Of a DNA stretch of 64,000 nucleotides, positions 1 to 64,000 are shown piece by piece. Position numbers and translations under genes: made by a program. Each line of letters opens with the position of its first letter. The first letter of the stretch is position 1. This DNA is from Austropuccinia psidii (lineage: Eukaryota > Basidiomycota > Pucciniomycetes > Pucciniales > Sphaerophragmiaceae): positions 47,138,196 through 47,202,195 of the forward strand of contig JALGQZ010000003.1 of the NCBI GenBank assembly GCA_023105745.1, in the 5' to 3' direction. The notes under the pieces were generated by a model. That model saw only the letters and a program-made list of their open reading frames with translations, searched no databases and was not told where the DNA came from.

Positions 1-1308
1 GTCTGAGGGGAAAATAGAGTAAAAAGAGCTCTATTTATAGTAAATACCTCCCTCCTAGAGTCCAACAGGCTTCTAGTAGACGTGTACTGATCATATCCAC
101 TGGAATTGATCAATATTTTAAGGTTTAGAGATGATTACATCATTATCAAACCATATTACATGATTATTACACCATTATTTAAAGTTATCACTATAACTCT
201 AAAGTTGATGACATCAGAGGCTTGGCAGAACCCCAAATTTTGTGGATTTTATTAGTTTTAATCATAAACTAATAGTATTCACCAATTTTATCACTCTTAA
301 GACTGTTAAACTTAAATTAAGGTTACTGTGAGTGATCATAACTGCTCAAATTAAGCTCAAACTTTGATCCTCAATAACTTTTAAGATTTACACGCTACAG
401 AAATTCAGAGAGTGAATTCTGATAGCCTGGCATAACCTTATTATGCTGCCAAGAGCGTTTCATTACATCATCAAAACTCTAATTTTGATGATTTTTCTTG
501 TAACTCATCTTTTCTGTTGAAATTCAATATTTCAAACTTCAAACCTTGATTTCAGGGGGTTATACCCTGAATTTAATAATAAAAACTACATCATTCTTCA
601 CGAATGAACTAGTAGAATACAACTGTATACTTTTTTTTAAGTTTGGAACACTTTCACAACAAAGTGGTCAACAGCTCTGTTGATTTTTATCAATATTTCA
701 TCATGGGTTTTAACCTTGTTTATAATTTATAAAATAAAGTTCATATCTGTGTTCCTACAGTAATTACGTGGTAACTTTATTTTTGGTTCATCATTCTATC
801 ATGTATAGTTTAAGAGATATTAGCTATGATCCTTGAATATATGCGTTGACCAAAAAAGTGCATATATTCAGGTTAATTCCTTAAGTATTAAGTTTTGAAA
901 TTAGCTTATTAATTGTTTTATGTGTGGAGCTTTGTGGGGAATCCACTTGTACAATTTATTTCACATGTTGATTCATTAGTTTCTGAGATAAATAAGGTTT
1001 TATGGTTTTTATAAGGTATTATACCTTATAATTCATTAAATATTGACTTTACAGATATGCCATAAAAATGGTATATGTGTATTTTACCACGGGGAATCCA
1101 ATGGAATAATTTATTTTACATGTTGATTCATTGGTTTTTAAGTTAAACCAATTTTTGTACCAATTTATGGTATTTTTGTATATTTAAGTAATTATTTTTG
1201 ATGTATAATTATTCTAAGTAATTTTAATATAATTATATTAAAGGTATAATTATTCTGAGTCTTTTTTGTGACCTTATTGGGTATGTGGTCATATCTCAAA
1301 GGCTCACA
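1..1308 (-). repeat. LTR of family A, partial (cut by window edge)
   Basis: The segment ends in GGGTATGTGGTCATATCTC followed by AGGCTCACA, matching the terminus of the LTRs ending at 22807, 39349 and 47710. It is AT-rich and non-coding, with the same T-rich, homopurine-poor texture as those LTRs. By comparison with the 2189-bp copy at 20619, about 0.9 kb of its other end lies outside the window. Strand follows the coding direction of the intact family-A element. It is either a solo LTR or the LTR of an element extending left; what follows (1309 onward) is not a polypurine tract of family A, so a solo or truncated copy inserted into element D is more likely. Confidence 0.7.
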
Positions 1309-2132
1309 CCTATCATCAGACAATTATCCAATTATTGATAATCATGGATTAATAAATACCAAACAAAGATCCTCAAAAAATGAGCATCAAAGCTAACAAC
1401 CAAGAAAGTAATTGCCAAGGACAAGTGAAAAATCAAGAAAAGCATTTGAAACACCATTGAAAAAGAATCCAAACATACCTGGAGCCAATATTTAAGATCA
1501 ACAAGCTAAAGCTGAAGGGGAATTATTCCCACTAAATACAAGAAACTGAAACAGTTGCAAGATGAAGAAGAAGTCAACCCAGAAGCTGAAGAGAATAGGG
1601 ATTCTGGGGAGAAACAACAATTAGCCCAAAATATTGTTGAAAAAAAGTTATCAAGAAGGAAAAAACAGGTATTCACAAGGTAATGAGTCAAATTATCAAT
1701 AGGTATTGAATCAGAAAAGAAATATCACCTTGGAACACGTCCTGGTTATGTCACCTGGAGTTTTCAACTGTTTGAAAAACCTATGAGAAGAAGACAAAAG
1801 CTCAATCAACTAAGTTCATACAAAGGAAATGAAAACTAAACTGATAAACATCATATAGAAGATTATGAAAAACCCAAATTAAATTATGCCTGTCCATTGG
1901 GATTTATTCAGGTGTATGTAGGGGAAGAAGGGAATGAAAGAATGTCCTTAGTGGACACAGAATCAAAATTGAATGTAATACCAGAAAATTTGGCAATCAA
2001 AGCGGGGCTTACCACAAGATGCCTCAAAATGAATTCAAGGGCAATTGGTGGTCACTGTACTTCAAAAGTTTGATTAGAGAAATTCACCCCAATAGCTATA
2101 GCTACTTGGGAATAAAGAAATATAAACTCTTT
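1309..2132 (+). pseudogene. Element D, left half: retroelement gag/protease remnant
   Basis: Read on the plus strand, 1860-2080 encodes a retropepsin-like stretch with LSLVDTE-type motif (MSLVDTESKLNVIPENLAIKA): the catalytic DTG is DTE here. Upstream (1450-1860) is lysine- and glutamate-rich coding-like sequence with many stops. The domain breaks off at 2132 where an LTR-B begins, and the matching C-terminal half of the protease resumes at 58363. The family is a Ty3-type retroelement protein known from rust fungi (from memory of the family, not searched). It is clearly non-functional. Confidence 0.65.
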
Positions 2133-3539
2133 TGTCAGCATGGCACTCAAAACCAGAGCACAAGCATTGCAGCCAAAATAGCATAAACCAATGATAGAGC
2201 AAAATACCACCAAGAATGAAGATTAGCAAAATTAGCTCAAAAATGAAATTGAAAAAAAGGAGAAAAGCCACATCTTTCCAAATATATACCACCCTCATCC
2301 ATAAATAAAACAATAAAAAAGTTATTCCTTTTCAAAGCAAGAACTGAGCATAAACCTTCATTTTCACCTCTCATCTAAAATACAGAGAAAGAGGGTTAGA
2401 CCCATTGAATGGGTGTTAGAGTTGAGTTCCTCAGTTGAGGATATCAAATGGTACTAGCAAAATTAAGCTACCATCAAAGCTACAGATGCTATGGTCAAAA
2501 TTAAGCAAAATATTAACCTCTCCTCTAGCTTCTACAGCTTTAGTGTGAGACACCTGGAGTGGGGTCACATTGGAAAGGACAAAATTAGCAATTGCTGAAG
2601 GTACCAGTCATTTCCTCATAGCTCATCTAGAAAAAAAAGGTTATGGAGAAAACAAACTCTATACAGGAATTGAGAAAAATTGATATCTGAATAATGGAAT
2701 TTAAAAAGTGGCATAGCTTTGCTCTATTGAATAATACCCATAAAAAATGAGATGCCATTGTGTAGGCCTCATCCAGGGATACAAACTGAGCCAAATTGTA
2801 TCTCATTATCTTCAAAAATAACAAAGGCATGAAAGTTTTCAGGTTAAAATCCAAACGTATGGCTTTACCCCAAGCCTGTGGGATAGTATCCCATATATTT
2901 GAAAATGAGGTGTTAACTCTAAAACAAAGCTTGTTGATCATTCAGTAACTCATATTTTGGCCTGTATGGGGTCCCAATAAAGGAACTGTACAGAATTTTA
3001 CACCTCATACACATCAGAGGAGGGATGTGTGGTAACTAAATGAATATTTCCACCCTTTAATGGTAAAAACTGCTCAGATGTGGTTTCAAAACCACATCTG
3101 AGCCCAATTCAGGTCATAAAGGGTGTGTATTAACCACAAGCCTTCCCCTGGAAGTGAAATAATCTTCATTCCATCTACATTCTAAGGATTAATTGTCCTT
3201 GCACCTAATTTCAAGATAAAAAGGGACCTTTCTCTTCCCAAAAGAGAAGTGCCCATCCTTTTCTTAAATTACTATGTAGTAAGACTGTTTATCAACAGCT
3301 ATACTCATTGAAAATAACTAGGTTTCACTATAATGTTAGCTATTGTAGTCCATATTATAATAACTCAATTGATGAATACTGCGCCAAGGGATTTAATTAG
3401 TGCTCACCACCACCATTCCTCTATATTAAAGACCTTAATAGCTTAAATAAACCATCTTTTGTATTTAATATCTGTTTTATAGTCATATAGAAAGTTGAAA
3501 ATACTCTTACTATCACTTTATCATAGACTAATCCTGAGC
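2133..3539 (+). repeat. 5' LTR (family B) of element A
   Basis: Begins TGTCAGCATGGCACTCAAAA and aligns along its length with the solo LTR 4936-6369 (TGTCAGCCTGTGACTCAAAA) and the other family-B copies; shared landmarks include the inverted pair GATGTGGTTT/AAACCACATC near 3075-3100. It ends CATAGACTAATCCTGAGC where the other copies end in CTGACA, so the last bases are mutated. It is followed by a PBS-like site. Confidence 0.8.
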
Positions 3540-3555
3540 TTTTGGGGGCCTGTCC
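3540..3555 (+). other. Putative primer-binding site of element A
   Basis: TTTTGGGGGCCTGTCC lies directly after the 5' LTR. Nearly the same string (TTTGGGGGCCTGGCC on the minus strand) follows the 5' LTR of the unrelated-LTR gypsy element at 45774-45789, so both may be primed by the same tRNA. Which tRNA cannot be told by eye. Confidence 0.5.
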
Positions 3556-4639
3556 ATGTTTTTGAGCTCATCTTTGAGCTTGTTGGCATGAAAGTGAGTA
3601 AATTTTTGATTTTATCTTATACTATGAACATTGTTATTATTTTTTAGTGTAAATAATTTCCTTCAAATAAGAAATAATAGATAAAATATCATATATCTGA
3701 ATTTTTCCAGTGTTATATAATCTTATACCATTGCATGTTTTTCATTCTTTGATGTGGCTTAACATAACTTAATCACAATTGATAACATTGGGAATGTTTC
3801 TGATGTCAAAACACTAAGACCCTTATTAAAATTCTCTTCCATGCAAAAAGAATACTTCTGTACTGTAAATAAAAGTCTTGGAGGCGTGGTTGGATGTATT
3901 GATAATTTCAATTTTCCATTACATGAGAACTTGTTAAATTAACGCTGTTAATTACAAGCTAATCTGTGAGATATTTGAGATAAATTAGCAAAGCATACAT
4001 CCAAAAAACAGTATTTTTGACATATGATTGGGAAATTCAATAATAAATCATAATACACGGGTATAATATATACACATATTGTATCAGATTCCACTCTTAG
4101 ATGTAAAAACAGAATAATACGAGTCTTAACTGACATAAGAAAATATTTCCTATTTCATTGGAAGAAAACTTCATACCAATAGAAACCCAGTCACAGGGCA
4201 ATACACCAATGGCACCCTTAGACAAAGATGTGCATAAGGGAAAAGGGAAGAGGTACAGTTAAATACTGATATCCAAGAAGAAATGGAAAACAATTGGCAC
4301 TAAGAGGAATAGAAAACTACAAAACTTTGCCTCCATACAAGGTAAATCAGCCTTGATAACTTGGAAAGAGAAGATTACCATTATTAACGCAGTTGGAAAC
4401 TCCAAGGGAAAATCTTTGCAAAGAATAGTAAAAGTTAAATAACTTAACAACAGAAGGTTTCTGACTTCTTGAAAAAATTGATAAAATGTCCCCTGTACAC
4501 CTCAGAAACCTTTGAGTCCCAAGGAACGGGCCAGAGGATAGATCGGAACTGTTCAGGACCAGAAGATCAGGGTCTGGAAACAATGTTGGATGGCAAAAAA
4601 CTAGGGTAATCATGTCCATGCTGCCATTTACCTTTCAGT
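3556..4639 (+). other. Untranslated leader of element A
   Basis: About 1.1 kb of AT-rich sequence between the primer site and the first recognisable gag sequence. No open frame of note and no homology recognised; it corresponds in position to the leader of a gypsy element. Confidence 0.45.
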
Positions 4640-4935
4640 TCAACAGAAACCTCAAACCAGAAAACTGGAAGCATATGTATCAAGTTCTTCAGCTCCATCA
4701 ACTCCTCAAAGAATTATTCCAATAGAGCATGGACAGCAAGAGGTTCAAACTAGCTTCACACTGGGAAGAAGGTGGGGCAGGATTTCAGAGGATATGTCCC
4801 AAGGAGATAGCTTTCAAAGACCTTATAGTTATAACCAACGATTAGAATCCCAACAGGCAGTTCAAACTCCTAGAGGAAAGGGAAGCCAGGATAAGGGATA
4901 ATCAAACCACTATCCAAGCAATAGGAGAACATTTG
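4640..4935 (+). pseudogene. Element A gag, N-terminal part
   Basis: The plus-strand frame encodes a serine/proline/glutamine-rich gag-type stretch (for example VSSSSAPSTPQRIIP, then TLGRRWGRISEDMSQGDS). It stops at the TSD ATTTG (4931-4935), where the solo LTR begins, and the same protein continues after 6369. Gag would form the particle; this copy is broken by the insertion and by stops. Confidence 0.6.
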
Positions 4936-6369
4936 TGTCAGCCTGTGACTCAAAACCAGAGCACAAGCATGATAGCCAAATACCATAAACCAATGGTATA
5001 GCCAAAATACCACCAGAACATGGAGCTGAGCCAAATCAGCTTAAAGGGTATTGAAAGAAAGAGGAAACTCACCCCTTTCCAAATATACAAGTCCCATAAT
5101 CATAGGACAAAGAATAACAAAGTTATTCCTGCTCAAAGTTGTTGCTGAGCATAAACCTTAATTTTTACCTCTGATCTGAAATACAGGGTAGGAGGCCTAA
5201 CCTCAAAAATGGGTATGCAAATTGGGGCTCTAGGCCAGGGCTATCCAATGGTACCAGCCAAACTGAGCTAGCACCAGTATTACAGAAGTTATGGTCAAAT
5301 TCAGGCCAAATAAGGGTGAATAAAACATTCACCTCTCATCTAACTTCTACAGTTTTAGTGTGAGATACCTAAAGTGGGGTCTTTTTGGAAAGAGAACAAT
5401 CAGGGCTATCTTCTGGTGTCATCCATTTCCCCATTTCTCCACTAAAACAGAAGTTATAAGGAAAACAAGCCCAATACAGCTTTTGCCTAAAAACATGCAC
5501 ATGTAAAAAAAACTTGTACATGGGATAACTTTGTCATATTAATGATAACCATACCAAATAAGGTACCATTGTGTAGAACCCATACAGGGATACACACTGA
5601 TTCAATTTTGAGGTTGATATCCCAAGAACTGACAAAGCTATAGCTGTTTTAAGGTCAAAATCCTACATTTTGACCAATACAGCCATACCATGGGATAATA
5701 TCCCATAACCATGATTATGAGGTGTAAAACTGACAAAGAAGCGTGTTTTTACTTCAATAACTTGTAGTTCATTCAATACTTGGTTCCCATATAGGTTCTG
5801 TACAGCATTCTACGCGTCATACACGTCAGAATCAGGTTGTGTGGTCCCCAGATGAAGCTTTTCACCCTGTATTGGTGAAAACTGCCCAGATGTGGTTTCA
5901 AAACCACATCTGAGCCCAATACAGGCTATGAAGGCCTTTTTTAAACCACAAGCCTATCCTAGAGAGTGAAAAATCCTCACTTCCTCTACATGGAAAGGTC
6001 TAGCCACCTTTTCACCCCATTTCAGCATAAAAAAGGGGGCTTTTCACAGCCAGAAAGGCTTTCCTCATCCTGCTCTTGAATTCCTATGTATTAAACTGTC
6101 AAAAACAGTTTTACTCTTGGAAAATAATCAGGTTATACTATAAACTTTGGTATTGTAGTTCTTATTATAGTAATCCAACTGGGAAGACTGCACCCAGGGC
6201 TTTCAGCAGTGCTCACCACCATCATTTCTCAATAGTAAAGCCCTTTCTATTTAATTATAGCCCTTATTATCTTAAGAACACCTTTATTTTAATATTTATA
6301 ACGGTGTCACAAACATAGTTAAAGTTGTAACTAGCCTATTTACCACTTTATCATAGTTTCATCCTGACA
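4936..6369 (+). mobile_element. Solo LTR of family B in the gag gene of element A
   Basis: 1434 bp running TGTCAGCCTGTGACTCAAAA ... CATCCTGACA, flanked by the 5-bp direct repeat ATTTG (4931-4935 and 6370-6374). It is the same family as element A's own LTRs, so a second family-B element inserted into the first and then lost its interior by LTR-LTR recombination. It contains the inverted pair AGATGTGGTTT/AAACCACATCT at 5889-5910 found in all family-B LTRs. Confidence 0.92.
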
Positions 6370-7890
6370 ATTTGAACCAGAAAAAGAATATTCTGATTCC
6401 TGCAGGCTCACAAGGAGTAAACCAACCAGAATACCCAGTGGAGTAACACCACTCAAGAACCAGAAAGCCAGTGGCCAAGAGTAACCATTATTCACAATCC
6501 CAGGAAGCCCTCAGGAGAATACAAGGATCAAAGGGAAAGGAAAAGACTTCTCTCAACCAGAGGCAGAAAGAGTCAGGCCCAATAGTCCAGAAGCTGTTGG
6601 ACTTGGTGAAAAAAAGTACACTCAAGCCAGAAATAGTTGTAAGTACTCCTGATAGAATAAGTAGCCCTACAATTAGAAATGATATCCCCCTCAGAATGAA
6701 AATAATGTTTTTACACCTGAGAGTAACATAAACAGTCATGGACTGTGGTTACAAATGTCCCAATTTTCATAAGAAAACAGAAAGAGTTTGAAAGACCCCA
6801 TGAGAATATTTCAAGGTTAAAAGAGTTAAATAACTTACAAATCAAAGCCATTCATACTATTCAGAAGGACCATACTAAACTAATTAAAACCTCAGAAGAA
6901 ACCAAAAAAAGACTAAATGAAGACTTAGAGGAGCAATATCACTGGAAGAGGGACAGGGAATACCTGGATAAAAACATGATGGAATTTTTCATTATTTTCC
7001 AAAACATATTACCCCAAACACAGGGCCATTTTTCTGGATACACTCAATAACACAAAGAGGACATCAAACCAGATGACACAATGGAAAATAAGCAAAGATC
7101 CCCATTAAAATACCAGGATGGAGTTAATATTACTTATGGAGAGAAAGAAGCACTGAAGAAAAATACAGAAGCCACAAGTTGGCCAACATTCTTTGGTGTA
7201 GGAGAATATGCTAATATGGAGCTCATTGATTATATTGATAGACTCTTCATTAATGTGCCAAGTATAAAATACTACTGGATAAAAGCCATAGTGAACATGG
7301 CATTCAAATGGAATGCTAGTATATGGTACACAGAAATTTAAGAAATCCATGGCAGAAGAAACTGGCTATGGTGGAAGAGTCAAGTAATACAAAAATTACA
7401 GTAATGTTACTTGGATATGACAAAACACCATGTGATCTTAAAATGACAAATACTAAGTGAAAACAATCCCTTTGAGTGGTGTCTCAAACGGTCTAAAAGA
7501 CTTGAAGCCATTTGTCCTCTCATGAAAATTTAGATCAGGAATTACAAGCTCCTGAGCAAGGTCCAGGATATCTAGGACATGCATTAAAAGGCAGGTGCAA
7601 AAAATACTGCACTCTAGATGACATTGCCAATACCTTACAATAAGTAAGGAGGAGCAAAAAAATGAGAAGTATTCCCTTTATAAAGGCAACAGTTTCAGAG
7701 AAAAACAGCCTTTTAGGGTTGAAAGCAAGGACAAACCCAGAGACAAGATAGAAGAAGCTTACAAGAAAGAGAACTCCTGTCATAATTGTGGATCCACAGA
7801 CCACTATTTCAACAACTGCTAAAAGGAAAAGAAGGAAATCTATGCCATTGAACAAGTCCCAGGGGAAGAAATCCAAACAGGATAATCTGA
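6370..7890 (+). pseudogene. Element A gag, central and C-terminal part with CCHC zinc knuckle
   Basis: Coding-like plus-strand blocks at 6471-6731, 6745-7050 and 7081-7341 in shifting frames. The block 7081-7341 includes a gag capsid-like stretch (TSWPTFFGVGEYANMELIDYI). A zinc knuckle CHNCGSTDHYFNNC is encoded at 7778-7819 (Cys-X2-Cys-X4-His-X4-Cys) and is followed by a stop and an acidic linker. Several stops and frameshifts make this non-functional. Confidence 0.75.
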
Positions 7891-9584
7891 CTCTGACTCT
7901 ATGGGTGATGCTATCAGAGAAAACTCTGATGATGAACAAGACCCAATAGAAAAATTCCTGGTGGAGTACCAAGAAAAAGCCCAGTTGGGAATCCAGGACA
8001 TACAGTTGGAAAAAGCATTATCACAAGATACTACCAACAAAAATTTGGGCAAAAATACACAAGATGTACACTCATTCCTAGCTACACTAACCAAAGTAAT
8101 GGCATATATTCATGGTACAGCCACTAAGATGACTGTTTGTGCTGATAATTCTCAACACCCTTGATAATTGAAAGTGGTGCACACTTCTCAATAGTAACCA
8201 GCAATAATTTGGAAAAGCACTTCCTGAATTGAGAGAGCAAATTCTTGCCACCCAAGGCAAAGTATTGAAAGAGTGCATCAGGAAAGAGGACCTCTATAGG
8301 GACTATTATCAAAGAGATAAGAATACCCCATAGAAAAGATAATATCAGACTCAACCCAGAGTGCATAGTGCTTGAGGATTCTCATATCCAAGGATACCTA
8401 TTGGGAAAAGACTACCAAAGGACATATGGCATTGATATTTAAAACAGTAAAAAAAGGCATATTACACTTGCTACCAACAAGGGAAATCAAATTTCCCTTA
8501 CTATATACCAATTTTCTAACCAAGACCCCTTAGAAGAGCAACTGAATGAACTCTAGGAGGGGAAATTCAGTTCTAAACTTGGTAGTAAACATAAAATTAA
8601 TCTAATAAAAATAATGACAAAGAACAGACCAGCTTTTGCAATAGGAGAAGAACCCTGGGCAATATTGAGGTTTATGATATAGAGCTATATATGGATTTGG
8701 AAAGCCCTTATCCACTCATGCTGAGATCACATTCATATCCAGAAAGCTTGGAAGCTTGGAAAGAAATTGAAAAACATATCAATGAGATGCTAGATATGAA
8801 TTTCATCAGAAAGATTGGATATAATGAAATAATGGAACTAACCACACCTGCTCTCATTATTTGGCATTATGGAAAATCTAGATTGTTTCAAGAATTCAGA
8901 GAACTGAAAAATACACTAAAGCTAATAGGTACCTTATACCAAGGATACCACATTCCCTGTACAAACTGGAAAAAGCCAAACACATTACCAAGATGGATTG
9001 TATGAAAGGCTGCCAAAAAATGGAGTTAATGCAAAATCCATGAAAAAACTAAGAATTATATGCCTATGGGTTTATATGGGTATACAAGAATTCCATTTGG
9101 CATCAAGAATGCACCAGACAATTCTAAAGTTTGATGGAAAATATATTTCTGGAGGAAATATTGGAATTCTGGATGGTGGTTTACATTGAACATATCATCA
9201 TATGTTCAAAGACATGGGAGGAAAATGTGAAATATATAGACAGAGTCTTCAGTAAGTTCACACCCATTAATCTAAATATCACACTTGAGGAGTTTAATTT
9301 TGGCCAACAAGAAATATTGAAACTGGGACATAACGTCTCAGGCCTCAGCTTAATCATAGACCAAAACAAAGTAGCAGCAGTAATGCAGTAGTCAGTACCA
9401 AGAAAATCAAGGAAATGTAATATTTCTTAGAGTTTGCTAGATACTACAGAAACCAAATATTTAGATTTTGAGATTAACAAGGAAAGGCAGTATTCATATG
9501 AGAGGATCATAAATGAACTCACCAATGCATCTGTAGTTATATTAACTGACTTTTAGCTGCCATTTAAGCTGTACATGGATGCAG
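7891..9584 (+). pseudogene. Element A protease and reverse transcriptase, decayed
   Basis: After an acidic linker (7901-8164) an aspartic protease motif reads IESGAHFSIV near 8167-8200 (D of DSG replaced by E). The reverse transcriptase begins near 8690 and runs to 9400, with recognisable fragments such as LELTTPALIIWHYGKSRLF-like sequence and FGIKNAP. The catalytic YxDD box near 9178-9192 reads YIEH, so both metal-binding aspartates are lost. Sequence continues into RNase H (KLYMDA at 9565-9584), where it is cut by an LTR element. Confidence 0.75.
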
Positions 9585-12096
9585 TGTTAGCTGGTGCCTC
9601 TATCGTGGCTTCCAGACTAAATATTAGGAATTTAATAAAATAATTATAAGTGGAATACTATTTAAAGAAAATTAATAGCCGTTTCACTTGGTTTAAAATG
9701 ATTTATTGTTGAAATTTAGGCTTCAACAGTAGAAATGAATTGCAAAAGTGAAGTTAATGACTTCAAAGGTGAGAGCACTAATGATTCTAAAAATAGAATT
9801 TATGTAATTTTAATTGTAAAAATATATTTGTTTAAGAGCTCTGAGGATTAATTCAATGAGAATTAATCCTCTTTAAATGTTGTAGTTACAAATTTGAAAT
9901 CAAAACAATGTAAAATAATTTTGTTTTTGAAAGAAGAAAGATTTGCTATGGTGACAGGAACAAATCTAACAACAAAATTAATGACCTATTGCGAGCATAT
10001 ACTAAGACACATTGAGTGATTAGTCATAGCAACAAGATTCAATTCATATTATAATAATATGAATTGAAGTATTTGAAATTTATACAAAATAATAAAAGAA
10101 AATAAGATGAAAACTTAAAGAAAGTAACGGGAGTCTGTATAGAAGGTAAAGGCTTACAAGCTTTCAGGCTCACATTTGTTAATACTAAAAAAAAAGTGAA
10201 AAAAAATGATTTAGTTATAGTAATATGTATAGGTTTGTTGTATTTTTGTAATGATTTCCTGTATATTTTTATCTGTATGATAAAAGTTGCTTCTGTTGTT
10301 TGTAGAGTAAATAAAATATCTTAAAATTACTTTTTTGTTTTTATTCAATATACCTGCACTACATTTTTCTTCTTGTAGTATAGTTGTTATTGATGTACTT
10401 AATCTACTAATATGATTATCTGAGTTTAGGAGGTAGTAGATATCTTCTTTATTGTCAATGTAAGTGATAATATTTTTCAATGTATTTGATACTCTTTCTT
10501 TTTTTGAAATGGGTTGTTAGTATTTGTTTCATATTGATCCCTGCTCAAAGGTCCAACAAAATTGCTATTGTTGGTTTTGTATTATTACTGGGGTTGTTAC
10601 TTATTTTGATAGTGCTTGCCTTACTCTTTTTGCTATCAATAAAAGGAACATTTCTATTCTTACTTGTAATAATGGTTTTTTGAACTAGAGTATCATTCAA
10701 TATAGGCGGCTTGTTGACTTTAGATGTCCTACCATTATAGAAGAGACCAAATTGTACATTTTCAGAATGATTAGGTATTGAAAACTTTGATATGGGGTCA
10801 TCAGCTGTATTTGATGAGGAGTTAATAATATTATTTCTACTGTTATCTTCTGAAGCTGTATTGGTTGTTCAATTTTCTATGAAGCTTGATTTATGTTGAT
10901 TTTTTGTTATCGTTGTTACGGTTTTTCAATCCTCATCACTCCATTGTGAACCTGTAAGTTGAAAGGACTTCAAATTGAGCTCTTTGGTAGTCCTGGGACT
11001 TCTGGATCAAAGAATTGCGGTAGGATGCAATGATAACTGGTCATAACTACAAAATTCCTCTTGGGAATGGTCTTTTTTCCAGGTTTCCGACCGAGCTTTT
11101 GGTTTCCTTCCCCGGCAACAAGAGGTAGAAGGGTTTAAAGAATAGTTACTGGTCATCATTTTGGATAGATGACCAGTATCAGTTATTTTGTCTTTCATGA
11201 ACAAAGACAAGCGTTGAAAAGCTTCAATTTCATGGGGGGCTATAGTCATCAAAACTTGTTTTACTGGTGTTGGAGGATGGTACTGATGGCTACAAGAAGA
11301 TTTTGAGAAAAATAGATTTGGATTAAGTCTTAAAAGCTGTAGAATAATAATAAAAAAAGGGAATAAGGATTGTAACGTTGATTTTTGATTTTTGATGAAA
11401 GAGTTGGTTATAAAAATTCTATTAATTAGGTATTTTGACTTCTAATTAATTTATTAGACGTAATTAATTAATTAATCAAACATAATATAAACTTTAATAT
11501 ATTAAAGGTTAGCTGGTGCCTCTTTCGTGTCTTCCAGACCAAATATTAGGAACTTAATAAGCTAATTATAAGTGGAGTACTATTTAAATGAAATTAATAG
11601 ACGCGTCACTTGGTTTAAAATAATTTATCCTTGGAATTTAGGCTTCAACAGTAGAATTAAATTGCAAAAGTGAGGCTAATTACTTTAAAGGTGAGAGAAC
11701 TAATATTTCTAAAAATAAAATATAAGGAATTTTAATTGTAAAAATATATTTGCTTAAGATCTCTGAGGATTAATTCAAAAAGAATTAATCCTCTTTGAAT
11801 GTTGTAGTTACAAATTTGAAATCAAAACAATGTAAAATAATTTTGTTTTTGAAAGAAGAAATATTTGCTATGGTGACAGGAACAAATATAACAACAAAAT
11901 TAATGACCTATTGCAAGCATATACTAAGACACATTGAGTGATTAGTCATAGCAACAAGATTCAATTCATATTATAATAATATGAATTGAAGTATTTGAAA
12001 TTTATACAAAATAATAAAGGAAAATAAGATGAAAACTTAAAGAAAGTAACGGGAGTCTGTATAGAAGGTAAAGGCTTACAAGCTTGCAGGCTCACA
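9585..12096 (-). mobile_element. Small 2.5-kb LTR element (two 590-bp LTRs) inserted in RNase H of element A
   Basis: Direct repeats 9585-10174 and 11507-12096 are each 590 bp and clearly alike (TTAGCTGGTGCCTCT ... GGCTCACA). The outer flanks carry the TSD TGCAG (9580-9584 and 12097-12101). The left copy starts TGTTAGC while the right copy has GG in place of TG. No gag-pol is present in the 1.3-kb interior, so it is non-autonomous. Orientation is a guess based on its terminus GGCTCACA, which is shared with family A, whose intact member reads on the minus strand. Confidence 0.9.
10175..11506 (-). pseudogene. Interior of the small LTR element: unidentified decayed reading frame
   Basis: On the minus strand, 11252-11007 gives an 81-residue open frame (EIEAFQRLSLFMKDKITDTG followed by a serine/cysteine/basic patch) and the same style of sequence continues with a few stops to about 10211, rich in asparagine, serine, lysine and isoleucine. 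No reverse transcriptase, protease or integrase motif is visible. It may be a captured or gag-derived gene carried by a non-autonomous element; the product is not recognised. Confidence 0.4.
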
Positions 12097-12820
12097 TGCA
12101 GCTTTCAGTCAAGGACTAGGAGAAGACTTTCACCATAGACAAGTAATAGATGGCCAACACTAGGGAACTCAGAAATAATTTTTATGTCTAGTATTGGAAT
12201 TAGAAACATCCCATTATTATTTGGAGGGTTCAGTATTTGAAGTATACACAGACTGTAGTGCAATCAAGCCTTTTCTCAACATGAAGACTACCAATAGGAA
12301 CATGTTGAGGTGGCAAATAGCAATCCAGGAGTATAGAGGCAATATGACCATCATATAAAAACAAGGTAAAAGCAAGACCAATGCCGATGGACTTAGCAGA
12401 TGGCCATTAGATAATTTCAAGAAAAACCCCCCTTATTAACCAGAAGTAGATTCCAAAATCCCTATCCATTTCATGGAAAAAGATAGGAAAAGAAACCTAA
12501 AATTCTCATAATGGGGTCCAGGAAGTGGTACCCCAGATATTGAACATATTGGATCAGGAGAGACAAAAACAACCATATTAGGGACAAGCTCCTCTGAACT
12601 CCACAATGATTTCTTTAATTAAGTTAATAAGTCTTGTCCAAAACAAAAACAGTGTAGCATATTAATTTCTCCTCTTAAGCAAACATAAAGGAGCCCAACA
12701 CTGGAGTTCCAGTTAGAGGAACCTTGGTTGAAGGATTATAAGGACAACAAATTTTTCCTTATAGATGGACTCCTTCATCACAGAGAGACTCACACTAGCT
12801 CCCTCACAGTGATAGACAGA
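12097..12820 (+). pseudogene. Element A RNase H and linker to integrase
   Basis: Resumes exactly in register after the small LTR element. Recognisable RNase H fragments lie at 12230-12410 ([19 protein letters not shown], then [18 protein letters not shown], then NADGLSRW). An asp/ser-rich linker follows and the start of the integrase zinc region reads LKDYKDNKFFLIDGLLHHRE at 12726-12790. The frame is cut at 12820 by the CACTA element; codons on either side of that element join in frame when it and one AGA are removed. Confidence 0.75.
12818..12820. repeat. Left target-site duplication (AGA) of the CACTA element
   Basis: AGA directly before CACCAGGGCA; the same AGA follows the element at 35516-35518. 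Comparison with the uninterrupted copy of the same gypsy family at 63380-63410 shows the site before insertion had a single AGA. Confidence 0.85.
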
Positions 12821-12867
12821 CACCAGGGCAAATCTCGTTTCAATTGTCGGCGATTGACCTCACGTCA
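12821..12867 (+). repeat. Left terminal inverted repeat of the CACTA element
   Basis: Starts CACCAGGGCAAATCT and ends ACCTCACGTCA. It pairs with 35469-35515 with five mismatches, four of them C/T. Confidence 0.92.
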
Positions 12868-12942
12868 AGCAAACGTCAAGCAGGATAAAAGTCTAGCTCA
12901 CGTCAAGCAAAAATCAAGCGAATGTCGAGCACACGTCCTACT
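12853..12942 (+). repeat. Left subterminal repeats (ACGTCAAGC motif)
   Basis: The nonamer ACGTCAAGC or a one-base variant appears about five times in 80 bp (12862, 12872, 12900, then AATCAAGC and ATGTCGAGC). Subterminal short repeats are the binding sites of the second protein in plant CACTA elements; that role here is inference. TGACGTGACGTGAC near 35385-35400 is the counterpart at the other end. Confidence 0.65.
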
Positions 12943-13204
12943 CTTGTCTTACACCAAATCCTGTGACATCCACCAATATTGGTTCCCCTGTGCCTTCAAC
13001 TCAGATTCCTCACCACCTGATCATCCCGAAACCGTCCAATGGTTGGTAAAAATTACACAAGACCCGCCTGTTTGCACAAACACACATCAAAGAGGTCCTT
13101 CAGCCAGTATTGATGTAGGCGGGGGGGTTTGACTTCACCAGGTCATCCATAAAAGGACTCCGCCTGAGCGGGATTGTCGTTTTGCAGGTGACACTGGTAG
13201 AGCC

Positions 13205-13285
13205 CGCCGCACAATACCGCGTGTGCGTGTGCATTGGCGTGTGCAGGTGTGCTTGCATGTGCGGGTGTGGGTGCGCAAGGGCCGC
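13205..13285 (+). repeat. GT-rich simple repeat
   Basis: Alternating GTGTGCGTGTGC-type sequence, imperfect. Lies between the left end and the 3' end of the transposase gene. No gene seen in 12943-13534. Confidence 0.7.
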
Positions 13286-13534
13286 TTCCCCTTCCAACAT
13301 GATGATGGCGCAGTTAGAAATTTTGGATGCTGTGAAAAGTGAGTGTGTGGGTCATTTGATCATTGAACTTGGCTTATTCACACTGTACCCAATGTCAAAA
13401 TAGTAAGTTCTTTGTGGCAATGTGAAATAATGGGCTTTGCTTGTCACAATGGCATGTCTATGTCACTAAATTTTGAGGCAGTTATTTCACTAGAAAAATT
13501 GCTAATGAATCTGGGAGATTTGCATTTTAGTAGA

Positions 13535-16500
13535 CTAAATTTCATGAAATAACGGCTTTATCATTACAAGCAGTCCACATGACAGAACTTTGTTATCATA
13601 CAATCCACAGTTACCTTCTATCTCTTCTTCAGATATAATCAAGTGTCCATCATCAAAACCAACAGCTTTATAAATATTGAGATGCGGCCAATCTGGTAAG
13701 AAATTCACATCAATCTTCAAAGTTTTTAAGATCAGAAAGTTATTGTTCAGTATGCTAGATGGCTCAGAGACTTTAAAAATGCTATTAATAATACCAAATC
13801 GTTGTGAGTTGCCCCTCAGAAAACATATCACACTGTTGCTGACATTTTTGGATTCAGTTGAAAATATATTGTTCCCAATATTAATGTTTGAAACTGGAAA
13901 ATAACAAGGTGAGACAATCCTTGAAGTGGGAGGACTTGTGGATTGCACGGTAGTGTCTAAGCTGATCCAATCAACTATTTCCCTCGTTGCATGAAAATTC
14001 TGTAAGTACTCAACCAGGCAATCATAATTTTCTTGGTCATGGCGGGATGGTTTGTTATATTTATGGTCATTGAACAGGGCAGGTGGCTGTGACTCAAAAA
14101 GCTGTTTTATTTCACATGGCACGGATGGGGATTTCAGGAGAACGGAAAGGTTGGAACCTCGACAGATATGTTTAAGTAAGGTTTTATCTATATCATCTAT
14201 GCAGAGTTGCAAGAAGTTAATCTCATTCAGTTCAGGTGTTTAATCAATGTGAATATATTGATCTTATTAATTGATGTACATATTTTGTTATTTGTTGGCA
14301 TTTTTGCAAATACTCCAATCAAGCGCTCATAAACCCATGTGGCTGAGGCTTGTGCTGGGCCCCAACGTTCGAAGAGTTCCGGAATATGATCAGTAAAATG
14401 ATGATTTGGTTTAATTTTCTGTTTTGGGAACAGGAGTTGATTGGAAAGGCGGAATTTTTTCCAATGTTCAGCAAATGCAGTTGCATCATCTATTGAAACA
14501 GTCCAACTTGTGGCAATGTTGATAGCACTAATCAAATGGAATGTATTCTTGGTTAGTTCATTTGAAAGTTCTTCTGACTGACCCATTTTTCTTTGAGTGT
14601 TCGCGGATTGGTGTACATCTAATGACATCTGTTGACTGAGCATTAAAAATGGAATATAGACCTTATATAAGAGAGCCCATTCAGCGGCTTTTAAGCTACC
14701 ATGAGAGGGGGAACCCATGTTGCAAGGTACTCTTGTCCATGATGAGGGAATTATCATCTCAGATATGATTTGTTGGAGATGCTCCAGAGCCTCACCCTTG
14801 ATCTGGTGATCACTCAGTGCAGTGATATCCAATTCAGTGGGGATGTAATCGGAATCAAATGAAGGAATCTCCGCAGAACCACTAGATGGATGTTCCGTGT
14901 GAGGGGTGGGCATTGGGAAGTAGCTTTTTTGGGTGGAAGTAGTGGGGAGTGGCTCATTTATTATTTTTGCTGTGTCTCTTCTCAGGGAGTGGACCTCTCT
15001 CAATGTGATTTTATCAAGAGAGCTGCTGGAGGTCATGGAATCTGAGTCTGAACTGTTGGTGTCATTGGATTTCCTGCGGGACCTGAGGTAAATTTTTGAT
15101 TTGGACTCTGGAATGCACAATTTGAAAAATGCATGATCCTTCAAAATTCCCAGTATTAAATTATGCATTATGTCAAGATTAACCATTCTGGTTGCATCAC
15201 AATACGGAAGGTCTTCTAAAATTGAATATCACACTCCATACTCAGAGAAAACTGCTTGTCTTTGTTGTGGGGTTGCCCGAAGCCATTTGGCAATGGTTGA
15301 TTTATGATTTTGATATGAGCGTGTGTATGAAATTGAGGACCAATTTCTTCAATTTGAGCTTTGTGAATGGTGCAAAAATTACAAAAGTGGTTGCCTGAAT
15401 GGGAAATAAATCCAGTAAGCTTGCGCATGGCAACCACATCCGCAATGGCTGTGAGAATGGCAACACGGATAAAGGATCCTGAAGGACCTGTTGAGGTGGG
15501 TGAAAAATGGTAACCTTGCCATAGCTCTTTGAGCTCGTTGATGAGTGGAATTAATAAATAATTCAATTGAAGGGAAGTTGGCTCCTTCGGACCAGGGATG
15601 ATTCCTGCAACATAGACATTCTCTGGCTTCAATCTTTCACTTGGGGGGAGATTAAGACAAATAAGCATGATAGGTCCAATGCTGGCCAACCGGGTGGACT
15701 TTCCATGTGCATTAAACCAATCCACATAAATGGAGAAGGCCAATGCACCAGGAATGGACATGAATGGGGGGTCATGGATATTTCTAGTGCCAGTGAAGTG
15801 TCTCCAGAACAATCCATCCCAGACGTCACGTTTTGGGGAATCTTCAGAAGTTTGGGATTGTTGATGTTGATGCAGAATTTCCATAATTCCAGCCCACTGG
15901 AGAAATCTGGCAAGCCAATTTTTGAATGGTTGATAAATGAAATTTTTTGTTGGTATAAATTTTTGCTTCATGTTGGTTGTGCTTTGGGTGTGGGCTTCAA
16001 ATGAATAGATCAATTTGCCTAATGATTGTGTGCAAGGGGGATCATGATCATTTGGGTCATTATGGCATTGACAGTGGGGTTGGTCAGTTGTGACTGATTC
16101 AGTAAGGCCATTAAGAGAGAAACATTGAGGACAACATATATAGTTTTGAATCATTGGTTCCAATTGGAGATGTTCAAATATGGTACTCAGATCTTGAGGT
16201 ATATGGAATGCAGAAGTGGGGGGACCACCTGAGCTTGAGATGCTGGACTTGATCAGCAGGTTTAGGGCGGGGTTGAGAATGCGTGAAGCCCTGCGGGGTA
16301 TATTATACCTTAATGATAGAATGGCAGATATTATCATTCCAAGGTCTTGTGGGGGAAGGGTTTGACTGCTGCTGTATGGTTTCTGTGCAATTTAATTGAG
16401 CCCCAGTGCTGTGGAGAAGGTGCTTTGGGTCAATGGTGAATAATCAGCTGGGAATATTTGATCCAAAAGAAGCTGTGGGCACTCAGATCCTGATGCAGAA

Positions 16501-16655
16501 GTAGGGATGTTTGGAAGAGATTTGGGTGCAATGGTTGATTTGAGCTTTTCAATGTGCTGTTTATATTGGAAAGGTGTGAAGGCAACTCCAGGCCTATCAC
16601 CCTCAGGGGAAGAGCGTGTTTGAGCTGAGCAGTGTTGACACATGCATATACGCAT
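13535..16655 (-). pseudogene. Tnp2-type (CACTA) transposase, broken
   Basis: Transposase of the Tnp2 family (Pfam Transposase_21), which would cut the element ends. Start ATG at 16655 gives an N-terminus with a cysteine cluster (CMCQHC). The core reads MSIPGALAFSIYVDWFNAHG, AGIIPGPKEPTSLQLNYLLI and ISHSGNHFCNFC, then VNLDIMHNLILGILKDHA (15186-15130) and FERWGPAQASATWVYERLIG (14380-14320); these are signature blocks of the family. Lesions: in-frame TAA at 16392-16394; a 2-bp AC insertion in a CA run near 15320-15327 shifts the frame; TGA at 15229-15231 where the restored frame would have an arginine CGA; a further frame change near 14215-14270 that could be an unresolved intron. It is head-to-head with the accessory gene at 17641. 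Confidence 0.9.
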
Positions 16656-17640
16656 TGAGGAATAGCGGCGGGTTGTTATTGTTGCAGGAATTGGGAGTAC
16701 GGTTGGTTTGTGTATAAATATCTATGGCTGATGTGAGAGTGTTTAGGAGTGTTATTAATTGGCAAAAAAATTGAGTGATTATTTATGAAGGGGGAGATGA
16801 TTTGAGCCATCTGAGAATTTTATCCTATTTTTAATGGTGCGTGAGCTGCAGCTGATGGAGTGTAACATGTCTCATCTGGATGGCGGAATTGGTTAGTAGT
16901 TTAATTGGGTAAAATGCCATGCTGCTCAATGCTCATACATATTCTATTTTATTTACACATGGCGATACTGCGGTTTTGACCCTTGAGGGGTGTTCCAATA
17001 GGGATGTGTCAACATTGATTTGAGGGGATTGACATTCAAACCATATACGCTGGCACGCCATCGTACATGGCTTAAACCTTATTACAGACATAACGATATA
17101 GCTCTATTACATAAGGGGTTGGAGTGCAGCTAGAGTCTTGGTATTTGGTTTGAGAGCAGCAGGCTTTTAATCAGTTGGAATGTGATTTGGATTGTCTCGC
17201 CTTTCTTGAAAAGGTGATGTCTCTTTTGTGGGTAAATCCTTCATGAATATACCCCTTTACAGATGTACAATGCTGTGGAATTTCAATGCATATATTGGCA
17301 GTTTGGATAATTCACAAAATGTGACAATGGGGAGGCGGAAATGTTACCAAACATGATTACTTATGGATGATGGGTCCCCTTTGAGATCAAGGAAATATTA
17401 CATTATATGGTGGTAGGCCGTGCCGGGTGGTTTCCGATAAAAGCGGAGGAGCTCAAGAGGAGGCAGGGAGGATTCTCCTAAAAAGAGGCTTATTGGACTT
17501 TCATGCAACACTTAGTTCCAACTATTCATAGAATTTCTCTATTCTAAATTTGAAAAGATTTCATCTCATATCACTCTATTTTATCATAATACTGAGGTGT
17601 TTTATCTAGTTAAAAATATTACTGTACTTTTTCAGCCCTT
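16656..17640. promoter_or_regulatory. Divergent intergenic region between transposase and accessory gene
   Basis: About 1 kb with no credible gene, separating two genes transcribed away from each other, so it should hold both promoters. It contains one copy of the element-wide 24-bp palindrome at 17044-17067. No clear TATA box was assigned. Confidence 0.6.
17044..17067. promoter_or_regulatory. Palindrome copy 1 (upstream of transposase)
   Basis: Half-sites TATACGCTGGCA and CGCCATCGTACA. It matches the pattern of copies at 25139, 29747, 31656 and 34524, with the conserved core GGCRYGCC. It lies 389 bp upstream of the transposase ATG and 574 bp upstream of the accessory ATG. Confidence 0.65.
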
Positions 17641-19702
17641 ATGTCATCTTTCAAGTCACATAAATCCTGTTCAGGTTCTGTTCACGACTCAAATAGTGAA
17701 TCTAGCATAGAATATGTTCAAACACAGTCACCATTGAGTCCCAACATTCCTCTCACAACCCCTATTGCATCCTCAATGAATGTATCAGGTCTTAACATTG
17801 ATGTGGGCAATCCAAAGGCTCCAACTTCAAGCACTTGGTCGATCCCAAATATTTCTGTCACTCCAATTCCCCCGAATTCCACTAATACACAATCGCATGT
17901 GTCTCAGGGGCCAGAAGCCACACCTCAAATCTCATCACATGTTAATCCCCAATCAAAATTTCCACGTGAGTTCCTCCTTAATCCTGGTCGGAATCCAGTC
18001 GCATCCCAGGATCCCTTTGGCCAAAGTAAACAGCCAACCCTCAATATTCCATCAGGATCTCAGGTTCATGTGGGTGATGAAAGGCGCGTGGATGGGGGGC
18101 GACGAAAAAGACCATTGGAGAATGTAACTTGGAGTGGTCTGTCGGAGGGAAATCCAGGATTGACGCTTCATCAAAGTAAGTCATTTGAATTTTGGAGTAT
18201 AACCTTTTTCACAATTTGATATTTTTGTTTCATGGGTTAGATATGGCACCTAATGGCAAGTCAGTCCGATCTCAGGAGCCAATTGAAGATTGTGAGTATG
18301 ACCAGTCTTCATTAATTTTTTGATGTGTTAACTGATGATGTGCATGGCAGGTGATGAACTTTATGCATCTTCACCTCTGGTCCATAAAGAGAAAGTCACT
18401 GGACGTCATCATCCATATGCCTCCAAACCAAGAACAGCTCATGCCAGTTCATCAAGAGAAAAAATAGTGGATGATGAGGATGAGAACATGTCTCCGACTC
18501 AAATGGAAACAAATGATGAATCAAGGAGGGACAATTTCACGGCGCATGAGCATGGCACTCAGTCAAATAATGAGTTCACCCATCCTCAAATGGGCCTTGC
18601 CCAGAGTATGCTTGAACAATCCGAGGTCAGACAGCAAAGGAACCAGGCTCGTAAAGCTCACAATGTGGCGAAACGTGCAAGCCAGAAGGAGCAACAAAAA
18701 TGGCTGAAAGCAGAACTTCCAGAGAATGTCCATGGAATGAGATCAGCAGTACATGCACATTGCCTGTTCCTACTCAAAGTTAGGGATAAGGATTTTTCCT
18801 CACTACCAGCACCACCAAGCACAGAAGAGCATGAAATTGCAATTCAAGTGGCTGGTCATCTCGGATATGTCCCCAAGGATGTTTTCAATGAGCCATCAAC
18901 ACAGGTTCAGTCTCAGGGTTTCCAAAGCTACTGCGAAAATGAGCTCCACAAGCTAGGACTAAAGAGATTCACTCGGGACTGGGAGAGCTCATGGCAACAT
19001 CCGTTCAATGAGCTGATGTCTATGGTGTTTTACCATACATTCCGTCTTGCACTGGTCAGCACCGAGTATCATCATTACTGTTGGAACAAGGATCATAATA
19101 ACTATGGGGTCATGGCGGCTTTAATGGAGCGATATTTCACTTATTTGAAAAGAGAATGGAAGTCTATTCAAAAGGATGCCGAGTATTTGGCTAAAAAGAA
19201 GGAGAATCAAAAGCTCGCAAAGATTTGTCAAAGGGTTAGTTAATGTATCTCTTCTTCATTGTGAGCAAAGACTGATAATGATCTAGTTGATTATGTGCAG
19301 ACATGTGAGCGCCGTCGTGAATGGTGTGATATGGCTAAATTTCCCATTCTAGCATCACAAGTCAATGACCCTCGAGTATGTTCAGATACTGAGGAGGTAC
19401 TGGAAAATGGCCATCAAGTTTACCGCAAAGTGGGATTACGCTGGCACTCCCAGTTATTTAATGAATTGGTATTAAAAATGGATCGAGACATAGAGTTTTG
19501 TAATCACATTAAAAAAAAGTGTAAAAAAACTATTGATAGATTGCCAGAATTACAATCGACAGATGATGGTGATATTCCGGAAGGCTTATCATTTCAGGTA
19601 TTTGATCAAGATTGGATCAAAGGCTGTAGTAAGATGCAGACTAGCGTCCTCAGAATACTTGACATGCCAGTTATTAGGCCAAATGGTTATGCTCTGCAGT
19701 AA
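17641..19702 (+). CDS. Accessory protein of the CACTA element, intact, four exons (623 residues)
   Basis: Exons 17641-18175, 18241-18291, 18351-19234 and 19301-19702, joined by GT-AG introns of 65, 59 and 66 bp; the sum is 1872 nt with an open frame throughout. The N-terminal 200 residues are Ser/Pro/Thr-rich and disordered. From about residue 290 a basic stretch (ARKAHNVAKRASQKEQQKW) leads into a folded-looking helical domain, and the C-terminal part has RRREWCDMA and VCSDTEE with GLRWHSQLFNEL. Proteins of this style sit next to Tnp2 transposases in basidiomycetes (recollection, not searched), in the place of plant TNPA, which binds subterminal repeats. Its biochemical role is unproven. It is the only cargo or core gene here without a visible lesion. 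Confidence 0.75.
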
Positions 19703-20007
19703 CTTAGTAATATAAATGTATAGCACCGTTACAAATTAACATTTTGTGAATTATTTGTGCAGGTGTAATACAATCTGAGTATTATTTCTTAAAGATGCAA
19801 CAGCTTGCTAAATATGTCAGAATATAGACAATATGAATTGGAATGTATCACCGTCTCCCTTAGAAATAAGACTCTATTGCTCATTTTCATTGAGGAAATA
19901 TTGAAGGAGTTCGATCCAACTCATGGTGTCCATAATTGTGGACCTATGCCAGGGTGAACAAGAGTTATCAACTTGGTCAAACACAAATTATATAATATCA
20001 GTAAGGC
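19703..20007. other. Short intergenic stretch between convergent genes
   Basis: About 300 bp between the stop of the accessory gene and the 3' end of the SNF2 gene. A possible extra intron (19690-19762) would only add a few residues to the accessory protein before a stop. Nothing else seen. Confidence 0.4.
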
Positions 20008-23000
20008 TCACGCAGTTAATGATTTTTTCTTTTCTTGGACCTATTGGTGTTTGGAAAATGGCATTTCCATAAGGAAGGATTTTAGAATAGCAATACAATT
20101 AGGGTCAAAGAAGATCTTGAAAGGTACCTCCCGCATGTTGACCTCAACTGAATGAGGAGTGATCTAGTGGATGACCTTTACAGGTTGTTGTTGGCCAATA
20201 CGATGGAGTCGATCAACAGCCTGAGCCTCAATGGCTGGGTTCCAATTGGGCTCCTGGAAATGTGGATGTCAGGGGCCGCAAATCAGGGCAGAATTTTGGG
20301 GGTCCCCTCACCATTAAATAGACCATATTAGCACAAGTTATATTGAGGCCAGTTCCAGCTGCGGCAATGGATGCAATCAGTACTTCACATTCAGGATTAT
20401 TGAAGAAATTCTCCAGTGCCTTCTCCTGTGCTCGTGCTGTAATTGTTCCATCAATTTGTGCTGAAAGGATAGAGTGATGGGCAAGTGCAATACCAATTCT
20501 ACAATATGAAAAAGTCAGATGGATTCAATTGGTAATGGATGCATATTAGAATTAACGCACAAATCTAGAAATTGGGTCCATTGGGTATAAACCACCAATT
20601 TGGTTGGACCACACCTTGTGTAAGGTTTGTCTATGAAACTCTTGATAATAGTAACAATATCAAGAGTACTATGACTGTCCTCAGTAGAAAAATACAATAT
20701 AATGAAATATTATAACCACAAATTTAAATATAATTATTAAAAATAATTATATAAAAAATAAATTTAATTATTATTATAATAATATAATAATAAAAAAAAA
20801 TATAATAATTATAATAAATTATAATTATTCTATTATTGTTATAGTCACTGACAGTTATAACAATAAGAAGTGTAAAGCTCTTAATGAGACAATTACACGT
20901 GGAAAATAAGAATATTAACCACTTATAAATAATATAAATATTATTTATAAAAAGAATTAATCACACACTGTGCAGAAATAATTCTTTATAGAATAAAATT
21001 CTATATAAAAAAACTAATAATAGATAAAAAAAATATAGAACTTTAAAGAAAACTTACTTATAATATTTATTTAATACAACAAGTTATAAAACAACAGTTA
21101 TTATATTAAATAATGATTATAAGTTAAAAACACGCCAAAAATCAATAAAATCAAAGATAAAACAACTTTTTATACTAAAATTTATGATTGAACAGTTTTT
21201 GAGAGGAATTTGTGGATTTTAAAAGATATTTAAGATGATAATTTTATATAATAAAAGTTATTATAGATGATTACAACAATAATCTGAATTCTATGACTTC
21301 AATTCTTTAATTTAATAAATAAAGAATAAAAATAACTTAAGAATTACTTTTAATAATAAGATTTTATATTTAATAAAACTTTACCTGTTTAAATGTCTAA
21401 TATGATTGGATTGATTATGAATTATGGACAAAAACAGTGATGAAAAGACTCTTTTTATGTCTACAGAGCAGCTCTCATGATTCATAATGGATGTAGAGGG
21501 CGTGCTCAGGTCAAAACTGAAAAACCATGCTTAAAAATTAAGTTCTTAACTTAAGGCAACTTATTTTTACTTCCAATTTAAAGTTACCAGTGTTATTCTT
21601 AACTCCAAGTAACTTTAATCCTCATTTAGTTTAATTATTTTAAGTTTTAATATAAAATAAGTTTATTTATATTGACGTTCATCACATGAACAACTTAAAA
21701 TTAGAGGTTCACACAGAAATCTCTTAAACTCAATTTTGAATTAATTTTTTAAAGAAATTATAATTTTCTTTGAGCTTAATTAAAAGAGTAAATTTCCAGG
21801 CTAATTACCCAGGATGTTTATTTATTAAAGATACTTAAAATTTAATTTATACATAGATAATATTGAATTGCAAGCTGTGTGAAATTACAAGCAAATCCAT
21901 TAAGATTTGGATTTTTAATGAATTTTTGAAGTTATTACTATTTTTCCACGTAAAATAGCAATACACACAAAACCTTAAGTTTTGATAAGGTTTTGATGAT
22001 TGAAACCTTAAAGTTTTAAGCTTATTTAAGTTTTTTAAGCTTGATTAAGCTTTGACAGTTCTTAAAACCTTGATTCCAAGCCTGCTTATTGGGATTTACC
22101 CTCTTGGCAGCTTGAAATTCCTGTCCAATTTAGGATAAAACCAGTTTAAACCTTAAGGTTGGATCAAAGTCTAATCTTAAAGTTTAAATAAGGTTGAAAA
22201 TCCTCCAATACAGGTGGACAACCTTAATTGAATCCTTGCAGATCCAAAAAGTTGGGTACCCCAGCTCTATTTGGTCTTTTTCCTTTGTCCCACCTTTTTG
22301 CGTGGATTTTGCCCTTTTATTTATTTAAAGCCATACTATGGCCTTAAACCCTTTTAAATTGAGCTCACGCAGGATTTACATTCTGTATGGCAAATCCTTA
22401 GCCAATTCAGTAAATATACACCACACCTTAATTTTAACTAAAATTTTGGTAAGGTTGCATAAACCTTATGTAACTTTAAATTTAAGCTTAATTAAGCTTA
22501 AATTTAACAATTTTAAAAAAATGTTAAAAAGTTACATTAGTACTGTGAGATTCTTAAATCTTCTAATAACACAAGAAATAAGTGTTTTTGGGTATAACAC
22601 CCTATGGGTGTACCCTAGGTTATTTTTGGTGTAGAATCCAAAAATGACATAATAATTATAACTTTGTTTATCCAAAAAAAAGTTATACTTATTTTTTATT
22701 ATTTTTTATTTTAAATTCAACTAAAAAGTCTGTTTAAGACAAATTTAATTGTTTATAAAATCATTTGTGGCCTTATGGGTATGTTAAACATACCTCACAG
22801 GCTCACACCTTGTTTGTTTGTTATTCATTATGCTTTGTAGGAGGTGTGCAATTTTACTACTCATCATGCATGTTTCCACATCCACAATAGTTCTTGTGAT
22901 TGTTGGCGAGTTATCCTGAGTGCTCCTGCCCTCGGGGTCTTCCAAATCCGCCTCCGCAATTGTGTTAAGCATGATGTGATAGTTACAACATATTCGCAGC

Positions 23001-24635
23001 TTATTAATATTTCTGAAAGCTTCTCCTGGTCCTTTGCTTTTGGATGATAGGAATTCTTCATATAATATGGAATATTCTTGCTGCATGGTTGGGTTGAGTG
23101 GGAGAAGCTCATAATGATGGCTAATGGTGGGTAGGGATTCGAGATGTGTGGTTTTGGTGCGGCGCAAACTTAAATGCCGCAATTCCAAATGCAAGATATC
23201 ATTGCAACCTTTGGAAATACTACTCAGGATGAATGGTGACCAGTTATCTTGATCGGCGCTCTGGGGTTGAGTGATGAATGATATTATGCCCAAAAGGTCA
23301 TAAATGGTGTTGTGAATAGGTGTGCCCGTTAAACATATTTGATGGGATGAAAGGAGGCTATTAATGGCACGGTGAGTGGCAGTGTATTGAGAGTGAATAT
23401 AGCTATAAGATGGGGAAAGGGGTATTGGATATAAAAGGTAATTTGAATCATTTAAGATCAGACACTCACTGTGCTTCATCCAAAATTATACGATGCCAAT
23501 TGATTTGAAAAATGAATGATGTAGAGGTATTGGTTTGCTTAAATTCTTGGGTGATAGTATTGTAAGAAGTGATGATGATATCATATTTTAAGATGTCGTC
23601 TTTGGATAATGAGTGACGAGTGGGACCATGGTAGATTTTGGAATGCAGCACTCCAGCCTGAGCATGCTTGGATATTTCTGATTGCCAGTTGGTAATTAAG
23701 GGAGGGGGGCAGATGATCATGGTGGGCGTGGAGCGATGGGGGTTTGCAATCATCCACTCCTTGGAGGTACTAATTAGAGCAATGGCCTGAATGGTTTTAC
23801 CTAATCCCATATCATCTGCAAGCAGTGCTCCAAGAGGGGTATTGGTCGAAAGGGATTCAAATGAGCTAACGACCTTGTTTGTAATGATGTGCCTGGCATT
23901 GAAAGTGGATCCTGGGGGTGAGGTGGCCCAAAGGTTACGGGCTGATTGGCCATTGGGGATTTCTCGATCCCAGAGAAAAGCTAGTCTGGTCTTTTGATGA
24001 GGGAGGAGGGGGGTTTGAATAATGGCATGGGGCGGGGTCATCATGAGGAGGTCTGATCCACTGGTTAATTGTATCAGTTTTTGCTTGGAAATCAATGATG
24101 AAACAGCAGGATATGAAACTGGCGTCGAGCTTGAAGCGGGAAATGTTGGAGTGAAGAGTTGACATTGACTATGAGTATTACAGTCATATTCTTTGGGCAT
24201 TTTAAGCTTGAAATCTTGTGTTCGAAAGCTTTCCATTATGAATAAAATGTTTGGATACCATGTGAAGAGCATCAATGCTAGATTGGGTTTCTGAGATGAG
24301 GAGGGATCATTTGCATCAGTCATAAATACTCCCTCAACGAATAATATTTGAGAAGGATTGGATTGGCAATTTTCAATCCATGCCCCACCAGGACCACAGT
24401 GCATGAAAGTTTTTGGTGCCCCAAGGAATGGTATCAACGTTTTGGAAAGGGTTCCAGGTAGAGAGCCAATAGCATGCTGGTGATTGGGGAGATAAACAAA
24501 TATGTGGTGTTGATTGTGCCATATGATAATCCAAGAAGCTAAGTGGGAATCCTCAGGATTTAAGGCTATATCACTATTTATTTGAATACGGATATTAATC
24601 ATCCCAATGCAAAGTGGCTGTGAAGGGGTTGACAT
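20008..24635 (-). pseudogene. SNF2/RAD5-RAD16-type ATPase gene, split by a solo LTR
   Basis: ATP-driven DNA translocase of the SNF2 family that would remodel chromatin. ATG at 24635. Exon 1 is 24635-23470 with the Walker A motif DDMGLGKT at residues 274-281; intron 23469-23403 (67 bp) splits the DEAH box, which reads correctly once spliced; exon 2 has CLTGTPIHN (motif III). A 2189-bp solo LTR interrupts exon 2. Beyond it are VVYTQW (motif IV), an intron 20560-20499, IASIAAAGTGLN (motif V), an intron 20311-20254, [20 protein letters not shown] (motif VI), an in-frame TAG at 20164-20166, an intron 20127-20041 and a short last exon ending with TGA at 20008. Helicase lobes are complete apart from the insertion and the nonsense codon. 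The N-terminal 250 residues resemble no domain I recognise. Confidence 0.9.
20619..22807 (-). mobile_element. Solo LTR of family A inside the SNF2 gene
   Basis: 2189 bp from TGTAAGGTTTGTCTATGAAA to CCTCACAGGCTCACA, flanked by the TSD CCTTG (20614-20618 and 22808-22812). Its first 100 bp align with the LTRs at 37428 and 45790. It is very AT-rich and non-coding. Removing it with one TSD copy restores an open SNF2 frame, which fixes the insertion point to the base. No interior remains, so the full element was lost by LTR recombination. Confidence 0.93.
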
Positions 24636-25138
24636 GATGGCTATTTTAAATTATTTGGGGACAGTTGGAAATTATATGATTGGGAGGGGTTAGCTAAACG
24701 GAATGAAGACAAATAGGTGCAGGTGGGGAACTTATATGAGAGGCAGCAATGGGGTCAAGGGGGGATGGCCTGTGGTTACGTGCATGGTCTTGATGGGGGT
24801 GGGCCTCTTGGGCTCATAATTTTCATATCCGATTTGGGGCATATATCAAGGCAAGGTGGCCAAAATGTGGGTGCACCAATATGACTGCTGGATCTGCAGC
24901 AAGGTACAAAACCTTTGGTGGAACAAGGTTGACATTAGCATATCCGAAATTGGGTGGGTTGTAGCAACTTATTGTGGAGGGCATATTAGAGGCATGCAGT
25001 CATGTTTGCTGGTGTGACAGCGAACATGGATGCATATCTTTCCCAGGTTAATTGTCACACAGGGACCTACTGGGAAATGTTGGCCGTTTCAAAGGGCAAT
25101 CTCACTGTGGGGATGTTTGTGTGTGGGCGGGTGAGATA

Positions 25139-25162
25139 TGTTTGGTGGCATGCCACCCAACA
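25139..25162. promoter_or_regulatory. Palindrome copy 2 (upstream of SNF2 gene)
   Basis: Half-sites TGTTTGGTGGCA and TGCCACCCAACA, an almost perfect dyad. It lies 504 bp upstream of the SNF2 ATG. Confidence 0.7.
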
Positions 25163-26123
25163 TGACTTTGGTTTTGCCTGAAGTTTTTTGCTGACTGATG
25201 CCTACTGGGCTTCCGGGGGGAATGTGTGGGATGATCAAAGGGGGTTCCAGCCGTGAGCTGTGATCCACATATACATTCACCCCTATTGCGTTTGAGGCGA
25301 GTACTAATCCACCGAGATTGGCATCCGGGTCTTTGCCTCACGCGCATAAAAAACTCTGGCGAAAGAGGCCACCCACCCAAGGGAATTTTTGGCTGCAAGC
25401 CAGGTGCCACAACTTGCGCGGGGTGTGTAAGAACGTGAAGAAAATGACCCGCAGTGGGAGATACCCACGCAAACATAACCAGCCTCAGCAAACATGCGCT
25501 GGGATTATTCTAATGTGGATGAGGCTGAAGCAAATCCACACTGATTGGCCTCAGGTTTCCACGGGCGAGCAGGTGAGCGTCTGCAGTCAAGCTGACCACC
25601 CGACCAAGAAACTAGCCGGTCGGAACACTGGCAGTAAAATGTCTTCCAGGAGTGTGAAAGCTGCCTGTGTATGACCCGTTGGGGGGTGCGTATGAAAGCG
25701 TGTGGCTGCCCAACAATGAGCACGCGCAATGAACAAGCAGGGCCAGTCATTGTTTGCCCCGACAATGGCACCGGATGGAATCCACTGTTTGTGTATGACC
25801 CAAATAAACAGTCATCCCACCATGACCCACTTACATTAACTTGGATTACATGCGCATCTGTGCCATAGTTAGGCAGAGCTGTCAAACAAGGTGCATCAAA
25901 GGGATGCAGGTGAGAGATATGACTCGATGGCTTGACGTGATTGCATGTTACATTGTTGAACAGCTTTTGCTCTGCCCCACAGCATACATCTACAATGTTG
26001 TACTGCGTACTACGGTGTTGGCTGTACAGATTAGGAAGGTGTAATACTACTTGAGCCTGCATGCATATAGCGAATGTGCATGCACCTTCCGATTCTTTGC
26101 ATATACATAGCTCATGTTCCACA

Positions 26124-26879
26124 TGCTCAGCATTGCGTTTCACCTGATTTGCACATGCAAGCTGAGCATGTCATGGTCAAACGCACCGTGTGGAAGTGCT
26201 CAGTAAAGCCATGGAATGAACTATTTTTGCATTAGTTCATTGGAAGGCTCAGTTTGGAGCACTTCACCAAAGCGTGTGAAATGCTGCACCTGGCTGAAAT
26301 GTAACCCGATGCTGTGCCAAATGCTCAGATTGTGTGCATACAAAAGCAACTGAGCAATGCCTTAGCATGGTGCATTTCATATTGTTATATCAATAGTTCA
26401 ATTACTGTGCAATTAAAATGTTCAGCCACTGAGCATTTCAATTATGACCCGAAAGCAAACCTGAGCAATGGGTCGAGGCAAGCTCACGCTGTATTCACTT
26501 GTCTTACAGCCCCCCCTTTGTTCAAAGACTATTACCAGGCCATACGGCCAGTGATCTCCCCGCGGTCACTTGTGACCAAATGCACCGGGTGTATTTCTGC
26601 ATGGGTCACTTGTGCATTGCACCCACAATGCACATTCAACAAGGGCCTCACGACCACCCTCCTGGGTGATCGGGTGGCAATTTAAGGAAACAAAGGGGAT
26701 TTGACTCAGCTTGACAATTCAATAAGTTGCAATACTCAGCCAGACCCCATTGTTCTTCTTCCTCACGCGAGCATTTCACTTCTCAGTTGCAGCATTCGCT
26801 GAGACTCAGCTTCAATTTTGCCCACACTCCTTGAAGCTGAGACTTTTGCGGGTGCTGCAACTGCTGAGATTGTCTCAGC
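26124..26879. promoter_or_regulatory. Cluster of GCTGAG/CTCAGC sites upstream of the cysteine-rich gene
   Basis: CTGAG or CTCAG occurs about 15 times in 756 bp (26124, 26161, 26197, 26247, 26322, 26350, 26429, 26461, 26705, 26735, 26781, 26798, 26836, 26863, 26874 region), against one or two expected by chance. It includes the perfect dyad GCTGAGACTCAGC at 26798-26810. The last sites lie 10-50 bp from a TATA box. A binding-site array for a regulator is the likely reading (inference). Confidence 0.6.
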
Positions 26880-26889
26880 TTCACCATGG

Positions 26890-26896
26890 TATAAAA
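26890..26896 (+). promoter_or_regulatory. TATA box of the cysteine-rich gene
   Basis: TATAAAA within CCATGGTATAAAAGACC, followed by about 350 bp of pyrimidine-rich leader typical of fungal promoters and then a 5' leader intron acceptor (TTTTTAG) directly before the ATG at 27320. Confidence 0.6.
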
Positions 26897-27319
26897 GACC
26901 ATCTTCACACAACACGCCCTTCACTTTCTTTCTCACCCGCTCCACTTCTTTCAACCTCACCCGCGTTTACCCTTCTTGTGCGTATTCCCCTTGGTCTTCC
27001 TGCCTTTCTACTTTTGTCTTTCGCATTCCACTAAACCCACTCCCCTTACTTTTGCCTGTTTGTTTCTTCTGCTGATCCTTTCAGAACCTCCCTTCTATCC
27101 ACCTCGTGCATTACCTCTTTTTTTAACTTTTGTCAACATTATGTACCGATATTAATACTTATTTTTCTTCACCGCTCTTTTCCAGACTTTTAAAAACTTC
27201 CGACTAGAGCGTTCTTATTTTGTTTCCGTTTTAAATCTCTAATTCATTGTACGTCTTCATTTTTTCTCTTGATTGTTTACTTTGTATGCAGTTACTAACC
27301 TCAATTGTTTTGTTTTTAG

Positions 27320-28702
27320 ATGTTGTGCACTTTATGCACCAAGCGGGGTATCCCCTGCATTCGTTCCTCGACGACGAACAATGCTTGTGATGCTTGGCGA
27401 CAAGCACACAAGAAATGTTTGTTTGTTGTCCGCCCCTTCCGACCACAAGGCCAGAGGAGTTCCTGCCCAAGACTCCCTTGCGAGGACTCTTTTGTGGTCG
27501 ACAATGATGAAACCATTTCCGAGCGTGAATGGACGCCGGGCCCCCAAACAGGCCAATGGGAACGATTCCGGACGATTAGCCGTGTCCCCTCTAGTATTGA
27601 TTTGTCCACTCCCCCTCCTAGGCCACCATCCGATGGTCACTTCACTCCTCAACCGGAGCGAAGTGATTATCCGGCCAATGAAGGATGGGGATGGCGAGAG
27701 GACATTCGAGCTTGGGCTGATCGTCACCATGTCTTGTCACCGATGGGATTCAAACGCCAAAGTAAGTTTTCTTTCTCCTCCTTATCTCATTTCTCTTCAC
27801 GCAATAATACTGACTTTTTTCCATTACTCATAGAACAAAACCCCCCAAATCTCCCCCGACATGACTCTCCCGTTCCTAGTTTGCCTCGCAAGCAAACCCC
27901 CCGGCAACCCACTCCAGGCCGGAGTGGCACCCGATGGTCTGAGGAATTATTCCGCGGTAAGCAGCCAAAGTTTCATTTCATTTTCACTTTCACTTTTGAG
28001 TCGAGTGAACTGACTCTTACTCCTTTTTTAGAACCCTCCTGAACCCAAGAGCCACCTATTCCTGGCCCAAGTCTATCGTCCCAACCACCTGAGGACAATA
28101 CGGCTCGTGAGCCAGAACCTGAGGTGGCTCCTACGCAATCCACGGAGGAACCTTATGGTAAGTCACCCCTTCTTTCTCTTTGATCCATATCCACTTTTCC
28201 TCATTTTTTCTTCGACTGTCTCCAGATTGTCCCGCCACTCCTCGCTCGATAATCATCATCGACAATATGCCTGTCGGATCCCCCCATCCCCCTCCCCCCC
28301 CCTTCTTCTTCACCGACTCCACCATCTTCCCCTCCTGTTCCCCCTCCCTCCACTCCTACCCCGGTTCCTTCCCAGGATCTCCCTCCCATTGCCCCCGAGA
28401 ACCCAACCTCCTCCTCCCCCCCGGTGCCAAGCTCCTCTCATTCCCACGATGACGCTCGCCAGGAATTCACCGACCTGGGACCGACCCTAATGATTCCTCG
28501 AGCCATCGTCCACAAATCGATCAACCAAATCTTGTTGGAGCATCGCCGCTTGCTCCACATGATTCCTTTCGTGGATGCAACTCATCGAAATGAGATGCAC
28601 TGGGAATTCCGGGAGGAACTAAACTCCCTCCTTGCCCAGGCACTGGAGGCTTATCCAAAGGAGGACATCACTGGGATAGTCTCGAAATTCTTAGAAAAAT
28701 AA
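27320..28702 (+). pseudogene. Cysteine-rich, proline-rich protein gene, broken
   Basis: Begins MLCTLCTKRGIPC and continues to ACDAWRQAHKKC about ten residues later: a C-X2-C-X6-C followed by a C-X2-C-X6-C-like block in which the second cysteine is a tryptophan here. This resembles a zinc-binding Zn2Cys6-type cluster. Exons 27320-27761, 27834-27956, 28032-28157 and 28226-28702 are separated by GT-AG introns of 72, 75 and 68 bp. After the third exon begins there is an in-frame TGA (28040-28042), and a frameshift lies in the C-run of the proline-rich part (about 28281-28310). The last 90 residues are a helical, conserved-looking domain (PRAIVHKSINQILLEHRRLL). The family is abundant in rust genomes (recollection). 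A gag-like or DNA-binding role are both possible; function unknown. Confidence 0.65.
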
Positions 28703-29117
28703 AAATTTAAGAAAAATGTCATGATTTCCTCTTTTTATTATTTGAAATACTTTCTTTTAAATATATTATTTGTATCAAATGTTTGTTATTTTCCATTTCT
28801 ATTACATTCTTTGCTCACGTGAAATTATATTTTCCTCAATGGTTCAAATTTCCTATTGCGTGAGAAAATTTTTTATGAGTGCCCCACCAAAATTTTGAGT
28901 GAGTATTTGTTTTCATGAACCTCTTTTTCCCAAAATGCGCCAATAGTTGCCGTTACCGTTTCCTATATTTTCTTCTTCCATGGTTTAGAGCCATATCCAT
29001 TCTTAACTGTAAAAAAGAGGGAGCTTCCCGCATGTGAGCAATCCACTCCAGATTTGTGAAACATGGCCTTTCCTATGGTCACACGCTATTAATCTTACTC
29101 ATGTATTGAATTGTTTA
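28703..29117. other. Intergenic stretch downstream of the cysteine-rich gene
   Basis: AT-rich for the first 200 bp after the stop, as expected for a 3' untranslated region, then unremarkable. No gene seen. Confidence 0.4.
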
Positions 29118-29710
29118 AGTTGTCTGGAACCTTCACAAGCGTAAGGATTGGCGTGTGACTTGTCGGGAGGCTGCACAGGCGTAAGTATTGGCGTGTGAAT
29201 TGTTGGGAGCCTGCACAGGCATAAGGATTGGCATGTGAATTGTCCGGAGCCCGCACAGGCATAAGAATTTGTCAGCGCTGTTGGCAACCTTCCCAAGCGT
29301 AAGGATTGGCGTGCGAATTGTCGGAAGCCTGTACAGGCGTAAGGAATTTTTAGCATTTTTGGGACCCTTCACAAGCATAAGGATTGGCGTGTGAATTGTT
29401 GGGAGCCTGCACAGGCGTAAAAATTGGCGTGTGAATTCTCGGGATCCTGCACAGGCCAAGAAATTTTCAGCATTGTGGGGAACCTTCACAAGCGTAAGGA
29501 TTGGCATGTGAATCGTCGGAAGCCTGTACAGGCGTAAGGAATTTTTAGCATTTTTGGGGACCTTCACAAGCGTCAGGATTGGCGTGTAAATTTTTGGGAG
29601 CCTGCACAGGCGTAAGGATTGGCGTGTGTAGCGTCGGCACCCCGCATAGGCGTAAGGAACTCTTAGTATTGTTGGAACCTGCACAAGCATAAGGATTCGC
29701 GTGTGAAGAA
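29118..29710. repeat. Minisatellite 1 (40-bp units)
   Basis: About 15 imperfect tandem units; two consecutive units at 29171 and 29211 are exactly 40 bp apart. The unit core is GGCGTAAGGATTGGCGTGTG followed by AATTGTCGGGAGCCTGCACA; a variant unit carries AATTTTTAGCATTTTTGGG. Open frames across it on the minus strand are repeat artefacts. Confidence 0.85.
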
Positions 29711-29746
29711 TTGGCGTCCTGGACAATAGCAACAAACCAGGACAGA

Positions 29747-29770
29747 TGTACGATGGCATGCCACCATACA
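29747..29770. promoter_or_regulatory. Palindrome copy 3 (between minisatellite 1 and dioxygenase gene end)
   Basis: Half-sites TGTACGATGGCA and TGCCACCATACA, the best dyad of the five. It lies about 105 bp beyond the dioxygenase stop, so this copy is not upstream of any gene recognised here. Confidence 0.7.
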
Positions 29771-29875
29771 TAATCCACTTCACGCCATCTCCCGCACTCG
29801 AATCCATCCAATCCTGGTGTATATTGTCCTCTGCCTTACCCCACCATTACTTACCCAACACACATGCAAATCTCC

Positions 29876-31087
29876 TCATTCTTTGAATCGGCATGAGATT
29901 GTATTACCATCCCTGATTTGATAGCCCGCTCTCTCGCCAATCTCATAATAGCCATGGTTTTTTTGCCGCATTGTTTTTGCTAACCTGCTTGAGCATTGTG
30001 CGGACATACCCACTAGTGTCATGCTTTCCTTGTCCTGTGCTGGATCAGTATAATGAACAAATGTACTACTGGCCCACACTACCTGAATGAGCCCATGACA
30101 TGCGGATACATCAATCCAAAAATGCTCATTTGGGAAAATCAATTTTCCACCTGTACACCGCTTTGACGCATCTCTTTGAATTTGGGCGGTCCGCTTATCA
30201 GCTTGAAACCACCATCCCGAAGCATACAGCGATGCATCCTTATCAACATGAGGTGCGTTTTTGAATCCATTCATGGTGAAAGTGAGTGCGGAAGCGAACT
30301 CAAATGCACCCCGATTTGCCGGAATATTGCCTTCATAGTTGACTTGATCAAAAGACAGAACCCCCAATGAATTGTAGAAATTTTGAATCTTCTCAAATAA
30401 ATCATCCCCAACATATCATAAGGATTGACCTATAATGCAGCCCACTGAGCTAAGATTGGCACCTTGGTTCTGCCATTCATCTTTTGCATTTTCAATTTTC
30501 CCAACACTTCCATACAGACCAAATTGTTCATTCTTCGTGCTGCATTTGCGCCACCCAATTGCAAACATAAATCCCTCCAGTAATGCTCCATTGGTTGCAA
30601 TCGGGTCGGTGAATCTATTTTCGCAAAATAAGAATTGTGATAATTCATCCCATTGATTGACCTCAACTTCACTCATTGTTGTCAATGGTCGGAATTCAAC
30701 AAGGGCAATGAGTAATCCGGTTGAAGTGAAAATTGCCACACGGCCAAAGTGAATGCGTTTGATCTGATTGACATCCACAACCCTCCGAATTTCACTTGGG
30801 GTGATATTTGTTGATACTGGGATTGATATTTGTGCTGTTGGGCAATAGGAGGAAAACAACCTATTCATTCGGGTCGTTTTGCGCTCATTTGTCTTTTGGG
30901 ATCTGCTACTATTCCCGAGTGGTTGAGGGATCACTATGTGTTGAAGCACACAAGATATCAGATACTGCCAAGGAGCTTTCTTCGGCACACATCCTTTGAC
31001 TTCCCTGTTGGAGCCCACATGACATTGGCTCAATCTGAACCGACTAAAGCCAATGTTCTTCCGTGGGGCCCAATGAGGGTGCCACAT
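29876..31087 (-). pseudogene. TET/JBP-like 2-oxoglutarate/Fe(II) dioxygenase, one nonsense codon
   Basis: Predicted to oxidise methylated or modified pyrimidines in DNA, as TET and JBP enzymes do; the family is known to be expanded in basidiomycete transposons. ATG at 31087 opens a frame of 404 codons broken only by TGA at 30416-30418 (residue 224), explicable as CGA to TGA. The domain in the C-terminal half shows GAFEFASALTF, then HVD at residues 280-282 as the metal-binding HxD, GWWFQADKRT, CTGGKLIFPNEHFWIDV, CHGLIQVVWASSTFVHYTD (candidate distal histidines at about 331 and 345) and YYEIGERAGYQIRDG. A TA-repeat (31101-31125) just upstream of the ATG may act as a TATA region. Confidence 0.85.
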
Positions 31088-31100
31088 AAATGTGGAAGCA

Positions 31101-31125
31101 TATATATATATCTATATATATACAC
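31101..31125. repeat. TA-rich simple repeat
   Basis: ATATATATATCTATATATATAC-type run, 14 bp upstream of the dioxygenase ATG on the minus strand. Confidence 0.6.
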
Positions 31126-31655
31126 TGAGATTAAGCGAGCAACTCACACTTTCCTTCCTCAGCCCGATGCTTTCTCGCGAGTTCCCTTTTATGCTCTTTT
31201 CCTTTTTTCGTGAATGGCATGCTTTCAGCAGAAAATGAAATGAAACCGAATGATTACTGATTTATTAATATCACCTAAATTGAATTGCAGTTGATAAATC
31301 TTTTTTGATTGCGGCTAAAAAGAAAGATCACACCTGACCTTGGCAAATTCGCGATCTCAAATACCTGAACCTGAAAATTGCAGTGGATAGTGCATTATTC
31401 AATTTTACACATTGATGTTCCCATGCAATCACTTTCCAATCCAACCATTTGGAATATTGCAAGCACACGCAAATGCAATATGCATCCTGCTGCGGATCCC
31501 TAGCTATCCTAGTCCTCTTGAAAGGCACAGGAACATTTGGCCTATTATGGGCTGGCGGGAAGTGATAAATGCGACTTCCCGCAATGCCCCCGCGTGTGCT
31601 ACTCGCGGGCACAACGCCTGACTCAGCTTGCGTCTTGTTGGAGTCTTTGCAATGA

Positions 31656-31679
31656 TGTACGGAGGCATGCCGCCATACA
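31656..31679. promoter_or_regulatory. Palindrome copy 4 (upstream of dioxygenase gene)
   Basis: Half-sites TGTACGGAGGCA and TGCCGCCATACA. It lies 569 bp upstream of the dioxygenase ATG, in a 0.9-kb region with no other gene. Confidence 0.7.
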
Positions 31680-31965
31680 ATTACTATTGGTACTCAGACT
31701 GTGGAATCCGGGCAGTAGTAGGATAGGAAGTCATGATTATTAAATTCATAAATCACTTTTCAAAATTAAATTACAATCTATCTAGTACAAAGCTAATCTA
31801 AAACGGGTCAATCCTGGTTGTGAGTATAGCTGACCTGGGTACCATCAAGGTGACCTCATCACTTGAACCAAGACCGCGTTTCGCCACCCAGGCATCACCA
31901 AAGTCTAATACTAAGCATCGTGCAAATTCAAATCTAAGAGGTACAGTGGGGTTAAAAGACTCTTA

Positions 31966-34021
31966 TGAGAAGAAACTTTTATTCAGTAAATTACATATAT
32001 ACTTATTAGTACGTAGCCACACTGGCTCCACTAGATTTCTACCCTCTGAAAGTTTTGCGGAAATGTCAATTAGTGATAAAGCCCCTTTAACTGAGCTTGT
32101 TCTCCAGTCATCTGAGCATACCATTGAACCACGAACCCCCGCCGCTAATATACCAAAGCAAATTTGATTTATTCCGAGATTCTTGTGACACGCCAAAAGA
32201 TATTTGATGGCCTCATTTTTTTTTGAGTTCGTGAGTTTGCCTTTGATGCCATTAACTTCGACCTTTGTATGTGCACGTACCATGTTGTACGCAATCATCA
32301 AATGGATAACTGTATCCATTAGATCCTCCAGGTTCTTGTGCGGCTTTGTGGATATCTCATTGTCAGCCCCGCCACTTTCAATGATGAGTTGGGTTGCATG
32401 TTGCTTCAATTTACTCAAGCAGGAGGAAAGGTATTCAACTGCTCCCCATTTGAGTCCAAGAGGATCGGTCAAATTTGATGTTGGTGCAACATATGGTTTG
32501 GGTGCAACCACATTGTATGAGACTAAACTAATGGATTTAAACATAACATTTGCCCAAAAATGTTTAACTGGATTGGCGGGGTAAAGAAGGCTCTGAACCA
32601 TTTTGAAGAAGGAGTGTTCAGATTTTGGGAGATTCTCTGGAGGTTTAGCTGATTCCTTCATCAATTTGAGATTCCAAATGTTGTGATCAAAAAACGCTTC
32701 TGTTTTGGTTGGCTTGAAAAAATCTAACCCTGTATATTGCAATTTATATCACCAGTCAACAGCCAATAATCATATATCATGCACAAAGATAAAACTCACC
32801 TGCCCTCTCAAGGTCCTCCAGCCAGGCCGACATTTTAAGCTCTCGGTTACTGATCACCTTAATACCAACAGGCAGGAATGTATGAGCATCTTTTGTTGGT
32901 AAATTGTCCCATCGATTTTTGTAAATACTATTGATATTATCAAGCCCCCTTTTCCATGATTGTTGAGTAATATTGGAATGATAATTCAAAACGCCTGCAA
33001 ACTCTTCCATGCGGGATAAAAATATTCCTTGAAAATTAGCAGACAATGACACTTTGCACTCAGGGTCAGGAACTATATCAGTCATATCTCGTCCCATTGT
33101 ATCATGTTTAATTGTTTCCCTTTCTTGAAAGGCTTGAATATTGCGAGGAGAGGTGGGAGGGGTTGCATCATGCATTGTTTCATTGGGTATCGGGGGGCTT
33201 TCAGTATGTGGAGCTTCATCATGGATTGTTTCATTGAGTATTGGGGGGGTTCAGTATGCGGAGGTTGATTATCAATATGGTCCCCTTCAACATTGATAAT
33301 TTCATGACCTTGATAGCGAGAATCGCTTGCGGCTTCAAAGGTACGGTGTTTTTTGTTTGTTTTTTTGGTCGCATGTATATTTGGTCTTTTTCCTAATCCT
33401 TTGCCTGGAAATCCAATTACGACTGGAGATCCTTCAGGTAGAGATTCTCCCACCTCCACACCTACCCATATATTGTAAGCAGCTATTGTTATCAACTTTG
33501 TTTTGAATTAGTAATGGACTTACGGTTCAAATCCATTTTGAGCAGGCTCATGGCTTCAGCAATCTTTTGACGCACATAATCAGGAATTTTACTATCATTT
33601 TGGATTTTTTCGAGCCTTGGGATTGTTTGAGCCATGTTGGAGACAAATTGCTCCTTGGATATAATTTCCACCTCCCCACTGAAAATTACATCATCTTGCC
33701 CATCATCTTCTGTCGGTGCACAAGGTTCAACAGTCTTTTCCTTCTCATAACTTTTAAAATTCGGTTTCTGAGAGCTTGGAGGCTGACCTGAAATAAAGGC
33801 TATGACACAATATCAGGTTTTGGGAGATTAGAAATATTCAAGATGGATGCATACTCACATTCTGGAAGAACTGGGGGATCTTGATTATCTTCATGTGACT
33901 GGCTCTCTACTTCAATGCCTAAATCACGACTACTGGCGATATCAGAGATTTCACTTCCACTCTCTGGGGCTGAAGTTGGTCGTTCATTGAATTCAGTTGA
34001 ATTTCCCGGGGTTTGGGCCAT
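31966..34021 (-). pseudogene. Unidentified multi-exon cargo gene, probably frameshifted
   Basis: ATG at 34021 (MAQTPGNSTEFNERPTSAPE). Splicing with GT-AG introns near 33860-33793, 33522-33465 and 32806-32737 joins exons 34021-33865, 33790-33525, 33464-32807 and 32736-31966. The N-terminal half is acidic, serine-rich and disordered; the C-terminal 250 residues look folded (FWANVMFKSISLVSYNVVAP, LIIESGGADNEISTKPHKNL, GVRGSMVCSDDWRTSSVKGA). A frameshift in a G run near 33241-33250, within a short duplicated segment, probably breaks it. I do not recognise the family; the position beside the dioxygenase, on the same strand, suggests a linked role. Confidence 0.55.
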
Positions 34022-34559
34022 AGCGGAGGTAGTTTATTAAGCAAATAGATGGTGACGAGTTGATTGATAACTTGTTTGAAAATTTTTGAATAAAAAGATC
34101 CAAATTCAAGAAAAAAGGTGCAAGTAAAATAATCGCATTTGCAAAATGCGATTTGTCGGGAAATTGAAGGAGGTGATGTTTTGCAAATTATTTCATATCA
34201 TGCAAATGAAATCACTTCCCTGTGAGACATTGAATAAAGTTGACTAGTGAGAAACCTACTAAAGTCAACCTTTGAACTATTCAACGCTCATGAGGTAAGG
34301 ACTAAGCAAAGTGTTCCATTCGAATGATATGAAATAAAATGGTTTTGTCGGCAAAACAGGAGACAAAATTCTCTTGTCTTAAATAGTCCACTTATTAGGT
34401 TTTAATTTGTGAGTCTCATGATTTAAACCCTAACCAAAACATTGTGAATATACTGACCAATTTCCCCTTAGGTCCTGTTGGCAGAGAAGGCCACTCAGCA
34501 TATTTCGGCGATTGCCTTCATTGTGTACGCCAACAAGCCACCATACACTATGGATGTAG
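34022..34559. other. Intergenic region upstream of the unidentified gene
   Basis: About 0.5 kb without a gene; contains palindrome copy 5 near its right end and presumably the promoter of the minus-strand gene. Confidence 0.45.
34524..34547. promoter_or_regulatory. Palindrome copy 5 (upstream of the unidentified gene)
   Basis: Half-sites TGTACGCCAACA and AGCCACCATACA; the outer arms are conserved but the centre is degraded. It lies 503 bp upstream of the ATG at 34021. Confidence 0.6.
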
Positions 34560-35175
34560 TACGGAAGCGTAAGGATAAGTTGTGTTGGGAGAATGTTGAG
34601 AGGCACTCCGCAAGCATAAGGATAAGTGGTGTCGGGAGCATGTCGGGAGGGCACCACACAAGCGTAAGGATAAGTGGTGTCGGGAGCATGTCGGGAGGGC
34701 ACCACACAAGCGTAAGGATAAGTGGTGTCGGGAGCATGTCGGGAGTGCACTCCGCGAGCATAAGGATGGTAGGCATGCCTCGTCGACAATTTTCTATGGC
34801 TACACGGTTTAAAACTATGTTTAGATCAAACGGTTTGATGTCATATAGAGTATGTATTAAACCAGATAGGTCCCAGTCCTGACTAAGACTTCTGATGAAG
34901 AATGCTGCGGCTAGCAGTGTCAAGAGGATGTCGGGAGGGCACTACACAAGCGTAAGGATAAGCAGTGTCGGGACCATGTCGGGAGGGCACTACACAAGCA
35001 TAAGGATAATTGGTGTCGGGAGCATGTTGGGAGTGCACTCCGCGAGCGTAAGGATGGTAAGCAGTGTTGGGAGCATATCGGGAGGGCACTTGAGCAAGCG
35101 TAAGGATAAGTGATGTCGGGAGTGCACCACGTGAGCATAAAGATGGTATGGGCGGGGGTGTGAAAGCATAAGGAG
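34560..35175. repeat. Minisatellite 2 (48-bp units)
   Basis: Tandem units with exact 48-bp spacing at 34636, 34684 and 34732; the array resumes at 34925-35170 after a 130-bp non-repeat spacer. Core CAAGCGTAAGGATAAG with GTGTCGGGAGCATGTCGGG. It shares GCGTAAGGAT with minisatellite 1 and lies within 1 kb of the right end of the CACTA element. Confidence 0.88.
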
Positions 35176-35468
35176 TGGTGAGGACGGAGATGGGGGGGCA
35201 GTGTCGGAGTCTCACCTGGAGGGCAGTGCGGGCTCGTAAGCATGCGAAGCATTGGGGCGGATTAGGTGGGGATGCGGAAGCCAATGAGGTGAAATTACCC
35301 GAACATTGTGAATAGTGTTGAAATGGGTTTGGGCTTTGAGTGACATTCTCATGTGACACATGTGACAATTGACGTTGTCTTGACGCTGACGTGACGTGAC
35401 CCACTAAATCCAGTGACTATAAAGTGACACTAACGCGACTGAAGCAAGATTTTATACTGACAGCGGTG

Positions 35469-35515
35469 TGACGTGAAGTCAATCGCCGACGATTGACGCA
35501 AGATTTGCCCTGGTG
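35469..35515 (-). repeat. Right terminal inverted repeat of the CACTA element
   Basis: Reverse complement starts CACCAGGGCAAATCT and ends CTTCACGTCA; followed by the TSD AGA at 35516-35518. Confidence 0.92.
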
Positions 35516-35518
35516 AGA

Positions 35519-36896
35519 GACCATGTCTTCCTGAGTCTTTAAGAATACCACAATGGCCCCTACTTGGGACACATGAGTGAAGACAGGACCAAAGAGAGGA
35601 TAGAAAGCAAAGCTTGGTGGCCTTGGTGGGAAAAGGAGTTTAGGGAATACATCAACACTTGTGAAAGATGCCAGAAGGAAAAAACAAAGGATGGGAAGAA
35701 TTATGGACTACTCCAACATGTAGAGGAACCCAAGCACCCAGGAGAAATCATAACATGGACTGTGTAACAGGGGTGTTCCAATGGGGTAAAGAAAACTACA
35801 ATGCTTTACTAGTAATAGTAGACAGGTTTAGAAAGCCTTTTAGATGCCTACCATTCCACAAAGAAGATACAGCTATTGACACAGCATTGTTATTCTGGAA
35901 TACCATTATAACTACATGTGGAGTACCTAAGATCATCATTAGTGACAGGGACACAATATTCAAATAAAAATTTTGGACCAACCCCTATGATATGCTTGGG
36001 ACTAAAATTTCATTTTATACAGCTTACCATCCACACACATATGGACTGGCTGCAAGGATGATCCAAACAATGGATGGAATAATTAGAAGATTCTGTGCCT
36101 ATGCCATAAAATACAAAGATCATGAAGGGTATTCCCATGAATGGGTTAAGCTTATCCCACCTAAACAATGGGCTTTCAACACCACCAAGAACTCTACCAC
36201 AGGGAGGTCACCTTCTCTCATTGAAAAAGGGTGGAACCCCTTATTTGCTGTGGATCACTTGAAGAAAAATCATCTAAACATCCACCCAAAAGCAAAGGAT
36301 TTCCAAGATATGTGGAAATGAGCATGTGAGAGAGAAGTGATATTCATATCTGGGGAAAAGGAGTATAACAAGCAGGGGTATGACAGTACCCTTAAGGAAC
36401 CTGACTTTGGGGAGGGTGACCAGGTTCTGGTATCCACCTTGAGCTTCAATAATCACAAAGGCCCAAGACAATGATAGACTCATTTATGGGACAATTTATT
36501 ATCATTAGGTTGCTCAGGAAACGCTCAGTGGAAGTCAAAGTCACATAGAAATTCTTGGGGAAGCACCCAGTGTTCCCAGTGAGCTTAGTCAAACAATACC
36601 ACAAGACTGCAGAAGATAAATTCCCCTCCAGGAATAAGGGTCACACTCCACAAGAAGTAGTGGAAGTGTAAGACTCCCCTGGAATGGTGAAGAATATAAT
36701 AAAGGCCAGGTAGATCAGACTCAATTGAAAATACCATAGACAATACTTGGTCAAATTCAAGAACCAGACAGCTGATAAAGAAAAATGCTTCAAAGAAGAG
36801 GCAATACCAGATGATGAGATTCACCTGAAAATATTCAGAGTCTCCAGGAGGGCTGAACAGTCTCACAAATGATGGGCCTTCTCCAGAGGGAGAGTA
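35519..36896 (+). pseudogene. Element A integrase and C-terminal region, decayed
   Basis: Picks up the reading frame cut at 12820. The zinc domain reads GHMSEDRTKERIESKAWWPW followed by YINTCERCQ (35560-35680). The integrase core retains ISDRD near 35938-35953 but the first catalytic aspartate region is lost (ITWTV then stop, 35750-35765) and the catalytic glutamate is alanine (GLAARMIQ near 36045). A degraded chromodomain-like tail follows to about 36870, then a purine-rich tract CAGAGGGAGAGTA directly before the 3' LTR. Confidence 0.78.
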
Positions 36897-37427
36897 TGTC
36901 AGCCTGTGACTCAAACCCAGGGCAGGAACATGATAGCAAAATACCATAAACCAATTGTAGAGAGAATTTCCATCAGAAAAAGCTGAAGCCTGGTATTAAA
37001 AGAAAGAGGAAAGTCACCTTTTTGAAAATATAAACCTCCAATAACCATACGTCAAAGGATAACAAAGTTACTCCTGCTCAAAGCAAGAATAAAGCATAAG
37101 CCATAATTTTCAACTCTCATCTGAGATACAGGGAAAAGCCACAGAAACCTCATCAAATGGGTGTTGAAATTGAAGCTGTTAGTTAGGGATATCAAATAAT
37201 AATAGAAAGGTTAAGCAACCATCAAAACGACAGAGGTTACAACCAAAATTAAGCCAAATAACAGTGGAAAAAACATTTACCCCTCATCTAACTTCTACAC
37301 TTTTAGTGTGAGATACCTAAAGTGGGGTATTTTTGGAAGGGGAATAATTAGGAATTTCTAATGGTGCCATTCATTTCCTCAGAACCATCTAAAACAAAGG
37401 GTATGGAGAAGACAAACTCTATATAGG
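36897..37427 (+). repeat. 3' LTR (family B) of element A, first piece
   Basis: Starts TGTCAGCCTGTGACTCAAAC. It is cut after 531 bp by the gypsy element at 37428 and continues at 47716. Confidence 0.85.
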
Positions 37428-39349
37428 TGTAAGATGTGACTATGAAACTGGTGATAATATTACTATTAATCAACAGTACTATGTCTGTTCTTATGAAATA
37501 TAATAATAAAATATTATTATAACCACAATTAACTAATTAAAAAATTATTTCTTTCACGTGTTAAGCACTACTAGTGATTTTAACAGTGAGCAAGTAATTG
37601 TCTACAAGAATCAATTACAAGAAGAATTTAATAATAAAAACTTCTTTATTAAAATAATAAAATTATTTTAATATATAATTATCTTTTGCAAGAATAATTA
37701 TAAAGATAATTCTTGAAGAAAACTATTACTAGAGAAAAACTTTAAGAATTAAGAATAAATGACTCACTAATACTCCAAAGAACTTATTGATAGATAAGAG
37801 TAGAGAAATTTGACTTGGAATTGTGGATTTAAGGGATAAGAAAGATTTATAACAGTATTACAACAATATATAGTTGGATTCTATGATTTCACGTCTTTCT
37901 GGATGGTTTTGAAAGATTTAAAACACTTAAGAATAGCTTTAACTAATACTTACTAGTTGGTAATAATGATTTAATAAATTGATAAGATGATGATACGGAA
38001 AAAACAGCAAGAATAGGCTTCTTTTAAGTCAACAAGAGCTCACAGAGGCGTGCCATGGAGCAAACTGAAAAAAAAGTGGGTGAGAAAACAATAAACCCTT
38101 TTGGATTAATGATTGCATCATCTGTTGTCACGTAAGATTATCATAATTACTTAAGTGATGCTTTTACGTGACTACCAACCCCAATATGGTTAAGAATAAA
38201 AGGAGTAACATCTGTAAATCTTCTTTTATTCTAAAATAATCATTGATTTCTCAAAGTTATCAATGTTATTGCCCATTTCATCACAGGTTGTAATTACTGT
38301 GAATTTTTGAAGATTCAGTGTTTCACATAGAATGGTCAAAAATGGACTGTAAGTAAAACTTTTAATTTTACTAGTAAAACCATAATTCTTTTTGGTTGTA
38401 CCATAGATAATACAGGTATTCATTGGTCCTGAACGTTTCAGGAAGATTCATTAAGAATTGTATTTTTAATGAATTTTTGAAGTTTTTACCTCATTTCTAC
38501 ATAGAATTGCAAATAGCAGTATTTTGCTGGTTGCTATGAGGTAAATCAATGAATATGGATCCCAAAAGGGTTTAATTACTCTTTTAGGGTCTAGTCATGG
38601 AAAGTCATCAATAATTGATGTGGTTACAGGAGCCTAAGTAGCTTATTACCTCCTTGGCACGTCAAAATAGCAGGTTATTTGCTATTTTTCTTATGATTAC
38701 AGTAGGTGTAACTTGGTAACCAAGTTCCCAAAGAGTTTTAGTTTACCAATTGGGCCAAGATGAGCCATGGATCCATGCTCTGGAGCTATCCACGCCTCTG
38801 AGGCCTCAGAAGTTGGGTACCCTGGCTCTCTTTGATGTCTTTTGTCCCCCTTGCTTATTTTTTACGTCAAAATAGTAATTTAAGCTTTAAGTGAGATATC
38901 CACTATGGGTGTACCAAAAGTCCATGTAGGAATACCATGATATTAAGTGCTCAAAACATGCATAACACTATTCTTAGTGTATATGTAACATGGGATTTCT
39001 CACTTTCCCATTATTTTGGCTAAAAATCAAGAAAAACAAAAATTTTCATGGATCTTTTATGTGGTATTAATGATGTGGTATTGAATTATATTCCATTTTA
39101 CCACCTCAAATACTTAAATTGAGCTTATTCACTCTATGGAGCTACCCTAGGTGAATTTTTGTGTAGAATCCAAATCTGGTCTTAAATCCATGGATTTACT
39201 TACTCAATAAAAAGTTATTCATCTTTTCTGAAATTGAAAATGATGAATTTTGGATATATGCATGACTTATGAGTTTTGCATAATTCAAAATTTCTTTTTA
39301 AGATGATTGTGTCCTATTTGGGTATGTAAAATATACCTCAAGGCTCACA
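37428..39349 (-). repeat. 3' LTR of the intact family-A gypsy element
   Basis: TGTAAGATGTGACTATGAAA ... CCTCAAGGCTCACA in window orientation. Both ends are TG/CA. Non-coding and AT-rich. Confidence 0.95.
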
Positions 39350-39361
39350 TTCCCTCCCACC
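39350..39361 (-). other. Polypurine tract
   Basis: GGTGGGAGGGAA on the minus strand, directly next to the 3' LTR; would prime plus-strand DNA synthesis. Confidence 0.8.
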
Positions 39362-39489
39362 AAAAAATAAAATTGTACTACAATTTTATTAGTGATAAAA
39401 GAATAAGGCCCCAAAGGGGGGTAATGTCCACTGTCCAACCTCTTCACATTACTCAGATCAAGTAATTTAAAGCACATTTATAGACATAT

Positions 39490-42400
39490 TCAGGCTTGTG
39501 GCCTTCTTTCATGTCTAAATCTTCTTAAGAGTTTATCTGAGTCAGGTATTTCTGATTCTGCCATCCATTCATCTTCATGTACTGGATTTCTATATCTGAC
39601 AAGATATTCTCTTTGATTTTTACCCCTAAGTCTCCTTTCTTCAATGACTTTCTTTATTTTTCTGTCTTCATTCTGTTCTACAGGTGGTACAGTTAAAGGA
39701 GTTGGGTTTCTTAAAGGAAACAATTCTTTGTCAGCTGGTTGATAAGGCTTTATAAAGCTGACTGGAAATGTGGGGTGTTTATTTTCCAATTCAACACTCA
39801 ATTCCACTTGAACTGCATTGGTTCCATGTAAAGCAACAATAACAAAAGGTCCTACATAAGAATCTTTAAGTTTCTTTGGGCCTTTGATATTATTAAAATT
39901 CAAGGTTGAAACTAAAACTAAGTCCCCTACTTTGAAGTCTGGTACTTTATGACTCTTGTCCCACTTCTTTTTTGTATAATCAAAAGCATCATCCATACTC
40001 TGTTTTGCATGGTGTTTTACTTTATCAAGCATTAATTTGAAGCTGGAAGCTGTAGGATGAATGTCAATCAAGTCTTTCCTCAGTGTGTCTGCTGGGAGTC
40101 TTGGATTCCATCCTTTTTCTAATATAGCAGGAGTTTGTCCTGTGGAAGAATGGACTGATGTCTTGTATGCCAATTCTAATGCAGGTATTAGAGTGCACCA
40201 GTCATGGGTAAAGCCATCTGAGTCTTTGAATTCTAATCCATAAGCACAAAATCTCCTGATCATGTCTTCTAAAGTTTGAATCATCCTCTCTGCTAGCCCA
40301 TCTGTTTGAGGGTGATATGCTGTAGAGAATGATAACTTAGTCCCAAACAATCTATGAAGATTGGTCCAAAGTGCAGATGTGAACTTGGGATCTCTGTCAC
40401 TTATGATATTCTTAAATAACCCTGTATGAGAAATAACTCTACTCCATAAAAGAAGAGCTGTATCCATAGCAGTGTCATCTTTATGACATGGTAAGAATAT
40501 GGGAGTTTTTCTATATCTGTCTACAATGACTAAACAAGCATTATAACTTTTGTCACCACTTGGAGGAAGTGCTGTGACCCAATCCATGTGAACAACTTCC
40601 CAAGGGGATTTTGGTTCTTGAATATGGATCATCAATCCAAATTTCTTGCCTGTACTCCTGTTTGCTTTTTGGCATCTATCACAGGTATGGCAATATTCAA
40701 TGGTTTCTTTTCTCCAAGATGGCCACCATGCACAGTTCTTCACTTTTTCAAGTGTTCTGTCTTCTGATAGGTGTCCAGAGTAAATGCTATCATGGCATTC
40801 ATGAAGAATGGTATTGATAAGCAATCTACTACACAGTGTCATCACACAAGAATGTTTTGTTCTATGGTAAATAATCCCATCAAACAAGTGAAATCTTCCC
40901 TCAGAATAGGAATTTTTCCAAACTTCATCTAGTGTATTAACCAAAGATGTGTCTTTGCAGTCTTTATCCAATAAAGAAGTCAAGATATGGCAATTCTTGT
41001 CTTGTTTATAAGACTCTCTGACCTCTTCAAAGAATTCAGTCCCAATATCAGTTATGTTAATTCCTTCAATTGGAATCTGTGGTTCAGCTTCCAAAGGTAC
41101 ATAAGCTGGGTTATCAGGAGTGTTGGCTAAAGCCCATCTACTAAGTCCATCAGCATTCTTGTGAATTTTTCCTGCTTTATGAACTATAGTCATGTTTCCT
41201 CTATATTCTTGAATGGCTATTTGCCATCTCAACATATGTCTGTTGGGAGTTTTCATGTTAAGAAGTGATTTCACGGCATTACAGTCAGTTATCACTTCAA
41301 AAACACTGCCATAAAGGTAATAGTGTAATTTCTCAAGTGCCCATACCAAACATAAGCACTCCATTTGGCTCGCACCATATCTGGCTTCTGTTGGTTTGAT
41401 TTGTCTTGAGATATAAAAAACTGGTCCTTCTGTAGGTTTGTCATCAATAATTTGGACTTGGTGTAGGGCTGCCTCTAATCCATCTCCACATGCATCAATG
41501 TACAATTTAAAAGGAATATTCCAGTCAGGCATGAGGAGTAAAGGTGCTTCTGTAAGGGCTTTCTTTATCTTCTCATAAGCTTTAATTCTTTCCTGTGTCA
41601 TCTCAAATACAGTCTGTTGATCACAGATTCTATAGAGTGACTTGGCTAGAATTGCAAAATCTTTCAAGTGTTGCCTATAGTAACTAGCAAATCCAAGAAA
41701 AGACATCATTTCTTTTTTATTCTGGGTTATTGGCTTAAGTAACACTGCTGCTACTTTATTCTTGTGAATACCCAAGCTCAAACCAGAAACAACATGTCCT
41801 AATGCTTTGAGTTCTTCAAAACCAAAATTGCATTTCTTAAGTGAAATTTTCATGTTCACTTCTGCAACTTTATGAAGTACTCTTGCAAGTCTTTCAAGGT
41901 GCAAAGACCATGAGTCAGAACATATAATAATATCATCAATATAAATGATAAGCCATCCTTCAGATGATTCTGTAGGAAAGATGGTGTTCATCATCCTTTG
42001 ATAATGAGATGGAGCATTTTTAATGCCAAATGGCATTCTAAGATACTCATAAATACCACAGTGAGTGATAATTCTAAGTAATTTACTAGCTTTAGGCATC
42101 AAAACATTTTGATGGAAGCCTTTTAATGCATCCATTGATGTTATATACTTGGATTTAGACAATTGAGTCAAGGTTTGTTGGATTCTAGGGATTGGATACC
42201 TATCTGGAACTGTGTAGGTATTCAAAGCTCTAAAATCTCCAACCATTCTTGACTTATCATTATGCCATGCAATAATAACAGGTGTTGTCACTTCAACTTC
42301 CTCATTATGGCCTACTTTCCTTAGCACACCAAGTTGGATCAACTCTTGGATATGTTTTTCCAAGGCTTCTCTAGCTCTGGGACTGGCTGGATAAGCTGGT

Positions 42401-45192
42401 CTTCTAAGTACTGGAGGATATGGTCTATCAATATTAAGAGTAATATCAATTTCATGTCCCCTTATAGCGCCTAATGGTTTATTATCAGAGGCAAATGCAG
42501 TATTGTATGTATATAATACATCAATAAGTTCATTCCTCATCTTTGGTGACAATGATGGATTAATTTGTGCTTCAACAAGTTGTTTAGACACAAATTCATC
42601 TTTGTAAGTATCTTTGACAGAAGATACTACAGATATTTGTTTTGGCATATTGGAGAAAGCAAATTTTTTCCTTTTGTTATCTCCAATTGTGAAATATCTG
42701 TCTTTATGGTTATTTATATCAATACCATAAATATTCAAGTAATCATTTCCAAGAATGATGTGCTGAGATGTGCAATTATCCATTACTACAATCTCAGTTT
42801 TCATTCTTACACTTCTTGCTGGATGTGGGAATACAATATTAGTGTCCAATATGCCCAAGGGGTACATATTGTTACTGGCACTACTGAATTGTACACCTTC
42901 TATTGGTAATAGATGGTTTTTCCATTCAGGAAGTATAATTTGGAGATAATCTTTGCCAACACAAGTGCAAAATGCCCCTGTATCCAAATTTACTTTGGCT
43001 TCAATATCACTCATCAGAACTGATGTGATACAGGATGCTCCAGCAGTATAACCCTTTCCTCTAGCAGGTTTTGTTTTACACATTTTGGCATCTTGGACAT
43101 TGATCAGGTTGCAGCAATCCTCACTGTACTGTGGCAAGTGGGTATGGACTTCTGTGACCTCAAAGAAAGCTGAAATGTTCTCAATGGGATAGTCCTCCAC
43201 TGGTGTATCTTCAGAGACTGCAGAATCTTGATCAGACTCTTCTTTCTCTTCAGTACACTGAATTTCTTCAATGACTTGAACTTCATTGATTTTTGTCTTC
43301 TTAGGACAAGTGTTGGCTAAATGTGAAGTACTTCCACATTTATGACACTTCAAGACTGGTCTTTCTGGTCTTCCTTCCTCTCTAGGAATCTTGGAGACTA
43401 TTTTGGACTCTATTGGATTTTTAACCCAAGTTTTACCAATTCTTGTTCTGGTAATGATATCTTCCATAGCATTAATGTAGTCCTCTGTTGAACAGGGTTC
43501 CACACATCTGCTTTTGATAGCATGTTCCAGTTCTCCTCCACACTTTATTAATATTTTCATATTAATCATAGTGTCAGACATATCTGGGTGTAAAGCAGAT
43601 AATCTGTCTTTTTGTTTGAAGAACCAAGTAAGTGGTTTGTCTTTTTCTGAGTTAAAAATGGCACTTTCAAAAGAATTCTCCATTTTAAACCTCCAAGAAT
43701 TATTGGCCCATTTGGTAATCACTTCAGATTTCCACCAAGACCAGTCATGTCTTCCATGATCTATTCTCATCTTATAATACCATTTCTTTGCAGTCTTGGT
43801 AAACAAACAATGTAATTTTCCTACTATGATTTCATCAGGTATATTCAAGTCTTCTTGCAACATATCAATATTCCTGATGAATTCAATATGGTTGTATTCT
43901 CCTTCACCAGAGAATGTTGGCCATTCTTCTATTTTTGGAATATCTCTTGCAGAGTAGGCATTTTCTCCTAAGAATGGAGCCAGACTTTCTTTAACAGAGA
44001 GTTTTTCTTCAGTCAAAGGTGTAGAATGTCTTGGCATATGTGGTTCATGATTCTTATGAATTTGCTCTACACTTGCAATTATATCATTCTTCAATTTCTG
44101 CCTCTCACTGTCACTTTTTGCTAAATGTATAGCAAATTGATTGGTGTTCTTAACTATTTGTAAGACATGGTCTTCAAGAGTTTTAAGTCTATCATTTACT
44201 TTAAAAATGGAAGGATCCTCTGTGTCATTATTTTGACATTGGTTCTCAATTCTTTCACAAGCATTGCTAATGGACTCAAGGGTGACAGTTGTCAATTTAT
44301 GCCATTCAGAATGTTGCTTGTCATTTTTCTTTAAATCATTGATGTCTAATGTAATTTGCTTTAACTTTGACTCAAGTTTGCCAATTTCTACATTAATACT
44401 TCTATGTAAATCAGTTATTTGCGTGGAAAGGTCCTGTTCATCCTTTCCTGCTCCTTGGCTGTGAATTCCATAAGAGTTCTGGCCATATTGAAGACACTGT
44501 CCACGGCTGAAGGTTCCAATTTGGGGATCCTGTACCCTTGTGGGTAAGGTCTGTGCCAATTGGATTTGCCTTTGCCCTTGCCTTGATGGTTCTTGGGACC
44601 TCTCTGTTTCTTTTGAGGTCCTTTGGGCTTGTCCTTGGATGCTTCTGGAGCTGGTTTGGAGCTGGTAGATGCCACTGGTGCCTCTGTCTCCAAAGCTGGA
44701 GTCATTTCCAACTCTTTCTTCTGGTCTATGGATAAAAGACTTTGGTTCTTCAACCAATTCTTTATCTTTTTGACCTTGTCTTTGCAAGACAGGGGGCTCC
44801 ATCCTCCTAAGAGTTCTATGGTCTTCTCCTGACCCAGAAAGCTCTTGATGTGTAAGTAGGAGTTCATGGCCCCCTGCCAAAGGCTTGGGCAGATTTCCCA
44901 CTCCTCTTCCTTGGCTGCTCTGAACCAGTTTTTGTACTGGCATTGATATATTTCTATTGCTGCCACTTGAAATTGGTTCAGCCCTGGAAATATTACCATA
45001 AATCAGTTCAGGCTCAGAATTTACATCAAAATCTGTTGGTACAGACCTTGGGGAATGGGGGGCAACTCTGGCATCCTCCAGTTGTGTCTTTCTTGTGGAA
45101 GATTTGGCACTTCTGGATTTGGTCTTGCCTCTTCTTTGTCCACATCCATCTGGTTGGACTGAATAGTTGCTTCCATTTCTGGTATGCACCAT
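39490..45192 (-). CDS. Gag-pol polyprotein of the family-A gypsy element, intact (about 1900 residues)
   Basis: One uninterrupted frame; the first ATG is at 45192 ([10 protein letters not shown]), two codons after an open GTG. Domains by rough residue: basic, Gln/Ser-rich N-terminus; coiled-coil-like stretch 265-340; gag capsid about 400-580; zinc knuckle [14 protein letters not shown] about 612-625; protease [10 protein letters not shown] about 738; reverse transcriptase with YIDDIIICS about 1084; RNase H starting [13 protein letters not shown] about 1232; integrase zinc domain ([11 protein letters not shown] ... CHTCDRC) about 1465-1510; integrase core with D (MDWVTALP), D (ISDRDPK) and E (GLAERMIQ) about 1536, 1604 and 1633; chromodomain-like tail [20 protein letters not shown] about 1865. 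All catalytic residues I can check are present. Fused gag and pol in one frame needs no frameshift. Confidence 0.93.
44415..44999 (-). CDS. Overprinted 194-codon frame inside the gag N-terminus
   Basis: Same strand as gag-pol but a different frame, covering gag residues about 65-260. It starts [20 protein letters not shown] and reads like a structured protein at first (tryptophan-rich, [20 protein letters not shown]) and then a lysine-rich patch with [14 protein letters not shown]. The gag frame it overlaps is low in hydrophobics and rich in Gln/Ser/Arg, as expected when one frame is constrained by another. It may be translated by leaky scanning or from a spliced transcript. Unproven. Confidence 0.45.
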
Positions 45193-45199
45193 TTTCACG

Positions 45200-45403
45200 T
45201 CAATTCAAAGATAAAAGGTGAAAATATAAGATAAAATACACACCTTTTGGTGGTAATTTAGCTTTTTCTGAGTTGAATAAGGTGCCTCTTTTAGCAATCT
45301 GCACCTCAATACTGTCTTCAGATTTTGCTTCTGAAGATTCTGGACAATTGATGTATTTTTTACTGAGTCTGTTACCAGCTGCACAGTATTTGATTAAAGA
45401 CAC
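45200..45403 (-). CDS. Possible upstream leader exon of gag
   Basis: A 67-codon frame beginning [20 protein letters not shown] ends just before the gag ATG. A donor-like AAAG|GTGTGT occurs at about 45243, so it could be spliced to gag, or be an upstream open frame. Confidence 0.3.
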
Positions 45404-45773
45404 TTAAAGAGAAAAAAATATGATAAAAGAAATTATTTTTGTGTTTTAAGATATTTTAAAAGATTTTTTATGAATTTTATTATTTTTTAATATTAAAAAA
45501 ATTATTCTTTTTGAAGAAAAAAAATTAAAATTTAAGATTTTGAATGAAAATTAATTCAGAGTAACTCAAAGAATAATTTTATAAGTTTTTGGATGTGAAA
45601 AAGCCACGTGTAAAACAGTATAAAATTAAACCAAATTCCTCAATGAAAAAGATTTCCAAAACAATTTCAAAAATAAGAATTATTTTGACTTTAAAATGAA
45701 AGAAAAAAATATTCAATTAATATATTTTAGAGCTTAAAAATATATTAATTAAGGGTACAAGGTTCAAAAAACA

Positions 45774-45789
45774 CGGCCAGGCCCCCAAA
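45774..45789 (-). other. Putative primer-binding site
   Basis: TTTGGGGGCCTGGCCG on the minus strand directly after the 5' LTR. It matches the site at 3540-3555. Confidence 0.6.
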
Positions 45790-47710
45790 TGTAAGATGTG
45801 ACTATGAAACTGGTGATAATATTACTATTAATCAACATTACTATGTCTGTTCTTATGAGATATAATAATAAAATATTATTATAACCACAATTAAATAATT
45901 AAAAAATTATTTCCTTCACGTGTTAAGCACTACTAGTGATTTTAACAGGGAGCAAGTAATTGTCTACAAGAATCAATTACAAGACGAATTTAATAATAAA
46001 AACTTCTTTATTAAAATAATAAAATTATTTTAATATATAATTATCTTTTGCAAGAATAATTATAAAGATAATTCTTGAAGAAAAATATTACTAGAGAAAA
46101 ACTTTAAGAATTAAGAATAAATGACTCACTAATACTCCAAAGAACTTATTGATAGATAAGAGTAGAGAAATTTGACCTGGAATTGTGGATTTAAGGGATA
46201 AGAAGGATTTATAACAGTATTACAACAATATATAGTTGGATTCTATGATTTCACGTCTTTCTGGATGGTTTTGAAAGATTTAAAACACTTAAGAATAGCT
46301 TTAACTAATACTTACTAGTTGGTAATAATGATTTAATAAATTGATAAGATGATGATAGGGAAAAACAGCAAGAATAGGCTTCTTTTAAGTCAACAACAGC
46401 TCACAGAGGCGTGCCATGGAGCAAACTGAAAAACCAGTGAGTGAGAAAACAATAAACCCTTTTGGATTAATGATTGCATCATCTGTTGTCACGTAAGATT
46501 ATCATAATTACTTAATTGATGCTTTTACGTGACTACCAACCCCAATATGGTTAAGAATAAAAGAAGTAACATCTGTAAATCTTCTTTTATTCTAAAAGAA
46601 TCATTGATTTCTCAAAGTTATCAATGTTATTGCCCATTTCATCACAGGTTGTAATTACTGTGAATTTTTGAAGATTCAGTGTTTCACGTAGAATGGTCAA
46701 AAATGGACTGTAAGTAAAACTTTTAATTTTACTAGTAAAACCATAATTCTTTTTGGTTGTATCATAGATAATACAGTTCTCCTTTAGTCCTGAAAGTTTC
46801 AGGAAGATTCATTAAGAATTGTATTTTTAATGAATTTTTGAAGTTTTTACCTCATTTCTACGTAGAATTGCAAATAGCAGTGTTTTGCTAGTTGCTATGA
46901 GGTAAATCAATGAATATGGGTCCCAAAAGGGTTTTAATTACTCTTTTGGGCTTTATCCATGGAAAGTCATTAGTAATTGACATGGTTACAGGAGCCTAAG
47001 TAGCTTATTACCTCCTTGGCACGTCAAAATAGCAGGTTATTTGCTATTTTTCTTATGATTACAGTAGGTGTAACTTGGTAACCAAGTTCCCAAAGAGTTT
47101 TAGTTTACCAATTGGGCCAAGATGAGCCATGGATCCATGCTCTGGAGCTATCAACGCCTCTGAGGCCTCAGAAGTTGGGTACCCTGGCTCTCTTTGATGT
47201 CTTTTGTCCCCCTCGCTTATTTTTTATGTCAAAATAGTAATTTAAGCTTAAAGTGAGATATCCAATATGGGTGTACCAAAAGTCCATGTAGGAATACCAT
47301 GATATTAAGTGCTCAAAACATGCATAACACTATTCTTAGTGTATATGTAACATGGGATTTCTCACTTTCCCATTATTTTGGCTAAAAATCAAGAAAAACA
47401 AAACTTTTCATGGATCTTTTATGTGGTATTAATGATGTGGTATTGAAGTATTTTCCATTTTACCACCTCAAATACTTAAATTGAGCTTATTCACTCTATG
47501 GAGCTACCCTAGGTGAATTTTTGTGTAGAATCCAAATCTGGTCTTAAATCCATGGATTTACTTACTCAATAAAAAGTTATCATCTTTTCTGAAATTGAAA
47601 ATGATGAATTTTGGATATATGCATGACTTATGAATTTTGCATAATTCAAAATTTCTTTTTAAGATGATTGTGGCCTATTTGGGTATGTAAAATATACCTC
47701 AAGGCTCACA
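45790..47710 (-). repeat. 5' LTR of the intact family-A gypsy element
   Basis: Partner of 37428-39349. The largest local difference is near 46775-46795, where several adjacent bases differ. Confidence 0.95.
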
Positions 47711-47715
47711 ATAGG

Positions 47716-47910
47716 ACATACAAAAAATTCTTATCTGAATAATGCAGCTCAAAAGTGGCATAACTTTGCCAAATTAAATAATACCCATACCAGATGGGAT
47801 ACCATTTTTTAGACCTCATCCAGGGATACGCAATGAGTCAAATTTGAGCTCATTATATTTAAAACAGATGGGAATATCACAGTTTTAAGGCTCAAGTCCC
47901 ACACTATGGG
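47716..47910 (+). repeat. 3' LTR (family B) of element A, second piece
   Basis: 195 bp matching about 5520-5700 and 2690-2880 of the other family-B LTRs. Bounded by the TSD of the left element (ATAGG) and that of the right element (ATGGG). Confidence 0.85.
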
Positions 47911-49578
47911 TGTCACAGGGGCTCTTATGGAAGCAAGAGTGGCCTGGAACTCAGGAATCAAGAACTCACTTGGAGTGCTTGGCTCCAAAGGATATGAGAA
48001 ATGATAATGATTGAATTTCTTTTAAAGAAGAATAAGGGAAAAGACAAGTATGCCAAAGATAAAAGAAAAGGATAAGAAGCAAAAGGCCAAAGATAATAAG
48101 AGAAGCCAAACACCAAGAAGCCAGCCAAGTGAATCCTCAATTCACTGTTTCAACCTTCCAGAATAGGAAATGGAATTAGCAAAGGATACGACCACCAATA
48201 TCCACTGACAGGCAAGGAAGAAAAAGAGAAAGGTTCTGAATGACTGACTTAAGATTATCAGTATTAACTTTAATAAAGTAAAAGAAAAATAAAGATAAAA
48301 ATAAATCCAGTATATTAATTAACTGGGGAAAAGGTCCCCAGGTGCTGAAAGGTGGCCAGTATATGTGAAAAGTTGAAAGACTGATCCTGGAAGATGAGTC
48401 ACCAGCTGTATTGTCTGAATGGGGTCAATACAGATCTGGCCATTCTGAAATTTGAACTGTGTGACTGAATTCCCACAGTGGAATATGAATTGTCCCAATT
48501 TGGCCAAGTACATACAGGTTGATTGATTGCCGCCTGTATGGACCAATTGAGCTGTCCAAGGAGTATTGAAATACTTGATGCCTTGACAGCTGATTGAAAC
48601 AATGTATAGCCTCTGAGAATGGCCCTTGGAATAATCCTGAATGAATTGCCAACACAACTCCTGCAGGGCCAGGTGATTGGGATCCTTGAATGGTCTTCTG
48701 ATTGCCGCCATGGATTGCCAGACTGATGAGTTAAGAAGTCCTCCTTCGAAATGGGCATTGGATTTTTGGACCTTGATTTGGAAAGATGTAATTGGGTCCT
48801 AAAACTTCACCATTGAATTTCTGAGCAAAATTGGTGCATAATGGTATATAATACCATATATGCACCACTCCTGAAACATTGAGTACGGGGTGCATGGAGG
48901 AGTGGAAGAATTCCCCTTAAGGTTAGGGGAAAGCTTGAGCTGAGCTGATCTGGTGGTTACCAGAGGCCATGGGCTGAAAAGTGGTCTATGGTGGTTATTT
49001 CCCAAAATTGGGTCCTGAGGGTCTTTATGGCCATTTTGGGTTTGGTGGGATTTGGGGCCAAAATTGGCTCAGGTGGGCCCAATTGTGGTTTGGGACCCAC
49101 CTGGCCTTGGGGGCTAGTGGGCTCCCCCTTTGGCCTCATTAGATTAGGCCAAAAGGGGCCTAATTGGCCCACGAACTGTGATTATGGCCCACGGATTGTA
49201 GAGGCCGTAGGGGGCCTAAATGGCCCAAAAAGTCAATTTAGGCCAGGACCCCCCTAATGAAAAGGGTTGGCCCAAGAACATTGATTAGGGCTAGGGGGCC
49301 CAGAACCCCCTAGGAGACAGAGAGACCCCCCGGCCCAAAACAAAGATAGAGGCCTGGGGGTTGGGGATATGAGAATTGGCCAGGGAGGCCAATGATGGCA
49401 GGATATGGCCTGAGGCCATGATCGGCCAGGGAAGAGTGATATGGCCAAAATTCCATACAGCATCAGAAGGGGCCAAATTGGCCATAAAGATATGGTGTGG
49501 CCAATTGGCCCCAACTTGGTCTCAGGTTGGAATTGCCACAGCACCAATAGAGGAGGGTCATTCTTTGTGGTTGTGACA
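47911..49578 (-). repeat. 3' LTR (family C)
   Basis: Contains a strikingly GGCC-rich stretch at about 48960-49540. Followed by a purine tract (minus strand GGTAGGGGAGTAC, 49579-49591). Confidence 0.92.
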
Positions 49579-49591
49579 GTACTCCCCTACC

Positions 49592-50365
49592 TTGCAGGGT
49601 GAGCTCCTGAGCACCAAGATAAGGTAGAAGCCTGTTGAGGCTGTTGAGATGGGTTGGATGTAGGGATTCCAGAGGTATTGGAATCTTGAAAAGAAAAATT
49701 TTGAACTGATGAAAATGTTGGCATATGAATTGAGGTTGACTTGGCCTTCTCTTGACATTTGGCTTCAAAATGGTGAAAGCATGATTTTGGAATTAAGAGT
49801 TATAAGGAAAGAAATGTAAGAAAATATAAACAATAAAAATGTAAAAGAAACAAAATGAAGAAAGAAAAAGAAAATAAAAAGGAAAATTGAATTTTGAGGG
49901 AGAGTCCAATCTTCATTACAGATTTTGATAGTTGATTTTGAAAGTGGCCAAGGACCTGGATAACAGAATTGGATGCCAGGTGCTCACGGAGTGGCCAAGG
50001 TTATGTTTTGAAAGATTGTAGACCCCTCAGGGAAGTGCAAACCAGGAGAGTAACTTACTTTTGGTAGTTACCACTCCCGCCAGTGCCATAAATAAGAAAC
50101 GTTTTGATAAATGAATGTGTTGAAAGGATAATATCTTGGGAAGGAAAATGAGAAAGGAATGGTCCATTTTCCCAAGTGTAAATGGCCATAAATTGCAATT
50201 TATGTTGAAATCCAGGCCAGAAGATCTGTGTCCAAATTGCAAAGTGCTCACAGGGTGGCCAAGGTGATGCTTACAGCAGAAAAGAGTAGAAATACCCCTA
50301 AAGATGCATACCAGGAGTGGGACTTACTTTTGCTGATTCCTTTCCCCACCAAGTACCATAAAAAT
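49592..50365 (-). other. 3' untranslated part of the family-C element
   Basis: Region between the purine tract and the chromodomain end. Short direct repeats occur (ACCAGGAG..TAACTTACTTTTGG type at about 50043 and 50310). No gene seen. Confidence 0.4.
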
Positions 50366-51561
50366 TCAAGCTTTTGAAGAATTGGGTCTTAGATTGTCAG
50401 GATATAAAGAATGAAAATCTTTGATAAGTTCAGGACAATTTTTGAGGTTTTCAGCTGGTTCCCATGTGGATCTTTCTGAGTCTTGACTGAAACCTTTCCA
50501 TTCCACCAGATACCATAACTTTCTTCTCTTGAGCTTTGAATCCAGCATTTGAGAGACTTCCCATTCCACTTCTTCTTCAATGATGATTGGAGGAGGAGGC
50601 TCTTGATGCCAATTTCAGATTTTTGATGTCTTGACTGGTTCCAAAAGTGAAATATGGAAGACTGGGTGGATGGATTTCCATTGAGATGGAAGCTTGGGGT
50701 GGTAAGCATGAGTACTGACTTTCTTCAAGATTGGAAAAGGACCCAACCATCTTTCATACAGTTTTTTGGTGGGTATGGTTGATTTGATGTTCTTGGAGGA
50801 AAGCCATTCCATGTTTCCAGTATTGAAAGCGGGTGGACTTTCTCTACTTTTATCTGCATACCTCTTAAGCCGGTTTATGGAAACTTCAAGTTTTCTCTTG
50901 ACATCTTTCTGTACTGATTGTATTTTTGTTGATAACTTTCCAGCAGGAGTATCTTGAGAGATGTGAGCTGAGTCAAATTGTGGATCTCTTCCAGAAACAG
51001 TGAAAACGGTGATTGCTTGGTTGAAAAGTGATCAAATTTATTGTAGGCAAATTCAGCCAGAGGGAGACAGGTGTTCCAATCATCTTGATGATAACTGACA
51101 TACATTGGAAGATACAGTTCTAGTATCTGATTTACCCTCTCTGTCTGTCCATCGGTTTCTGGATGGTAAGCAATTGACAGATCTCTTGAAATCTTGAGCT
51201 GCTGACAAAGATTGGTCCAAAAGGAAGAAGCAAAAAGGGGACCTCTATCACTGACAATGCTTGAAGGAAGGCCATGCTTTGAAAATATATTCTTCATGAA
51301 TAAATGGGCCAAATCTAGTGAAGTAATTGAAGACATTGTTGGAATTAAAACGGCCATTTTTGAGAATCTGTCCACTATGACAAGGATTGAGTCAAATGAA
51401 TTGGACAGTGGAAGTTGAGTGATGAAGTCCATTGAAAGACAAATACAAGGACCATTTGGAATTGGAAGAGGTTTGAGGAGTCCAAACTTCTTGTGTTGAA
51501 AATTCTTGTTTCTTGAACACTGTTGACAGGATGAGACATAATCCTTGATGAATTGAGTCAT
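50366..51561 (-). pseudogene. Family-C integrase with chromodomain, frameshifted
   Basis: 51561-50875 encodes the zinc domain end (SSCQQCSRNK) and integrase core with SMDFITQLP, SIVSDRGPLF and TDGQTERVNQ, i.e. the D, D and E residues. Frames change near 50870 and 50610. 50569-50366 gives a chromodomain (EVSQMLDSKLKRRKLWYLVEWKGF, split here; then WEPAENLKNCPELIKDF), which in this clade targets insertion to modified histones. Confidence 0.82.
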
Positions 51562-53365
51562 GCCGGACTGGTGGAAATCCCGCTTGACAAGTTTGAGAGT
51601 CTTCTATTGGCCAGGGTGTCCAGCTAGAGGAGAGTCATGACACGTTTGAAGAATGCTGAGTTGAATTGTGGGGTCATTTGGGACACCACCCAATCTTTGA
51701 AGAGAAGAAGTTTGGAAGAGGAATCAAGAGAATAATCCTGAATGGATTTACCTTTTCCCAATTCTTGAAGGATACTTCTGTACTGATAATCTTTCCATAG
51801 AGCCTTCTGAATTAAATCAATCAAATTTGAAAAGGATTCCACCTTGATTGCAAGATATCTTGAAGGTTGGACTTCATCCTGCTTGATGAGCTGTTGAAAG
51901 TTCATTGGATTCTTGCTGATGAAATCCTCCCCCCTCTGGATAAATGTCATCCCAACGTGATAAGGCATCTGCAAGAGTAGCTAGGTGGCCAGGGAGGTAA
52001 GTGATTGAGAAGTGAAATTAAGAGAGGACCTCAGCCCAGCGGGCTTGATGGCAAGTAAGGACTTTCGAGGACATGAAGTATTGAACAGAAGAATGATTGG
52101 TGAGAACTTCAAAAGGGGGAAGAGAGAGAAAGAAGAAAAGCCCTCCAGCACTTGAGAGCCCAGACTATGCCAAGGAGTTCCTTGTCATGAATCTCATAGT
52201 TGAGCTCTTCTGGGATACGCTTGCGGCTGTTGAATGCAATGGGATGTTTTCCTGAGTCAGAGACCTGACTCAGTATGGAACCCAAAGCATAATTGGATGC
52301 ATTGGTCTCTACAATGGTGGGTAGAGAAAGATTGAAATGGGAAGGGATTGGAGCGGTGGTGAAAGCCTCTTTGAGTTGGTGAAACGGACTGAGAGTTTTC
52401 TCATTGAGGGGGAAACAGGAATATTTCTTGAGGAAACTGGTGATTGAACTGATCTTCTTTGAATAATTCTTGATTAAACAGCAGTAGAATTTGGTGAAGC
52501 CAAGGAATGATTGAAGGGCCTTGGGGCTTCTTGGAGGTGGCCAATTGAGAATCTGCTGGACTTTTGCTTGGTCCATCTTGAGGACTTCAGAATAAACTAC
52601 ATAACCAAGGTATTCTACTTTAGAGACATGCAATAGGAACTTTGAAGCCTTAGGAAAAAGGTTATTGACTCTGAGTCTGGAAAGAACAGTGGACACATGA
52701 GTGACATGTTCTTCCTCAGATTTGGAAAAGACCAAGATGTAATCCAAATAAACCACAACATAAACATCAAGAAGATCTTGGAAAATATCATTGTCAAGAT
52801 TCTGAAAGGAGGCAGGAGCATTGGTGAGCCCAAATGGCATAACCAATTACTCATAACTGCCATATTTAGTTCTGAAACATGTCAAACGTTCATCACCCTC
52901 CTTGATTCTGAGCAGGTTATATGCACCACACAAATAAATCTTGGAGAAGATAGAAGAACCGTTAAAAACATTGAGAAGCTGATTCATAGGAGGAACCGGA
53001 TACTTGTTCTTATTAGTAACAGCATTGAGTTTGTGGTAATTAACACACAAATGGAGGCCACCATCTTTCTTTTTGACAAAGAGGACAGGTGCTCCTGTTG
53101 AAGAGGAGTTTGACTGGATGAAACCTTTCTCTACATTCTCTGAAATGTAGGCCCTGAGTGTATCTGACTCTTGTTTGGATAAAGAGTAGATCACCCGCAC
53201 TGGAGGTAGAGACCCCTCCAGCTCGATATGATGATCACAGGCGCAGTGAGGAGGAAGTTTCTCTGCTTTCACCTTGGAGAATACATCCAAATATTGGTGA
53301 TAAGTAAAAGGAACAACCTTCATCACAGTTTTTATTTCTTCTGGCTCTTCCTCTTCATCCCACAA
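51562..53365 (-). pseudogene. Family-C reverse transcriptase and RNase H, broken
   Basis: 53365-52847 holds the first half of the reverse transcriptase (AYISENVEKGFIQSNSSSTG, then VLFVKKKDGGLHLCVNYHKL). A stop at about 52847 interrupts it. 52846-52109 continues with MPFGLTNAPASFQN, and the catalytic box reads YLDYILVFS: the second aspartate is tyrosine, so activity should be lost. RNase H fragments (VETNASNYALGSILSQ; GIVWALKCWRAF) run to about 52090 and a decayed linker to 51624. Confidence 0.85.
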
Positions 53366-55402
53366 CTACTCCAGGGAGTCATGATAAGATGAAGGAGGAA
53401 GTTCCATATTCCAAAAGAAGAGATGAAGTGAAGATACAGAATTATCTTCTCCAACATCTTGAATCTCTTTGAATACTTCATCTCCAGATAATGCTAATGA
53501 CTGAGGGGAATTTATGGAAGGAATATGGACAGAAGATGGGAATGATGGTGTTCTAGAATCACCAACCAGAGCTGCACATGATTTGGAAGAAGAAAATTCA
53601 TTACAGAAAGATTTAGAAGGATCAGAATAGTCCTTATGATCAGCATAAAAGGTGATCAGCCCTTGCCTCCAATCAATAGAAGGATTAAAATGATTTAGAA
53701 AGTCAAAGCCTAATATGAGGTCTTCTCCCTTGGGAGTATCAATAACTAAAAAGTCCCATTCAAAGCTTGGGAAGGAAGGGAGCTCAACCATATATTTAGT
53801 ATAGTGAGTCACAAATAAGGAAGGGGACTCAGAGGAGTCCAATATAATAAGAGGAATCTTCTATGGAAGTTCTGACGTAGTAAATGAGTACCTGTGAACA
53901 AACTGCTTTGCAATAAATGAGTGTGTAGCACCAGAATCAATGAGAATACTGTAAAAAACATCAGAAAGAGAAGAAAAAACAAACAATTTAAGAGAATCCT
54001 TGACACAAGTATTCAGAATGCACAATTGTGCTCTGGATGAAAAACAGTGAAGACCATTGAACACAACATCATCTTCACTCAGGATTTTCCCTGGCTGGGA
54101 AAACTGCCTGACGGTTGGGTAAGCTTGCTTTGAGGCCTTTTGAAACAGGACTCAAGACTATGCTTCCCACCACAATAAGTACACAAGCCCTCCTTGATTA
54201 TTCTTTCTTTTGCAGAACCTTTCAACTTGAAGTCCTTATTCAACAAGGAAGAATGGGGCTTGTCCTGCTTTTGAGGATGAAAATTCTTCCTCTTATGACT
54301 TCAGCTTGAATAATTTTGATGATAAGAAGAGTGTGACTTTGAGGCTTAAGGCTTTTTCTCTTGATTATTATCCTTCTCCTTTTGCCTCTCATGGTACCTG
54401 GTATCAAGTTCCAGGCTGACGTCCATTGAGTCTTGAAGAGAATCAATGTTTGAAGGATGGGAGGCCAATTTACCCAGAATCCTGGGGCCAAAACCTTCCT
54501 GAAATGATGAGTAAGGGCCCTTTCACCCCAATCTCCAATTATTGAAACCAAACTCCTGAAATGGGAAATGTATAAGGCAACATGCCCACCTTCTTTCATT
54601 CTAAGGCCATCCAACTCTGCTTCAGCTTGTCTAACTTCATTTGTGTCCCCAAATAAAGTGAAGAGTTGGGATTCAAACAATGGCCATGAATTTAAAAGAT
54701 AAGTTGAGTCTTTATTAGTTAGATTGGAAAGATAAGGCTCAATCCATTTTGCAGCCCTGCCAACTAAGAATGAAGTGGCATAAAGAACTTTCTTTCTGTC
54801 TTTAGAGAAATGTTCCGGGTCATTGTGAAAAATAGGTTGATAAGACTGAATAAAACTTCTGCCTTTGAAGGGTTGAGTCCCATGAGAACATTCCGGTGCC
54901 TTCATAGATGGAGCCTTGAAGGCTGGTGGTCTTGAAACTTCAGAAGATTCAGCAGCTTGAAGATTGGCCATAATTTGAGTCATTTGCTGCATGATGGCCA
55001 ATAAGGATGGTTCAGTCTGGTTAGAGACAGGCTGGTCAGACTGGGCTAGAGTTGGTCCTCTGGTGCCTTCAGATGCTCCCACAGGAGCAGGAGCAGCCTC
55101 AGTGCCATCAGACTCTTTCTCCTCCTCCTCTTCACCATCTTCACCTGGACCTCTAAATGTAATCCTTGAAATTCCTGGAAAACTGCCAACTACTCCTGAA
55201 AAAGAATTGGATCATCTTGGCACTCTTCCTTCCTTCCTGGATGGTGCTTCTCCCTCCTTGATTGGTCTCTGTCTAATTGGGCCTTCAATGGTGGAGCTGC
55301 TGGGGTCCCATCAAGAGGAGCTCTTGGAGTAGGAGTCAGAACAGCCTGAGCTTGGGCCTGAGATCTTTTCTGTCTTGCAGGAGGTGAGTGTTGGAGTGGC
55401 AT
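53366..55402 (-). pseudogene. Family-C gag and protease, broken
   Basis: ATG at 55402 (MPLQHSPPARQKRSQ) begins gag, with a frameshift near 55190-55090. 55082-54400 encodes the capsid-like domain (GRAAKWIEPYLSNLTNKDST; LFGDTNEVRQAEAELDGLRM), and a zinc knuckle CTYCGGKHSLESC lies near 54145-54190 in another frame. 54064-53861 encodes the protease motif LIDSGATHSFIA. 53842-53366 is the protease C-terminal part and a serine-rich linker. Confidence 0.82.
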
Positions 55403-56051
55403 GATTGAATAAAATTTAAATTTAAATGAAAATAATCAAAGCTTTAATAAACAACTTTAGGCAAAACTGAAATAGTCTTGAAGTTCAAATCAAAATCAAA
55501 TCTTGAGGAAAAAATCAATAATCAATGAATCAAAATAAATCAATCAATCAAAATTAAATGTCAAATCAATTCAAAATCAAAATCTTGCAGGAAATCAATC
55601 AATCAAAATGAATTCTTGAGGCAAACAAATATATGTCAAATCAATTTTCTTGAAGTCAATGTCAATTTATTCCAAATAAGAATCAAGTGAGTTCTTCTTG
55701 AAAAATCAAAATTCTTGAGGAATTAATCAATCATGAATCTTGATTTGAAGAATATTTCTGAACAACTTGATGAAAATTTTGAAAATCAAATGAAAATTAA
55801 TATGACGCCTTAATTATGAATGCATTAAAAATGATAATTTGAGATAAGATTTCAAAAAAGGGAAAAAAGGATAAAATTGGGGTCAACTTTCAATTTTCAG
55901 AATGAAGAATGAATGAGAGAAAATTGAGAGGTGACAATGAATCATAAGGTTCATAAAACGTTAGAGAGTCATAATTTTGATGAAGTGAAATGAATTAATT
56001 AAAATATAAGAATGAATGAACAGAAGAAGAATTATGAGCTAATTAATATAA
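55403..56051 (-). other. Leader of the family-C element
   Basis: AT-rich, with many AATCAAT and AATCAAA short repeats (55440-55760). No gene and no clear primer-binding site. Confidence 0.45.
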
Positions 56052-57701
56052 TTTCACAGGGGCTCCTATGGAAGCAAGAGTGGCCTGGCACTCAGGAATC
56101 AAGAACTCACTTGGAGGGCTCCAAAGGATATAAGAAATAATAATGATTGAGTTTCTTTTAAAGAAGAATAAGGGAAAAGAGAAGTATGCCAAATATAAAA
56201 GAAAAGGATAAGAAGCCAAAGGCCAAAGATAATAAGAGAAGCCAAACGCCAAGAAGCCAACCAAGTGAATCCTCAATTCACTGTTTCAACCTTCCAGAAA
56301 AGGAAATGGAATGAGCAAAGGATATGACCACAAATATCCACTGACAGGCAAGGAAGAAAAAGAGAAAGGTGCTGAATGACTGACTCAATATTATCAGTAT
56401 TAACTTTAATAAAGTAAAAGAAAAATAAAGATAAAAATAAATCCAGTATATTCATTAACTGGGGAAAAAGTCCCCAGGTGCTGAAAGGTGGCCAGTATAT
56501 GTGAAAAGCTGAAAGAATGATCCTGGAAGGTGAGTCACCAGCTTTATTGTCTGAATTGGGTCAATACGGATCTGGCAATTCTGAAATTTGAACTGTGTGA
56601 CTGAATTCCCACAGTGGAATATGAATTGGCCCAATTGGGCCAAGTACATACAGGTTGATTGATGGCCGCCTGTATGGACCAATTGAGTTGTCCAAGGAGT
56701 ATTGAAATACTTGATGCCTTGACAGCTGATTGAAACAATGTATAACCTCTGAGAATGGCCCTTGGAATAATCCTGAATGAATTGCCAACCCAACTCCTGC
56801 AGGGCCAGGTGATTGGGATCCTTGAATGGTCTTCTGATTGCCGCCATGAATTGCCAGACTGATGAGTTAAGAAGTCCTCCTTTAAAGTGGGTGTTAGATT
56901 TTGGGACCTTGATTTGGAAAGATGGAATTGGGTCCTGAAAACATCACCATTGAATGGCTGAATAATGGTAAATAATACCATACATGCACCACTCCTGCAA
57001 CCTTGAGTACGGGGTGCATGGAGGAGTGGAAGAATTTCCCTTAAGGTGAGGGGAAAGCTTGAGCTGAGATGATCTGGTGGCCTCTGGTGGCTACCAGAGG
57101 CAGTGGGCTGAAAAGTGGTCTATGGTGGGTATTGGCCAAAATCAGGTCCTGAGGGTCTTTATGGCCATTTTGCGTTTGGTGGGATTTGGGGCCAAAATTG
57201 GCTCTGGTGGGCCCAATTGTGGTTTGGGACCCACATGGCCTTGGGGGATAGTGGGCTGCTCCCTTTGGCCTAATTGGATTAGTCTAAAAGGGGCCTAATT
57301 TGCCCATTGACCGTGGACTGTGATTACGGCCCACGGACTGTAGAGGCTGTAGGGGGCCTAAGTGGCCCAAAAAGGCAATTTAGGCTAGGACCCCCCTAAT
57401 GAAAAGGGTTGGCCCAAGAACGCTGATGAGGGCTAGGGGGCCCAGGGACCCCCAGGCCGAAAACGAAGATACAGGCCTTTGGGTTGGGGATATGAGAATT
57501 GGCCAGGGAGGTCAATGATGGCAGGATATGGCCTGAGGCCATGATTGGCCAGGGAAGAGTGATATGGCCAAAATGTCATAGAACACCAGAAGGGGCCAAA
57601 TAGGCCATAAAGATATTCAGTGGCCAATTGGCGTCAACTTGGTCTCAGGTTGGAATTGCCACAACACCAATAGAGGAGGGTCATTCTTTGTGGTTGTGAC
57701 A
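56052..57701 (-). repeat. 5' LTR (family C)
   Basis: Partner of 47911-49578; also carries the GGCC-rich stretch (57100-57640). Confidence 0.92.
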
Positions 57702-57706
57702 ATGGG

Positions 57707-58362
57707 ATAAGATCCCATATTCTTGGATATGAGGTGTAAATTATAAAAAGGAGCTTTTTTATTCCTAAATAACTCATTTTTTGCCTTTATGGGGTCCCAA
57801 TAAAGGAGCCTTGCATCTTTGTATGCATAATATATGTCAGAAAAGGGCTGCGTTGTCCACAAATAAAAGGTTTAACCCTGTATTGGTGAAAACTTCCCAG
57901 ATGTGGTTTTGAAACCACATCCAATCCCAATACAGGCTGTATAGGGTGGGTATTAACAAAAATCCTGCCCTTAAAAGTTATGAAATCTTCATTTCTTCTA
58001 TGGGATAAAGATTAATTGTCCTTCCACCCAATTTCAGGATAAAAAGGGACCTTTCTCTACCTAGAAGAGAAGTCCCCATCCTGCTCTTGAATTTCTAACT
58101 AGTACAAATTTTTAATAACAGTAAAACTCTGGGAAGATAACCAGATATAGCTATAATCTTAATTGTTTTAGTCTTCATTATGATAAACCAATTTTTAAAT
58201 ACCACACCCAGGGCTTTCAGTAGTGCTCACCACCAAGATTCTAACAAAGTACAGCCCTTAGTAACTTAAATAAGCCATTATTTATATTTAATAGTCATTT
58301 AACAGTAATAGTTAGAGTTGTAAATAATCTGAATCTAATTTTGTCAGAAACTCCACCTGACA
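57707..58362 (+). repeat. 3' LTR (family B) of element A, last piece
   Basis: Matches 5700-6369 of the solo LTR, including the inverted pair AGATGTGGTTT/AAACCACATC near 57898-57920, and ends ACCTGACA. Confidence 0.82.
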
Positions 58363-59631
58363 TATGTTTAGCATGGGGAACAGTACAAACAGTATTGGGA
58401 AGAAATTTTCTTGAAGACAATAACATCATATTAGACTTTTCTGACAAAATCTTGGAGATATTAAGCTACATATATCCAGATGGAAGACAATTTTTCTTAA
58501 CAGTTTTTTCACCACAAAACATAGGATGGAGAAAAAACCCACCAGAAGAAATGAAATTTTGTGCAGCTTCAAAATTAGTTGGGTGGAAAGAATTACCAAT
58601 AAAACAAGAATAAAATCTCAAAAATAAGGCAAGTTCAGAAGAAAATACTTACCAAGTATTTAGTAGTGAAGAAATGGAGGAATCTGAAGATAAAGTGAAA
58701 GTAAGTAAAGAATTAGTTTCAATTAACACAGAAGATATGAAATAAAATCCTGAAGAAAGGAATAGTCCAGGGACTTCAATAGCAGGAAATGAAAATGGAA
58801 GACTAGCAGTCAAATATCTCAAGACACCAAAAGTCATGATTTCAATAATCATAAACAAATTAGGAGAAGGCTATCAACAAAATTCCTCTCACATATCAAA
58901 GCTTTGAAATACTTTTTAAAAGTGCATGTTTGAGAATAATTGGAAGTGAATTATAAAACCAGTTATAAAAAAATCCTAATTCAGAGGTAGAAAGTTTGAC
59001 TTCTCAACTTGATAGTACAGCAGTAAAGTCATCAAAAACGAATTTCCTCAAATACCAAGTTACCAGAAATAAGGATTTGAAACCTCAAGAAAATCATAGA
59101 ATTCAAGAAGAAGGAATTAATTCAAGCTCAAATCTGAAAGGAACTGCAGAAATAAAAAAACTGGACCTTTGCCATAGAAAATTCCCACTTTAATAATGTT
59201 GATTATGGTCAAGAAACTGCAAAGGGAGGAGACAGAAAGACCATTAATAATAATGTTGAACAAAATGAATCAGGATGATCACCAGAAGGTACCAGTAGAC
59301 CAAAAAAAGGATTATCAAGGAAAATAATTCAATAATAAAAAAGAACCTGGAAACTCCTGAATCTAAAAAAAGTTAATCAGAAAAACATTTCCCCACAACA
59401 GTAATTTAGGACTCAAAAGATGAATCACCAACCTATCTAACCTAGGTAATATTACTGCAACCAATAAGGATTTAAGACTACTTAGAAAATCCGCAATACC
59501 CAAATGATATCAGCGCAAACAAAAATGTGAAAAATGAAATTTAAACTAAAAATAAAGCTATAAAAAAGAAATTCTCCAAAGCTTTGCTCAGAATATGAGC
59601 ACAATTTCTATATCAACAGAAAAAGTCAATA
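58363..59631 (+). pseudogene. Element D, right half: protease C-terminus and downstream sequence
   Basis: The frame 58363-58611 reads VQTVLGRNFLEDNNIILDFS then a proline/lysine-rich tail; VLGRxFL is the C-terminal motif of a retropepsin, completing the domain broken at 2132. After a stop, lysine/glutamate-rich coding-like sequence (58620-59190) continues in pieces (LTSQLDSTAVKSSKTNFLKY at 58990-59060) and then decays to 59631, where the next LTR begins. Confidence 0.65.
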
Positions 59632-61068
59632 TGTAAGGTTGAGTCTATGTAGAAGTAGTAATTAGGCTATTTACAACTTTAACTGTGACTGTGACACGTG
59701 ATAATATATTTAAGAAAAAGATATTTATAGATAATAAGGGTTTATAATAAAATTAAAAGGGCTTTACTATTAAAAAATAGTGGTGGTGAGCGCTGTTGAA
59801 AGCCCTGGGTGCAGCTTTACCTGTTGGATGACAATCATAAAGACTAGAATAATTAAGATTATAATTATACCTGGTTATTTTCCAAGAGTATAGCTGTTTT
59901 GACAGTTGTACTATGTAAGAATTTAAGAGCAGGATGTGGAAAGCCTTTCTGGCTGTGAAAAGCCCTCCTTTTATCCTGAAATAGGGTGGAAAGGCTGCTA
60001 GACCTTTAGATGTAGAGGAAGTGAAGATGTTTTCACTCTCTGAGATAGGCTTGTGGTTTTCAAAGGCCTTTATATCCTGTTTTGGGCTCAGATGTGGCTT
60101 TGAAACCACATCTGGGAAGTTCTAACCAATACAGGGTGAAAGGTTTCATCTGGGGACCACATAGCCTTCTTCTGATGTGTAAGAGGCATAGAATGCTGTA
60201 CAGAGACTGTAGGGGACACAGGTATTGACTAACCTATGAGATATTGAAATATAAACATTCTTCTTCATCTGTTTGACACCTCATAATCATTGTTATGGGA
60301 TATTCTCCCATGGTAAGGCTGTATTGGCCAGAATGTGGGATTTTGACCTTAAAACAGCCATAGCTTTGTCAGTTCTTGAGATATAAACCTCAAACTTGGT
60401 TCGGTTTGTAGCCCTGCATGTGTTCTACACAATGGTACCTTATTTGATATGGTTATCATTAAATATGGCAAAGTTATCCCATGTACAAGATATTTTGTAC
60501 ATCTGTGTGTTTTAGGCAAAAAGCTATATTGGGCTTGTTTGCCCCATGGCCTTTGTTCTAGTCAAGATATGAGGAAATGGATGACACCATAACATAGCCC
60601 TGATTGTGCCCTTTCCAAAAAGACCCCACTTTAGGTATCTCACACTAAAATTGTAGAAGGTAGATGAGAGGTGTATGTTTTGTTCACCCTTATTTGGCCT
60701 GAATTTGACCATAACTTCTGTAATACTGGTGCTAGCTCAGTCTGGCTGGTAACATTGGATAGCCCTGAATTAGAGCTTCATTTTACATACCCATTTGATG
60801 GGTTTAAGCCTTTTACCCTGTATTTCAGATGAGAGGTGAAAATTAAGGTTTATGCTCAGCAACAACTTTGAGCAGGAATAACTTTGTTATTCTTTGTCCT
60901 ATGATTATGGGACTTATGTTTTTGGAAAGGGCGAGTTTCCCTCTTCCTTTGATACCTTTTGAGATAATTTGGCTCAGCTCCATGTTTTGGTGGTATCTCG
61001 GCTATACCATTGGTTTATGGTATTTTGGCTGTCATTCTTGTCCTCTGGTTTTGAGTCACAGGCTGACA
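59632..61068 (-). repeat. 3' LTR (family B) of element E
   Basis: 1437 bp, aligned in reverse with 4936-6369; ends at GAGTCACAGGCTGACA. Its left terminus reads TGTAAGG where family B has TGTCAGG. Confidence 0.85.
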
Positions 61069-61092
61069 TAACCCCCCTTTAAAAAAGGCTCA

Positions 61093-62266
61093 TCATTGAT
61101 GAGACTGCTCAGTCCTCCTAGAGGCTCTGAATCTGCTTAAATGAAGGTTCTCATTTGGTATGGCATCTTCTGCCAACCATTTTTCCTTATCAGCTGTTTG
61201 GGTCTTGAATCTGACTAAGTATTGTCTTTGATCCGTCCCATTAAGTCTGATCTTCCTGGCCCTGATGATTTTACTCACAGGTCCAGGGGAATCCTCCGCT
61301 TCCACTATATCTGGTGATGTGGGGTTCCTCCTCCTGAAGGGGAATTTGTCCTCCTCTGTTTGGAAGTATGGTTTGACTAAGTTTACTGGGAAGACTGGGT
61401 ACTTCCTGAAAAATTCCTCTGTAATTTTGACTTCCACTGCATTCTTTCCTATCAACTTAGTGATAGTGAAGGGCCATACAAAGGAGTCTCTCATCTTATT
61501 GGGTCCTTTAAGATTATTAAAGTTTAGTGTAGACACTAACACCTGGTCCCCTTCCTTAAAGTCAGGTTCCATTTGTATTTTGTCCCACCTCTACTTGTTA
61601 TATTCTTTTGTCTCAGCTATGCATCTGGAAGCTGTGTCACAGGCCTTCTTCCACTTGTCAGGAAAATCTCTGGCTGTGGGGTGGATGGGTACAAGGTTTC
61701 TCTTCAAGTGATCCACTGGCAACAAAGGATTCCACCCTTTTTCCACCAGTGCAGGTGTTTTTCCTGTGGTAGAGTGCTCACTTGTATTATAAGCCAGTTG
61801 GACAACTGGTAGAAGGGTAACCCAGCCATGGGTGTAACCCTCATCGTCCTTGTATTCCATTACATAGGCACAGAACCTTCTAAGGATGTCCTCCATTGTC
61901 TGGATGATCCTTTCAGCTAGGCCATCTGTTTGTGGATGGTAAGCTGTGGAAAATGCAACCTTGGTGCCAAGCATGTCATACAAGTTGGTGCAAAATTCAG
62001 ATGTAAATTTTGGGTCCCTATCACTAATGATTATCTTAGGGACTCCACAGGTAGATATGATGTTATTCCAGAATAGCAGAGCAGTATCCATGGCTGTGTC
62101 CTCTTTATGGCATGGCAGGCACCTCCTACTCTTGCTGAACCTATAAACTATGATTAAAAAGGCATTGTAGTTTTCTTTGCCTCCTGGGACAAGTCCTGTG
62201 GCCCAGTCCATATTGATGGTTTCCCATGGGTGTTTGGGTTCCTCTATATGTTGAAGTAACCCATAC
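61093..62266 (-). pseudogene. Element E integrase core and chromodomain-like tail
   Basis: 62266-61591 carries the integrase core with [20 protein letters not shown] and [12 protein letters not shown], so the D, D and E residues are present. A TAG just after EYNK (about 61588) interrupts the frame, explicable by CAG to TAG; the same frame resumes at 61572 and runs to the stop at 61093, with [13 protein letters not shown] and a tail YLVRFKTQTADKEKWLAEDA resembling a chromodomain. Confidence 0.85.
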
Positions 62267-62271
62267 TCTTC

Positions 62272-63188
62272 TATGAGCCTTAGAGGTATTTTCATATAAC
62301 CAAAAGACCACAAATGATTAATTAAGATACAAATATAAATAAAAGAAATTCATTCATATCATAAAAATGAAAATTGAAATATAAATACAAATTTATATTT
62401 AAAAATCAAGATTCATTATAATTCAAAAATAAAATTACAATAAAATTTGAAAATAAGGAAAATACATTTTTACTTGTAAAAATTAAGTAAAAATGAATTT
62501 TTAATAAAAATTATAAAATTAAAATATTTTTGGTAAAAAGCTATATAAAATATATTATAGCCTTTTATCAAATAAATAAACATAAAGAAATTATCACACC
62601 ATTGGATTCCTCATAAAAAATAAAGTGGGGTCACCTCTGGATGAAATTTCTGTAACTCAATTCTAAATAAGCTTAACTTAAGTTTTCAGTATTTCCAATA
62701 CAAAAATTGAAAATACTCAAAAATTTAATTTAATTCACACCACATGTGGTGTTAAACATCAATCTTTGTGTTAAAATTGGGGTGTTTTGTTTAGTTTAGA
62801 AGTTATGAGGAATTGAAGTATTTTCAATTGAATTCAATTGAAATGTCAAAATGTGCATGTGTATTGCATAAGTGAACTTTGAGTTACATATGAGGTATCA
62901 ATTATTACTGTATTGTACTGTACAATTCAATTGAATTACATATGTAAATTACAAATATAATACATTATGAGGAATTAAAGGAAAAAATAAATTGGAAGGA
63001 TTAAAATTAGGGGGCAAAGGAGCTCTAGCTCTAAGGGGCAGAAAGACCCCCAAAATCCTTGCTGACAGGTTATGAGATGTCAAAATTCACGCAAACGTTC
63101 ATCAATTTTGGCCTGGAATTGAGTCACAGGGTCTGGGGACAGGAAAAGTACTTGATTAATAATAACAGTTTCATATCCACACCTTACA
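62272..63188 (+). mobile_element. Solo LTR (family-A-like, 917 bp) in element E integrase
   Basis: On the minus strand it starts TGTAAGGTGTGGATATGAAA and ends CCTCTAAGGCTCATA; both ends resemble family A. The TSD is TCTTC in window orientation (62267-62271 and 63189-63193). It is less than half the length of the other family-A LTRs, so it is a deleted or different subfamily. Very AT-rich; no gene. Confidence 0.88.
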
Positions 63189-64000
63189 TCTTCCCATGTT
63201 TCCTATTTGCCTTTTGGCATTTTCACAAGTGTTGATGTATTCACACAACTCTTGTTCCACTTAGGCCACCAAGGTGTGCTTGCTACCCTCTCTTTGGTCC
63301 TGTCCTCACTCATGTGTCCCATATAGGGGAAGTCATGGCATTCTTGCAGGATCAGGGAGATGTGGTCTCTGTCTACCACTGTGAGTGAACTTGTGTGCTT
63401 CTTTCTTTGGTAAAGCAGGAAATCTACTAGGAAGAACTTGTTATCCTTGTAGGCCCTCAACCAGGGTTCTTCCAGGTGGGATTCCAGTTCTAGACTCCTG
63501 TATTTTGCTGAAGGAGTTGTAGTAATGTGCCACACTGTTTGTGTTTGGCATAAGACTTTAGTACCGCACTGAAAAATTCATTGTGCAGTTCTGAGGAACT
63601 TATTCCCAGTATGGGAGTTTCTGTTTCTCATGAATTGGTGTTTCCACTGTCAAGGGTACCACTTCCTCGTGCCCATTCAGAGCATCTGAAGTTCTTCCTC
63701 CTATCTATTTCCATGAAATTGATAGGGATCTTGGCTGCAACTTCAGGTTCATAAGCTGAATTGCTCTTGACATTATCCAGTGGAATTCTTTTAAGGTCAT
63801 CTGCATTGGTATGACTTTTACCTTCTTTGTATATGATGGTCATATTCCCTCCATACTCCTGATTGGCTATTTGCCATCTCAGCATGTGTTGATTTGTAGT
63901 ATTACTGTTCAGTAAAGACTTCAAGGCTGTCCAGTCTGTGTAGACTTTAAAGACTGCACCCTGCAGATAATAATAGAGTTTTTCTAGAGCCCAGACTAGA
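63189..64000 (-). pseudogene. Element E RNase H and integrase zinc domain, decayed
   Basis: 63924-63628 encodes the end of RNase H ([32 protein letters not shown]), and 63535-63203 the linker and integrase zinc domain (AYKDNKFFLVDFLLYQRKKH; GHMSEDRTKERVASTPWWPK), frameshifted near the second cysteine pair. Coding-like sequence continues to the window edge. Confidence 0.78.

What the first reader, a model, noticed from the sequence alone, without database searches (positions are those of the whole stretch)
12821..35515. A 22.7-kb CACTA-type transposon carrying six genes
Exact 47-bp inverted ends starting CAC, a 3-bp TSD (AGA) and a Tnp2 transposase define it; both host halves join in frame once it is removed. 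CACTA elements usually carry a transposase and one accessory gene. Here about 15 kb of extra genes, palindromes and minisatellites are enclosed by the same ends. This would be a cargo-carrying giant DNA transposon of rust fungi.
Basis: partly seen in the sequence, partly recalled or inferred. Interest (0 to 1): 0.92.

Follow-up and report, generated by a model that had tools for sequence, protein, structure and literature searches.

The report
Multi-gene CACTA transposon of a rust
A jumping gene of about 20,500 letters in a rust fungus carries, besides its own cutting enzyme, genes that look able to loosen packed DNA and strip silencing marks, and the other copies sampled from the same genome carry the same package.

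Summary
The element is real. It runs 12821-35515, with CAC..GTG ends and an AGA/AGA duplication. The ends are not exact: 42 of 47 bases match. It sits in an old Ty3 polyprotein, not a host gene, and an uninterrupted paralogue of that site lies in the same window. A 2,189-bp solo LTR in the SNF2 gene explains part of the length; without it the unit is 20,501 bp.

Host: Austropuccinia psidii or very close (inferred), in a 1.015-Gb assembly. Six copies chosen by left end alone all carry Tnp2, ORF2 and SNF2 in the same order; TET is in view in 5, CALP in 5. All 3 with a right end in view have perfect 3-bp duplications. A 28-bp terminus matches 2,720 places (up to 2 mismatches; control 0).

So the genes are the family's own. 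TET-bearing CACTA in rusts is published (PMC12730594); that text does not mention SNF2. Likely role, inferred: a TET-like oxidase plus an SNF2 remodeller against methylation silencing. The window copy is decayed. New variant of a known kind.

The parts
12821..12867 (+). left terminal inverted repeat (CAC...)
   Evidence: 42 of 47 match to the right end; E 5.9e-10
35469..35515 (-). right terminal inverted repeat (...GTG)
12818..12820 (.). target duplication AGA, left
   Evidence: present once in the uninterrupted paralogue at 63370-63368
35516..35518 (.). target duplication AGA, right
12862..12905 (+). subterminal ACGTCA repeats, left end (3 copies)
   Evidence: 7 of 11 ACGTCA sites in the element lie in its terminal 150 bp, inverted at the two ends
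35370..35474 (-). subterminal ACGTCA repeats, right end (4 copies)
13535..16721 (-). Tnp2 (CACTA/EnSpm) transposase, broken in this copy (at least one in-frame stop and one frame change)
   Evidence: PF02992 E 1.7e-15; relatives, tblastn; C(2)C, H(3-4)H, ERLIG motifs; another copy has an open 836-aa frame
17614..19702 (+). ORF2, protein of unknown function, next to the transposase in relatives
   Evidence: model of pLDDT 57 only, mostly helical
20228..24650 (-). SNF2-family helicase gene (N half 22784-24650, C half 20228-20612), split by a solo LTR
   Evidence: PF00176 E 2.9e-29 and 2.6e-12, PF00271 E 1.7e-6, DMGLGKT; continuous over the LTR site in 3 MF-1 proteins
20617..22805 (.). solo LTR of a Ty3 element, 2,189 bp, nested in the SNF2 gene, TSD AGGTG
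   Evidence: absent in 5 of 6 sampled copies, 6% covered in the other
25137..25163 (.). palindrome around GGCATGCC; related ones at 17043-17068 and 29746-29772
   Evidence: in this window GGCATGCC occurs inside the element only (4 sites)
27273..28702 (+). ORF4, candidate gene with a Cys-rich N-terminus
   Evidence: no Pfam family; 68-100% covered in 5 of 6 copies, at the edge of view in the sixth
29120..29707 (.). minisatellite 1, unit about 40/78 bp
   Evidence: shares the unit AAGCGTAAGGAT with minisatellite 2
29876..31111 (-). TET/JBP-like 2OG-Fe(II) dioxygenase; domain interrupted by one in-frame stop in this copy
   Evidence: PF20515 E 4.1e-24 and 1.7e-10 on the two pieces; HVD and VHYTD motifs; an open 418-aa frame in another copy
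31963..34033 (-). CALP, several frames of unknown function; one has a CDC24-calponin match
   Evidence: PF06395 E 8.6e-8; no PDB relative at E<=1; in view in 5 of 6 left-end copies
34565..35148 (.). minisatellite 2, 48-bp unit, near the right end
8821..12820 (+). left half of the old Ty3 target (start of the scanned flank, not the true start), itself interrupted at about 9626-12100
35516..37426 (+). right half of the old Ty3 target
63189..63558 (-). uninterrupted paralogue of the target site

Best explanation
This is one decayed copy of a high-copy CACTA/EnSpm DNA transposon family of the myrtle rust Austropuccinia psidii (or a very close relative). The family unit is about 20.5 kb, with CAC..GTG ends and 3-bp target duplications. 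It carries its own set of about six genes: Tnp2 transposase, ORF2, an SNF2-family remodeller, ORF4, a TET/JBP-like dioxygenase and CALP. Shown: the structure, the shared gene order in the sampled copies, the duplications, the number of matching ends, and the empty site. Inferred: it moves by cut-and-paste with its Tnp2 transposase; ORF2 and/or CALP act as helper DNA-binding proteins on subterminal repeats, as TNPA does in plant En/Spm (recalled); the TET-like enzyme oxidises 5-methylcytosine on the element while the SNF2 protein opens its nucleosomes, so that the element escapes methylation silencing.
For: Structure. Empty site. Family: the best 40 scored left-end matches (of 3,194 first-look candidates) are all full length (1-700), 39 of them non-self at 93-96%; the best 40 TET-stretch matches (of 3,239) are near full length, the 39 non-self ones at 96-97%; 6 of 6 left-end copies have Tnp-ORF2-SNF2 in order and 3 of 3 with both ends in view have TSDs AAT, TGT, ATA; termini 2,720 within 2 mismatches, control 0; right-type termini 1,481 within 1 mismatch, control 0. 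Linkage in another A. psidii assembly: Tnp and ORF2 adjacent in 5 contigs, null mean 0.23 and 0 of 5000 trials as high. Third-position excess in SNF2 against older diverged copies but not in adjacent non-coding DNA. 5mC is preferentially on TEs in A. psidii, and CACTA is its most abundant TE superfamily after Ty3 (PMC12774611, passages). Kojima 2025 proposes anti-silencing for transposon TET genes (PMC12730594).
Against: No protein activity or expression was tested. Within the family, substitutions show no consistent codon-position bias: of 24 tests two reached p<0.05, a third-position excess in Tnp (3/6/12, p 0.0498) and the opposite in ORF2 (6/2/0, p 0.03). That fits neutral decay after a burst and gives no support for selection on the other genes. 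SNF2 selection rests on 3 decayed loci: summed differences by codon position are 78/62/96, 107/91/150 and 53/47/71; only one single-segment test reached p<0.05. A diverged TET+ Tnp2 family in the same genome shows no SNF2 or ORF2 hit, so SNF2 is not needed by every TET-bearing element. SNF2-ORF2 adjacency in MF-1 is only 2 contigs (111 of 5000 trials as high) and Tnp-SNF2 adjacency 0. The window copy has a broken transposase, TET and SNF2 gene, and 7 of 8 copies examined lack the 836-aa transposase frame.
Confidence: 0.62

Rival explanations
1. The extra genes are passengers: a CACTA element that captured host genes (Pack-CACTA style, recalled) and hitch-hiked them to high copy number without function for the element.
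For: No consistent codon-position bias between copies within the family; ORF4 has no recognised domain and ORF2 no confident fold; 7 of 8 copies lack the 836-aa transposase frame; a TET+ relative shows no SNF2.
Against: SNF2 exon 1 stays open at 394 aa in 5 of 8 copies and in many listed genomic matches; an 836-aa transposase frame and 412- and 418-aa TET frames stay open in some copies; third-position excess in SNF2 versus diverged copies; TET genes recur in at least two very different Tnp2 families here and in seven transposon lineages of rusts (PMC12730594).
Confidence: 0.25
2. Composite by nested insertion: a small CACTA element into which other elements and genes were inserted in this copy only.
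For: A solo LTR is nested in this copy, and other copies also have large nested insertions, e.g. between Tnp and ORF2 in one.
Against: 6 of 6 copies chosen by left end share Tnp, ORF2 and SNF2 in order, and two copies with both ends in view and all genes present are 20,507 and 19,972 bp against 20,501 bp here without the LTR.
Confidence: 0.02
3. The SNF2 and TET genes serve the host or act genome-wide rather than locally, e.g. by altering methylation of all repeats; the element spreads for other reasons.
For: In mushrooms oxidised 5mC is found on retrotransposons too (PMC12730594, section 4.2), so TET action may not be element-specific.
Against: High copy number and decay of most copies fit selfish genes better than host genes (inference); Kojima argues likewise.
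Confidence: 0.1

Closest known systems
TET+ EnSpm (CACTA) families of Puccinia striiformis and relatives (Kojima 2025, PMC12730594; parts 1-5 of 7 read)
   Same: CAC..GTG ends, 3-bp TSD, EnSpm-type transposase with C(2)C and H(3-4)H, weak Plavaka similarity, TET gene, rust hosts; related EnSpm families also reported from A. psidii
   Different: the main text does not mention SNF2 (0 occurrences), and I saw no multi-gene 20-kb unit described; gene lists are in Table S1, which I could not read
Enlarged EnSpm families of the red alga Chondrus crispus (cited in PMC6431247; one passage seen)
   Same: 16-20 kb CACTA elements with 4-5 ORFs
   Different: different host kingdom; gene identities not given in the passage
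KDZ transposons with TET/JBP (Kyakuja-Dileera-Zisupton)
   Same: fungal DNA transposons that carry TET genes
   Different: 7-8-bp TSDs and another transposase lineage (PMC12730594); here 3 bp and Tnp2
Starships of Ascomycota
   Same: large fungal elements carrying many genes
   Different: tyrosine recombinase (abstract in a search listing); here Tnp2 with TIRs and a fixed own gene set
JBP2 of kinetoplastids (recalled, no call)
   Same: combines a TET/JBP oxygenase with an SNF2 domain
   Different: one fused protein of the host; here two separate genes of a transposon

Membership tests
CACTA/EnSpm | CAC..GTG termini with TIRs | tested here: met
   47-bp TIR, 42 of 47; same in 3 of 3 copies with both ends in view, 39-43 of 47
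CACTA/EnSpm | 3-bp target site duplication | tested here: met
   window AGA; copies AAT, TGT, ATA, 3 of 3
CACTA/EnSpm | Tnp2 (DDE) transposase with C(2)C and H(3-4)H motifs before the last E | tested here: met
   PF02992; CNFC, HHFTDH, ERLIG in order; the assignment of the catalytic residues is by eye
CACTA/EnSpm | subterminal repeats bound by a helper protein | tested here: inconclusive
   ACGTCA clusters at both ends; binding not testable
CACTA/EnSpm | cut-and-paste movement | not testable with these tools
   insertions polymorphic between strains were not examined
TET+ EnSpm of rusts (PU-type TET) | TET/JBP dioxygenase domain inside the TIRs with an HxD..H triad | tested here: met
   PF20515, HVD and VHYTD; HxD speaks against the PE type (HxE); PU against AG was not tested by tree
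KDZ | 7-8-bp TSD, KDZ transposase | tested here: not met
   3-bp TSD, Tnp2 domain
Plavaka | Plavaka transposase over the Pfam cut-off; TGT..ACA or CATCA..TGATG ends | tested here: not met
   PF18759 just under the cut-off, 26.0 against 26.3 bits, with PF02992 at 59.3 against 28.6 (another copy); ends are CACCA..TGGTG
Starship | tyrosine recombinase captain | tested here: not met
   none among the Pfam matches of the 30 frames scanned (27 of them inside the element); the remaining smaller frames were not scanned

The most novel reading that the evidence does not exclude
The element encodes a two-part anti-silencing machine, an SNF2 remodeller plus a TET-like base oxidase (a split counterpart of kinetoplastid JBP2, recalled), and this allowed a 20-kb multi-gene cut-and-paste transposon to reach the order of a thousand or more copies in a heavily methylated gigabase genome.
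Probability: 0.33. Interest if true: 0.82.

Novelty: new variant of a known kind. Interest (0 to 1): 0.62.

Why it matters
Most cut-and-paste transposons carry one or two genes. Here a six-gene unit of about 20 kb belongs to a high-copy family (2,720 matching termini) in a gigabase rust genome. It makes testable whether transposons can carry their own chromatin-opening and methyl-removing enzymes and so drive genome expansion. The sampled copies share a fixed gene order and the species has published methylation data (PMC12774611), so open and broken copies can be compared directly.

Tried and rejected
Rejected: exact 47-bp ends (42 of 47); host-gene target (it is Ty3); nested-insertion composite; Plavaka, KDZ and Starship membership (see table). 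Linkage of Tnp to SNF2 by neighbouring locus tags in A. psidii MF-1 gave 0 adjacent pairs; most of those contigs look too short to decide. A selection test within the family gave no consistent codon-position bias. A first SNF2 test against diverged loci counted overlapping alignments twice and was replaced. The structure model of ORF2 was too poor to search (pLDDT 57). PDB sequence searches for the C-terminal TET piece and for CALP gave nothing. The CDC24-calponin label for CALP was not found in the CALP-like frame of a relative, so I treat CALP as unknown. The 2014 PNAS paper on TET/JBP and transposons in fungi (recalled) is not held. A right-end DNA search did not complete, nor an SNF2 DNA search. 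Loci L009 and L010 were fetched and not used.
Full report
1. The observation. The window holds an insertion at 12821-35515 with CAC..GTG ends and AGA on both sides. The ends match over 47 bp at 42 positions; the unbroken identical run from the tip is 15 bases, so 'exact' is wrong, but the pair is far beyond chance (E 5.9e-10). ACGTCA repeats cluster inside both ends in inverted orientation: 7 of 11 sites in the element lie within its terminal 150 bp.

2. The target. The flanks are the two halves of an old Ty3/Gypsy polyprotein. Joined, they continue in one frame, but that frame is itself broken at the eighth codon after the join. The same window holds an uninterrupted, diverged paralogue of the site on the minus strand, 63558-63189: the left flank aligns to it up to base 12820 and the right flank from base 35516, and AGA occurs there once. 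This is direct evidence of one insertion with a 3-bp duplication.

3. Anatomy. Left to right: Tnp2 transposase (-), ORF2 (+), SNF2 helicase (-), a palindrome-bearing stretch, ORF4 (+), minisatellite, TET/JBP-like dioxygenase (-), CALP (-), minisatellite, right end. The transposase has C(2)C, H(3-4)H and ERLIG motifs in order, the TET piece an HVD and a downstream VHYTD, the SNF2 piece DMGLGKT (which of these are catalytic is recalled or read by eye). A 2,189-bp solo LTR flanked by AGGTG sits inside the SNF2 gene; without it and one duplication the element is 20,501 bp. Its two ends match the ends of the LTRs of the neighbouring Ty3 element at 68-76%. Three A. psidii MF-1 proteins run on over that site (P0023, P0097, P0117). 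In this copy the transposase (at least one stop and one frame change), the TET domain (one in-frame stop) and SNF2 are broken, so it is a relic.

4. Host. The listed relatives of the SNF2, Tnp2 and ORF2 pieces (best 120 each of 265, 275 and 436 hits at E<=0.001) are named as proteins of Austropuccinia psidii MF-1, except one unnamed row; best identities are 94, 93 and 95%. The window's assembly has 1,015,390,075 bp in 84 contigs, close to the gigabase size in the title of PMC8063080. In A. psidii, CACTA is reported as the most abundant TE superfamily after Ty3, and 5mC is preferentially on TEs (PMC12774611, passages only).

5. Is the gene set the family's own? The left 700 bp gave 3,194 first-look candidates; the best 40 were scored, all full length, and the 39 non-self ones are 93-96% identical. 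The TET stretch gave 3,239 candidates; the best 40 include 39 non-self at 96-97%. All six contain Tnp, ORF2 and SNF2 in the same order and strands. TET is in view in 5 of 6, mostly deleted in one of these; CALP is in view in 5 of 6, with only its edge in one. The remaining copy has a large insertion that pushes the rest out of view. Right ends fall in view in 3 of 6, with lengths 20,507, 17,476 and 19,972 bp, TIR matches 43, 39 and 41 of 47, and duplications AAT, TGT and ATA: 3 of 3 perfect. A seventh copy, chosen because Tnp2 and TET hits lie 12.9 kb apart, is 90-94% identical over the parts that align and has open 836-aa Tnp, 456-aa ORF2 and 418-aa TET frames; CALP and a right end are not in view there. 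The solo LTR is absent in 5 of the six and 6% covered in the other, whose SNF2 gene is split by a different insertion.

6. Copy number. A 28-bp terminus matches 2,720 places with up to 2 mismatches, 0 for the reversed control. The right-type terminus matches 1,481 places with up to 1 mismatch, control 0. The two counts overlap, because the end types differ at few positions. I infer on the order of a thousand or more copies and tens of megabases if most are near full length; the sampled copies are the best matches, so this is not a random sample. TET genes as a whole are very abundant here: 7,498 first-look candidates, the best 150 scored and all over the cut-off. Among the 150 best Tnp2 and 150 best TET matches, 17 pairs lie within 30 kb (random placement mean 1.5, maximum 8 in 500); 14 of these are in opposite orientation. 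I fetched one of those 14: it is a much more diverged Tnp2 family (38% and 25% on two transposase pieces), has TET (31% and 28% on two pieces) and a weak CALP-like match (23%, E 3e-5 in a small database), and shows no ORF2 or SNF2 hit. So TET is shared between Tnp2 families, and SNF2 may be lineage-specific (one relative only).

7. Selection. Within the family (5 to 7 copies per segment), differences show no consistent codon-position bias. Of 24 tests two reached p<0.05: a third-position excess at shared non-CpG sites in Tnp (3/6/12, p 0.0498) and the opposite in ORF2 (6/2/0, p 0.03). This is as expected after a burst and does not support selection on SNF2, TET or CALP. Against three older, decayed loci, SNF2 differences by codon position sum to 78/62/96, 107/91/150 and 53/47/71 (sums of the segment rows), with the third position highest each time, while adjacent non-coding DNA gives 94/73/78 and 94/83/89 (two of the three loci; the third gave no match). 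This is modest evidence for past constraint on SNF2; one of the eight segment tests reached p<0.05. In MF-1, Tnp and ORF2 genes are neighbours in 5 contigs (null mean 0.23; 0 of 5000 as high), SNF2 and ORF2 in 2 (111 of 5000 as high), Tnp and SNF2 in 0 (120, 119 and 119 of 120 listed rows for Tnp, ORF2 and SNF2, because rows without a tag or contig were dropped).

8. Mechanism. Shown: a Tnp2 element with its own gene set, inserted with a 3-bp duplication, with ends at high copy number. Inferred: cut-and-paste movement; ORF2 or CALP as helper proteins at the subterminal repeats; TET oxidising 5mC and SNF2 opening nucleosomes to resist silencing. The anti-silencing idea for transposon TET genes is Kojima's (PMC12730594, parts 1-5 of 7 read); the added SNF2 component is what this element contributes.

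9. Known or new. CACTA with TET in rusts is in print, and related EnSpm families are reported from A. psidii. Enlarged CACTA with 4-5 ORFs is in print for a red alga (PMC6431247, one passage). I found no mention of SNF2 in CACTA elements: 0 occurrences in the main text of PMC12730594, and none of the titles or abstract openings listed describes it. Apart from PMC12730594 the papers of those listings were not opened, and Table S1 and Repbase were not readable, so this is no proof of absence. Verdict: new variant of a known kind.

Noticed in passing
37428-47710: A younger Ty3/chromo LTR retrotransposon with 97.3% identical LTRs of about 1.9 kb and an open 1904-aa frame lies just beyond the right half of the old Ty3 target.
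   Followed up: partly
47913-49578 and 56054-57701: A 90.7% identical direct repeat pair of about 1.65 kb, perhaps the LTRs of another retrotransposon.
   Followed up: no
9586-10175 and 11508-12097: A 93% identical 590-bp direct repeat; the Ty3 matches of the left flank stop near 9625 and resume near 12101, so this may be the repeat pair of another small nested element.
   Followed up: no
29120-29707 and 34565-35148: Two minisatellites of the element share the unit AAGCGTAAGGAT, which occurs nowhere else in the window; role unknown.
   Followed up: partly
L032-L033: A second, very diverged Tnp2 family with a TET gene in opposite orientation and a weak CALP-like match, without detectable SNF2; 14 of 17 Tnp2-TET pairs have this orientation.
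   Followed up: partly
whole genome G000: TET/JBP-like domains are extremely numerous (7,498 first-look candidates, 150 scored).
   Followed up: partly
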